DNA from: Ulota crispa
Lineage: Eukaryota; Streptophyta; Bryopsida; Orthotrichales; Orthotrichaceae
Length of the DNA stretch: 64,000 bases
NCBI GenBank assembly: GCA_963920765.1
Contig: OY987243.1
Span: 1,860,001-1,924,000 of the forward strand
Reading direction: 5' to 3'
Part shown: positions 1 to 64,000 of the stretch, one piece after another
How positions within the stretch are numbered: the stretch's first letter is position 1
Layout: every line of letters starts with the position of its first letter
The notes under the pieces: generated by a model
Database searches by the model: none
Told to the model about the DNA's origin: nothing
Seen by the model: the letters and a program-made list of their open reading frames with translations, nothing else
Made by a program: the position numbers and the translations under genes

Positions 1-562
1 GAATGGTGCGAAAGCAAACCAAGGAAAGGATTGACAGGCAACATGAGATTGTCAGTAAAGTGTTTCGTTGGAGTGACGGAAGGTATTCCATCAAAATTAT
101 GTCAATACCGTAGTACAGCTAACTGAGTTAAGCATTAGAATCACACAAAGACTAAATAAATGCAGTTCTTGAAAACAGCACTGTATGAAACGTTGATGGA
201 AATGACATTCTCCGTTAAAAACCTTAGAAACTATAGTACATAATACAGGAGCGGGTGGACATGCACCTCTGCAACCTTGAACTGAGCACGACACTGGACT
301 GTCGTTGAGGTTTTACTGTAACTATCTAATCCCTCGACATCCTCCAGAAAGGTGGAAGTGGGGAACCACCAAACCATGGGTAGCACTCGTAATATAGGAG
401 GCCATGGTGGGCATGGTGGGCATAGTGGACATGGTATATATGGCTTATACTTGACATTAGTGTACATTTAACGAGTCTTTTGACCAAAGCTCTAATGCTC
501 GTCTGGGATGTGATGCCAGACGTTCAAGTCGATATTGCTGGGGAATGGACGAAGTAGCGGGA
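1..562. other. Downstream flank of expansin gene 1, no gene seen
   Basis: Probably 3' untranslated and intergenic DNA. A short degenerate repeat of GGCATGGT-like units lies at about 399-435. ORFs here are short, overlapping and show no recognisable domain. Confidence 0.5.
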
Positions 563-2535
563 TTAGTTGCTGCCTTCGAAAGTTTGGCCAAATTGCCAAC
601 TGGCAGGGGCGGCATTGGAGGACACCACTTGGCGGCCATCGCTGGTGTATACTTGGAAGGAGAGAGCTTTTCCTACCAGGCCCGTGGGTCCTCCGCTGTA
701 CGTCCATATTTGCCCCCAGTTTCGCTTCATTTCAAACCAGCTGGTCGCTGGGCCCTTGATGAACATTCTCTGGACATCTCCCGCGGCCGCCACATTGTAG
801 ACTAGCACTAGGAAGAAATTGGCGTTTCCATTGATAGTGAACTTCATCCCTCCTTTTTTGGTGCATGCCACTCTGCACCCACAAAAGTAGAGCAAAAGAC
901 AAACTCCCATGAGATTTACTAAAAGGGCTCAATATCATTCGAGAGGTTACATTACTTCTTCTCTGTCGGTTCCCCTGAAAGGAAGTGCCATAACAGCATT
1001 TTCTTGAGGCCTGACATAATGGTGAGGAGATACTAATTTACAACCCTTCTCTATTCAAAGTGAGGCCTTGTTTTACAAAAAAGGCATAGAGGTGGGATTT
1101 TTTTTTAAGGAATTCAAGCGTCTGGGGTCTTTGCAAATTACTTACCTTCTGAAGTTCACAGGGATGACGCCTCCTTCCTCCTTGGCAAGGACAGTGAACA
1201 TGGGGTAGGAGAGGTCGAAGTGCTTGTTCGGAGGATTACACCACCCTCCCTCGGAGCCTGTGGGGCAAAAGTTCGTTGCTGTGACTGTGATGGACTTGCC
1301 GCCTGCATAGCAAAACGTGGATTCCGACGTGATGCACGTCAGCTGATAGCATGCTCCACATGCATCACCGCCATTGAAGAGTGGTGCACTCAGGGCGGTT
1401 GTACTCGTCCCGTACCCTGTGGTGTATAAATTTCCATACCCGCAAGCGCCTCCTGCATAATTAAGCAATACACTTACAACTCTCAGTATCTTTCCAGCTT
1501 CAAGCCACACAACAATCTTCTGCAACAGCAACTGCCAGCATTGCTACGTTACCTCACCTCACAATGCAGTCTACAGTAATTGGCATTAAACGTTGTACGA
1601 GTCATTGTACTCTTGACAATCGACCGGAATGAAGTTTTCTAAATTTACTACACTGAAGGAGTTTAAGTGGAGCAGGCTCTTAAAATCCGACCAGCCGACC
1701 ACCACTCAGAAGTGGTGATATCTACAGGCCTAGCTTCTATCGTTAGAATTCTGAGAAATGTCTGTACTGATTGCAACAAATTCAGTCGCAAACTTCATGG
1801 ACACAAGAACGTCAAATTCGTGGAATTGGTGACATAGGCGATTTTCAAGACGGGTATCGTGAAACCTAAACCTGTCGAAGTCCTGGACTTTTTGAGCTGT
1901 ATGGAGCGGACATTTTAAGTGAAAGACATAAAACCAAATGTCAAAATCGGAGAGAAAACCTTGACGGTAAATATGTATACTTGTTTGATATTGAAAAAAA
2001 ACAAGCTAACGGGCACCGTAGGACACTTCTGTTCACGACGACAGAGCATCCAATCAGCACCAGTATCCTAGTCGACAACAGCCAGAGAATGCAATAAGGG
2101 GCTCGCATTACTCGTATCATTGCATTCCAGAAGGCTGTCGTTTCTATCCTTACTGACATCGATATCCGTAAATAACATAAGTTTCTCCAATTGTACTATG
2201 CGTCATTTGTATGCCATGCATGTATTTGATATTTCTTGCTAATCAAGATTCACTTGAATGCAACGTAGTAATGGTTTTCTAACAAAATGAAAGATGACAA
2301 ACATACTGAGCCCTCGACGCAAAGTACGGACGTATTACTAGATGGCCGGTCCCGCCAACTTACCCATGGTACCGCTTGCATCCGTGCCTCCATAGAACGT
2401 CGCCTTAGCTGTCGCCCATGCACTCGCAGTGTACGCCTGCGCCTGCACATTGCACCATGCCAGCATCACCACGAGCACCGCAGCTACCACATGAGCCGGA
2501 CCCATGATCTCCCTTTGCGCCGCCATAGTGCTCAT
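563..2535 (-). CDS. EXPA: Alpha-expansin, gene 1 (three exons)
   Basis: Secreted plant cell-wall-loosening protein, known to act non-enzymatically on cellulose-matrix contacts. Read leftwards: exon 1 2535-2364, exon 2 1452-1146, exon 3 872-563 (stop TAA at 565-563). The introns are 911 and 273 bp with GT/AG borders and phase 1/phase 2 joins; the joined frame is 262 residues, normal for the family. A hydrophobic signal peptide ([12 protein letters not shown]) opens the protein. The double-psi beta-barrel domain shows [24 protein letters not shown] and HFD. The C-terminal CBM63 domain shows [12 protein letters not shown] and ends WQFGQTFEG. Start is uncertain: in-frame ATGs lie at 2535, 2526 and 2505 (262, 259 or 252 residues), and I took the first. 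The loop between TATNFCP and GGWC is about five residues shorter than in typical angiosperm EXPAs. No disruption is visible, so it is probably functional. Confidence 0.93.
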
Positions 2536-3263
2536 GATGCTGCACCCGAACGATGATACCAATGCAATTCAGATAAAGCTGGCTGCTGCAAAGCTTTCCC
2601 GTGGACTCATGCAATGCAGCACGCAGCTCACAGTATCAGAGTACTGCAGAAGAGCAAATTTGGGAACCGGTGCTACTTGGAGTGAGGAGCTGATCACGTC
2701 GACCTGGCTTTACATAGTCGACAATTGGCCGGTGGTGGGGCACTGCAGCACTTCTATTTGGAGGTTCTGCTCCAGTGAGGGGTCGAGCGTCGAGACTCGA
2801 GAGCGAAGGTCAGCTCCGCCGAGGGCATGCGCCATGCGGTTTACCACCTTCATTGTTACTCTATTGATAGCAATGCGGTATGCATGGAAATCCGAGTTCG
2901 GGAGTGAGTGAGAGCGAATTTCACTGGATCAAGTCTCCCAGATTGCTCGCCGTGACTTGTTCCGAAGCTTTCCAGGAGCTCCTTATGCCTTCACAGGCCT
3001 CAGTCGACTCACTCGACTGTTGTCCGAGCGAGCTCAACGAAAGACCCGGCTCTTCCTTCGTCATTACTGCCTTGGTTCCTTTCTGCATCGGTGCGTTATG
3101 CTTTTTGACATTCCGCTTCAAGACTTCTACATTCCTTGCGATGTACTTTTTCTAACGATCAAGGACTTCCTAGCATCACTGATTTCCAGATTTCGGGTAA
3201 TTTGAGATGTGCGTAATAATATCCTCTCTCCGGCAGATGTGGTGAGCGAAATTTAGGCTAAAG
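2536..3263. promoter_or_regulatory. Upstream region of expansin gene 1
   Basis: The region 5' of the minus-strand expansin must hold its promoter and 5' leader, but I see no convincing TATA box or other defined element. Base composition is mixed (higher G+C at 2590-3080). ORFs on both strands are unrecognisable. Confidence 0.35.
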
Positions 3264-3445
3264 CATAACATTGTTAACCAGCCCCCCCCCGAGAGGAATA
3301 ATGCTCCCCAGATACCTGGGGGAGCTTTAGTTATAATTCAGCCAATTTCATTGGCTGAAGTATAACTGAAGCCCCCCAGGTATCTGGGGAGCATTATTCC
3401 TCTCCGGGGGGGGGGGGGGGGGGGGGGCTGGTTAACAATGTTATG
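3264..3445. mobile_element. Foldback MITE with poly-C/poly-G arms
   Basis: Near-perfect 182-bp inverted repeat. It opens with CATAACATTGTTAACCAG and closes with the reverse complement. Each arm contains a C or G homopolymer (10 C on the left, about 22 G on the right) and a CCCCAGATACCTGGGG-type core. The centre carries its own short hairpin (GCCAATTTCATTGGC). The C and G tracts differ in length, as slippage would produce. The same terminal motif recurs at 6128-6318. Confidence 0.75.
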
Positions 3446-4410
3446 TGGCTAACAATGTTATGAGTCAATCCTCGACTGCAAGTGGCAAAACGAGGAGTAA
3501 ACTTTTGAGCTCGTAGTAAGAGCATCATCAGTGCAACTCGGTACATTCGAGTCCTCTGAAAGTAAATCGACGGTGCAGAATATTTGCCATAAGTTGTGCA
3601 CAAAAGTGTCCACCATTGATTTGCTCATTAGAGAGCAATAGAGCATGTATTCAGAGTGGCATCGAGGATGCTGAATTGCTGATGCTCTAAATGCGAGTGA
3701 ACGGAGCGGCGCGGAGCTGCGCACGGTTGCATGGCAAATATACTGTAGGACAGTAGGACAGTAGCATGCAGTCGGACGAAATTGCAGGAATGTTCGGTCA
3801 ACTTCGGTGCCCCAGACCGTGTTCACAGCACGCCTTAATTTAGCAAGAAAAGTACTAATTTGTATTATTGCTACCAAAGAAGGTGATGAGCACAGTGTTG
3901 AATTGAAGCTTTTTGAACATTTAGCAGAGATTGCACTGTAGACACTTGAGCTAATTTCGTGAAAATCACAATTGGGACCACTGGTCCCGAACACTCCCAA
4001 ACAGTGTCGAGCGGACACGAACCACGATTAATCTCGGCCACTTTAAAGGCAGCGTTGCTTCGAGAGTTCGAGATAAAATGAAGAGGGTAACTGGGGATAA
4101 GAATGAAGAAATCTCGTGCGGCGGACGTAGCGGTGAGCACTTAAATGCAAAATGCGACATTGGTACACGACGGTGTATTCTTTCTCCCCTTTTCCCACAG
4201 ATTTTTGTGTTGTATCCTATTTTTATTGCTCGTGGCACGAGAGAATTGCATTCAGTGAATGCCGTCGTCATTTGCCTTGTAGATGCCCGGATTCCTGGAT
4301 TCCAAGAGTCCAAATCTGACCACAAGTCGGCCTCGGTAGTGTCCTGCGATGATGTGTTCAGAATCGGAATTTGCAAAAGTTGTTAAAAAAAAGTCCAAGG
4401 CATAGGAACG
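3446..4410. other. Intergenic, no gene recognised
   Basis: Single-copy-looking DNA. The longest ORF (minus strand, 4018-3458, 186 codons) shows no domain, lies in a stretch with ORFs on both strands, and has no supporting signal, so I do not call it. Confidence 0.4.
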
Positions 4411-4665
4411 CGTTATTCGTCAATTTGGGAATTTGCTTACAAAGTGGGACTGTTGGATTTTCGAGGGTTTTAGTTAACTTTCAGGATTACTCCTAAAACT
4501 GGTCCACGTGGTCTCACTTGAGAGGAGGAATTTGCAAGGAAAAAAATCTTAGTGCCTCAAATAAAATTTGATACCTTCAAATCTAATTTAAGGTAACTGT
4601 CTGGGTTTAAGGCGGGTACAAAATGGGACACTTATTTTTCCCAATTTCACAAATAATGTGTTTAA
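4411..4665. mobile_element. Decayed MITE of the TAACACCATATTTG family
   Basis: Its interior matches the better-preserved copy at 33683-33941 over shared blocks (GAGAGGAGG, TTGCAA, AAAAATCTTAGTG, a GGGTTTGAGG-type block). Its ends (CAATTTGGGA on the left, CCCAATTTCACAAATAATG on the right) are degenerate versions of that family's inverted repeats. Confidence 0.5.
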
Positions 4666-5183
4666 GGTAGAAGCACCCAAAAGAGAAATTAGCTGTTTAA
4701 TGACATCTATAAATAAACCTTTAGGAAAAGTTTGAGCCATCAAAGAGCCCTTAAGGTTTGACAAACCAAGCTATTAATTGGCTAGCTTGAGTACAAGTAA
4801 AGGGCACTCATATATATTGCTACCTTGTATGAAGGACCTAAGTTCTAAGCCAAATGCACAACCCAAAATAATAAAAAAGGCAGTGTGCTCATAAAATATG
4901 TAAATGTACTCATTACTCACTATCCAAATATTTCACTTATCTATTCATAAAGAGTAAAGTAGAATTTATGGTCCTATTGTACATTTGTACCCATAGTTTT
5001 TGTCCAATAGGGATAACATAAAAATATAGTTTTCATGATTGCATTGAAATCAAAGGGTGAGCAAAAATAGGAAATTGGTGATTTGTTTGTTGTAGTAAGT
5101 ACATGTTTTGAATACTCCTTTAGAGACTTTGTAGGGGCTCTTGGAGGGCTCAATTTTTTTGCTTTGCTATTGGCAATGAGGGG
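4666..5183. other. AT-rich intergenic DNA
   Basis: No ORF, RNA gene or repeat structure recognised apart from its proximity to the TTAA element that begins at 5184. Confidence 0.4.
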
Positions 5184-6095
5184 TTAATCCCTAAATGCCC
5201 AAACTAGTTTCTTTTGCAATATAGCAATTTTGGGCAAGCTAATACTTATAAAATCATAATAATAAAATCTCTTAAAAGATTTAGAGGATGTATGTCCAAG
5301 GAGTAGCTTTCCAATGCAACAATTTTCAAACCATTTCAATTTGTAGAAAAAAAGCAAGGATGTAGTATGTAGTTTTGTTTGCTCAAGGGGCAGCATGGGT
5401 AAAAAAAATTACACTACACTTGAAATTTTGGGATCTTGCTCAAAGGTAGAGAGACAAGTATATCTCTTTGTGAGATTTGACCCCACCTCCTTCCATGGAG
5501 GTAATTGTTTTTGCTTATTGCCCTTTACTTCACCTTTATTGGAAGTGACTTTGTGTTGATTAAGCTTGTCAAAGCCACTCTTCTTGGCAAAAACAAATTT
5601 CTTCCACTTTTGAAGTTAGCTAAAGTCTATAGCTGAGCAATTCACATTTTGAAAGTAATGTTTTATGTGGAAGCCAAATAGTGTTGGAAAAATGGCTTGG
5701 TATGATGATTTTCTTGAAGCAAGTTTCCTATTCCAAAATTGTAGTACGTGTTCCCCAATTCAAAATGTCATGAAAATTCTTAGGCATTTGACCAACTCTA
5801 TTACAAAAGTCATTCTAAAAAGTACAACCAAATAGTGAAAAGCTCCCCAAATAAGAGCTACCCAGAGTTTGAATATCCCTAAAAAAATGTTTTCTCACTT
5901 CAAAACTTATAACCTCACAATCTGTGCAATAAACATCTTTCAAATTCTTACTACATCACAATGAAGTAGTCCAATACCAGATCCTACGTTCAATTGCACC
6001 CAAATTTCATTTTCCATTTTTTTTGTTTTTGCTATCAATACAACCCATTTTGTGTGTCTTTTGGTGAAACATAGTCATGGGCATTTAGGGATTAA
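5184..6095. mobile_element. TTAA-type (piggyBac-like) MITE, 912 bp
   Basis: Left end TTAATCCCTAAATGCCCA, right end its exact inverted complement, giving an 18-nt perfect terminal inverted repeat that includes the TTAA target. There is no coding capacity. The interior begins with a GCAATATAGCAATTTTGGGCA block shared with the foldback TTAA elements at 35510 and 44113. Confidence 0.82.
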
Positions 6096-6127
6096 ATGCA
6101 GAACTAGTCAAGTTTGAGACCCGCATG

Positions 6128-6318
6128 CATAACATTGTTAACCCTTCCTTGGGGTCCCTTTTCCTCCCCTAATAAGGATCCCAAGCAAATGAACACAAGC
6201 GACTCAGGGCCTGCACCAACCAACTTGCAGAAATTTATAACTAAAACCTCCCCCAGGTATCTGGGGAGGCATATACCTCAACTGGGGGGAGGTATATGGG
6301 CTGCTTTACAATGTCATG
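6128..6318. mobile_element. Foldback MITE related to 3264-3445
   Basis: Starts CATAACATTGTTAACC and ends TTACAATGTCATG. It carries the same CCCCAGGTATCTGGGG core and an imperfect C-rich/G-rich arm pair (CTCCCCC...GGGGGGAGG). It is more diverged than the 3264 copy and lacks the long homopolymers. Confidence 0.65.
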
Positions 6319-7199
6319 ATGAATTCCTGGGCTTGAAAGGTAAACGTATTACGGGCATCGACTTTTACCTCTGTGACAGACTCTAAATTAGATTGACAAG
6401 AGGATAGATTTTACTGAATTCATTGCCTGATTTAAGCAATTAGAGCAAAAGCACAACATATGCTTGAGGACTTTTGTCACTTCGGGAAGGGGACAAATTG
6501 GACAATGCTCCTCAGAATGTGTAACCCGAAGCCAATTATGCAAAGGAGCGTTAATTAAGCTCCCCAAAGTTATGGACACATTTAATAGAGCTTCATTATC
6601 AGGAGTTGCGATAGTCATTAGCAGGACTTTTTAAACTTTTCCATTGGTCAAGCACCACGTACCCTTGAATGCATGCAGTTGCGAAAAAGTTGGGTAGAAT
6701 TATCGACCGGACACGTTCATCCAGTGGACCAGCTATTATTAGTAAATTACATCGATGTAATTTCTTACTAATCTAGTGTTGTTTGGAGAGGGATTTGACG
6801 ATTCCATCCATTTTTCACCAAATTTTCAGCATTCCATAACATTCAGTAGCTTGCAGAGAGGTTGTCTTTCACTCTCTTCAGGTATCATCCACAAACTTCA
6901 TTGTGATAAATAATAATAATAATAAATTAATTTTTCTGACATGGCTAGCCCCCACATCGACATATGTGCACTAAATTGAGCCTTTCTTTCAGAAACTCTT
7001 TCACAAATTTAACTAAGTGTCCTCTTAGTTACCAATGGGTGTGGAATATTCCACATTCTTTCATCTGGCTAAATGAAAGAGTGTGGAATATTCCACACTC
7101 TTCAGTTAGAGGGAGGGCAGTCAGGCTAATTGCTACTAAATGTTATGTCAGTTAGCTAGTGCAAAAGCGGGATAAGATTTTGGTGGAAAATTTGCCCGG
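6319..7199. other. Intergenic DNA with strong hairpins
   Basis: Contains a near-perfect palindrome at about 6737-6772 centred on ACATCGATGT, and a double palindrome at 7037-7103 in which GTGTGGAATATTCCACA occurs twice around a CTTTCAT...ATGAAAG stem. A minus-strand ORF at 6618-6388 has a Cys/His pattern that faintly recalls the finger at the end of LINE proteins; see findings. No gene is called. Confidence 0.45.
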
Positions 7200-7909
7200 T
7201 TAACCCCCTAAAGAACCAACTTTTTTGGAGGACAAATGGATTTCAGGCATGTATCTTTAGCTCATCTACTTTTTCTAAACTTTTATTGAAGGTGTGAATT
7301 TCAAATATCTACGTGGGCCCTAGTTTTTTCTTCATTTTTATGTTTATTGAAGAAGTTAAAAATGAAATTCCAAAAACAAGCAAGATTGGGCAGTCCAAAA
7401 ATTTCTTTAAAAATTGCATTAAAAAAAATAAAAATATGAATTAGGTTCTTTAGATTTGTATATACATAGGGAGCTTTGAATCATTCAGTTTTCATTGATG
7501 AGATGAAAGTTATGAGAAGCTTTCATTTGCAGGTAGGTGTGGTTTTGAGAAATCACACCTACCCGCAAACAAAAACTTCTCATAACTTTCATCTCATTAA
7601 TGAAAATTGAATGATTCAAAGCTCCCTATGTATATACAAATCTAAAGAACCTAATTCATATTTTTATTTTTTTTAATGCAATTTCTGAAGAAGTTTTTGG
7701 ACTGCCCAATCTTGCTTGTTTTCTAGAAATTCATATTTAACTTTTTTAATAAACATTAGAATGAAGAAAAAATTAGATGCCCATGTAAATCTTTGAATTC
7801 CCCATCATCCATAAAAATTTCAAAAAATCACGCAAGGTAGTTTAGTCATAGGTACATGCCCGTAATCCTATTTGTCTCCCAAAAGGGGGTTTGGTCCTTT
7901 AAAGGTTAA
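7200..7909. mobile_element. TTAA-type foldback MITE, 710 bp (subfamily 1)
   Basis: Bounded by TTAACCCCCTAAAGAACC and the inverted GGTCCTTTAAAGGTTAA. Nearly the whole element is one inverted repeat, arms of roughly 340 bp meeting at about 7550 (block GATGAAAGTTATGAGAAG and its complement). Related copies lie at 43367-44092 and 60694-61389. Confidence 0.85.
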
Positions 7910-8847
7910 GTGATCGTTAGGTTCAGGTATGAAGAAAATACCAAATCAATAAAAATGCGAAGAGAGAGTGATGTCAACAAAGTGCATGGTCATCGTTCCA
8001 TGAACTACATTGAGTATTGCGTTTAGGTTGCCCCACATAAATTTCTAGACATTTTGCACTATGTTAATACCTACTGATTCTACAGTAATTATCAATGATT
8101 ATTGTAATACAACTTTAAAGGGCTTGGCAACAAAGGAAAGCTTAGGGAAAATAGTTAGCAACATTTAGGTTGTAATTCATGTGAAATTCTGGTAAATAGA
8201 GAGTTGCATGCGCCTCCAAGTGATCAAGTCATGAGCCATGAGATAAATTTTAAGGTAAGGCAATTTAATTGTTAAGGCAACCTACATGTAATATTTTAGT
8301 GTAAATTATGCCTTCTACAATAGAACCTCCCTAAACTAATATGGTTGGGACTCCAAGAATCAAATTAATTTAAGTAAGCTATTAGTTAATTTTGTGGAAG
8401 TGTAAATGAAGTAACTTTGAAGTTAGTGCCTGGATAGCATTATAGGTAGCTTGGGCTTTTTATATTATGGCCTTGATATTGAGATTTGCTTTATACATTA
8501 GTTTAAAGAGCATACTAGTTTAGAAAGGTTCTATAGTATTTACAAACAAATCTCTCTCCAAATGGAGTTGTTGCCCTAAGAAAGTCCAATTTAACTAACC
8601 TTTCAAAGTGCATCTAGAGCATTTTAAATAGAGAAAATTTGGTAAAAACCCTTGTATTTTGCAATCTTTTGATGGATATCTTTACTTTTTTTGAAAATTA
8701 CAAGAATATCCTTGTAGAGTTTATGGAGAGGGACGTTTATCAATACTTTAAAGTTGCTTGCATGTAGACTTGATAATGTTGTAAAACACGCCTAGTGCAA
8801 CTTCAAGAGTAGTAAGACTTCACTATTTTTTACATAACAAGTACTAC
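7910..8847. other. AT-rich intergenic DNA
   Basis: No gene or defined repeat. About 8633-8750 vaguely resembles the interior of the GGGAAATTT MITE class but has no clear inverted ends. Confidence 0.35.
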
Positions 8848-8851
8848 TTAA

Positions 8852-11460
8852 CCCCTGAGCACCCTAGCAACCAAATTCTCATCGCTTAGGATTTATTTTT
8901 CAAAAATAGTAGCCTGGATCTTGATTGGACTGTCATAATTTCTATACCAACGGGTTCTGGTACATCTCTATGATTGCACAAAATGGAGGTTCAGTAATTT
9001 AGGGGCCCGCACGCGTCGAGTTAATCTGCAAATAAATGAGTCATACCCCAAAAAATTGCGTTCCAAGTTTTTTGTGCTCACAGGGTGACTGGAAAGATTG
9101 GTAGTAGCTGGTTTGCAGGCGAGCTACGCGATTTCGTGCCATGTTGAGAGGGAACGGCTCTCCCGCATAGCAGTTCAAATGTTTGAGCGAGCGTGAGAGG
9201 GGCGGGTCTTGGTTGATTTCATGAGAGCAGTTTCCTGGTTTTTTGTTGTCCTTTTTGTAACAAAATACTCAGAGATCATGAGCAGTAATGCGTGTCAATT
9301 TCCCTTCGCCGGTTGTGAGTGAGTGAGGGTCAATTTTAGTGTTACGGAGATCATTTACAGCCGTCTTTTAGGATTGGAGCCAATTGCAAGCCCGCAAGTG
9401 CGTTGCTGTACAATCTGCTTTTAGCATCATTGCCGGGAGTGCGCGGCTGCCTTCACGTTGTCTTGATGGAAATTTTTTTATCATATAAGTACTCGTTATT
9501 TATTTATGTTTGTGTTGATTTCAATAAATCAACAGTTGTAGCAAAAGAAATGGTTGTGGTGAGGACCACGATTTGGTAACAGCGCAGTGGCCATAGATTT
9601 CAGTGCACTGCGTCGTCTTGTCACATGCACAGCTTAGAGGGATAGGTAGCGGATTGGCTGGGCCAATTTCCTGCCTCACTAGCTGCCAAGCTATGGGCTG
9701 CCATCTCCGCTTGACAAGTTTGATGGAATTTGAATCCGAATCAGCGAGCAGCTAGAAACAATTGTTTCTCTAGTCAACCAAATTTATGACTTGGCAACTG
9801 AAGACAAGCGTTTAATGCTATTATATGTCTGTAAGAGCACGTGGCTATTTTAGGACGATGTTTATTTTTTAATTTAATTATTTTTATATATTTATCTAGA
9901 TATTTTGGAAGGTTCATATATTTTGTCTTTGTTTGAATTTGAAATACTAAAGATTTAGAAGTGAATAGGAAAAATGTAAAAAGAAAAGGAGTTTGGCATC
10001 TATGGTGGAGTTAGGATAGAAAGGGGCATGGGCTGATGTGCCCCACTTCCTTACCTTAAATAGGGTCAAAATTATAGAGGAAAGATTTCTTAGTTGTTGG
10101 AAGTTAGTGTATGAGTGTTACTCAGAAGAGGAAAGAAATCCTAAAATTTTGATGCGAGAGAATTTTTGTGTATATATGATTTTAAATTGAAATTTGTAAA
10201 AATTGTTCATTATTTGATTACCTTTCCAAAATGAGTTTGCAAATTTGATTTGGAGCTGTGATGCAAAAGTTATGAGTGTTTGAATTTTGAAGTAAAAAAG
10301 CCAAATTATGAAGAAAAGCTGAGACTTCAACAAACCATAGCTTATGATTTGTATATCATTTTGCAACAAGATTTGAAGGAAGTATTTATCTTAGTCTTAG
10401 CTATTTAGAAAGTGCTTAAATTCAAGATTTGAAGCTTGGAGGAGAAAATTATGGAGGTATGAAAGATTGGAGGTGGCTGTTTTTTTGTTAAGAGAAGGCC
10501 AAAACTTTGAAGAGCTTCAACTTTTGAACAATATGAAATTTTCTTTTCAAAATATTAGAAATGATAATTTGTTGTTATAGCTTTCCGAATTATTTTTAAT
10601 TATTCCATTTAGAGTCTTATTAAAGAAGTTATAGTAGGTAGAAATTGAGAGTTTGGATGCTTTCTAAAAAATTGAGATCCACACTTTGATTGACTAGAAC
10701 TTACGGATAGAGTTTTATTTTGAAGTCAATGTTTAGTTTGCAAGGAAGAAGAAGAGCCTCTATTTTGAATCCGCATAACTTTTGCACAGTAGCTTAGATT
10801 GAGTTGAAACTTAAAAAGACGTTAGAGGATGAGATGAATTTTCTAAATTGCTATTACACTTAGCATTTGGATACTTGAAACATTTGTGGCACTAGATAGA
10901 AGGTCGCAGTCTTTCTAAGACTTGTTATTTGTGATTTTTCTCATTGTTTTTATTAAAACATGAAGACTTGAAGACTTGAAGACATGAAGATTTGAAAATC
11001 TGAAGATATGAAAACTTCAAGAAGAATTATTTGGGTTTATTTTTATTTATGTGTAGGATGTGGCTTTGTGATGCCTAGCCAATTTGGAGGTTTATTTGTC
11101 AATTCATTTCCATTCTATTTTGTAAACCTTGTTGTCGGTAGTTTGGGTTAAACCAAATTTAAACTCATTTATTGTCGTAGTAACAAAGTGAGATTGATCA
11201 CCCATATGGTCGAGATTTGCTCTGTTCTCACGATCTAGAGTTTTGGCAAGCAAATCCTGAATTTGAATGTAGGATATTGTCATACGGACGGTAATTTGTG
11301 TTTGTTATCCCAATCTACCCGTCTTGTATCTAGTGAGCTCTTATCCCTACCTTGACCCTTATACCCTTAGAGCCAGCCACATGATAGGCCAACGAAAAAC
11401 TAAAAACTAAAGATCTGAAGAATGAAGATAAAGACCAAAGACGAATTTAGTCAGTAATGC
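8852..11460. other. Non-coding left part of the piggyBac-like element
   Basis: About 9000-9780 is clearly richer in G+C than its surroundings and includes TTTGGTAACAGCGC, which resembles a retrotransposon primer-binding region; a captured or nested fragment is possible. From 9840 the sequence is AT-rich. About 10959-11024 is a degenerate tandem run of TGAAGACTT-like units. No intact gene was seen. Confidence 0.4.
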
Positions 11461-11819
11461 ACAATTGCAACAAGACACCTTGCGTGTTCCCAAGGTGCGC
11501 TCTTCTCAACCCGACAACGTGCATTGTATCTACCCAACGATGGCGGCTACTGGAGGTTTACGGTGCTCTACAATCCCTTCACAACCTCTTTGCCCCAGCT
11601 GTCGTGCTTCATTGGAGGAAGTGGCTGAGATTTTAGAATTATTGACATTGTGAGCAATCAACTCCTACAAAGTTGTTTGAGCAAGTGACAACGTTGCAGG
11701 CGTGCTTGGAGGAGGGCTTCTTACTCGGACTAACTAAGTTGGCAATGCGCCACTATTGGCCTACTGAACCTCAGAGGAACTCTTGGCGCTATCTCTTTTA
11801 GAAGTAGTGTTTTTGTTGC

Positions 11820-12158
11820 TTGAATGTGTCTTATAGGATTCTTGAAGGGCATCCTCTTGGGCTTCCTCCGCTGGTGAATGATTTCCTAAAGACAAAGTGG
11901 TGGCCTACAGCAGATCACAACAGTGATCCACAAAGCAATGAAAAATTGTCTAGTTCAAGAGGGTCTGCATTGGGTAATCTAGTTGAGGACCATGCAGAAT
12001 TAGTCATGGAGGCCTCTCATCAAGCTCAACAAAGACCACTTCAAGTACGTGTTACCGAAGGAAGGGGGATCACAGATGGAAACCTTGTAGAATCACACCA
12101 CAGCCCAGGTCCCCGTGAAAACGTTGGTGTTCCAGAGCTATCCAACAGTGTTGATTGA
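11820..12158 (+). CDS. Short ORF inside the piggyBac-like element, function unknown
   Basis: 112-codon open frame with moderately acidic, Ser/His-rich composition and no recognised domain. It is colinear with the transposase downstream, and could be a piece of an N-terminal exon or an accidental ORF. A neighbouring shorter frame at 11465-11653 contains a CxxC pair (LCPSC). Included only because this stretch has codon-like composition unlike the AT-rich DNA around the transposon. Confidence 0.25.
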   Translation: MNVSYRILEGHPLGLPPLVNDFLKTKWWPTADHNSDPQSNEKLSSSRGSALGNLVEDHAELVMEASHQAQQRPLQVRVTEGRGITDGNLVESHHSPGPRENVGVPELSNSVD

Positions 12159-12461
12159 GCGGGGAGCATAGAGGGGTAGAATGCCCCATGGGGCACATGG
12201 CGTGGGAGGGATAGGCTAGGCATTCCGCCGCAAGTCGGAGGCGTCAGTAGATGGCGTGGTCGAGTGAATGGACTTCTGCCAGCAAGGAGAGACGAGAATC
12301 ATGCGCCCATAAATGTTGAAAGGAACAATAGTATTTTTCAATTAGACTTGAATTGCCCACCAAAATCTAATAGAAGCGGGTCTCAATTTGGAGAATCAAA
12401 TTTACAGGATTGTACAGCGACTCCATCAAGGCCGGCTCAAGGTTGAAGGCATGGATGCGGC

Positions 12462-13169
12462 TTGTTGAATTTGCCAAAAGAACGATGTCCAGGGGCGGAG
12501 AGAGAGGACTCAACTGTCAACGTCTCTCGCAGGATAGGTCGTGCAGTAGGAGCTGCACTGGGCGGTCGCCGCAAGCAAGCTGCGGCTAGAATACCGGCTT
12601 CAAGTGCTCCTTCCAAAGGAATGCCTGCTGATGTTCCAGCCTTGGAGGCCATCCCCGAAGCACCTCTCAGATCGTCTACACCCGCAACTCAGTTGACTAG
12701 AGCTGCATTGTGCGGTCGCCGTAGGCGAGTTGCGACTAGGACATCGATAACAAATGCTCCTTCCAAGGGAATGCTTGGTGATGATTCGGCCTCAGAGACC
12801 ATCTCCAAAGCGCCTCACAAATTGTTTATATCCGCAACTCATTCGACTAAGGCTGCATTGGGCGGTCACCGCAGCCGAGCTACGGCTAGAGCATCGATAG
12901 GAAGTGCTCTTTCTGAAGGAATGCATGGTGATGATCTGGCCTTGGAGAGCATCTCCAAAGCGCCTCCTAGATGGTCTGCGCCCGCAATTCATTCGACCAA
13001 GACGTCTCTTCATTCACTACATCGTCGTCCAAATCCTCTAGGGAGTCCTTGTCAACGAACACCAATCTGTGGAGCGGATCGATGTCACCCACAACTGTCG
13101 CTAATGTTCTCTCCGACTTCCGGTACTGGCCATCGACAACAACAACAACGATGCAACATTGGGGGGTAA
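12462..13169 (+). CDS. ORF with three basic 50-residue repeats, in the transposon
   Basis: 235 codons, the longest uninterrupted frame outside the expansins. Its middle is built of three tandem 150-bp units (12543-12692, 12693-12842, 12843-12992), each encoding a variant of xTxAALxGRRxRxATR, then APSKGM, DD, ExISKAP and PAxH; a truncated fourth unit follows. The units are Arg/Ala-rich and basic, as in nucleic-acid-binding tails, but I recognise no family. It lies on the same strand as, and upstream of, the transposase remnant and may be an N-terminal part or second ORF of that element. That the frame stays open through diverged repeats hints at past selection on the protein. Confidence 0.45.
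   Translation: MLNLPKERCPGAEREDSTVNVSRRIGRAVGAALGGRRKQAAARIPASSAPSKGMPADVPALEAIPEAPLRSSTPATQLTRAALCGRRRRVATRTSITNAPSKGMLGDDSASETISKAPHKLFISATHSTKAALGGHRSRATARASIGSALSEGMHGDDLALESISKAPPRWSAPAIHSTKTSLHSLHRRPNPLGSPCQRTPICGADRCHPQLSLMFSPTSGTGHRQQQQRCNIGG
12543..12992 (+). repeat. Tandem repeat, 3 x 150 bp
   Basis: Three head-to-tail units of exactly 150 bp; GCTGCA-TTG-GGCGGTC-type blocks recur at 12553, 12703 and 12853. The unit length is a multiple of three and preserves the reading frame of the ORF that contains it. Confidence 0.8.
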
Positions 13170-14782
13170 GTGGTTGTCTACCTCAGCTTCATGCAAATTA
13201 TCTTACAAAAAAAATGTATAACTTGAGACATAATTAGGCTAGAGGATTTGATTTACCATGATTGTTCACGTCAATTATTCCCAGCATGTCAACATAATAC
13301 ATACTCACTCTCGACAGCAGTGCTGGCATGGTTTCTTCTATTAGGGTTTTCAATGAGAGGCCAAAGAGAGCAACCTGTAGGGAATTCTAGCACTTCTGCA
13401 TTTCATGCCGTTCTCCGTTTCTATATCCTTGGCTCCGGCCACTTCGTGGAATTTTTTTTTTTTCTTAGTTCGACTCACTTGTAATTAGCTGCTTGTGTTC
13501 TATTACCCTTTTATTTGTGAATGCACAATTGGAATGAAGAATGCCCGCCATGGTTCAAGAAGTTTGGGTCCATTGTCGTCTTGAAGGTTCAAGAGATTGG
13601 GACTTGATGAATGATCAGTCCTATGCCATCCAGTGGACATTCTTACAAACAATGTGAGATTTTTCCATATACATTTCTTCATTTGGACTCTATTGCTCGC
13701 AAGTGTCAACAATGGCAACTACGATAGAGCCTTGCTCATGTTTGTACTATGGTGTGCTCATTTTTTTTCCTAGAATTAATCGCTTTGATCAATTCTAGTG
13801 GGAGATTTTTGTTGGTGTTTTGATTCTATGGAGTCCATGCATGTGATCTTAGAGGATTACTAGGGTTCTAATGTTTTGGAGTGTGAGGGAGCTTCTCTGT
13901 AATTGGTGGCTAGAGTACTGCTGTAGAGTTTGGGTACATGCGTTCTCTAGAGTCAACAACAAATGAAAGTGGGACTTCAACAGGGAATCGGTCTCCAAAG
14001 CAAAAAAAACTATCTCTTTGCAGCTATTCAATAATGTCTGGTTTGCTGTAGTCAATGGCCTTGCAAGTCCTGGCTTTGGCCTTCCATCCCCGAGTTACAC
14101 ATTCAGAGCTCTTTGGTAGGAAAGGGGTTGCTGCAATTCAAAGCTCATCCTCAAAGTCTACGTTGTCATATTTGTCTACGTTGGACAAAAGTACGGTCCT
14201 CGTTGACGTTTGTTTGGAGTTCACCAAGCCCCATGCACGCTTCTCGTACTAGGTTACTTGGGTTTGCATAGAAAGTGCTTGTAGGTGCTCTTTTAGCAGT
14301 ACTCAGTTATGCTATAGTTGAAAATGCCGTGTCCGTCCTCACTGTTCGTGTGTCCATTTGATTGGAACGCGGGGCTTTCAAGTTTCCAAGCAACTACATA
14401 GGAGACTCATGCCATGGAGAATAGCTGCAACTGCCATAAGTCTGACCAATGGCCCTCTGGTTTCTAAAACTCTGTCCTTGCTGCTCATTTGTGCATCAAG
14501 GAAGGACCAGCTGCTGCAAGAAGTTTGCAGCAGGCTTTTGCGGCCTTTGCTCAAGTCCAACAATGGCTTCAGGATAGCAACATTGAAGCGGGTGGGAACG
14601 AGCAGCTCTTGCCACAACTACAAGGTCCTTTTGGTTGTCTCTCCTACGGGCCTCTATCTACTACAATGTGGGTGCCGTTGCAGGTGTTGGGATACAAGGC
14701 AAGTGTTTGTAGAGGGCAGTAAGAAGTAGCAGGGGAGCCGTTGCAAAGATGGTAGGAAAATCGTGTTTCATACTTTTTTGTT
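13170..14782. other. Transposon interior, coding status unclear
   Basis: Contains several short frames on the plus strand (14055-14252, 14358-14729) without recognisable domains. GT...AG pairs are available, so part could be intron or diverged N-terminal coding sequence of the transposase. Nothing definite can be called. Confidence 0.3.
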
Positions 14783-15076
14783 ATGTTTCAGGGAGGCATA
14801 GGCAAGCACAAGGTGCCAGTGGTGGAATGCAGGGACATTAGCACCGTTGCTCTGCACTGCCCTGATGAGAGCGGCACAGGGCCATCACAAACGCCTGATG
14901 ATGCTTTTGATGGCGCAATTCTGGAGTTCCCAACCCAACACCTGCATGAAGACTTTGCAGCACCGTTGCCCCGACAGCCACCGACAAAGTTTGGTGTAGA
15001 TGGGATAGGAGCTGCTGAGCAGGAATTTTTTCCTGACGGCAACGACAGCTCTGATGCTGATTGGAGGGGAGACTAG
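14783..15076 (+). pseudogene. Possible acidic N-terminal part of the transposase
   Basis: 97-codon frame ending in an Asp-rich run (DGNDSSDADW). Acidic, low-complexity N-termini directly before the catalytic core are usual in piggyBac transposases, and the core begins about 260 bp downstream. The match is by composition and position only. Confidence 0.4.
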
Positions 15077-15337
15077 AGGGATTTTGCTAGAGATGCCTCC
15101 TCATTGGATTTCACAAACTCCGATGAGGACTTGGATGGTAGAAACCGTGATTTGCTCCATGAGATTGGTTAATACAAGGGAGTAGAGGGACTTGATGACA
15201 TGGACTTCATGTCTAGGTATGTCAATTAATATTGGCAGTGTACTGAGAGCACCCTACTTGGAGATTGGGAATCCTTTCATGGACCATAGCCTGGCTCAAA
15301 GAGGGTGTGTCAAACCAAGCCTTCAGCAATTTATTTC

Positions 15338-17000
15338 TTTGACTTGTTCTTCACTCCCCGCATAGTGGATTGTCTAGTACAATAGATGAATTTGTACACA
15401 TCTCAAGATGGCACAGGACGCTCTCAGACCACAAACAGCGGACCCCTCTAGATTCCCACTTGTGCTTTGGAGATGCGGGCATTTATCTGTGTAGCAATTC
15501 TCATGGGCATCAAGGCGATGCCCATGATACAAGATTATTAGAAGGAGGACAAGTTCTTGCATTGCTCCATTATACCTAGGGTTTTTACTAGGAATAGATT
15601 TGAGTTTCTCCTCTGTTGTCTGCATCTCATGGACAACAGCATAATCGAGCATGATCGAGCATCCCCAATGACAACAAGCTGGCAAAGTGCAGATGGATTC
15701 TCACTAAGTTTGTGATGCAGAGTCGTGCGTTGTACAATCCAAAGAAGTTTATGACATGTGACAAGATCATGGTGGCGTACAGGGGGCATTTCTTCGATTT
15801 CAAGCAGTATATGCCGGCAAAGCCAAGCAAGTATGGTTTAAATTTTTTGCGGTAGTCTGCAAACCTTTGAGGTTGGTTTTGTACATTACTCTAGATTTTA
15901 GTAGAAAATAAATGTCTTTATCAATATTCAACTATATTATTTGTGAGCTTTTGGTGGATATGTTTCTGAATTTGCATAGAGGTAGATTGTATGTAGATTT
16001 TGCAAGTAAGAGTGTGTTTGTTGGTAGTTTCAGAAGAAAACCAATGTTTCCCATAAACTAGTAGCTAACAATGAACTAAATGCATGTTTTTTTTGCAAAC
16101 TAAACCAGGTACATCTACAACATTCTACTGTATGTGGGGGCGTCTGGATTGCCAGATGTGGGACAGGGTGAACAAGTGGTGCATGAGTTGACGGTGGGCC
16201 TAGACGATTTTGGACATATTGTCGTATGTGACAACTTTTTTTCATCCCCAAAGCTACTCAAGGACCTCTATTGCCGTGGGATTTGCGCTACCAAGACATT
16301 GAGGCAGAACCGCTTGGGATTGCTAGGTTCATTTTTTGGTCAGAAGAAAGGCAACCATCCTCGCAGGACACTACTGTGGAAGATGCACATGCAACGACAC
16401 ATGGCTGTCACCTGCTGGTATGACTCAAAGCTAGTGTACATCTTGTCTACTTCTACAGATCCAGTAGGCGATGGTGCATGGTCCATGCGCTGAGTGTAGA
16501 GTGTTTGCAAGCCGATCACATCCACATCACATCAAGTGGAATACTAGATCCACATGCGCGGTGGAGATGTTGTAGATCAAATGCGCACTAATTACAGTGT
16601 TCACTACCACTCGCATAAATGGTGGCACAAGTTCTTCTTCTTCATTGTTGACAGCTGGCTCAACAATGCATGGGTCCTACTCCGGCACAACAGAGTTACT
16701 CGTGGGGAGGCAATGTACGGCAAGCGACTCACATCCCACATGGACTTTGCACGTGCTTTGATTGCCCCATGGTTAGATGAACCGTGCACCTCTTGAGTAG
16801 AATGCCTCCGCCGTCCTAGGGCAATTCACTACAGCAGCCTGGAAGTTGGCGTTTGAAGACAATACATTGTTTGCAAGAGACAGACCCTATTCTAGTGCAC
16901 CGCTTGTGCAGGGGCCCACATGTGCATTGACAAGTGTTTTGTCAAATTGCATATACAAACTAGGTGGGCCTTGCGGGTGACTCAACTGGCACAAGTTTGA
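15338..17000 (+). pseudogene. piggyBac-type transposase (DDE_Tnp_1_7), broken
   Basis: Cut-and-paste transposase remnant. In order: FDLFFTPRIVDCLVQ (15338-15382), TAG, MNLYTSQ; AFICVAILMGIK; TRNRFEFLLCCLHLMDNS; a frame change near 15640-15670; TCDKIMVAYRG with the first catalytic Asp (15760-15762) and QYMPAKPSKYGL; stop 15853; about 255 bp without homology (intron or insertion); YIYNILLYVG (from about 16110); VVCDNFFSS with the second Asp (16230-16232); TKTLRQNRLGLL; MRGGDVVDQM with the third Asp (16566-16568); HKWWHKFFFFIVDSWLNNA; and a Cys-rich finger CKRQ, CTAC, MCIDKCF, H (16872-16952). In-frame stops stand at 15383, 15539, 16491, 16545, 16794, 16854 and 16893, all TAG or TGA. The stop at 16998 may be the natural end. 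It cannot encode an active enzyme as it stands. Confidence 0.93.
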
Positions 17001-17866
17001 GATAGATAGACATTTGTATTCACATTTTGCAAGTGCCAGTAGTATTTGCTCTTTATTGTTTTTAGGTTTTGTTGGTGATGGCTCCTCTCCCCTAGGCTTG
17101 GAGTTTTCCATGGTCATGACTTGCCAATATGTAACCCTTTTTTTCCACTCTAGTGTAGAGGGGACATCCTCAACCCAAAGTCTATAATTTAGTGGAACTT
17201 ATTCTAGAACACCTTTTTTTATTCGGGCCTTTGGGCCTTATTTGCATTTGTGGGATTTTGCACTTGCTTTTTTCAGAACCTACCCCACAGTTCTGAGAAA
17301 GGTGTTGCAAAAAATGAGGCAGCCAAGACATAATCAGACTATTGTATTAGTAGTCACAGCTCTCGCAAGGCAAGAACTGCTGACAGGCTGGCTGAGCACG
17401 GTGGGAGCTGGCGTGGAGCTGACACCGTGTCAGTCTGGCCATATACTGCTACTGGTCCTCGGACCCACAACCCCAGGAGGTTCTCCGCATTTGAGGAGCT
17501 CCAGGAGACTCGAAACCTCTCAATTTCACTTGAAATTTTTTGTGGACATTATCAACCCATAAATGAATCAGCTTGCTAAATTTCATTGAGAATTTTGGCG
17601 GCACTAAATTGCACGGCCAGTTTGAAGGCCGTGAACTTTGAAATTGCATCACATTTCAATTTTTTCTTTGGACTTTGAATGTTATAATCTCCTAATGTAG
17701 ATGGTCAACTCCCCTAAAATTTGGGCAGAGGGTTCACACCCCAGCCAACGTTGAAATGTTGCGGTCAATTTGAGCAGATCTCAAAATCGAAAAAGATTCG
17801 AACCTTGAGGCCAGAGCAGCTCCCTCTCAGAAAAGTAAACTTGTTTTTGGCCTGGGTGCTCAGGGG
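17001..17866. other. 3' non-coding part of the piggyBac-like element
   Basis: No gene seen. It includes an inverted pair around GCACGGCCAGTTTGAAGGCCGTG and ends in the right inverted repeat (17854-17870). Confidence 0.45.
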
Positions 17867-17987
17867 TTAAAGCTTGCATGCGCAAAGATTGCAGTTTTTG
17901 ATGTCATTATGCACACTTGCCAAGTGCCAACTCTATTTGATGCCAAACCCGTAGAATTTGACAACAAGCAGTGCAATTGCTGTATTC

Positions 17988-18078
17988 TTAACCCATAAAC
18001 GTCAAAGCGGACGATTTCTGTCCCCGGGAATATACGGGGCTGTGTACCCACAGTCACATCCCAGCGTTTAAAGGTTAA
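17988..18078. mobile_element. Very short TTAA-type element, 91 bp
   Basis: Starts TTAACCCATAAACG and ends CGTTTAAAGGTTAA, the imperfect inverse. The interior has a CCCCGGGAATATACGGGG hairpin. It lies 117 bp past the right end of the 9-kb element. It could be an extreme deletion derivative. Confidence 0.55.
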
Positions 18079-18184
18079 GGATATCCCAACAATTTTCATA
18101 AAAATCAAGAGTACCAATAAAAAATCTATCAAAAAAATTCTTTGTATACAATAATGACTATTATTGCTGATTTTCTATCATTTG

Positions 18185-18455
18185 TGTTGAGGTAAGTATT
18201 CTATTAATGCGCTCTCCACATAGTTAATTAGATTTCACTGGAGTTTACTTTAGTAAAGGGATTCCATGGACCAATAGTAGAGAAGGACTTTTACTTTCTA
18301 TCTTTAGTATTCCCTTGTATATAGTAGGCAAACCCTACTTGGATAATAACACTTGTTACTTCTTCTCCTTACATACTTTGTTATATCTCTTTTGTGTCCT
18401 CATTGTGTTTTCTGTTCCCAACACTTTCCTTAGAGTTTGTAGCTCTATCACAACA
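18185..18455 (+). repeat. 5' LTR
   Basis: 271 bp, from TGTTGAGGTAAG to CTCTATCACAACA. It matches the 3' LTR with only scattered differences. Confidence 0.92.
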
Positions 18456-18571
18456 CGTTATCAGTACAAAGCTCTAACCACCTAGTTTAACGTGTTAAAC
18501 AACACGTTATCGGCACGCTCTTTTGCTTTAATCTCTTTGAGGGAGTTTATTAGTACTGTCCTTCATCCCTC

Positions 18572-18781
18572 ATGGCTACTTCACGTTCTTCTGCTGCCAC
18601 ATCTGTTGTAGTGCCAGCAGCTACTCCTAACATTGAGACACCAAGGCTTCAGCCTCTTCTCTTTGCACCATTGGAGGTTGACAGGAGCAACTACCTACTA
18701 TGGGCAAAAAGTGCAAAAACAATTATTATATTCGGGAGCAATTATCACGGTGCATTGTTTCTGACCAACCTCCTTCTATAA
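18572..18781 (+). pseudogene. Copia gag fragment
   Basis: 69-codon frame starting MATSRSS and containing APLEVDRSNYLLWAKSAKT, the hallmark N-terminal block of plant Copia Gag proteins. It stops soon after. Further on, about 18864-18900, CYKCKFQVGH is a damaged CCHC zinc knuckle in which the final Cys is missing. Not a functional gag. Confidence 0.75.
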
Positions 18782-18922
18782 TTACTTCTAATTTTTACCT
18801 TTGTATTTTGTAAAACATTGCTTTTGCTTCTTTTACTAATAACAATGATAAGCGTCCGTTAGAGATGCATTCTTGCTACAAATGTAAGTTCCAAGTGGGC
18901 CATGTGACATAATACTAAAGAA

Positions 18923-19112
18923 GTGGAAACAACCTTTGCTCAACAAGTGGTTTATATTGGATTGCGATCCGACCACATGAGTTGTGGAAATAGCCTTTGT
19001 TGGAGCAAGAGGTTTGTATTCGATTGCGGTCCAACCACCTAATGATAAAGTTGTAGAAACAGCCTTTGCTATGGGCACATGGTTTGTACCGAATTGCAAT
19101 CCGACCACCTGG
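18923..19112 (+). repeat. Three degenerate tandem repeats inside the LTR element
   Basis: Units of about 61, 69 and 59 bp starting at 18923, 18984 and 19053. Each contains GTGGAAACAGCCTTTG-like sequence and ends near GATTGCGATCCGACCACCT. Function unknown. Confidence 0.7.
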
Positions 19113-19783
19113 TGTATCCGATTTGTATTATCTTGTAAAGATAGCAAAAAACTTTCAACTTGGCATGGACTATTGGCCCACTTAGGTTCTACATTGTACA
19201 AGAAAATTATTCCATGTCTTATTAGATATAGTGATAAAGATGATCAATCCTATAAACAAAGTAATGTGTTGCTTTGATTGGTTAAAGTGGAAAGTTGCAT
19301 ATCAAGGAGGAGTATGCTTCTTTGCATAAGAGGCAAATCTTTTGTTTTACTAACTACATAATTGATGACCCTTATTGTCCTTGCAAGGAGGAAGAGGAGG
19401 AATCATTGGGTAAATAAAACCCATACTTCGCTACGGTCAAAGAATTTTTATATGGATACTTCTACAAAGCTTGTTCATTGACTTATTTATGGCATTGGAA
19501 TGCGGTGGCTCAATACTTTGGAGCAAGAGATTCAATAGGTTTATATTATACAAACCTTTGCTATCCTTCCATGGATTTTTCCCATTGGGTTTTACCATGT
19601 GAATGGATTGTTAAAGGTGTTGTACTCTTTTTCCTTCATCTTTGGTTTTATCCTTGATTATTAATAAGTTTTTTGGATAAGGTTTTAATGAGGCAACAAC
19701 CAAATATCTTAGAAGATTACGGGAATTATCATATAGAACATTATTGTTTAGGTATACATACAACTATGTGTCAATTGAGGAGT

Positions 19784-20053
19784 GTTGAGATAAGTATTCT
19801 ATTAATATGCTCTCCACATAGTTAACTAGAGTTCACTGGAGTTTACTTTAGTAAAGGGATCCCATGGACCAATAGTAGAGAAGGACTTTTACTTTCTATC
19901 TTTGGTATTCCCTTGTATATAGTAGGCAAACCCTACTTGGATAATAACACTTGTTACTTCTTCTCCTTACATACTTTGTTATATCTCTTTTGTGTCCTCA
20001 TTGTGTTTTCTATTCCCAACTTTTTCCTTAGAGTCTGTAGCTCTATCACAACA
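19784..20053 (+). repeat. 3' LTR
   Basis: 270 bp, starts TGTTGAGATAAG and ends CTCTATCACAACA. Confidence 0.92.
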
Positions 20054-20058
20054 ATTTG

Positions 20059-20965
20059 CATGACTTAGAGCAGGTGTGGATTTTTAGATGCCCAACTCAA
20101 AAAGTGCCCATGTCATAAATTTTCCTTAAAGGTGGTTGCAAGAAAGACTTCATGATTTTGTCTCAAAATGCCTCTTTTTGGGTGTAGTATTGGCAGTACT
20201 ACCAGTACTGCAAGTACTATCAGTACTCCAAGTACTACATAGCATCCTTGCAGTGGAAATGTGAACCGTCCCTCCCATTCCAAATCTATCAAGAATGAAG
20301 CACATGGCATGTCATTTAGGAAGGCCAACTATCAATAATAGCAATTCAATGAATGGATGGAAAAAAAATTCACATTCTTAGATGATGTCAGTGATCAATG
20401 GTACTACGTAGTGCCAGTTAATAGAGGGGAGCACTATGCAGGCATGTGGAGCAGAAATTACCAGAATTCTAAGCTGCCATGTTTTCAATTTTAGTAATTA
20501 CAAAAAAAACCCAAAAAATAAAACAAAAAATGGCCATTTTTGCTCTATTCGAGACACTTGAATTGATGCAATTGCTTTTTTGGGGAAGTTTGTTTTCTTT
20601 CTCCAATGTTTGACCAAAGGATGCCCACTTTGAGAGCATGTGGAAGGCAGAGAATTCACAATTTCCTAGAACCTTTCTACATATCCATGTAATGCTCTAT
20701 GATGAACAACTTCCCTGATTTGTGGCATGATATTTTCTTTTTTGGACCCAAAATAGTACTAAAAACCTCCAAAATGGCCAAGGTAGACACTTGTTTGGGG
20801 GCTGTTTTAAAAAAATTGCAAAAATTTTAGAAGGTCTATATCTATGATATCTACCTTCTCAAATTTCAACTCAAAAGACCTTGCTAAGCAAAAGTTACAA
20901 GCCAAAAAGCACCTCCAAGAGTGCAAGGAGACACAAAATAGTACAAGTGTTTCTTGCTACCACCC
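20059..20965. other. Intergenic DNA with a short tandem repeat
   Basis: About 20187-20239 is a run of AGTACTNCNAGTACT-type units. Otherwise AT-rich with no gene. Confidence 0.4.
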
Positions 20966-21885
20966 TTAAGTCCTAAAGGACCATTGTCCCTATAGAGGAC
21001 AAATGGGATTTTGGGCAAGTACCTACGGCCTCAACTTTTGTCTTGATTTTTTGAGACTTTTTTGAAGATAAGAAAACACATTAGCTTCTAGGGAATATAA
21101 TATTTATTCCAATCAATGCCAACAAGTAAAAGTTATGCCCAAATAAGCACAAATTTGGGGACTCCAAGCAACAAATTCTTTTTTTACAAAAGCTTGAAGT
21201 AATTTTCTATTTCATTTTTCTCATATATTATATCTATGTCCACATTTGAAGCTTTGATTCATTCCATTTGGACTAGTTATGAGAAAGTTATGGATAATCT
21301 TGTTTTTTGGACAATCCAAGCATCTTTTTGAAAAAAAACTTCATTTTTGAATACAAGTTTAACATTTTTTGAAAAAAAGCTGTTGGAAAGGGTGAAGTTT
21401 GCTTTTTAGAACAATTTTACTGTTGGGATTATTGCATCTCAATTCCATTGCATGGTTATTAACAATTTAAATTTTTGTTCAATCTCGTACCTTCTTCTAC
21501 CTAATATTTTTGTTAAGAATGAAAATCAAGTATTTTTTGTTTTGATTTCTTCCCAAGATTCCCAACTCAACTTCCCACCACAAAAAAATAAAGTTCCAAA
21601 CTCTACGGTGCAAATATTTTAAGTTTAAAAAGGTCATAGTTAAATAGTTTGGTTATGCAAGGTGCAAAAAACCTTGTTTTTTACATTTTGAATGCAAATA
21701 TTTTTCAGTTTGTGAAGTCAAAGTTCTTGACTTTTGTATGATACATTCTTGTATTAGTCTAGTACAAGATCTTACAGTCAAATATGCAAAAAGACCAATT
21801 TTCAAACATTTTTACTCTTTGCCATAGAAGTGATAACTTTGAGTGTCTTTTGACAAAATAAAGGCAATGGTCGTTTTGGGGTTAA
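20966..21885. mobile_element. TTAA-type MITE, 920 bp
   Basis: Left end TTAAGTCCTAAAGGACCATTG; the right end inverted reads TTAACCCCAAAACGACCATTG. Its left interior (GGACAAATGGGATTTTGGGC) matches foldback subfamily 1, but the right half differs, so it is not a foldback. No coding capacity. Confidence 0.75.
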
Positions 21886-23235
21886 TACAACAAAACTGAT
21901 GTCTATCTCTTATTCTAAGAGAGCTTCCATATGTCAGAGAAGCCGTGTTCACAAATGTGCGCAAATTCAACAGAACTTTTACCAATTTTCTTTCATAGCC
22001 AACAAAACGAAAATACTTTTGGATTTTTGGTACATTAGACGAGGTTTTGAAGGCACTTGAGGTAATTATGAAAATTACATTTGGGAACATTGCCGAGTAC
22101 AGGACTACAGGTAATGAGAGGAGAAGCTGAGACTGTAACACCAGAGAATCAAGTTAGCAAGTACAATCAAGTCCATAGGCGAAACTCAACTTACTCAAGG
22201 GACATGGCTGGGTGAACTGCCACCGCTTGATTGCAAGTGTAATGGCATGTCAACCTCATAGTCATGGAGCTACCCACAAATATTGCTCACCTTTGTCTTA
22301 ATTGGGCTTCCAGAATTTGACTTTCACTCACAGGAGTCACAGGTCACTAAGGTCAGGTAGGGTGACTTCATGAGATGTGATGTCATGCGGAAAATTAGGG
22401 GTTTAGAGGAGAAATTTTATGACCAGTCCTGGTCATTGGGAAAGCACAAAACGTGGGAACCGACCATGAGACCATGTGAGAAGAGAGGCCTGTCTGTTTC
22501 ATTACAATCCTACATGAATGGGGTTGTGAGTCTTTCAAACTGGTACTGAGATAAGTTTACCCATAACCAAGAGACCTATTATCGACATGAGTAGCTGATT
22601 CCATAAGAACAGCCTCAATGGTTGCTCCACGCAAGACTTGTATCAATCAGATGGAGGTAATAAGAAAAAAGGACCTAATGGAAACAGTAATTAACGCACC
22701 TAGTTGGAGTGCACATCAAAGGAGAGTTTTGAAGCAGTATGTTGCAGTTGATAATTGCAAAGACCAAATGAAGCAAAATGATGTAGTCAATAGTATTATG
22801 ATGACAATTGGGTTTATTTGAAGGAAAAACAAGAAGAATTATGAGTCTCTTTTCAAACTCGTTGGAATATCCTCACCTTGTGTTGGGGATCTTGTTAGTT
22901 CTCTGGTACTAGCTTGCTCTATTAGCCCCCTTACGTCACAGATGTTGGTAGTTCCTTTGGTGCTAACTTGCTCTATCAACCCCTTGCTCTATCAACCCCT
23001 TTGTGTTAGGGATCAAGTGAGACCCAATTTTAGCTTGTCGTGTCAAGGATCAAGTCAAAACCAATGCCAACTTGATGTGTCAACTCTCCTGGGTGCCAAT
23101 AGGTTACTCACAAGTAGATGGGATGTTGGGTCCCTCCACCCTAAATACAACACCCTACCCACATGAGCCCACTAAACCAACCCCTAAATCCATTTACTGC
23201 TCTCATATGCAATTTTATTATTAACACAGTACTCA
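21886..23235. other. Intergenic DNA, partly repeated phrases
   Basis: A 67-codon plus-strand frame at 22618-22821 is unrecognised. About 22905-23000 contains repeated GCTCTATCAACCCC/GTGCTAACTTGCTC phrases. This could be a decayed LTR or gene fragment, but no domain is visible. Confidence 0.3.
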
Positions 23236-24477
23236 TTAACCCCTAAAGGACCAAGGGTGTTTTTTGAGAAAAAATCTCAGAAATTGCCAACTTCTAGTGC
23301 ACTGCCCAAAATCAAAAATCAAAACCTTTTTTTTCAATTTCAATTGTACAAAAGTGTGTAAAACACATAAATTAATATGTGCAAAAAAAATAGTCCATTT
23401 GACGGCGCAGATTGTAAGATTATAACATTTGAAGTGAGAAAAACAACTTTTTTCATTCTTGCAAAACAATGATAGCAAACTTTGAGCCTTCCTAGAGTAA
23501 AACTTTTGCTCTATACAAATTTGAGCTTTTTGACCATTCCCAAGTATATTATGTTAGATTCACTCATGAAATATTCAGATGCAAATATAGAATTTAGCTT
23601 ATTCTAAATCACCTTGCAATGCAAGGAGGTTTACTAATTTGGAAACACATTAGTCATTCTTTCATGATTTCTTGTGTAATGAATAAGTCTTTTATTTGAA
23701 ATCTGAATGACAAAAAGTTAGAGACAAACATTTGGAATATGTGAAAAAAAGTTTCAAGAGTTTTGGATTTATAAGTTGAAAGATAATAGGGCTTGAAGTT
23801 AGAGAAATTTTTCTTTCTTGAAAGTGCCCAAACATAGTTGACGAAGTTTGACTCCCTTCCAAATGGGATGCGAGAATTATTATTTTTATTTTATTTTTTA
23901 TTTTTTGACAATTGTACACCATATTTTTTTAGTTACATAATTGCCAAATTTCAAAAGTTGATGAGAGTTTTAGCATAAGATTCTCCAAAGATGCTCAAGT
24001 TGCTTGAGCTTCCCAAATTCTTTTAGGCAGCCTAACTTTTGAACTAGGCATCTTATTAGGGCAAAAATGACATTTCCACTTAGGGGATATATATTTGCAC
24101 CTTCTGTAACAATTTTAAGAACATCAAAGTTTGACTCCCTTCTAAATGTGATGCAAGAATTTGATTTTTTTTTTTTTTTGACAATTGTACACCATATTTT
24201 TTTAGTTACATAATTGCCAAATTTCAAAAGTTGATGAGAGTTTTAGCATAAGATTCTCCAAAGATGCTCAAGCTGCCCGAGCTACCCAAATTCTTTTGGG
24301 CGGCCTAACTTTTGAACCGGGCATCTGATTGGGGCAAAAATGACATTTCCACTTAGGGGATATATATCTGCACCTTGTGTAACAATTTCAAGAACATCCA
24401 ATAAAAATTGATTCCATATGACCATACCCAAGTTCTCAAGTGGCTGTTGAATAGCAATTTGGCCCTCTAGGGTTTAA
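23236..24477. mobile_element. TTAA-type MITE, 1242 bp, with internal duplication
   Basis: Left end TTAACCCCTAAAGGACCA; the right end inverted reads TTAAACCCTAGAGGGCCA. It has a head-to-tail internal duplication of 283-bp period (23844-24126 and 24127 to about 24400), which explains its larger size. Confidence 0.78.
23844..24400. repeat. 283-bp tandem duplication
   Basis: Two copies beginning AAGTTTGACTCCCTTC and each ending near AAGAACATC; both contain ATTGCCAAATTTCAAAAG and GATTCTCCAAAGATGCTCAA. The T/A tract after GAATT differs between them. Confidence 0.85.
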
Positions 24478-24772
24478 TTTGGGAAAAAGCACAACTTTGG
24501 GATTTTTGAATTTTGTGTCTTTGAAAAAGTATTCAGTAAATAATTATTTAAGAGTATAAAATCTGAAAGTCCTAAAATTTCGTTTTTTCCAAATTGGTGA
24601 AGGAGCTAGTGCAAAATCATAAAACAAACTAAAAGGTTTTGGTGAACAACATTGCTAAACTACAACAAGTTCTTTTTTGAAAAAAATTACAATGTGCGTA
24701 AACAAAGCAAATAAAAGCACAAGCCTTAAAGAGACTTCTAAGCCTTTTAAGAATGCAACAAAATTTTAAAAC

Positions 24773-25095
24773 AAGGAAATTTACAAATAGGGATATAAAA
24801 ATGAAAAATATTATAGAGAGGGTCAGAATTTCAAAAACATTACAGATAAGGGCACTGTTTCAAAGATATAATTTGTAAACTCTTGTAAAATTTTGGTTTA
24901 GACATTGGTTGATTTAGATACATCACATTAAATGTTACTTGACTTCCAAAAAACTTAGAGGTCTTTCCAAATCAAGCCTAATAAGTAAATTTTAATAAAG
25001 GGGTCTTGAAATTAAGCCCCTATTTATAATTATTTTCAAATTGCGCTCCTATCTATTACTTTATTTTTGTTTGTGCCCCTATTTGTAAATTCCCC
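24773..25095. mobile_element. MITE, about 322 bp, ends GGAAATTTACAAATA
   Basis: Left CAAGGAAATTTACAAATAGG, right CCCTATTTGTAAATTCCCC, its inverse. The size and the GGAAATTT-type ends match the 320-bp element at 56858-57177. No coding capacity. Confidence 0.65.
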
Positions 25096-25503
25096 TCAAA
25101 AATATGAAAAAATCACCAAAAATATTGTAAAGACAAAAATGTAAAGTTTCTAATCACAAAACCAACTTTACATTAAAAAGAGGAAATGTTATAAAAAGAG
25201 AAAAGTTGGCCTTTTAGATTGTGTCTCAAAGCATTTTTCCTTTCTTTGATTCCAAAAAAATTGAAGTTTTACTCCTTTTAACGTGGAATTTAAAATAAAA
25301 ATAAATAAATGAATTTTATTGGCATGTGAAACTATCATTTGGAGAATAACTTCAAATTGTAAACAAATTGCACCATTTGATTTAAAAAGTTCAAATTAAT
25401 TGTATTGAGTATCATTTCTTATTTTTCAAAGTCACTAAAGCTTAAAAATCCACAAATTATTAAAATCAAAGAATCGTAAATTTTAAACGACAAAAATCAT
25501 CTT

Positions 25504-25865
25504 TTAACCCCTAAACATCAAGGAGGACTAAACGCCCTCCGACTATGAAAGAAGATCTTGTGTTACAAATAAAGTTGTTTTTCATTTGATTTTTTTTCAA
25601 AAGTGATTATAAACAAATGGTTCAACATGGAAGGCAAAAAATTACCTCATCAAATGCATTCATATTTTTATGTAACTCAAATTGTGATAAGATTCAAAAA
25701 CACAATGTTAGGTCCCAAGCTGCCCTCTCTTTTCATGAGGGCACCTTGCACTATTGACTTCTGCAACTTCAAGAAAAAAATATTATAATTGTTGGGCGGT
25801 GAGAGCTTGAGATGAGTAGTGTAAAGTACTGTGGGGTTGGTCACACTAACCAGCTCATCATTTAA
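25504..25865. mobile_element. TTAA-type MITE, about 360 bp
   Basis: Left end TTAACCCCTAAACATCAAGG. The interior matches the 369-bp element at 41972-42340 (shared CATAAA-CA-ATGG, GTGA-AAGATTCA, CTTTTCATGAGGG-type blocks). The right end is diverged and runs directly into the TTAA of the next element (25862). Confidence 0.6.
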
Positions 25866-26781
25866 CCCCTAAAGGACCAAGGAGCCCACTTTGGACTTTA
25901 TGAGAACTTGGGTAGGCTCTCTTGACTTCATAATTTGGAAAATTTTCATGAAATTTTTAGGATGGATGCTACTCATCATAATCTACATGTGAAGCTTTAT
26001 TTCATGTCATTCCAATAAGTAGTGCAAAAGTTAGAAGGTTTTTTCAATTTCAATGTCAAACTAGGTAGCAAAAAATATATTCAAAATTTTTTATTTTTAT
26101 TTTTATAGAATTGTGTAGATTGATACCTACTCAAAAAAAATTGAATCACTCAATTCCAAATAATGAGGTAAGAATTAAAAGGAGTTTCATTTTGCCTGCA
26201 ATGAAGGTAGGAAGAGGGTAGAAAAATTATATAAAGTTATCTTTTACTCTCAATTTTCAAAATTTTCAAATAAAAATGAAAAATAAAGTTACTAATTATC
26301 TATTAGAGCATTCTCAACATTGGGATTAACAATTTTCAAATTCTTCCAAATTTATTAGCATATTAGTTATATCTTATATTCATCAATACCTTTCACCTTA
26401 CAATGTTTTGTAAAAATAAATCCAAAATACTTTTTGGTTAAATTTTTTATATATACTTTCAACCCATTTTCCAACATATTGTCCAAATTGCACAAGAAAT
26501 ACAACATACGTGTTTTTCTCTAAAAAGTTTGAAAAACAAAACTTCACCATTTGGAAGGACTAGAAAAGCCTACATTTTGAAGTTTAGGCACATTGATCAT
26601 GCAATTGGTGGGGACATTCATTCTGAAATTTTGGGACAATGTACTTATGCAAGTCAACCTATGGATCCTACGGTTGGATTTGTTAAAAAGCAAGTTTCAA
26701 TGAAGATTTTGATCGTAGTGTAGGGACTAGTATTTTGAAGCAGTTTTGGGCCTCTAAACACAAAAGAATTTTAGGGGTTAA
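25862..26781 (+). mobile_element. TTAA-type MITE, 920 bp (subfamily 2)
   Basis: Starts TTAACCCCTAAAGGACCAAG and ends AAAAGAATTTTAGGGGTTAA. The same family occurs at 52816-53730 and, inverted, at 61884-62793. Near the right end is a frame (26529-26723) whose translation (TSPFGRTRKAYILKF...) is also readable in the other two copies. Confidence 0.85.
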
Positions 26782-29700
26782 GTGTTAAAAGAAAATTTAC
26801 TTGCCTTATTTATTTAAAAAGGTTGTTGGAGTACAAAAAGTCTTCACTTTGGCTTGATTTGAATATTGCACGCACTAATAACAACAGTTATTTCTTTGAG
26901 TTTTTTAAAACTTGTTACAAATAGTTGGATTGTAATACCCAAATGCCTTTAACTTGTAAAAACAATTAATATGACAAAAAAACTCTATTCAAATATTTTG
27001 TGAGATTTTAACGCCGCTTCTATAATCTCTATAAATTTATAAGCTCAAGTTTTGGTAGTTCACTTTTTAGAAATACATATTATAAAATTCATAACGTTCT
27101 AAGAAAATTTATAAAAAAAAATCATGAAATTCTATAAACTAGGTGCAAGCTCATATTTCAATTTTTGCCTTTAACCCAAAAGTTGGTGTAAGGTCTCATC
27201 TTATTTTATCTAGAGATTTTAAGAATCTTATACACAGAAGAGAATTTGGTTAAATGATTGCTTCATTAGACATTTGGCGTGTTTTATTTCTCAAAATACA
27301 TTTTTGAAAGCGGATACTTTTCTCCTTTAGTTGCTTCAATCTTTCACCTACATATTAACAAATGACGATTTTATTTCTAAGATTGGCTTCTTAATACAAT
27401 CCTTACAAGTTTGTTTTTTTTTATAAAACAACACTGATTCTGTTACAAGCAATTTTTGACAATCTATTTGTCAATTTAGTTTAATTCTCATCGAAATTAC
27501 TATTTAAAGACTATTCTTCCTAAAATTTCTATAAGAATTTTAATTTGTTGGAAAAGAAGAATTTAAGTGTTTCATAATTGTAAGAGTAATTTCACATATT
27601 GCTAACTATTTGTCAAATTTAGTTTGACACCCAAAACTTGACAATCTTAGAGATTGTTTGAGAAGATTATGATAATTTCATCTAGTTCTTTGCCCAAATT
27701 TTTATGATAAAGTGGCCAACGTCAAAATGAGATGAAAATAAGGTAAATCTTGACAAAAAATAGCCACTAGAAAAACCGTTCCATCAATTAAGTAATTATG
27801 ACATGTGGGACAGATATCCACAATGACACTAATTTGGCTTCTGAAAAGATGTTTGAGCTTCACTAGCAATTATTCTTCTTTTTTTTCAAATTAATTCCAT
27901 GTGTTTATTTTTTATAACACCTCTATTAAAACTTTAAGTTAAATTTTGTTTTTAAAATTTTGATGGGTCTTTATTACGTGGGTTTGAGATCAAATAGTTC
28001 AGTTACTTATTTTTTATTCATTTTCACGTGTTTGGAGTACACTCATTACCAAGTCTCTCCAAACATTGCTCTCTTGGTTGTTTCCCTCCTTTCAAAGAAG
28101 AACACGTTATACATTAAATTGGGAAAAAACACTGTTCCAAAATGTATTCTGGGAATACTAAAATTTGCATTTGTGGGAATGTTTTGGTGATTTGAAGTAG
28201 ATTTTTTGTGATAATTCATGTATAATATTTCATCATTGATGTAAGGTCTTGAAGAAATCATCATAATATTCACTCTAAATCACCTAAAAGTTCTTCAAAA
28301 TGAAAAATGAAAAAGTCCCAATATGTAAGCTTTTTCCCAATTTAATGAATAATCCATTGAAGTGAACTAAAAAATACCCAACACCCACTTGTTTCATCCC
28401 TTACCCTCCAAAGTCCTCTAGTATAATCCTCTGGCATTACTTTTGAATTGGCTAACTACATTCAAATTGTAATTTTCACTCAATTGAAATCTCTAATACC
28501 ACAACATGGCTTGTTAGGACTTAGAGTGTTGATTTTTGTTGCAATCATAGTAGAATTTGAATCTAGCATAGCCCTCTTCCATGTGAGGCTAAACAACATT
28601 TCAATTTTTCAAAACTAGATTCATATTGATAATGAAAAATGTACAAAATATCAAAGGGAACTAAAGTTCATTTTTCAAATTATTTACTTTTTATTAAGTA
28701 TATGCTATCCCACCAAGACACAATTGAAGAATCAAGAATCATGAATTATACTAAATTTTGTATTAGCACTCACTCACCAAACAATGTCACTCATTGATCT
28801 GAACTAAACATCTTTGGTTGATTCTCCTAAGGTCATTTGCATCACACTCTTTCCATTTGTTTTTGTTACACAACCTTGATGATGTTTATATTAATTCAAT
28901 TATACCAAAAAGCCAAAAAAAACAAGAAACTCTCTTACACAAAAGCAAGAATGGAAGGTGTTGGAGACAAGTGAAGACAAGCAACAATGAAAGAGATAAA
29001 GCTGCAAGCAACATGGAGACATCAATCAAACAATGATGGTTTGCCTCCAAAACCTAAAATGCCATGGCTGCCTAACATTCCAATAATACCCTATATCCAC
29101 ACCTATCCATCTATACTTGTCCAACTCTATAGCATATACCAACTCTTTGGAAATAAGCTAGCCTATATACCGTCCAAGAGGTCAAACTAGTTCACAACTT
29201 GAAATTCTATCTTATTCAAAGAGGGCCAGCTAAAGTGATATTAGAAAGCTGAAAAATCTTAAATTTCATTACTCAATGGTTTGGTTTATGTTTGGTCAAT
29301 TCGTCCGATGAAATGCTCCAATAGTATACATTCCACATTGTCAGAATCCAACTGGAAATACCACTTCTATGAGTCTATAACCATTTCTGCCTGTTTCTTT
29401 TTCTGTTTGTTCCCAGTCTCCCTAGGCATTAGACTGAATGCATGATGAAGATGCTCACTCGCTTGAGCTGATTCTGTGAGGAAACCACCATTCATGGCAA
29501 GAGAGATTGGATTCCTCCCCTGCCCTGAATTGTGGAGAACCGTCACAAGTACAAACTCATGTGGACACCTTGGATACCACCTGCATTGTAGATGGCTGGG
29601 TAACTGCATCCACAGTTCACACGCATGACCATGAGATCAAGCAGTCTCAAACCTTTCCATCCCTCCCAAAAGCCCGCACCACAGCCAAGTTATTTGATAT

Positions 29701-30984
29701 TGGTTCCCATAAATTGTTTATGACCAAGTCCTATATACCGGCCTTCCCTGGTAGCAACAGCATTGCAGCTGCTGCTCATAGACACCCTGCGCATGTGAAA
29801 TGACAACCAATGGAGTGACTAGAACCATAACACTGGTCACTACTCACTAGTCAACAAAGCACAAGTATTGATAATATTGTAAGCAGAGCATAATCATTCG
29901 TACATATTCACAAGAGGACACTGGCTTTTGCGTCTTTCAGTCAATTGTCTGAGTTTAATTATGGTCCCAGAATGTGCTCAATTGACCTAAGTTCTGCCTT
30001 GCTTACCACAACATCAACGATGCGTATGCTTACTTTCAGTATGTCTGGTTCTTTCCATATTTCTGGAAAGAACCGTACACCAACCGCAAAGGACCAAGCA
30101 GGGGCATCCAAGTTCATTCTTGAAGGATAGCACAAGCCACTATGGGTTGACACATTATTAACTGCATTTCTTGCACAAAATTAGCAGGGCAGAAGTTTGC
30201 TGACGCTTCACATATCCTTATACCAAGCTACCATACCGGTGCACCGACACTGATTTGTGACCATCCCGCCTGCACATCAGATGTAAATGCATGTCGAGTC
30301 TGTCGTCGCTAGCTACCGAATCAGAAAACATAACAACACCGCGATTACCACAATGGCACGACGCTGCAAGATAGAGTTCAGATGGAGAAGCAAACCAGAG
30401 AGAGTACTTGTGCGGTGCACTGCCCCTCTCGCGTTTATTAGTAGATATGCGGGTGGATAACAGACACGCCTATCTCACCTCTGCACAAATTTCTCGTCTG
30501 AATGACCGGCTGCACTCGCATGCAGGGGAATGTTCGTGCATCGGACAGCAGCAGCTATCTAGATGGTGCTCGAGGGCAAAATCCTGATGGCCTATTCCTA
30601 GACAGCCTACTATGATGGATGCGTAAAATACAGGTGGGAGCGGGTGGTGCATGTCATCAGTAATGCACACACCTCAGCAACCAGAGCTTCTTCGTTCGTC
30701 GTCGCGCTTCCGCTACGGCTGATTGGAAAAACAATAAAAAAGCTGGAGGAGAAAGCTCGTGACCCACTAATCTGCGACTGACTCTTTATAAGAGAAACTG
30801 GCGGTGGAGGAGCTAAGCTAAAAGTAAGAATATTACCAGACAGACAGCGGGCGAGATTGACCATGCCGGCCGCTATGCTAGCTACAAGGTCAAAATGCAT
30901 CACAAGATATCATCAAGAGCTATAAAATTGAAGCGCTACGGTCCCCGCAGGAAAAAAAGTACTACTACTCGAATGGAGTCGGGG
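26782..30984. other. Intergenic: AT-rich, then more GC-rich DNA
   Basis: About 26.8-29.2 kb is AT-rich with no ORF of interest. About 29.3-30.98 kb is richer in G+C and looks single-copy. It is the 3' flank of expansin gene 2 and may include its 3' untranslated region. Short ORFs at 29367-29609 (minus) and 29507-29803 (plus) overlap and show no domain. Confidence 0.4.
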
Positions 30985-32383
30985 TCAGAAGTTGATGCCT
31001 TCGAATGTCTGACCGAACTGCCAGTTGACCGGCGCAGCATTGTTGGAAATGGCCACGGCGCCATCGCTGGTGACGGCCCTGAACGACAGCGCCTGCCCCT
31101 TCATGTTGCTATTGCCGGTGAACTGCCACATCGATCCCCAGTTGCGCTTCAATGGCTGCCAGGGGGTGCGCTGGCCCTTGATGTACAGCTGTTGCACGTC
31201 GCCCGCGCCGGCCACGTTCGTCACCAGCACCAACAAGAACCAAGGGTTGCCATTGACGGTGAACCGCATTCCTCCTGCTTTCAGGCAAGGAACCCTGTAC
31301 ACACTTGATGTTGTCAGTGCAAGAATGTGACAATCCTAAACTCAGTCACGGCGAACAAAAAGCAGCGGGAACATGCAGATTTACATCGTTTCACATACGT
31401 ACACGTTCAGGAATAAAAACATACACCAAGCACATTTCAGACTTAGACTTCATGTGCAACAGATCCAGCAAGCCAGGGGCTTTGGGGAAGACAGGGCTGG
31501 CTCACCTTCGGAACTTGATGGGAATGACTCCTCCGGCCTCCATCGCCAGGCTGACGAACATGGGGTGCGCCAGGTCGAAGTGCTGCTTGGGGGAGTCGCA
31601 CCACCCTCCCAGAGAACCATGCGGACAGAAGTTGGTCGCCGTCACCATGACCGTCCTGCCGCCAGGAAGGCAGTACTTGGAACCATTGGGATCGCAAGCC
31701 AGCTCGAAGCACGAACCGCAGCTCAGGCCCGTGTTGAACAAGGCGGCACTCAGAGCCGCGGTGTTGGTTCCATAGCCAGTGTTGTAGAGATTGCCAAATC
31801 CGCACGCTCCACCTGTAGCATCCAAAGAACCACACCAAGAAACAGAAACATCAGGATCCGCATTTTCCAGAACTCGCACTGAACAATACGAGGCCGAACA
31901 CACACTCCCGGCATGGCCATCGCCTCAATGCCAAGTACACGACGCACGAACGCCCACAACACCAAAAACAAAGCCACAACACAGGAGACCTAAGCTGAGA
32001 AAATACTCGCCACACTCTGGAAGGGGTACCAGGAGACAAATGAGCATTCTTGAATGTCCACAATCAGGACCCCCCAAGACCAGACCATGGACAGGCTCTC
32101 CCAAAAGCAAAACCAGAACCAAAACCGAGACAATGCGCGGAACCGGAACAGTTCCAGAACAATGCAACGCCAGGACTGCGGTTCCAAGAAACATGGCAGC
32201 CTGTGCAAGCGAGCTCCACCGGTACCCACCTTGAGTTCCGGAAGCATCAGCGCCGCCATAGTAAGTGGCATGGGCGAACCCCCATCCGCCCGCCGCGACG
32301 TGGGAACGAGGAGCCGGGTGACGAGCTTGCACTTGCAGCACACAGAGCGCCAGGGACGCAAACAGAGTCCACACCATAGCCAT
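30985..32383 (-). CDS. EXPA: Alpha-expansin, gene 2 (three exons)
   Basis: Second expansin, same role as gene 1. Read leftwards: exon 1 32383-32230, exon 2 31812-31506, exon 3 31294-30985 (stop TGA at 30987-30985). Introns are 417 and 211 bp, GT/AG. The joined frame encodes 256 residues. The signal peptide starts [17 protein letters not shown]. The barrel domain carries [43 protein letters not shown] and HFDLAHPMF. The CBM63 domain carries [16 protein letters not shown] and WQFGQTFEG. Exons 2 and 3 match gene 1 exactly in length and splice phase, and the proteins are clearly homologous but well diverged, which suggests an old tandem duplication. The coding part is much richer in G+C than the surroundings. 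A GA-rich run (about 32656-32677, CT-rich on the coding strand) lies some 280 bp upstream and may be 5' leader or promoter. Confidence 0.95.
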
Positions 32384-33682
32384 GTCCGCCGATCAACCTC
32401 CCTCCGTAGCAGCAACCCAACCCTGCGTGACTGCGATCAACGGACGAACCCCTCACAATGCAATGCAATGCAATGCCGGTGGTGACTGGCGGTGGATTGG
32501 GTGCGGTGCTTCCGTGATGGGGGTGGATCAGTAAGGAAGTTAGTACTGCTGCAACTGGCTGATGATGAGGGCGAAGTGGAGGACTGCGGGAGGGAGGAGG
32601 CTATGTACTGATGGCACATGACCATGAACCCCCCCAAACTCTGCAGCACAGAAGAGAGAGAGAGACAGCAGAGGCGGAGCTCCCCTGCAGCAGCAATCAG
32701 CCCTGACCACATTAGTAGAGCCGCAGGCAGACTGCAGCAGCAGCTGCGCCATGAGCCAGCAGGCGACTCCGAGCCTGACTGCTTTGAATTCCCTCAGCAT
32801 TGATTCTTTGCATTTCGAACTAAGCTTAGTTATTATCCTTTAACTTACTTTCTTTTACCTCATTTGAATCGCTAAGCCTCTGTCAGTTCCTATTCTTGCT
32901 TTTTCAAATCTAGACTACGTCGTCGTGGAGTACTTGACAGCTTGACTACATAGTTGTCAGTTTAACATCGTAAGGTGCAATTAGCTTCGTCGAATGAACT
33001 CTGTTCATCGGGGATACGCTTTATGACATTTAAGAACCCAGGGTATTATAGATTTCAAACTGTCATGATAAGTCCTAAAATCTAATCAGCTACAATTTTG
33101 AAACCATCATTTTATATTGTGTCTTATAGATCATTTCTATGCAGTTGTATTTACCATGACATTCACTTGTATTTATTATTTAAGTAGAAAATCAACATTT
33201 TCAAATTTTTGGTTTGCAATGATCCATGTGGATTGAAATTTAATGATTATCAAGTTTTGTTTTTTTTTTCTATGATGCCTCGTTGTAAATGGTGTTTTGA
33301 ATTACATGTTCTATATCTTTCTTTGTTGAAATCATTTTCAAATGGCTATCTTTTGAATCAAAAAAAATTTGTGATTTGAGGTGAAACATACTTTTTCCCT
33401 TTGAATTACAGAATGATTTCACAAAGTAAATTTGGAGGCCTCTACTCTATGTAAAATATGAAAACTTGTCACCAATGGCTATTCTTAAGAATTCAAAATT
33501 TCAATAATCTCTTAAAATTGAGTATTTCAACAATCATTATACAAATTTACAACTGTTGTGAACTAGCCGCTTATGCTTGTTTTTTTACGAGTATACACCC
33601 ATTACAAATGTCACTTCAAAATTTGAGAACATAAGGATGGATTTAATTACAAGTTATGATGTGAGTTGGATTTGTTTACATC
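32384..33682. promoter_or_regulatory. Upstream region of expansin gene 2
   Basis: GC-rich to about 32800, with a short GAGA run at about 32656-32677 and an AATGC run at about 32457-32476 (four units), then AT-rich. It must include the gene's promoter, but no definite TATA box or operator is visible. Confidence 0.4.
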
Positions 33683-33941
33683 TAACACCATATTTGTTAA
33701 TTTGGGAAAAATGGTACATTTTGGGACTTTCAAGAAGTTTGAGGTGATCACCTCAAACCAAGCTCTTGGTTTTTTTTTGTACATGTGCCCTCACCTGAGA
33801 GGAGGGATTTGCAACGGAAAAAATCTTAGTGGCTCAAATTGAATCTGATACCTTTAAATCTGGTTTAAAGTAACTTTTTGGGTTTGAGGTGGAGTACAAA
33901 GTGGTACCTTGGTCTTTCCCAAATTATCAAATATGGTGTTA
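33683..33941. mobile_element. MITE, 259 bp, TAACACCATATTTGTTA family
   Basis: Begins TAACACCATATTTGTTA and ends with the near-inverse TCAAATATGGTGTTA; the outer TA is probably the target duplication, as in mariner/Stowaway-like elements. Sister copy of near-identical length at 40219-40476; decayed copy at 4411-4665. Confidence 0.7.
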
Positions 33942-35087
33942 TATGTTCATTAATCAACAAAATGGGTTGTTCTATATTTTCCACTTTGTTGTTTTATGGA
34001 AATCAATATGAATGACTCATGCACATATATGCTCTAAGATGAATGTTTGTTTTAAAAATAATTTAGATGAAGAATTTTATCAAATTTGCATACATCATTC
34101 TTATTCAGTGTTGTCTTTCCCAACATGGCAACAACTCAACAAACACAACCTCAAAAAAGGACAAGAGCCCCGCGCCCGTCTAGTACAGTCAATTTTTAGG
34201 TTGATTTTCAAATAAAACACTCTCTATTGCTGATCTTGATATATTAACATTTCATTTTATTGAAATATCTCAATTTAATAAACACTAATTAGAATTTAGA
34301 TTTTTGGTCATATTTAAAATAAATTTTTAAATGATCTCACTTGTTAAATATGGCCTTATTAAACAAAAATGTCACTTATAATTAACATTTGTCATGTGCA
34401 ACATCAGACCTTAGACAGACAACATGACAACCGGACTCCAAAATTTGTCTGACAAGACAACTTTGTTCTTAATTTGTATAACTTTTGAAAACGGAATCAT
34501 CAAAGGATTTTTTTTGCATTTAAGCAATCCAAATAGTCACTCGTACATGATTTATGATGTTATGAATGGGCTTTTATGTGCTTGAATGTTTTTTGTCAGT
34601 ATGGTAGATGATATTAATTTGTTTTTGTTTTGAAGATAAGCAAACACTAAGCCCTATTGAAAAGTACCATATTTTGAAATTCTTGGTTTTGTGTGGTTTA
34701 TTATTCCCAAAGTTGTAATTGAATGACTTGTACTCTCTGTAACTAAAATATGGTTGCGTGGTCTGTATTCTGTAAAGGGTAAAGGCATCACAAGCTCCCA
34801 TTCAAATATTTCAAAATACATCACAAAACAACAAACGGAAGCAGTGACAATGTCAGGTGAGAGGATAAACTAGGGATTCTATTTTATCTTATTTTATTTA
34901 ACATTAGTTGAGCGACATACGTCCTAAAATGCATGCAGGTCAGGGAAAAACAGAAAAAAAGGACAAGCACAAGTGCATGTTAGTTCATACAATCTGCCGT
35001 GTTGTAAACGTTCATCCAAATACTGGTCAATGCAATGTTTCATGGAGGAGGATTAGAGGATTTCATCCGTTTATCACCAAGTGTATT
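33942..35087. other. AT-rich intergenic DNA
   Basis: Short ORFs only (34012-34215, 34574-34801, 34908-35126), none recognisable. Confidence 0.4.
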
Positions 35088-35513
35088 TGTGGTAAAGGAG
35101 TTGATATGCGTACCACACCTTCTTGACCATCCCACCACACCCCGGGTAAATTTTAGATTTCTACCATCAAAAAGCTGAATTTGAGAATTTGGAATTCATA
35201 TTTGGACTTAGAGACTTGGATTTTGTTTAGAATCATAAAAAAAGTTATAATTGAACAACACCCAATAAAAAAGCTTAGCTCAGGGGGAAAAGTATAACTT
35301 TTACTTTTGTTTATAAAAAAGATAAGCTTTTTCATTGGGTGTTGTTCAATTACAACTTTTTTGTGATTCTAAACAAAATCACGGTCTCTGAGTCCAAATC
35401 CAAATTCCAAATTCTCAAATTCAGATTTGTTATGGTAGAAATCTAAAATTTACCCCAAGGTGTGGTGGGATAGTTAAGAAGGTGTGGTACGCATGTCAAT
35501 TCCCTTGTGGTAA
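35088..35513. mobile_element. hAT-like foldback MITE with 8-bp target duplication
   Basis: The element (35096-35505) is a foldback with arms of about 190 bp; its ends are AGGAGTTGATATGCGTACC and the inverse of AGGGAATTGACATGCGTACC. It is flanked by TGTGGTAA at 35088-35095 and 35506-35513. An 8-bp duplication is typical of hAT elements. The right copy of the duplication overlaps the first bases of the TTAA element that follows. Confidence 0.78.
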
Positions 35514-36230
35514 CCCCTAAAGCCCTGAACACTTTCTTTTCTTTTTTCTTTTTTGGCAACATAGCAATTTTGGGCAGCTCACTACCACTAGGTTTTTCAT
35601 ATTATTTTTTTGAAATTTTTCATGTGTTCAAGGAGTAGCTTTAAGGTTCAACAAATTTCATAACTTTTGACTTCGTGGTTCAAAAGTTATTACATGATAT
35701 GTTGTTTTCTTTGCTTGGTAGGCAGCATGGGCAACTCAAAAAAACTTCTTTAAATTTTACTTTTATTATAAAAGGTTTTTTGAAATTATTTTTTTAGATT
35801 TGTATATACAATGAAGCTTTGAAGCATTCAATTTTAGTAAATGAGATGAAAGTTATGATGAGTTTTAGTTTGATGGTAGGTATGGAGTCTCTCAAAACCA
35901 TATTTGCGAGCAAATTAAAACTCCTCATAACTTTCATCTCATTGATCAAAATTGAATGATTCAAATCTTCACATGTATACAGAAGTCTAAAAAACCAATT
36001 TCAAAAAACAATTTACAATAAAAGTAAATTTAAAAAAGTTTTTTTGAGTTGCCCATGCTGCATGCGCAGCAAAGAGAACAACATATCATGCAATAACTTC
36101 TGAACCATGAAGTCAAAAGTTATGAAATTAGTTTGACGTTAAAGCTACTCCTTGGACACATCATGTATGAAAATTTCAAAGAAAAATATGAAAAACCCAT
36201 TGGTACTGAGCTATCCAAAATTGCTATGTT

Positions 36231-36273
<43 letters not shown>

Positions 36274-36291
36274 CAGGGCTTTAGGGATTAA
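35510..36291. mobile_element. TTAA-type foldback MITE, 782 bp (subfamily 3)
   Basis: Left end GTAACCCCTAAAGCCCTGAAC (first T of TTAA changed to G), right end GTTCAGGGCTTTAGGGATTAA. Long arms meet near 35890. A run of 37 A (36234-36270) in the right arm corresponds to a T-rich stretch in the left arm, so it is a slippage expansion rather than an mRNA tail. Confidence 0.8.
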
Positions 36292-37499
36292 GGTAAGGGG
36301 TGTGAAAACAAGGTGCCCATATAAAACAAAAAAATACATGGAGACTTCTGAGTTGAGCTCTTCTTCGAGCCATGTCCTATTAACAATATTCATAAGATAG
36401 TCTGCTCTAAAACCACTCACTCATTTTGAACCGCTCGGGTAGCTTGTATTGAAATGGTGCACTAGTGGTTCTTAAATTGGCCTCTTATAAGTAATTGAAT
36501 GCATGGAAGAAAAGGTGTTTTTAATTGTAAGAGCTAATCATTCTCCTTGCTTCCCCAAATCTCTTCACAACTTGCAAGTGAACGGTTCTTGGAAGGTCTA
36601 AGGTTAATAATAGGTACCTATGACTCATGCACTTTGAGAGTTCATAAGTAATTCAAAAATGCTTCAAAAAATATGAAACAACTTGTGTTGCATTTGGCAT
36701 CTATTTCACTTTGTCTGAAAAATGAACTAAAAATCCTCCCATCCACAAAAACCACGAAAAAGGTAGATGAGCCCTTAGATGGATGGTTTCTGAGCAGACT
36801 ACCTTACTCATGAAGATATGACAACTAGAGGGCATTTGCATGGTCAAGTGGACCAAAAACGGCAGATATGACTTCATAAAACGTCCAAAATTTTGAGATT
36901 TCTATGAGTATGGATCACAAAGTGTTTGTTTTCCTTTATACAAATACGTGCATTATACAAAAAAAGACCAAGCCCATGTAGCCATTAGGAAGGCTTTTGC
37001 AAAAGAAAAAGAAAAAAACTAAAAAAATGTTGAAGTCATTAAGATATTGCTGCTTAAACATTCAGCCTTAATTTGGACACTAAAAAGTCCATAGCTATTA
37101 TTGTATACCACTTGTCTAAAATTATAGCAGGTTTTTGAAATACTTAAAAGATGCTAAATCACATATGTAGTCCCTATGTACGCATTATAGCTAAATTGAT
37201 ACATTATGTCTATCATTTTCATAGGATGTTGTGAATGGGACAATCCAAATATATGCATTGAAAAGTCCCTTATTTCTTATATTATCAATTTTAACAAACA
37301 TTGATTACATATTTTGTTTTATGAACAAGAATAGAATATATTCACTACTTTAGGATGCTTCCAAGCTCTTTCTTCTATGAAAAATAAGCCATGCAATCAA
37401 GACATGTTCCTGAAAATTAAATGGGACATACATTTTGGTCTAGCCGACCATGCATCCACCCTGGAGGGGTTGATGACTAAGGATTGCATGCACCAACAC
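36292..37499. other. AT-rich intergenic DNA
   Basis: No gene, RNA gene or defined repeat seen. Confidence 0.4.
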
Positions 37500-38102
37500 T
37501 AAGACCATCCCCAATGTATCCGTAATACAGCACGCTAAAACTCACTTGACATATCAACAACCATCAAATCATGATCTGATGGTTGTTGATATGTCAAGTT
37601 GGGTTTTAGCATGTTGTGTTACAAATACACCCAAGGTGGCAACTCACAATACAAAGATAGGGGCTTTCTTATCTCTTCTGATGTACAAGAAGGGAACAAA
37701 TTGTTTTATTAAGTATGTTATAGAAACATAGCAAGAAAGAAGACATTGAGAGGATTCAAATGGTGTCATTTTTATACTAATCATAAAAGTTTAAGGTTCT
37801 CAAAAGTCATTTTAAGAACTTATAATACAAATAATTTCTCAAACAAGTAGCACCACATAGACCCTAGCTCATTTTTGAAATTATTAAAAATTATTATTTC
37901 TTAAATACTCTTCTAAAAAAATTTAAGAATCCTAATGTTAAAACTTCATTATGACCTATAAAAGTTTTATTATAAGCTCTTTTAAGATTATAATAATTTC
38001 TTAGAAATGAAGTATTCAGCTCATTTTACCCTTTCTTAAATCGGTCCCCTGCACATTATGGAGGAGTTGCCACTCCGGGCAAATACATTGGGGATGCCCT
38101 AA
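37500..38102. mobile_element. Tourist-like (PIF/Harbinger) MITE, 597 bp
   Basis: The element 37503-38099 has ends GACCATCCCCAATGTAT and ATACATTGGGGATGCCC and is flanked on both sides by TAA (37500-37502, 38100-38102), the 3-bp target typical of PIF/Harbinger elements. Its left part contains a strong inner hairpin (37540-37600, around CATCAAATCATGATCTGATG). Confidence 0.75.
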
Positions 38103-38980
38103 CAATTGCAGTCCAAACTCCAAAGCCTTGGAATCTGACAAATCCTCGCAACTCCAATTGTGGTTGAAGACCAGCCCCCGTTGTGGCCGCTGCCCAGCCT
38201 GAGGAGGGGCTGCAGCCTGCAGGGAACACCATGAAAGGCTGTTGCCGCAGGCCAGCCTCCAAACTCCCTAAGACTTACTCCCCAGCCACACAAACACATC
38301 CCAACAATTTAGTGTTACCTCCGCTCCCTTCTGTTTCCCTGCATTGCCCTGCCCTGCCTTGCCATTGGCAGTGGCTCTGGATTTGTTGGCCCAGGAGGTG
38401 TCTACTTCTGCACCTTGTAAGTTAAAATAACAGAACATGATGTATTTGGTTTCCCACTCCAGTTGTCCCCAGAGACTGCTAATTTACTGTGGATGATTTT
38501 CCCCCATAATTTTACCTCATTTCAACACTGTCTAGCTTACCTTCAGCCCAAAAGGACAAAACTGAATTCACGTCAATTCTTGGCTTCTTGCGTCTGGGCA
38601 GGCCCTAAGTTAGCAGGTCCAACGTTTATTGGATTCTTGTGAAATCTAGACTAGGCACGTGTTGCACTACTAACTCAAAGCTCTAGTTTTTTTTTGAGCA
38701 ATCGTTGCGGTGAAAAAATTATATACCAAGTGAACTTTTGTTTCAAGTTGGGATTAGGATGTGCAATTAGTTTACAGCATTGTGGTCAAGTCTTTTACAA
38801 CTCTCCTGATAAAGCAGGACAGCAGGTTATACGGACAATTAGTAAGAAAACTTCTAGGCAAGTGGGTGAGCAATTGACACCTTTCAATGTCTTTCATTGT
38901 CTACACTTTGAATGATGAATTCAACTTTTAGACCACCCCGAATGATTAATTTTCATCGTGATAATTGGTTTAAATATTTC
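38103..38980. other. Intergenic DNA
   Basis: About 38100-38430 is richer in G+C but shows no recognisable coding sequence; a 73-codon frame at 38694-38915 is unrecognised. Confidence 0.35.
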
Positions 38981-39545
38981 TTAACCCCTAAATGCCCAAT
39001 CGATCATTTTTTGGTCGTTGCCCTTTTTGTGAGTTGCCCAACATGTAATAAAAACATTTTTTGAAAAAAAAAGGAATTTTATATGGGAAAGCAAGACTAC
39101 TTTCTAATCCAATTTGAATCATGTCAATCCAATTTAATCTCAATCAAGGAGATTTTTTCAAAGATAAACATTTCAATATTTGTTAGTGTTATAAAATTTA
39201 CTATTTCAAGAAACTAATGATGTTCTCTCCTTCAAAAATATTTCATTTTTGAATTTTAGAATATAGTTTTTAGTTTTAACCAATCACACCAAATTTTAAA
39301 TTTTATGAATCAAATTTGTAATTTTGATGAATATAAAATGATAAATGCTTCTAAATTTGTTAAATGAGAGTCCAAAACTTTTTTTGAATGTTTGACACTT
39401 TGACCGATGGTCAATTACTAAACATCATGATTCTTATTTTCTCTTTTGAAACAAGCTCAATAACTAACTTCATTGAAGTTACAAAAGTTTCATTCTATAC
39501 TGCATTTATGTTTTGTCCTTACCCCTTGGGGCATTTAGGGGTTAA
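38981..39545. mobile_element. TTAA-type MITE, 565 bp (subfamily 4)
   Basis: Starts TTAACCCCTAAATGCCCAA and ends GGGGCATTTAGGGGTTAA. Homologous throughout to 55095-55636 (shared AATCATGTCAATCCAA, TTTCAATAT, GTTTGAC, TTTTGTCCTTACCCC-type blocks). Confidence 0.83.
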
Positions 39546-40218
39546 ACTCTCCCAATACATATCAATAACATAATCTTCTGAATTTCCAAATTACTTAGAC
39601 AAGCACACAATGTTAACCAATACTCCCACTACATTAGTTTTCCTTATTTGGGGAAAGCCAATTTTTAAAAATCCCACTTTTGAATGTTGTGATCTCGTCC
39701 ATAGTAAGGATCTAGGGTCTAATATTTTTTGCTGTTGTACAATTCAGGCTGGCTATGAAATTCTAAGGGGAAATGCACAAATCTCTTCATAAAGTCACTT
39801 CTATGATGATTTTCAAAGGGCCTTAGTTTATGGTGATTTTGAACACAAAATGAAATGCTTCAAGTGGTTTAACATTAAAATAATTGGGCGGAGAAATGGA
39901 CGAGATTGCCAAATTTCCTCTCCGAAGACAATTGTGCATGTCTACCATCCAATGAAACAAACCACCAAAGTTTAAAATTTTAAAATAAAATCCTTCCCCG
40001 AGGTCTGTGGGAGGCTTGATGCGTTTGCTTTGCTTGTTTGTCTGGGTTTGACTTTGGTGTTTGCTTCCTTTTAAGAACTTGAGAAACGTCAATTCTAATG
40101 ATTTCATGTCATGTGAAATATTTTATTTGTTCACAACAATAATCCATGCCGGAAATTACATGGTAATTTTCGGTTTGTTTGACACAATGCTACCTAACAA
40201 AGAAGTACTTAACTCAAT
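39546..40218. other. Intergenic DNA
   Basis: No gene recognised; unremarkable AT-rich sequence. Confidence 0.4.
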
Positions 40219-40476
40219 TAACACCATGTTTGTTATAATGAGAGAATGGGGACCTCTCAAAATAAACACTAAATGAGAGCTTTTAGCTCAAATTGAGCTG
40301 AATTGAAACAAAACTTTTCAATTTCAAGTCAAATCTAAAAGGTTTTATGTCAATCTAACTCAATTGACCAAAAATCTTTCATTTAATTGCCCTACTACTT
40401 TTCAATTTCAAGTTGTATTTTCTGTAAATTACTCTCAATTTGTTGGAAAACTCTCATTATAACAAATATGGTGTTA
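40219..40476. mobile_element. MITE, 258 bp, TAACACCATATTTGTTA family
   Basis: Starts TAACACCATGTTTGTTATAA and ends TTATAACAAATATGGTGTTA. It agrees in size and termini with 33683-33941, but the interior differs. Confidence 0.7.
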
Positions 40477-40987
40477 TTTTCTATATTTGGTTTAATAACA
40501 TTTTTATTGGACTGATTAATTCATTAATTTGTAAATCTCATAGAATATCCCACACAATCTTATAAGCATTTGTAACATCAAATTTATATAAAGTTCTTCC
40601 TAATTAGGCAAGGTTCAACAATAGTCCTTTAAAAAGAAAAGAACAAATATATAGAAGCTTACATTGCAACATGGGAGTACCTTATAAGGGATGTGGTTTT
40701 GTGAATGATTATCCAAGTCCTAGAGTTTGTCTGATTTTTTTGAGAAATTAATTCCACGTGTTCCGAAGATTCACGAAATTATGTATATAACTGATTCCGA
40801 GTTACTTGGAAACATGTGTTTTTATTTTTATTTTATTTTTATTTTTTAGAAAATTGAAACAAAAGTACTTACAAAACCCTACAAAGCAGTGAGACAACAT
40901 GTTCTCTAATGAAAAATAGTAATTTAATTTTTGATTCTAACATCTTGAACTACTTATGTAACACAAACATTTAATAAAATCTTATAA

Positions 40988-41003
40988 ATACATATACATA
41001 TAC

Positions 41004-41072
<69 letters not shown>
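40988..41072. repeat. (TA)n microsatellite
   Basis: Imperfect ACATAT units pass into a long pure TA run. The ORF across it is a repeat artefact. Confidence 0.95.
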
Positions 41073-41339
41073 CAAAAATCATGGATATCAATGTTGCAAA
41101 TCTTCTCTCACTAAGTCTTGTGTAGCAATTTCTTGACATGGCATATTGTAGTGAAAAAAGTTGAGTTTTTTCAAGTACTTCCTTCTTAGCATATTTGAGC
41201 GGGCTCATTGATGTTTCCACAAAAAAATCTACATAAATTACAAAAAAATTGAGTAAAAAAAGGAGGCCGCAACAACAAGCCATTATATATTTGGTTTTTA
41301 TAAAACAATCTTTGAATTCCAGCGGCATAGTGAATACTA

Positions 41340-41824
41340 GTATTTTGAGTGAGTAGAACATGCATGAGTAATGCAACATTCAACTTTATAAAATACCAAT
41401 ATTTCACAAACCATTTGGTCTAGAATCTAATCTTGATGTACTATACAAATACAAAAAATCAATATTTCACAATTGGTGTAGAATCTTATCCACATGCATC
41501 ATCATTTTGGTCCTTTTTTGAAACCAACAATATCACTTGCTTTCATCACAATGTTAATTTTTAATATTTTGCTAGGAGGCACTTGGCATTTTATTGCTTT
41601 CTAGCACATGGTTGGAGGATGCTTGGTGTTTTATATTTGGGACATCCTTTATTGTTTCAACTTCCACCAAAAAGTTCTACAAAATTTTGAAAATGAACTT
41701 TGTTGGAGGACACTTGGTGTTCTATATCTTGGGCGTCCTTTGATGCTGCAACTTAGAACAAAAAATTCTAGAAGGTTTTGGAAAAGGGTGCACTTAGGGA
41801 AATCCTCCCACTTAGTAGTATAGA
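41340..41824 (-). mobile_element. Helitron-like element, minus strand
   Basis: On the minus strand the sequence starts at 41824 with TCTATACTACTAAGTGGGAG after an A, the form of plant Helitron 5' ends. It is homologous to 47303-47712 and contains an internal duplication of a CACTTGGTGTTCTATAT-type block (41600 and 41705). The 3' end near 41340 has CTAG but no clear hairpin, so that border is approximate. Confidence 0.5.
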
Positions 41825-41971
41825 TAGCATCTCAACCAATCAGTGCTTGAACTTGCTCTCTTTGGAGAATATGATTAAGTAAAGTTGAATTATTACTCTA
41901 TCATGCTAAATTCCAAATAAAAAACTAATTCTTTTTGCCTAAACTAATACAATTCTAGTGTGCTTTCATTC

Positions 41972-42340
41972 TTAACCCCTAAATGCCAAGGCAAACATTT
42001 TTTGTCCGCCAGCTTTAAAATAAACACTTTGTAGCACAACGAAGAAGTCAATTTTACCTAATTTTTTTCAAAAATGACCATAAACACATGGGCTACCATG
42101 GATGGTAAAGAAAAAACCTCATAAAAGACACTCATATTTGATGCAATCTAAATTGTGAGAAGATTCATAGACACGGTGTGAGGCCCATTGCTACCCTTCT
42201 TGCGGTTCTTATGAGGGTACCATGCATTGTTGACTTTTTCAACTTTCAAAAACAATCCTATAAGGTGGGTAGTGCCGTGGTTCTGTAGAGCTCTTACGCA
42301 GGGCAGGCCAGCGGTTATCAAGCTGGCATTTATGAGTTAA
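41972..42340. mobile_element. TTAA-type MITE, 369 bp
   Basis: Left end TTAACCCCTAAATGCCAAG; right end inverted reads TTAACTCATAAATGCCAGC. Interior homologous to 25504-25865. Confidence 0.7.
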
Positions 42341-43366
42341 GTAGTCCAAATTCTTTATGAAAAGAGTAATTGATTGGAAATTGCCATTTTAAATGATGGA
42401 GTTAAATGGTTCCAAATCTTGAAATGACATGGCAATGTTTGGATTAACTTGTACTTACGTTGTTGTTTTCTACTAAAATTTGGCATGTTTGTCAAATTTT
42501 ACTAAATATGGATTATACCATGAATTTTGGAAATTTTAATGCAAAATAAAGGTAGATTTTTTATTTTTGATTGCACAAATCTTCAAATATTTTGCATATA
42601 TCTATCAATATTTTGCACATGATATATGTAAAACATTAAGAAATTTTTGGATGTATTGCATGTTGGTAATTTTTAGATTTTGAGATGTCCAATTCTTTTT
42701 TTAATATGGCATATATAAAACTATAGTAAAAAGAATTTGTGTTCTAAATGAATGAATGATATTTCATTTATGTTTACATTGCATACCTTTGACCCTGTTC
42801 TCAGAGTTAGATTTGGTCACAATCTATTTCAACCCCATGCAGCAACATGGTATCGCACCCTTTATAATGTGGCATAACTTCTTCAATGTAAACATGTGAA
42901 GTTCTAAACAATTGAAAGATTTATCATAATCATGTTGCATAGTATTCGAAATACTATTGAAATGTTTTACCTATCACTATATTGAATTTATCTGTACTAT
43001 TGTGAATCACCTAAAGCTTAGCCACCCTTTTCCATTCTAAAACATGGATTGCTGTCTATCATGCAATATTCAAAATTCTCTATTAACACCAAAAGTTTCC
43101 AATTCTGTATTAGAGGAGAGAGAAGAAAAGGTACAAGAAGAGAAAGTGAAAAGTCCCTAGAAATTTACATCATAAACTCAATTTTTTTTATTAACACCAA
43201 AGTTTCCAAATCTTCCATAATAAAAACTGCTCAGTCAAAATTATATTAATAGTTTAATAAGTACTCTTTCAACAAAAATCATGAAATAGAAATACGGCAC
43301 AAAGCGCGTGCAAGGCACATATGTTCACATTATAGAGAGCTAATCCTGCCCTTGATATATCCGGTC
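42341..43366. other. AT-rich intergenic DNA
   Basis: Nothing recognised. Confidence 0.4.
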
Positions 43367-44092
43367 TTAACCCCTGAAGGACCATTGGTCCTTTTGGGGG
43401 ACAAACGGGATTTAGGGCATGTACTAACAACTAAACTACTTTGTGGGATTTTTTGAAACTTTTATGGGCAATGGGGAATTCAAAGATTTATGTGGGCATC
43501 TAACTTTTTCTTCATTTTGACATTTATTGAAGAAGTTAAAAATGAATTTATGGAAAACATGTGAGATTGGGCAACCCAAAAGCTTCTTTAAAATTTGTAT
43601 TTTTCAAAATTAAAAATATGAAATAGGTCCTTTAGAGTTACATCTAGGTGTGGAGCTTTGAATCATTCAATTTTGATTGAAGAGATGAAAGTTATGAGAA
43701 GTTTTTGTTTACGGGCAAGTGTGGTTTTGAGAGAAACCATACCTAGTTGCAAACAAAAATTTCTCATAGCTTTCATCTCATCAATCAAAATTGAATGATT
43801 CAAAGCTCTCCACCTAGATATAAGTCTAAAGAACCTATTTCATATTTTTATTTTTAAAATTTGCAAGTTTTAAAGGATTTTTTTGGGCTGGCCGGTCTCG
43901 CCCATTTTCTAGAAACTCATTTTCACTTCTTCAATAAATGTTAGAATGAAAAAAAAGTTAGATGCCCACGTAAATCTTTGAATTCCCTATCATCCATTAA
44001 AATTTCAAAAAATCCACAAAGTAGTTTGGCCATAGGTACATGCCTAAAATCCCATTTGTCCCTCAAAGGGACAATGATCCGTTAGGGGTTAA
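43367..44092. mobile_element. TTAA-type foldback MITE, 726 bp (subfamily 1)
   Basis: Starts TTAACCCCTGAAGGACCATTG and ends CAATGATCCGTTAGGGGTTAA. Arms of about 340 bp meet near 43740; same family as 7200-7909 and 60694-61389. Confidence 0.87.
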
Positions 44093-44112
44093 AACTAGTT
44101 TCCAACCTCTAT

Positions 44113-44638
44113 TTAACCCCTAAAGGCCCAAGCAACATTTTTTGGCAACATAGCAATTTTGGGCAGCACACTACAAATGGATTTTTTATTATTTTTCCTT
44201 CTTTTCACACATGATGTGCCCAAGGAGTGGCTTCAATGTCCAACAAATTAAGTAACTTTTGACTACATGGTTCAAAAGTCATTGCATGATATGTAATTTA
44301 TTTTGAACTCTGAGCAGCTTGGGAAGCTCAAAAAAATCATTCATACATACATACATACATACATACATACATACATACATACATACCAACATACATACAT
44401 ATGTATGTATATATGAGTTTTTTGAGCTGCCTAAGCTGCTCGGAGTTCAAAATAAAATTACATATCATGTAATGACTTTTGAACCATGTAGTCAAAAGTT
44501 ACTTAATTTGTTGAACCTTGAAGCTACTCCTTGGGCACATGTTGTATAAAATTTTCAAAGAAAAAAATAACACCTTCAATCATATCGAGCTGCCCAAAAT
44601 CTAGTTTGTCCCATGTAGGGATGATGGGCTTTTAGGGG
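44113..44638. mobile_element. TTAA-type foldback MITE, about 526 bp (subfamily 3)
   Basis: Starts TTAACCCCTAAAGGCCCAAG. Arms carry CAAGGAGTGGCTTCAATG and its complement and meet in a CATA microsatellite. The right end reads GGGCTTTTAGGGG and then runs straight into CTCATCGCC of the next element, with the expected TTAA missing. Confidence 0.75.
44336..44412. repeat. (CATA)n microsatellite
   Basis: About 17 CATA units at the loop of the foldback element, ending in CATATGTATGTATATATG, so the repeat itself folds back. Confidence 0.9.
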
Positions 44639-45580
44639 CTCATCGCCTAAGGAGACAAAAATGTCCTCATAGTTTAGGAGTTCAATTTGAAATGCTGTAA
44701 CTTTTGTGTATACTGTCCCAAATCCAATAAAATTTGATGGCAAAGTTGCGCATTTTAGTCTAGTTTCTATGGTAAAAATTTCAAATCAATTTGAGACATA
44801 TTGAGTATGAGAAAGCCATTCAAAGTTCACAGGGTCAATTTGAGTTCACCACATTGCATTGTGATGGCTGCTACTTTGAAGGCTTGTTTTTTTTTCATCA
44901 AATATTTTTTTTGGGATTTGTTCCCTTGAATAGAATTTTCATGTCAATCCAAGTTCCTTTGAATGCTTGGGAGCGATTCAAAGTTCAAAATCCACACATT
45001 TTTGCAGGACATTGAATTTTGGTGGCTTATAACTTCTTCGTAAAAAGTCTTTTTCCAATAACTTTTCTTGGAAGAGTTGTGTATACTAGTCTAGTTATTG
45101 TTGTTAAAATTTCATATCAATCCAAGAATTTATGAGTGAGTAAGAAGCATTTTAGGAGAGGGAGGTATAGCCATAGATGTGATTTTTGTTATTTTTTTCA
45201 CTATTTCTGAACTTTCCAAAACAATTTTACAAACACCATGAGTCTATTGAATGATATTTTCTTTCACCAATGTGTTTGTATACTAGTTTTGAATCACTTT
45301 ACATTTTCTCAATATTTTTCATTTGAGTAGGTTTAGATGTCAAATTCACCTCCAAACGTGTTTTTAGGAAAATTCCAACATCTTTTTTCAACAATAAAAC
45401 ATTATAATCTTCCAATTTGTGAGGTCAAATGACCCCAAATTTAATCCACATCATTTGCAACATGCACACTACAAGATTGTACAATTGAGATTTTCATACT
45501 TTACCTACATTTAGACTTATTACACTTGAATAGTAAGAATGTGTTTAGGCCTCTTTGGACCTTAGGCGATGAGGGGTTAA
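44639..45580. mobile_element. TTAA-type element, about 940 bp, abutting the previous one
   Basis: Inner ends CTCATCGCCTAAGG and CCTTAGGCGATGAG form a perfect 14-nt inverted repeat. The right side continues GGGTTAA, so read from the right the end is TTAACCCCTCATCGCC, the family pattern, and the length matches other TTAA MITEs. On the left the expected TTAACCC is absent. The alternative is an unrelated element inserted with a GGG target duplication in the GGGG of the foldback. Confidence 0.6.
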
Positions 45581-46641
45581 AGCTAAGGTCGGATGCTAAT
45601 GGTCTTTTGGAAAACGAATGCCCACAAGCGCCAGTTTGCTAAGTGCTTAGGATTTCCTTGCGTTTGGGTTTCGGATGTCTACTTGCATTTGTTTGTTTTG
45701 ATTTTCTCGTTCTAATCACGTTCCAGAGTGCCAATTGCTTCATGACCTTAAACTTAGCGCTGTGTAGGGTAAAAAATGGATGAACCGGGTGGGGACTGGG
45801 GAGAGGCCACGGCCGGCCCACCAGTCTAACCCAAATAGAAAGCTCTAAAATGCCCTGGCTTGACTCAAGTCTCACATTGATCGGGGACATGAATGGCTAA
45901 TCTCTTATTAATTGTGTCTTGCAAATTATTTATTTCTAGAGTTAGTGCAAGTTAGTGCTACTAGCGTTATTAATGCAGGTGCAGTGATTAAAATAATTCT
46001 TGTAGCATGATCCAGAAATTTGAAACACAAATCAGGGCTTAAGTTAGCAAAGAAGGCAACTGCCAACTGCCACTTGTCAACATAAGTAAATATCAGTGCA
46101 AATGAATGCATAGAAACTTAACTTAACTGTAAGCACTAACTTAATGGGCACCTCCATAACTTGTTTGGCCCCTGATTCTTCAGTTCATCTAACTAAGACA
46201 ACAATAACCTCATTGCAGTATCCCACCTCAAGACTTGATGATGCACGCATGCCATCCTTGAACGTGCTCACTAATTCACACGCTACTTATGTTCCCAAAT
46301 GCAACTGAGGGTACACTTTAGAAGTATACAGCAGGATCCGGGAAATATTTGAGTTTTTTCTGTTGTTGATTTCCTTCAATTCCAGTATTGAACCCGTTTA
46401 TCAAGGAACTATTTTGATTATTTTCTGGTTTCATACTGTAAATATTTTTAAAGCTTTTAACTTGTTTTTCAGTCAATGATTATAAATAGCAAACGGTTTT
46501 TTCTCATTTCAGCCAGCTAGCCTTGAACTAGCTGATTCTTCCCAGACCTTGGTATAAAGTACTCTATTGAGGAAATTACCAAATGACCCCTTGCTTTGAT
46601 GGTTTTGAGAACTTCTAAATATTCCATCCCGCAACAAACCT
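45581..46641. other. Intergenic, single-copy-looking DNA
   Basis: About 45760-45860 is GC-rich. No gene recognised. Confidence 0.35.
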
Positions 46642-46808
46642 TTAAGCCCTAAAGGCCCTACTATCCCCTTGGCGGACAAGTAGATTTCAGGTATGTACCT
46701 AGTATAGCTAAACTAGTTTGTGTGATATTTTGAAACTTTTATTCAAGGTAGGGAATTCCAAGACCTGCGCAGGCATCTAATTTTTTCTTCATTTTGACAT
46801 TTATTGCA

Positions 46809-47081
46809 AAAAGTTATGGAGGGAAGCTATTTTGTGAGCATAGAATGGTGAACCTACGAGCAGTGAGGCAAGATTTTGTGAGCGGGATCAATTTTGAGCT
46901 CAAAATTAATGGGAAAACTTAAAAAACAACAATTTTTCAAGAGATGAATGTTTATAATGTGCAATTATAAGGTCTTATGTACACATTTATAGATGAAATT
47001 TAATATTTTGACAAAAAAATTATGCTCACTGCTCATGGCTCATGAATCCCTGCTCACGATTTAGCATTCTCCAAAAGTTAT
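46809..47081. mobile_element. Mutator-like MITE with 9-bp target duplication
   Basis: The element 46818-47072 starts GGAGGGAAGCTATTTTGTGAGCA and ends with the near-inverse TGCTCACGATTTAGCATTCTCC. It is flanked by AAAAGTTAT at 46809-46817 and 47073-47081. Nine-base duplications are typical of Mutator-like elements. Related sequence occurs at about 52208-52293 and 55650-55765. Confidence 0.75.
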
Positions 47082-47302
47082 GCATGGCTTTTTGAACACT
47101 TGTAGAAAGATCATTTTTGTCTTTTGTTTTGGTCTCATTGATTAGGATACTTTTTTGTTGATCATCAACAAAAAAACTAAGTTTTCTACTAGTGGAAAAA
47201 CAAGGGAGGGTGGGCTCTCCTGGCAGCCCTTTTTTTTTTAATTTGCATTTAAACAAAATAAAAATTTGAAATTGGTTCTTTAGAGAGATAGATATAGACA
47301 TA

Positions 47303-47712
47303 TCTATACTACTAAGTGGGAGCCTAACCCTTACTGACTCCGCGCCCTTTTCTAGAAGCTTCTAGAACTTTTTGGTTGTAAGTTGAAGCAATAAAGGATG
47401 CCTTAAATATTGAACACCAAACACCCTCCAACCATGTGTTAGAAAAACAACAAAATACCAAATGTCCCCTAGCAAAGTATAAAATAAGAGCATTGTGATG
47501 AGGGCATATACTACTTTGGTTTCCAAAAAGAACCAAAATGATGGTACATCAAGGTTAGATTCTGAACCAATTGTGAGATATTGACTTTTTGTAAAATACA
47601 TTAGGATTAGACTCTTTACTAATTAATTTGTGAGATGTTATTTTTTGTAAAATTGAATATTGCATTACCCATACATGTCCAATTCATGCAAAGCATGTGT
47701 TTGCATACTTAT
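47303..47712 (+). mobile_element. Helitron-like element
   Basis: Starts TCTATACTACTAAGTGGGAG between A and T, like plant Helitron 5' ends. Near the end is a perfect 7-bp hairpin (ATGCAAA 47686-47692, TTTGCAT 47700-47706). A canonical CTRR terminus is not obvious. Homologue in the other orientation at 41340-41824. Confidence 0.5.
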
Positions 47713-47790
47713 ATATATACATACATGGGAACCTTTGAATTATTCAATTTTGATTGATGAGTGAGAAGATTTAGTTTGCGGGTAGGTATG

Positions 47791-48040
47791 GGACTTCCAA
47801 ACCTCCAGTCCTTTTGCCCCTTGTAAAATTTGGTGCTTTACTTTTTTGAGCTCTATGTGTTTCTTTTTTTTTTACTTTTTTTTCCAAATTGTAGTAGACT
47901 AAGATTCCTTTGTTTTCACTGTTTGGATCAACGTGATTTGTATTTTTGAGTTTTATGTAAGGCCTCCAGTTTTGCCTAGTGTATTGTTCATGCATGACCT
48001 TCCGGCATTGCATGATTTTACAAAGTATGAATCACACCTC
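47791..48040 (-). repeat. Dispersed repeat with a conserved frame (copy 1)
   Basis: Inverted homologue of about 63705-63945. The minus-strand frame (48013-47771) includes NWRPYIKLK, GILVYYNLEKK and KAPNFTRGK, paralleling the second copy at protein level. Identity unknown; possibly a remnant of a mobile-element protein. Confidence 0.45.
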
Positions 48041-48844
48041 CAATTCATTTGAAAATTCTCCTACACATGCCTAACTTGGTCTTCTACATGGGAAAAAACC
48101 TCAACTTTGAGTTGAGCAATTTTTTTGACATAGAAGTTGTTAAAAACTTCTAAAAAATTTAGGCAGAAGAGAAAAAAAATCATTTTAGATGTCAATGTCT
48201 CACTCCTCTACCTCTAAAATGAGCTGATTTGTTTCCCACAAGTACCTCCCATAGTCTAGGACAAGATTTTATGGTTGGATTTACAAGAAAAACTTTATTT
48301 CCTATCATTCTACTTATACCCACAAAAGTGACAGTTTTCATCGATTTTCACTGAAAAATAGGCTTCGGCCTTTAGGGATTAATACACAATTAATTACCCC
48401 CCGCTTCACACTAGTTTGCTCAACATCTTATGTTTGAAAATGCAATGCAAACATCTTATTCAAAACTATATTAATATACAAATCTTTTGGAAAATTTATG
48501 CTTAAAGTGAGTTATATTGAGGCTGTCGGGTTGGCAATAACAAGTTGCGCCTTGTAAATGAGTGAGAATTAGGTCAATTTTGAATGTCAATCTATCCAAG
48601 GTTGTAGTAACAGGAACTTTAAAAAGTTTGTTGTGATCAATGTTGTTTAGAAGCACATTGCTTCAACTAGTTTTGGAGTGTATAGGACATTTTGAGAGGT
48701 TTTTCAAAATTACAAACATCCAGGTGATTTTTTCATGCACTATTTCATGAGTTTCTGTGATATTGCGTGTATTTGTCTGAATGTTACTTATAAAGAAAAC
48801 TAAAGAAATAAAAAACCAAAGCAAATGAAGACAACATGGGGATC

Positions 48845-49745
48845 TTAACCCTTTAGAGACCACCTAACCATATTTGGTTCAGGAGAATAGTTTTTGGTCT
48901 ATACAGTAAAATCGCTCAATATTTTGGAAAATAATCTTGAAGAACGCTTGTGATCACAAGAATTTTGCATCGACAATAGAATTGGATATAGGAGTTGATA
49001 AATAAAGGTGTTTATACATCATGGCCTCAAAATACGTATCCAAATTTGGTCAAAGATGGATCAAAGCAACAACACAATACATTAGACATCCAAGAAGAAT
49101 GCCACATTTCAATTGTGCAATCTTATAAAACTTCAAATTACTCACGAAATATGCTTGTATTGTTTCTCTATACAGTAGTAGTACAATTGTACTATTTGAG
49201 AATTCATTGAAATGATGTTATCACTTTATTTTTAAAAAAGTTCATCCTACATTCAAGGCCAATTCTTGATTGCTTTCACCGATTGGATTTTCAATAAAAA
49301 AATTCAAAATTCTTGTAGAATTGTTTTAGGGTAGCAAAGAAAACGGGATTTTTGACCCTTTTTGTCCACTTAGGTACACCTTGTGATTGCTATTTTTGTT
49401 TATTTTGAGTAAAACTAGTCTTGTTGAAAAGGTGGGAAACCCTACTTTCTAGAAATGTAAGACTCTTCTCAATCAAAACTTGCATGGAGCGCTACCATTC
49501 AAAACCACACAAGCATGAAAAACTAGAGATTTCCCATATATGGCTCACTCAATCATTGTAATATTTCACCTCCAATGGTAAATCTAATTGAAACTTTGAT
49601 GCATTGTAGCAAACAAGGTGTCCTTCACATTTGTACGGTTGGATTATTCAAATTGGGTCCATATTTGTTTCAAATGCACATCTAATCTTACTGCCCCGAT
49701 TTCTAGTGGGTTTTGAGAAAATGTGTGTGGTTGTTAAAGGGTTAA
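48845..49745. mobile_element. TTAA-type MITE, 901 bp
   Basis: Left end TTAACCCTTTAGAGACCACC; right end inverted reads TTAACCCTTTAACAACCACA. No coding capacity. Confidence 0.72.
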
Positions 49746-50001
49746 ATATGTCTCCAAATTTTACAGCATCTTTTAACATTTAGGTACAAAGGTACATATT
49801 AGGGTTCATTTTGTGCCCATTTTGGATTCAATACTTTTTAGAGCTCCATATAACTTCAACTTTCAAAAAATTAGAAGTAATTTCAGAAAAACCTCATAAG
49901 ATGAAAATGAGTTACACATGTGGTTTTCATTATATTTTGTAGAAAATTTGTTTTTTCTCTATTTTAAGGTTTGTCTTTTTTCCAAACAAAATTACCCATC
50001 T

Positions 50002-50934
50002 TTAACCCCTAAAGTATTGAACACCCTTTTTTGACACCATAGGATTTTTGGGCAGCTCACTACCAATGGAGTTTTCATTGTTTTCTTTGAAATTTTCACA
50101 CATGAAGTGTCCAAGGAGTAGCTTTAAGACACAACAGTTTTCATAACTTTTGACTTCATAGTTCAAAAGTTATTGCATGATATGTAGTTTTCTTTGCTTG
50201 GCGGATAGCCAAAAAACTTCTTTAAAAATTTACATTTTTTGAATTTAAAAAAAAAAAAATTGGTTCTTTAGATTTACAAATACTTGGAAATCTTTGAATC
50301 GTTCTATTTTGATAAATGAGATGAAAGTTATGAGGAGATTTTGTTTGCGGGCAGTTATGGATTCTCTACTCTAAAATAAACTTTGAAGTTCATTAATTTA
50401 CTCAATTTTCAATACTTTAGGAAAAAAACAAAACTAGAAGATGTAGAGTATGTGTTTATCACAACATTATAACCATTGGGATTGGAAATTTTCATTTCCA
50501 TAATTAAGTTCTTAACAATTTAGTGGTTTGAATCATTCTCTACTTCTTTTTACTAACTATTGTTCTTCCATGTGTTTTACAATTCCAAATGATTTGAAAT
50601 TTTTTGAGTGTGTACCCAACTTGCTTTGAAGAACATCCAAAAAATTACAACCATTTTGGAGTTTTTTCATACAAATATGACCTTGTGAAGTGCAGCTGCC
50701 CAGATTTCTATAGAGACAAAAAATGACTTCTTGTTAATTGAAACTCAAATATCTAACAATCTACATGGTGAAGACTCTTGAATTTTTTTTTCATATTTGT
50801 TGGTACTAGTGTACTACAAGATCTCACAGTTTCATTTGCCAAAAAAAAATTCTCTAAAATTTGGTACTTGTACTAGAAATGATAGTTTTGGAACGGTTTT
50901 GTTGCAAATTTGAGCTTAGTGCTTTAGGGGTTAA
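50002..50934. mobile_element. TTAA-type MITE, 933 bp
   Basis: Left end TTAACCCCTAAAGTATTGAAC; right end inverted reads TTAACCCCTAAAGCACTAAG. The left half matches foldback subfamily 3 (CCAAGGAGTAGCTTTAAG, TTCAAAAGTTATTGCATG), the right half is unrelated: a chimera or half-replaced foldback. Confidence 0.8.
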
Positions 50935-51819
50935 GAAGGTCATACGAGCACCTTCACTTTTGTACGGCAAGCAATATAAAAAATTGAATAGTATCCAAGA
51001 ACACTTCTTGGTTGTCCTAGTTATTTAGGCAGATGTCAATATGGAGTTACATATAAATATCAATTGCAGCACATGACCATTACGGGGAAACCATGGTCAA
51101 ATCTACAAAAAGTTAACAAAAAAAATGTGACCTAATTTACATTAACTGTAGACTAAGTCACATTTTTTTATCAACTTTTTGTGAATTCAACCATGATTTC
51201 CTTGTAGTGGACTATCCAACTAAAATATTTCACAAAGTGCTATCATCTACCAAGAGGCTTCCTACATGCAATGTGCTTATGGAAAAAAACAAAACCGTTG
51301 TAGACCAAGTGGAATTTGAAGATTTGAATTTAAATCTTTTGGGGAGTCAAACTTCATTAGGTCAAACTTTATTAGTTACATGCATCGACTCATAAATTTT
51401 AAAATCCCGTGATAAACATATTATATTATTGTTTTGGTATTTTGGATAGCTAAAGAATTAAAACTAATATGATTTTCCTTACATTCTTATTGTAGATATT
51501 ATTGTAATGACAAAAATGTATAAGTTAGCAAGAAAGCTCTAGAAAACATGAAGATAGTAGTGATAATCATCCTAATATAATTGGAGAACTTTCGTGTTCA
51601 CTTCAAGGAGAGTCTTAATTATGTAGTGCATATTAAAATTTTATGATGACACCATATGAGGTACATTGGGAAAAGAGTACATTCTCAAACTTTCACTATT
51701 TATATCATTATGTAAGATTCAACATATTACAAAAACAAAAGCATGTAATTTTCTGTACAATATTGAAGTCTTGGTGATTGCTTGCAAGAATTTTAAATAA
51801 TTTTCAACTTTGAACAAAA
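50935..51819. other. AT-rich intergenic DNA with a CACTA-type MITE
   Basis: Apart from the element at 51078-51209, nothing recognised. A 62-codon frame at 51207-51395 has no known domain. Confidence 0.4.
51075..51212. mobile_element. CACTA-type MITE, 132 bp
   Basis: The element 51078-51209 is almost entirely an inverted repeat. On the minus strand it begins CACTACAAGGAAATCATGG, the usual form of plant CACTA (En/Spm) ends; the other end has drifted to CATTACGGGGAAACCATGG. It is flanked by GAC on both sides (51075-51077, 51210-51212), the 3-bp target duplication of this superfamily. Confidence 0.8.
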
Positions 51820-51889
51820 ATTGAGGCTATAGGTACCTACCCGAAATCCCATTTGTCGCCTGAGCAGACACTCAGGGATTTAGGGTTAA
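51820..51889. mobile_element. Right-end fragment of a TTAA subfamily 1 element
   Basis: GGTACCTACCCGAAATCCC, CATTTGTCGCC and a final GGGATTTAGGGTTAA match the right arm of 7200-7909 and 60694-61389. No left end was found. Confidence 0.6.
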
Positions 51890-52294
51890 TATATATGTGA
51901 TAGTGTTGATGGTTACACCGCATCTATACAATCTGAACTTCAAAAATTTACAACACTTATTCATAAATAAAACTGATGATGTCCCCCCTTTTGGTGTTGG
52001 TTACGCAGAAATATGTCAGCAGCACAAAGAGGGGCAATTTTTCAGTAAGTTACGATGACTAGACAAAAGAACTGGGCAATGAGCTGGCAACACGTGCCTC
52101 GTTAGTTCGAAATTGGCTTGGAACCCATGCAGTGCACCTTTACAGGCTTTACTGGCAAAGTGCATTTAAAATTTAGTGTAGAAATTAGCCCCCAACGAAG
52201 TGACTTGATAGGAGAATGATATTTAGTGAGCGGGGATCCGTGAGCTATGAGCTTATATTGTTTCTCAAAATATTCAATTTCATCTACAATCATG

Positions 52295-54146
52295 TATAGT
52301 GGCCTCCAATAAAGTATGTCGGACCCTCTTCTAGTAGTTAGAGCTCATGTCACGTTATGACACAAAGTTGAGGTCAGTTGGCCTTATTTTATATTGATTT
52401 TTTTTAATATTTCATTCCTACCCCCAATTCCAATCAAGCATATAAAAATTCAACCCCAAAAATTTTAAATTCAAAATTTGATAAATAGTTTTGTGTCACA
52501 AATCATGGTTTCACATGGTTTTACAATAAAATTGATTGAAAAACATTGATGATGAATTTTGGAAATTTGATTGCATGGGTATATAGGTAACATCCATACG
52601 CACATCCATATGCACATCTTTCATGCTAAAAAAACCCCCTCAAGCAAAACAAAGTTATCTTCAAACGGTTAAGTGTGACTTGTGATATGTCCAAACTTTG
52701 TAAAATAGATATTTTTTTTAAATAATCAAATTTTGCTATTTGGCTCATACATTGTGACTAAGTTTGTACTTTTGAACATGTTGTTGTGTTTGTTTGGTGA
52801 AAAGCTAACTAAAAATTAACCCCTAAAGGCTCAAGGAGCCCACTTTGGGCTTTATGAGAACTTGGGCAGGCTCTCTTGACTTCATAATTTGGAAAATTTT
52901 CATGAAAATTTTAGGATGGATGCTACTCATCATAATCTACATGTGAAGCTTTGTTTCATGTCATTCCAATAAGTAATGCAAAAGTTATAAGGTTTTTTCA
53001 ATTTCAATGTCAAATCAGGCAGCAAAAAATATTCTTTAAATTTTAAATTTTTATTTTTCTATAATTGTATAGAATGATACCTACTCAAAAGAATTTGAAT
53101 CACTCAATTCCAAATAATGAGGTAAGAGTTAAAAGGAGTTTTATTTTGCGGGCAATAGGAAGAGGGTAGAATAAACATATAAAGTTATCCTTTACTCTCA
53201 ATTTTGGAAATTTCAAATGAAAATGAAAATTAAAGTTACTGATTATTTGTTAGAGCATTCTCAACATTGGGATTAACAATTTTCAAATTCTTCCAAAACT
53301 TATTAGCATATTAGTTACATCTTATATTCATCAATACCTTTCACTTTACAATTTTTGTAAAACTGGATCCAAAGTTTTTTTTGGTTAGTTTTTTTATATA
53401 TATGCTTTCAACCCGTTTTCCAACATATTGCAAAAATTGCACAAGAAATACAACATACATGTTTTTCTCTAAAAAGTTTAAAAAACAAACTTCACCTTCT
53501 AGAAGGATTAGAAAAGCGTACATTTTGAAGTTTGGGCAAATTGATATTGCAATTGGTGGGGACATTCATTCTAAAATTTTGGGACAATGTAGTTGTGCAA
53601 GTCAAATAAAAGATCCTACGGTTGGATTTGTGAAAAAAGTAAGTTTCAATGAATATTTTGACCCTAGTTTGGGGACTAGTATTTTGAAGCAGTTTTGGGC
53701 CTCTAAACACAAAAGAATTGTAGGGGTTAAAAACATCTATTTTACAAAATTTGGGCATGCCACAAGTCACACTTAACCGTTTGAAAATTAGCTTTGTCTT
53801 GCTTAAGGGGGTTTTTTTAGCATGGAAGATGTGCATATGGATGTGCGTATGGATGTTACCTATATACCCATGCAATCAAATCTCCAAAATTCATCATTAA
53901 TGTTTTTCAATCAATTTTATTGTAAAACCATGTGAAACCATGATTTGTGATACAAAACTATTTATCAAATTTTGAATTTAAAATTTTTGGGGTTGAATTT
54001 TGATATGCTTGGTTGGAATTGGGGGTAGGAATGAAATATAAAAAAAATCAATATAAAATAAGGCCAGTTGACCTCAACTTTGTGTCATAATGTGACATTT
54101 GCTCTAACTACTAAAAGAGGGTCTGACATACTTTATTGGAGGCCAC
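52295..54146. mobile_element. Large foldback element with a TTAA MITE in its loop
   Basis: The left arm (about 52295-52697) and right arm (about 53761-54146) are inverted copies running from TAGTGGCCTCCAATAAAG and CTTTATTGGAGGCCACTG at the ends to AACGGTTAAGTGTGACTTG and its complement at the loop. The loop holds the TTAA MITE at 52816-53730. No coding capacity. Confidence 0.8.
52816..53730 (+). mobile_element. TTAA-type MITE, 915 bp (subfamily 2), nested
   Basis: Starts TTAACCCCTAAAGGCTCAAG and ends AGAATTGTAGGGGTTAA. Close relative of 25862-26781. It sits inside the loop of the foldback 52295-54146. The right-end frame is readable here too (KAYILKFGQIDIAIGGDIHS, DPTVGFVKK, LKQFWASKHKR). 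Confidence 0.87.
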
Positions 54147-55040
54147 TGTACAGTACCCAAAAGAAAGAGTACATAACACCCTTTTATGGCATCCAAAGAA
54201 GTATGTATAACTATGTATAATAAAGAATATAACTCACATTTCATTCTCACATTTTTAATATGCGATCCTCATGCAATCTTGATCAAGCATACTAAATTTC
54301 AGTTACTAAAACCCAAAATCCTATTTTTGGTAAATGGTTTTGTGTCAAAATCATGGTTTTATAAGAAAGTTGATTAATAAATAGTGGTGATGAATTTTTG
54401 AGACTTGATTGCATGGATATGTATGAGACATCCATACGCACATCTTTCTTTCAAACAAACATTTCCAAAAAAATTCAATATTCCTTCTGTAGAGATTTTA
54501 ATGTCAGAGTGATTATGACCAAATTTAGTGAAATACAGATTTCTTCATGAAAATTAGTTTTTGGCAAAAAAAATATCATCATGTTTAAAGGTGCAAACTT
54601 AATCACAATGTCTGAGTCAAATACAAAAACTAATTTCCATGAAGAAATATGTATTTCACTAAATTTGGTCATAATCACTCTAACATTAAAATCTCTACAG
54701 AAGGAATATTGAATTTTTTTGGAAATGTTTGTTTGAAAGGAAGATGTGCGTATGGATGTCTCCTACATATCCATGCAATCAAATCTCAAAAATTCATTAC
54801 CACTATTTATTGATCAACTTTCTTATAAAACCATGATTTTGACACAAAACCATTTACCAAAAATAGGATTTTGGGTTTTAGTAATTGAAATTTGGTATGC
54901 TTGATCAAGATTGCATGAGGATCGCATATTAAAAATGTGAGAATGAAATGTGAGTTATATTCTTTGTTGTACATAGTTATACATACTTCTCTAAATGCCA
55001 TAAAAGGGTGTTATGTACTCTTTCTTTTGGGTACTGTACA
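54147..55040. mobile_element. Large foldback element, 894 bp
   Basis: Starts TGTACAGTACCCAAAAG and ends CTTTTGGGTACTGTACA. Arms of about 400 bp are nearly identical, so translations of the two arms (54186-54377 plus, 55001-54807 minus) give the same peptide. The arms share blocks with the adjacent foldback (GACATCCATACGCACATC, AAATCATGGTTTT), so the two are related. Confidence 0.87.
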
Positions 55041-55094
55041 TTGGGCCCTATAATTGTGTATTTTAAACTTTTAACTTTTGCAAAAGTTTTTTCT

Positions 55095-55636
55095 TTAACC
55101 CTTAAGCACCCAATTGACCATTTTCTAGTCACTACCCTTTTTTTTTGGGCTGCTTGAGACAAAAAAAATCAATTTTTTTTCTTCTTCTTATGATAGAAAA
55201 TCAAGTCTACTTTCCAACTTAACTTGAATCATGTCAATCCAAGTTAAACTCCACCAAGGAGAACTTTTCAAAGACAAACACTTCAATATCTGCTATTGTT
55301 GTAAAATTTACTATTTTGGGAAACTATTGATGTTGTCCCCCTTGAAAAGATTGCATTTTTCAATTTCAAGATAGAATGTCTATTTTTAACCAATCATACC
55401 AAAATTTGAAATTTATGAGTAAAATTTGTAATTTTGGTGAATATTAAATGGTAAATGCTTCTAAATTCATTACATAAAAATTCAAAACTTTTTTTGAGTG
55501 TTTGACCATATGGAAAATTACTAAACATCATTATTCATATTTTCTCTTTTGAAGAAAACTTCATCAAAGTTACAGAAATACCATTTTATAACACATCTAT
55601 GTTTTGCCCTTACCCCCTTGAACTTTTAAGGGTTAA
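55095..55636. mobile_element. TTAA-type MITE, 542 bp (subfamily 4)
   Basis: Left end TTAACCCTTAAGCACCCAATT; right end CCCTTGAACTTTTAAGGGTTAA. The left end shares AGCACCC with the 9-kb element, a sequence link between the MITEs and the transposase-bearing element. Homologous to 38981-39545. Confidence 0.78.
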
Positions 55637-56857
55637 AGTTTTTGCATTGATTTTGAAATCAAAATTAATACATGCTCACCAAATCTTGGCTCATTGCTCA
55701 CATGCTCACCAATTCTTGGCTCATTGTTCACAGGCTCACCATTTTATGCTCACAAATTAGCTTTGTCCGTGACTTAATTTACGGACTTAGTTAGGATGTG
55801 CAACAATTGTTCCTTTCAAGGTTAATTTATCCAAGTTAGAGCGGTTGCACCCATTGATTTTTCTTTTTGTAGTAGTTTTTTTTTGAAAGGCTAATGAAAC
55901 TCACATCTAAGTCACTTTGAATTATTGTCATGGGGAAACTTACATAATAATGAAGCCAATTTTTGCAACCATCTATTTAAAATCCGTTTTTCGTCAATTA
56001 ATTTTGACTAATTTGAGTGCTATTATTTGAAATAGATTTTAGTTAGAAAATTCTGCTTGGCAATTTTTGTAGAGGTCTAGACTTTGGAATTACATGAAGA
56101 AAAATATGAAGCAATTTGTTACTAACTAGATGTTATATGTCGTCATATGTTGTTTCTATGAGAATGATATTTGAATTTTTTTGAGGATCTAATTTGAAAT
56201 TTTAAGTAGGAGCAATGGCTATAAACAAAACCTTTTTGTTCACCTTGAGGGTATAGAAAACTCCAACTTCTCAAAAAGTTACCTATAGTGTGTGCCACCA
56301 TAAATCAACAAAGATGCAACAATCATATTTACTATTTATAGAAACTCTCAAAAAATTATATCTCTTTGTAACTACAAGCAATGAGATGTTAGGAAAAAAG
56401 TTACAAAGAGAAATTGGAATTATCTTCTGCCAAAAAAAGTTATCATCATTCAAAAATGGTAACTTATTGGACATTTTACACTAAGAGGGCAAAGAATTGG
56501 CCACCCTAGCACTAGTTGCCTTAATATTGATAATTAATTTGCATGAAATTGGCAAGTTGACTATCTAAATTGATAAAAATCCAAAATGGAATCATGCTGC
56601 TTGGTTAATGCATTTATGTCTATAGTGACAAGTTCAAGAGGTGTCATCTTGGTAGTGGAGTAGGTCATAGCTAAAGCTAGTAAAACAAACTACCCAAGAA
56701 TTTGGCACTTTCCATAGTTTGTTGGTTTATGGTGGCATGCACCCCGTAGCTATTGGGCATGGGTTTGTGTTGCACTCTAGCTGACATACAGTACATGACA
56801 CTTATAGCCAACAACAGTCAGATTTTGGGTGCTAGTCTACAATTACATTAAAAAAAA
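55637..56857. other. AT-rich DNA with a fragment of the GTGAGCA repeat
   Basis: About 55664-55760 repeats a TGCTCACCAAxTCTTGGCTCAT unit and ends GCTCACAAATTAGCTT, matching the Mutator-like MITE at 46818-47072. The rest shows no gene; a palindromic pair of short frames at 56283-56484 is not coding. Confidence 0.45.
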
Positions 56858-57177
56858 GGGAAATTTCATGGATACCCCCAAAGTTTGCAATATTTACATA
56901 GATACCTCTACTCTTTCAAAAACTGCTCAAATACCCTTGGATTAAAAACTTTAGGGTTTGTTTTGTTGTGCATGGTACTTCCCTTCTTCCTTTGTGCGTA
57001 CGTTACTTTTTTTTTGTTTCATCACATTCCCTTCTTCAACATTGGTCATGAAGGAAGTACAAGCACAACACATAAATGTCTAATTTTTTTGGCCCAAGGG
57101 TATTTGTGTAATGTCTGAAAAAGTAGGGATATCTATGTAAATATTGCAAATTTCAAGGGTATCCATAAATTTTTCCC
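56858..57177. mobile_element. MITE, 320 bp, ends GGGAAATTT
   Basis: Starts GGGAAATTTCATGGATACCC and ends GGGTATCCATAAATTTTTCCC, with a run of 8-10 A on each side that may be the target duplication. Inner sequences TTTGCAATATTTACATAGATA and its complement continue the inverted repeat. Confidence 0.75.
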
Positions 57178-57760
57178 AAAAAAAAACTATCAAAATTTCA
57201 AAACCACCAAGATGAAGCCTAAATTCTATTCTTCTTATTGGTGGATTGCTTTTGATATCATGAATGTATGTGTTGTGCTTTAATAGGGGATTTCAAATAT
57301 GGTATATTTTTGTGTACGTGAATGAAATTGGTGCATAACTTGATCAAATCACTTCATGAACGAGTCATGATGATCTCCCAAAGTTGTGACATCATATCCA
57401 CTGATGAATAAAAACTCGTGCACGACCATTTGTTCACTGTTTATTTGAGATATTTGAACCCCTAATATTTCTTGTTGCAGCAATTTACTTGGTTCATTTT
57501 TGTCATGCACTATATGACAACGCAGGGATGGCCATCCAAACCCAGCAATTAAAAGGCCAGTGATCCAGGGTGCCCATGTCCTGGTTGTCGTGGCTATGTA
57601 TCAAAGTCGGTCACTGAGGACTGACACGCCATACCAGCATCCTCTTGATTCACGTTGGTTTTCCAAGGGCCTACAGTCCCTTTTCCCAAATAGCACTTTT
57701 GGTCCTATCACTTACTAAATAGAGAATACTGCAGAAAATCCCTGGTTCAGAGTACTAGAA
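57178..57760. other. Intergenic, partly GC-richer DNA
   Basis: No gene, tRNA or rRNA signature seen. Confidence 0.35.
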
Positions 57761-58164
57761 TACTGTAGGTTGAGAGCAGGTTCGGCATAAAATAATTCCC
57801 CAAAATTTTGCCAAATTTATTTTATAGATTATTCTTCAAAAGTGCCCAATGTTAAACAACTTAAAAATTTGAAATGTCGAATATTATAAAAACATTAAGC
57901 TTAACTAACAATGGAAGGTCAAAGTTGATTTCAAGATGGCTCAATCTGCAACAAATTTTATATCAATGATTAATTCTAGAAAGTGGAAGATGCTTAGAAA
58001 AAGGCTTAATTCTATCAAAAATATTGGTTGAGTGCCAAATAGTAACAACTTTTTTTGAAAGTGCCTAATCTTGTTTAATTATGAAATGAAATGCCGAATT
58101 GATTTTTTCTCAAAAAATAATCAATTTGGCAGAGACATACCGAATCTGCTCTCAACCTACAGTA
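57761..58164. mobile_element. MITE with TA target, CTGTAGGTTGAGAGCAG ends
   Basis: Starts TACTGTAGGTTGAGAGCAG and ends CTGCTCTCAACCTACAGTA. The terminal TA on both sides is likely the mariner/Stowaway-type target. 404 bp, non-coding. Confidence 0.75.
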
Positions 58165-58293
58165 TAACATTTTTAATTATTTTTGTGACAAAGGACATGC
58201 TATGCACAAGGCTGTTTCAAGTTCATACATTTTGTTTTAATTTCACATTTTCTCTCTCCAAGGTTTCCAAGGTTGAAATTTAGAGTTTCATTA

Positions 58294-58963
58294 AGGTAGG
58301 AACACCCATACACGTTAGTGTACTCATCTCGTTGCCTACTTGTGCACAACGTGTCAGTGTCCAATAAATACTAAAAGAGTTGGTTATGAGTCCTTTAAGT
58401 GATGGTAATGGATGAGTGATGGTTGTAGGCAGGGTTTCTTTTTCTGACAATTTGGGGCAAAATTGCACCAATTTTTTTGATTGGCACCAAGCTTATGAAA
58501 AAAAATGCAATTTCTTGGATGAAATTGCCAAAAAAGCTTCAAAGTTTAAAAAAAGCTTGGATGAAATTGCCAAATTGTGGATGAAAACCAACTTATAGAC
58601 ATGTAATATGTGCTAATGTGATATCTTCTATCCAATATGTGGATGAATGTTGAATTATGGAGCACCACTATAACATTTTAAATCACCACTTTGGTACTTC
58701 TTAAAAAATGAAAAAAAACACCCTGGTTGTAAGTGACTTGCATGACAGTTTGAGAGCCCCATCTTGTTGTTTTTAGCATCTCTTACTCACGAACATGGAT
58801 TTTCAATGATTTTGGACTTTGAAAAATCCTTGTGAACAAATACTTGCAATTAAAAATTTGAAATTGATGCCAATATTTTTCATTCCTTCTTGCTAATCTA
58901 GCAGGTTCGATCGCAGTATATACCCTATAAAGCTTAAACTCACGGTTATGGGTGTTCCTGCCT
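58294..58963. mobile_element. MITE with TA target, AGGTAGGAACACCCAT ends
   Basis: Ends AGGTAGGAACACCCATA and ATGGGTGTTCCTGCCT, each flanked by TA (58292-58293, 58964-58965). 670 bp. The interior contains a 60-codon frame with a repeated DEIAK phrase but no domain. Confidence 0.65.
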
Positions 58964-58965
58964 TA

Positions 58966-60346
58966 GTGGAATGATTGTACTGTACACAATACAAGCGTGC
59001 AGAATAAAATACATTCAGGATAGACTGAGAACATTGTCTCTTTGAAAACACAGGGGTCAAAGCTATTTTCAGACTGTGAACCACCAATGGAAGGGAGGGG
59101 CTTCTCTTTTCAGTACCAGACCGCCACCATAACTTAGTGGCAGTATGTGTGTACATGTTCACCATAGAAGTCGTCCAGAGAAGTACAGAAACATCCAAAT
59201 CTAGTCGCCGCCTGCTGTCTGGTTTACAGTGGGGCATTGTCTAATTCCAACATCTCATGACTCATGTCATATGACCCTCAGGGCTCAGGCCACACAGAGC
59301 CTTTGTCAGCACAGAATCTGGTTGGACTAAACTGAAGATTGAGGCTGAGCATGGGCTGAGTTTGAGGAATTTGCAATGTTTCTTCGTTGGTCTAGCTCAA
59401 CACTCACCCCAGAATACATGCAGGTGGACCCAAACATCTGCGTGGTATTCACGTTCATCCAGACCATCGCCTATCATTCGTAACTTTCATCCAGACATTA
59501 GTAAACTTCATCTTTCTTTGAGACGGATTTCATCCATTTTTTCCCTGAATTAGTATTTGTTTTAGTGTAAGGTATCCAGCTCCAAAACGGAGTAAGACTC
59601 TGGCAGGAATTCGACCCAAATGTTTGGCTGGTATGTGGTCCACTGCTTCCACTGCACCCATATGGAACAGCTATCTCGTTCTGTGTTATGTGTAGTTTTC
59701 GAGTTGCCTGTCCACAAGCATTGTTCACATTCTTGTGGGACCTGCAGTTGCTTATTTTGATTCATTTTGTTGGGATTTTTTTCTGGGTGACAAGTAAGAT
59801 TACCCTGCCGACAGAAAGGGCTCACAGAGCAGGACATTGGAAACTGATGATGATGACGCTGATGATGGCCATGCTGCTTACATTGGGCGTTTGTCTCATT
59901 CCACTTCGGATCCCAGTTTATGTCAGACTCTCCAACATGTATACGCTGACACTGCCCGTCTGCCCGTCTGCCCTTCTTCAGTTCTGCCCATCTGCCCCCT
60001 GTCGGTTGGTGATGGCCGTCCCCCACCCAGTGTCTTTTCACCTCTCTTTTCATTTTCCCGAGAAAGAAACTTGAGAGATTTCTTTTCTTTCGGGTTTCGG
60101 TTTTGACAACTACAGCGATTTTGCAGCAGGGGAGGTTGAGGGGGTCAGGGCTGTACCGGCACGTGTTACTGAGCAGCAGGACTCAATTGGTCAGGCCAGT
60201 TGCAGCTGCAGCCATGACAGACAATGGAGGGCGTTGTGCTTGAAACCCTGCCAAAGCTCTGCACTTCCCCGGTGATTATTTCTCACAAACATTGCCTTCG
60301 TGTCTCCTGTCACTACGTAAGTTGTTTCAATAACTGCTCTCCGCAC
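58966..60346. other. Single-copy-looking, GC-richer DNA, no gene called
   Basis: Overlapping long frames exist on both strands (60053-59562 minus, 59688-60074 plus), but their compositions are biased (TCTGCCCGTCTGCCC runs at about 59955-60000) and no domain is visible. This is a plausible site for a host gene's untranslated or intronic DNA. Confidence 0.3.
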
Positions 60347-60655
60347 TAAGGTAGGAGGCTCAAAAAGCGTCACTTTAAGAGCTGATTGCATGTAGGAAGA
60401 AGTTAAACTCCTTGAAACAATTTTTTAGTAAATTTTTGTAGGAAGAACAATGGAATTGGCATCTAACCCAAGTCGTTTCATATTTTTTGAACCTTTGTGG
60501 AATTAGTTATGAATTTTTCAAGTTGAAACCCAATGGTCACTAAAAGCGACCCCCTCTTGGAATGTACATCCTATGTACATTGGAAAAAAAAAAAATGTAC
60601 CTCTGTTTTAGAGGTCGCTTTTAGAACTGGGTTGCTTTTTGAGCCTTCTACCTTA
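60347..60655. mobile_element. MITE with TA target, AGGTAGGAGGCTC ends
   Basis: The element 60349-60653 has ends AGGTAGGAGGCTCAAAAAGC and the near-inverse GCTTTTTGAGCCTTCTACCT, flanked by TA. The outer AGGTAGGA is shared with the 58294 element. An inner GCGACC...GGTCGC pair continues the foldback. Confidence 0.75.
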
Positions 60656-60693
60656 ATGATGCCAACTAGTTCCAAGTTAATTCAAGAAATATG

Positions 60694-61389
60694 TTAACCC
60701 TCAAAGGACCATTGTCCCTACAGGGGACAAATGGGATTTTAGGCATGTACCTATAGCTAAACTACTTTGCGTGATTTTTTGAAATTTTTATGGATGATGG
60801 GAATTCAAATATGTATGTGGGCATCTAATTTTTTCTTCATTTTGAAATTTATTAAAGAAGTTAAAAATGAATTTCAAAAAATGAGCAAGATCAGGTAGCC
60901 CATTTTTTTTTTTAAATTTGTATTTAAAAAACTAAAAATATGAACTAGGTTCTTTAGACTTATATACAGGTGGGGAGCTTTGAATCATTCAATTTTGATT
61001 AATGAGATGAAAGTTATGAGAAATTTTTGTTTGCGGGTAGGTGCGGTTTTTCAAAATTTCTCATAACTTTCATCTCATTAATCAAAATTGAATGATTCAA
61101 AACTCCCCACCTATATATAAGTCTAAAGAACCTATTTCATTTTTTTATTTTTTCTAAATGCAATTTAAAAAAAAAAATTGGATTGCCTGATCTTGCAATT
61201 TTTTTGAAATTCATTTCTAATTTCTTCAATAAATGTCAAAATGAAGAAAGAACCAGATGCCTATGTACATATTTGAATTCCCCATCATCCATAAAAGTTT
61301 CAAAAAATCACACAAAGTAGTTTAACTATAGATACATGCACAACATCCCATTTGTCCCCTAAAAGGGAGCTTGGTCCTTTAGGGGTTAA
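60694..61389. mobile_element. TTAA-type foldback MITE, 696 bp (subfamily 1)
   Basis: Starts TTAACCCTCAAAGGACCATTG and ends TTGGTCCTTTAGGGGTTAA. The foldback centre lies near 61050 (ATTAATGAGATGAAAGTTATG and complement). Confidence 0.87.
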
Positions 61390-61883
61390 TAAAACAATTT
61401 ACAGTAATTTAGGTTGATTTAGTTTGGTGTGGCATAGTAATTATTGACTACTATCTCAAAAAATGTGTGACTCGGATGGCCAAAATTCCAAGGAAATTTT
61501 GCAAGCATGTCGTTCAATTACAATGTGTGTGAAGAATGTCACACTACAAAAGCTCCACCACCAAATTGCTACTAGAGGGACGGCAAATTTTTTGACCAAA
61601 ACCCTACTTGAAAAGCAAAAATAAGATGCATATCAAACCTTCACACACTAATTGGACAAAATTTATCTAAATTGATAAGAACTACTCTAACATTTTTCAA
61701 AACCTTGCACTATTTATATTATACTGTGCAATTGCAAAAATATATATCTTCTTGGCAATTTTACTTCTTGCATCGTGCAATGAGCCAAGTTTTAAGCCAT
61801 CTGGTTGCAGAGTACTTTGTTGCAATTCCCATTTTCTGTAAATTTTTGATGAAATTGTCACAAAGGAAATAAAAGCATGTTAC
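61390..61883. other. AT-rich intergenic DNA
   Basis: Nothing recognised. Confidence 0.4.
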
Positions 61884-62793
61884 TTAACCCCTAAAATTCT
61901 TTCATGTTTAGAGGCCCAAAACTGCTTCAAAATACTAGTCCCCAAATTGGGGTCAAAATCTTCATTGAAACTTATCTTTTGACAAATTCAACCATAGGAT
62001 CTTTTGGTTGACTTGCACAAGTACATTTTTCCAAAATTTTAAAATGAACATCTCCACCAATTGCAAAATCAATATGCCTAAATTTCAAAATGTAGGCTTT
62101 TCTAGTCCTTCCATAAGGTGAAGTTTTGTTTTTCAAACTCTTTAGAGAAAAACACATATGTTGTATTTCTTGTGCAAATTTGGCAATATGTTGGAAAATG
62201 GGTTGAAAGCGTATATAAAAAAATTAACCCAAAAAAACTTTGGATCCATTTTTACAAAAACTGTAAAGTGAAAGGTATTGATGAATGAAAGATATAACTA
62301 ATATACTAATAAGTTTTGGAAGAATTTGAAAATTGTTAATCCCAATGGTGAGAATGCTCTAACAAACAATTAGTAACTTCAATTTTCAATTTCATTTGAA
62401 ATTTTTCAAGATTGAGAGTAAAAGATAGCTTTATGTTTTTTCTACCCTCTTCTTACCTTCATTGCCTGCAAAATGAAACTCCTTTTAACTCTTACCTCAT
62501 TCTTTGGAATTGAGTGATTCAATTTTTTTTTAAGTAGGTATCAATCTATGAAATTCTATTTAAAAAAAAATTAGAATAAAATTTTTGCTGCCCAATTTGA
62601 CATTGAAATTGAAAAAACCTTATAACTTTTGTATTACTTATTGGAATGACATGAAATGAAACTTCACATGTAGATTATGAAAGTAGCATCCATCCTAAAA
62701 ATTTCATGAAAAAATTCCTAATTATGAAGTCAGTAGAGCCTACTTGAGATTGTATAAAGCCCAAAGTGGGCTCCTTGGTCCTTTAGGGGTTAA
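61884..62793 (-). mobile_element. TTAA-type MITE, 910 bp (subfamily 2), inverted
   Basis: Starts TTAACCCCTAAAATTC and ends CCTTGGTCCTTTAGGGGTTAA. It is the reverse-oriented relative of 25862-26781 and 52816-53730; the shared frame is on the minus strand (62157-61972). Confidence 0.86.
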
Positions 62794-62880
62794 TCCCTAA
62801 AAGACAAAGCCCTTTTTTATGTAAGAGTAACTCAAAACTGCCACTTCTAGAGGAATCAGGATTGAGTAAAAAGGTAGAAA
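62790..62880. mobile_element. Left end of another TTAA-type element
   Basis: TTAATCCCTAAAAGACAAAG begins at the same TTAA that closes the previous element. No matching right end was found before 64000, so the extent is unknown. Confidence 0.45.
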
Positions 62881-63383
62881 ATCCTTTTTTGAAAATCCAA
62901 CAGTAGGATCTTGCTTGAGACTATGAGAGGTACTTTTGGGAAAAAGATTAGCTCATTTAGACAAATCTAAACTAAAGATAAAACATTTTCTTCCTTCATG
63001 TAGAAGACCAATTAAGTTAGGTATTTGTGGGAGATTTTTTGAATGAATTGGAGGAGTACTTTGTATGTACTAATAATAGGCTTGGTTTCATTAGTTGGGT
63101 AGATGGGTGTTGCTCCAAGAAGATTAAGTGGCGGTTATTATTATTTCTATGGTTATGTGGCGGTTATGGTTGTCCTTGGGGGTGGGGTATAAATGGGAAT
63201 AGGGGGTGGTTGCTTAGAGAAGGAGGCGAAGCGTGTAGGTAGGCATAGTATTGGTAAGCTCATTGGAACGAAAAGGAGAAAAAGCTTGAAGAAGGTAATT
63301 ATGAGGAAGGTCATGTTAATTTTTTTGCAAGGATCTCCTCCCGTGATGGCCCTCCGCCGAAACGGCAAGTACAAGGGTCCACT

Positions 63384-63420
<37 letters not shown>
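63384..63420. repeat. (GT)n(AT)n microsatellite
   Basis: A TAGTGTGTGTGTG run passes into TATATATATATATATATAT. Confidence 0.92.
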
Positions 63421-63499
63421 GCAATCAAATTTTGTCCATGGTAGTAGTCTTGCATTGATAGTTTTGTAACTGAGGACGACAATTCCATGACCAAATTAT

Positions 63500-63662
63500 G
63501 GGGATGGGGGTACTGGCATGGAGGCATGGTCATGGAGGGCATATACATGCAAGGGAGGCATAGGATGGGGGGCACAAGATGGAGGCCATAGAGATGGAGG
63601 GAGGAGCACGGGGATGGGATAGTCATAGGGATAGGAGAAGTCACAAGGATGGGGGGAGCCAT
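63500..63662. repeat. Purine-rich degenerate minisatellite
   Basis: Irregular units such as GGGGATGGGGG, CATGGAGGCATGG, GATGGAGG and GGGATAGG on the plus strand. The minus-strand frame across it is only Pro/His/Ser-rich translation of the repeat. Confidence 0.7.
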
Positions 63663-63704
63663 GAAAAAAACTTATGCATTGCCTTGTCAATACTATGAGT
63701 ACAT

Positions 63705-63945
63705 AGGACTTGTACTATATAAAATCTTGCAATGCCAAAGACCATGAAATATGCAAATACACTAAGCTAAATTGGAGGCATTATGTACATTTCAAAAAGT
63801 TGAGTTATAATGATCTAAAGGGTGAAAACCAAGGAATCTTATCCTACTACACCTTGGGAAAAAAAATAACACAAACTGCCCAAAAGATTAAAGCACCAAG
63901 TTTTACAAGGGGCAAATGGAATGAAGGGTTGGGGGTCTCCCAAAA
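63705..63945 (+). repeat. Dispersed repeat with a conserved frame (copy 2)
   Basis: Plus-strand frame (63710 to the window end) contains LNWRHYVHFKK, ENQGILSYYTLGKK and KAPSFTRGKW, matching the copy at 47791-48040. Identity unknown. Confidence 0.45.
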
Positions 63946-64000
63946 CAAGCCCTTCCTTTCAACTTTTCTTTGCCCAAGTGGTCACATCTTGTGCTTGTAA

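Follow-up and report, generated by a model that had tools for sequence, protein, structure and literature searches.

TTAA-flanked MITEs of piggyBac type, in several subfamilies, in the genome of the moss Ulota crispa

A stretch of 64,000 nucleotides of Ulota crispa DNA (the window) is crowded with short elements bounded by facing ends at TTAA. This raises the question of what these elements are, whether they burst locally, and which transposases moved them. The window was found to hold 18 short two-ended elements. Besides these it has an element of 9,023 bp whose transposase is broken, and another that lacks a left end. All are listed here with the strand where one was assigned.

8848..17870, + strand: piggyBac-type element, 9,023 bp, with broken transposase; ends TTAACCCCTGAGCACCC on both sides
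15326..16673, + strand: PF13843 transposase domain, broken into three pieces, with a gap of 240 bp (pieces at about 15326-15846 and 16086-16673)
25862..26781, + strand: MITE, subfamily F1, 920 bp; 87-90% identity with 52816-53730 and 61884-62793
52816..53730, + strand: MITE, subfamily F1, 915 bp, within a foldback repeat; empty sites found
61884..62793, − strand: MITE, subfamily F1, 910 bp; from pairing and border comparison
7200..7909: foldback MITE, 710 bp, near-complete palindrome; self-complementary 83% over 10-702
35510..36291: foldback MITE, 782 bp, left end GTAA; self-complementary 84% over 24-746
43367..44092: foldback MITE, 726 bp; self-complementary 82% over its whole length; borders exact against 60694
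60694..61389: foldback MITE, 696 bp; self-complementary 85% over its whole length
44113..44642: MITE, 530 bp, mostly foldback, right end CTCA; self-complementary 80% over 44-488
44639..45580: MITE with CATCGCC-type right end; left TTAACCC missing at the junction with 44113-44642
20966..21885: MITE, 920 bp, left end TTAAGTCC; 82% against L050:8145-9069, first 19 bp excepted
50002..50934: MITE, 933 bp; 80% against L050:756-1744, end to end
48845..49745: MITE, 901 bp; 85% against L039:229-1137, end to end
38981..39545: MITE, 565 bp; 80% against L052:4435-4978, end to end
55095..55636: MITE, 542 bp; kin of 38981-39545 (78% over 469 bp)
23236..24477: MITE, 1,242 bp, carrying an internal duplication of 285 bp; 84% against MITE L055:7347-8315
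5184..6095: MITE, 912 bp; left TTAA common with an oppositely pointing end at 5187
41972..42340: MITE, 369 bp; from paired ends
46642..48382: probable element, 1,741 bp, left end TTAAGCCC; from paired ends
17988..18078: possible element, 91 bp, weak; from paired ends

The preliminary description had proposed about 18 paired elements, and partner ends were located for 17 of its 18 starts (5184, 7200, 17988, 20966, 23236, 25862, 35510, 38981, 41972, 43367, 44113, 48845, 50002, 52816, 55095, 60694 and 61884). The remaining start, 44639, is not a paired TTAA end but the left edge of the CATCGCC-type element. Conversely, the end at 46642, formerly called single, has a plausible partner at 48382, and the first 175 bp of this probable element resemble the 43367 and 60694 elements. 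With the 9-kb element counted, 19 pairs total 23,428 bp, matching the earlier estimate of roughly 23 kb. The sequence TTAACCCYTRAR occurs exactly at 19 sites in the window (12 forward, 7 reverse) and at 35 when up to one mismatch is allowed; the right end of the 23236-24477 MITE has diverged to TTAAACCC. A fixed rule that pairs ends 80-1,600 bp apart gave 14 pair calls with 13 distinct right ends, one of the calls (44113-45580) spanning two elements, against a mean of 1.9 and a maximum of 6 calls in 50 first-order random sequences. Among open reading frames of at least 120 aa, two overlap the MITE 52816-53730.

These elements belong to a genome-wide population of several subfamilies and not to one locally bursting family. 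Exact TTAACCCYTRAR ends number 53,219 in the 275-Mb genome, compared with 1,409 for the reversed control. Under the same pairing rule, four arbitrary 10-kb stretches yielded 7, 3, 5 and 1 pair calls, an uneven spread; the 16 calls used 14 different right ends. A burst limited to the region of the window, as formerly proposed, would fit the density of exact ends, which at 0.30/kb is 1.5 times the genome mean of 0.19/kb, but the abundance of ends and pairs elsewhere makes it very unlikely. The units are short and of high copy number, with inverted ends and a target duplication, as expected of MITEs. The inverted ends of TTAA-CCCYT type are common to the subfamilies, and back-to-back elements with one common TTAA were observed.

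The target site was examined in paralogs within the genome, where an empty site had been expected to carry a single TTAA. Three insertions had empty paralogs, all with a four-base target: the 10 closest aligned copies were gap-free over the four bases, which read TTAA in eight and TCAA in two. For 52816-53730, the junction of the joined flanks was crossed in all 40 scored candidates (the best 40 of 3,047), and each of the four aligned copies had a single TTAA. For the two insertions of locus L050, all 41 rows among the matches listed crossed a junction, and the six aligned empty copies (4 TTAA, 2 TCAA) were gap-free. Altogether, empty paralogs were recovered for 3 of the 14 joined sites queried, among the matches listed. 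The joined flanks of seven window sites gave no empty paralog in 43 rows, of which 14 were the window's own halves, 28 matched the 20966 left flank and ended at query positions 333-345 (junction at 335-338), and one was a short match on the 61884 right flank. Four further joined sites had no rows among the best 40 of 3,621 candidates. At the target, a copy of greater divergence, L004, read ATAA instead of TTAA, and TTAA was not kept in remote relatives of the host repeat, which are 62-66% identical.

To check the borders, related copies were compared together with 150 bp of flank, 10 comparisons in all. In five, the similarity ended precisely at TTAA on either side of each copy, and in two it overran by 1-2 bases. 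The other three came within one base at one end, while at the opposite end the similarity gave out 19-98 bp before the border, within the element. The ends thus coincide with insertion borders, contrary to a condition set earlier for refutation.

The genome contains at least 120 matches to PF13843 (DDE_Tnp_1_7), and most of the scored ones contain stop codons. In the window the profile matched at 16104-16493 (E 1.3e-13), and the broken transposase was supported by tblastn with 30 relatives. The three catalytic aspartates were retained in 27, 22 and 26 of 30 domains, respectively. The L040 frame matched the PDB entries 9c0f (piggyBat, 2.6e-24) and 6x67 (piggyBac, 7.6e-20). We viewed eight transposase loci with their flanks, picked by score or open frame and not at random. 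TTAA-CCC-type ends flanked the transposase on both sides in five of them, one degraded: the window element (8848-17870), L042 (507-7502), L048 (1663-6689), L054 (11-7505) and L055 (1695-7350), the last with a mutated right end. Position 8315 had been considered as the right end of L055 and was rejected. Because 7347-8315 proved to be a MITE adjoining the transposon, the right end was moved to 7350, where the TTAA is mutated. L039 and L041 showed a right end, their left ends being sought in the flanks and not found; at L040 neither end was found.

The piggyBac reading of the units is well supported, and the earlier assignment stands on the TTAA target, the insertion borders and the broken piggyBac-type transposase of the large element. 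TTAA lies on each side of the units, a related DDE_Tnp_1_7 transposase with three aspartates occurs in the genome, and this transposase is found between such ends. PIF/Harbinger elements make a 3-bp TWA duplication and leave the outer base free. That the units are PIF/Harbinger MITEs with a TAA or TTA duplication, preceded by T by chance, would agree with the empty sites, which taken alone fit a TAA and a TTAA duplication equally. The outer base, however, is fixed as T (30,972 TTAACCCCTAAA against 1,610 VTAACCCCTAAA, or 95% of 32,582 sites), and elements with such ends carry PF13843 domains matching piggyBac and piggyBat, so that a Harbinger origin is extremely unlikely. CACTA elements, whose ends start with CACTA, were rejected, the ends here starting with CCCYT after TTAA. 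Interstitial telomere-like repeats were considered because CCCTAAA is the plant telomere unit, and CCCCTAAA is indeed present in the element end. But the units are single, in facing pairs, preceded by TTAA and terminal in elements of 0.4-1.7 kb, and no tandem runs were seen among the ends listed; a telomeric explanation has practically no likelihood.

The units are thus very probably non-autonomous MITEs of the piggyBac superfamily, in several subfamilies, most likely moved into TTAA by related transposases. As we picture it, MITEs of about 0.4-1.7 kb, sharing inverted ends of TTAA-CCCYT type, would be cut and pasted into TTAA and end up with a single TTAA at either flank. The transposases would most likely come from related piggyBac elements, 5-9 kb long, in this moss. 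The moss transposases would have mobilised the MITEs in trans, excision would restore TTAA, and amplification may have proceeded in several rounds.

Alternatively, the MITEs were moved by partners since lost, and the present transposase genes come from other subfamilies with loosely similar ends. The comparison of 25 MITEs with seven transposase-bearing sequences points that way, having given no interior match except to the MITE adjoining the L055 transposon (two further short matches both fell inside that MITE). So do the bases after TTAACCCY, which are TGAGC, CATCG, TGCA or TTAGC in transposase ends and TAAAG or TAAAT in most window MITEs. Against this, the CATYGCC type links MITE pairs with a transposase element: L048 has the ends TTAACCCCTCATCGCC and TTAACCCTTCATTGCC, and the same 16-mer marks at least 11 facing pairs 952-982 bp apart. 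The flanks compared, moreover, come from eight transposase loci only. We regard lost partners as rather unlikely and favour mobilisation by related transposases of this genome.

With the piggyBac superfamily (piggyBac, 6x67; piggyBat, 9c0f) the moss elements have in common the TTAA target, CCCYT-type ends, PF13843 and the three aspartates. They differ in the moss host, the very many short derivatives, and ends that read CCCYTAAAGG, CCCYTGAGCGCC or CCCYTCATYGCC. The coral CMITE elements are MITEs tied to piggyBac-like transposons and likewise include one element inserted at another, but they are from an animal and, in the passage cited, their interior is reported as more conserved than the ends (PMC2872659), whereas in the moss subfamilies the ends are the shared part. 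The mPok elements of Daphnia are also MITEs from a piggyBac-superfamily element, Pokey; that host is an animal and, according to the passage cited, they are partly tied to ribosomal DNA (PMC4912750). Among land plants, the fern Ceratopteris has sequences labelled piggyBac; these differ in being 1,230 fragments that amount to 122 kb, given as 0.00% of the assembly, and the passage names no MITE (PMC6890710). Another published system likewise comprises short elements of high copy number bounded by inverted ends, and the main text of its paper contains neither 'piggyBac' nor 'TTAA'. The term 'piggybac' in the cited part of a Niphotrichum paper is the word piggybacking and not a transposon (PMC10619864). 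No report of piggyBac MITEs in mosses was found in the literature searched, which included few subscription papers and no preprints. Such MITEs are known in animals, while their occurrence on this scale in a land plant was not found in print, and a genome with many piggyBac enzyme genes together with MITEs has hardly been reported from plants.

Plant MITE catalogues, in the part cited, cover five superfamilies and Micron (PMC12550479), and a genome dominated by short piggyBac MITEs would therefore be misfiled or left unclassed. We tentatively suggest, at somewhat less than even chance, that among the DNA transposons of U. crispa, and of other mosses, piggyBac elements and their MITEs hold first place (in U. 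crispa perhaps about one fifth of the genome), and that in those other mosses annotation pipelines lacking such a class have filed them as CACTA or other TIR elements. This moss, whose TTAA-type ends number in the tens of thousands and whose transposases are many and diverse, offers a system for the spread and silencing of piggyBac elements and their shaping of genes in a land plant, and the moss transposases could be a source of plant-adapted piggyBac enzymes. The moss identity of the host shows also in its LEAFY domain, which is identical to PDB 4bhk at 154 of 157 residues.

Both ends were placed, by end pairing and comparison, for 18 short elements and for the 9,023-bp element 8848-17870, with a sum of 23,428 bp. 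The window has an A+T content of 63% over its 64,000 bases and contains 19 exact copies of TTAACCCYTRAR, or 35 with at most one mismatch. Pair calling by one fixed rule gave 14 pairs (13 distinct right ends) in the window, while 50 first-order random sequences averaged 1.9 and never exceeded 6. Ten comparisons of related copies, flanks included, were used as a border test. In five, both limits of the alignment coincided exactly with TTAA, and in two the alignment ran 1-2 bases past it; in the other three, one end fell within one base and the other stopped short, inside the element. The start coordinates in the preliminary description were correct except 44639, which carries no TTAA end: 44639-45580 is an additional element whose left TTAACCC is missing. 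A plausible partner end was found for 46642, which had been listed as single or diverged. At 44630-44650, the junction of two abutting elements reads TTTTAGGGGCTCATCGCC. The expected palindromic junction is GGGGTTAACCCC; TTAACCC is gone, as if deleted at the palindrome.

Joined flanks (left and right flanks fused without the element) were queried for 14 sites: 52816-53730 alone, seven window sites and a further batch of six. Empty paralogs were found for three; there were none among the matches listed for the remaining 11, which were mostly uninformative. Element 52816-53730 is inserted within a foldback repeat. Every one of the 40 candidates scored for its joined flanks, the best 40 of 3,047, matched through the junction, and all four aligned empty copies have a single TTAA where the filled site is TTAA-element-TTAA. 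For two insertions in L050, another stretch of this genome, the junction was spanned in 41 of 41 rows among the matches listed, and the six aligned empty copies show the four-base target without a gap (four TTAA, two TCAA). From empty sites alone, a TTAA duplication of four bases cannot be distinguished from a TAA duplication of three. The outer base distinguishes them, being T at 30,972 of 32,582 NTAACCCCTAAA sites in the genome. The TTAA target duplication claimed earlier is thus supported by the outer T and by paralogous empty sites of three insertions, gap-free over four bases (8 TTAA, 2 TCAA). Counting against it, a more diverged copy in the stretch L004 has ATAA at the target, and TTAA is not kept in distant relatives of the host repeat. 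The large foldback repeats here, 52293-54152 and 54143-55044, have arms 93-96% complementary, and the former has 3,047 candidates genome-wide.

The window (C2:1860001-1924000) belongs to an assembly of 274.8 Mb, in which exact ends number 53,219, versus 1,409 for the reversed pattern. TTAACCCCTAAA alone occurs 30,972 times (77 reversed) and TTAACCCYTCATYGCC 400 times (0 reversed), the latter in at least 11 facing pairs, 952-982 bp apart, among the places listed. In four 10-kb stretches chosen arbitrarily, pair calling gave 16 pairs, which use 14 distinct right ends and are spread unevenly (7, 3, 5 and 1 per stretch). Because of these end counts and pair calls, the population of TTAA-end elements is genome-wide. 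The local burst first proposed is not supported; exact-end density in the window is 1.5 times the genome mean. Short elements account for 14.4 of 64 kb in the window and about 8.8 of 40 kb in the four stretches (one pair per distinct right end, chance pairs included). Extrapolation from these 104 kb, as opposed to a count, would put the elements in the tens of thousands and their share of the genome at about a fifth.

PF13843, the piggyBac-type transposase domain family, has at least 120 matches in the genome (116 of 528 candidates scored). Thirty aligned domains are 27-81% identical (median 35%), and the three aspartates are kept in 27, 22 and 26 of the 30, in columns taken, after piggyBac, to be catalytic. 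Frames of L040, L048 and L054 matched PF13843, and the open frame of L040 matched piggyBat 9c0f (2.6e-24) and piggyBac 6x67 (7.6e-20). Eight transposase loci, picked for score or open frame, were examined with their flanks. Five have TTAA-type ends on both sides:

Transposase elements with ends on both sides (L numbers, other stretches of the genome with their own coordinates)
window 8848-17870
L042 507-7502
L048 1663-6689
L054 11-7505
L055 1695-7350, right TTAA mutated, left end less certain

At L039 and L041 a right end was found but no left end, and no ends were found flanking the transposase of L040. The transposase domain of 8848-17870 is broken into three pieces. In L054, the transposase frame is interrupted at 4644-4912 by letters resembling intron borders (GTAAG ... 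CTCCAG); at about this position of the domain, a 240-bp gap occurs in the window copy.

The diverse piggyBac transposases encoded in this genome most likely mobilised their own 5-9 kb elements, and we infer that the same enzymes most likely moved the MITEs in trans, both kinds probably inserting by cut and paste into TTAA. A new copy could then insert into the TTAA that borders an older element. Neighbouring elements often stand back to back with one common TTAA, as expected from such insertion:

Common TTAA of neighbouring elements
window 5184/5187, 62790/62793
L042 507/510
L051 6286/6289, 6643/6646
L052 683/686
L055 7347/7350, mutated

None of the MITEs matched the interior of a transposase-bearing element in the comparison, so loss of the MITEs' own partner elements is a serious rival to mobilisation by the present transposases.

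The subfamilies have the terminal TTAACCCYT in common. Three window copies of subfamily F1 (25862-26781, 52816-53730 and 61884-62793) are 87-90% identical, and a search gave at least 40 further full or nearly full-length copies, 90-93% identical (40 of 1,307 candidates scored). An opposed pair of F1 copies with shorter F1 pieces in between lies at G000 C3:2131517-2133897. Five elements (7200, 35510, 43367, 44113 and 60694) are palindromic over their whole or most of their length and are therefore foldback MITEs. Elements 50002, 48845, 38981 and 20966 have end-to-end or near end-to-end matches to elements on other chromosomes.

This kind of system is already known. Our literature search found no report of piggyBac MITEs on this scale in a land plant. 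To our knowledge, EDTA has no piggyBac class. The coral CMITEs, which are piggyBac-linked, are a near described case (PMC2872659). Occurrence of piggyBac in plants is mentioned in passing (PMC10140906; PMC10813416), and 1,230 piggyBac fragments are listed for a fern assembly, with a printed share of 0.00% (PMC6890710). Four bryophytes are among the 207 plant genomes of a survey that names five superfamilies and Micron and whose main text lacks the word piggyBac (PMC12550479). For the moss Ptychostomum knowltonii, EDTA and RepeatModeler2 gave 29.13% TIR elements, CACTA having the largest share (PMC11704416).

Two expansin-like ORFs lie on the minus strand of the window, about 30 kb apart (1142-1543 and 31502-31924). 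One LEAFY DNA-binding domain was found (two exons, one locus), with 154 of 157 residues identical to PDB 4bhk, which we take to be Physcomitrium LFY1. This match identifies the host as a moss. A small LTR element, 18185-20053, has direct repeats of about 271 bp, 96% identical (18185-18455 and 19783-20053), which start with TGTTGAG and end with CACAACA; it is bordered by ATTTG on both sides.
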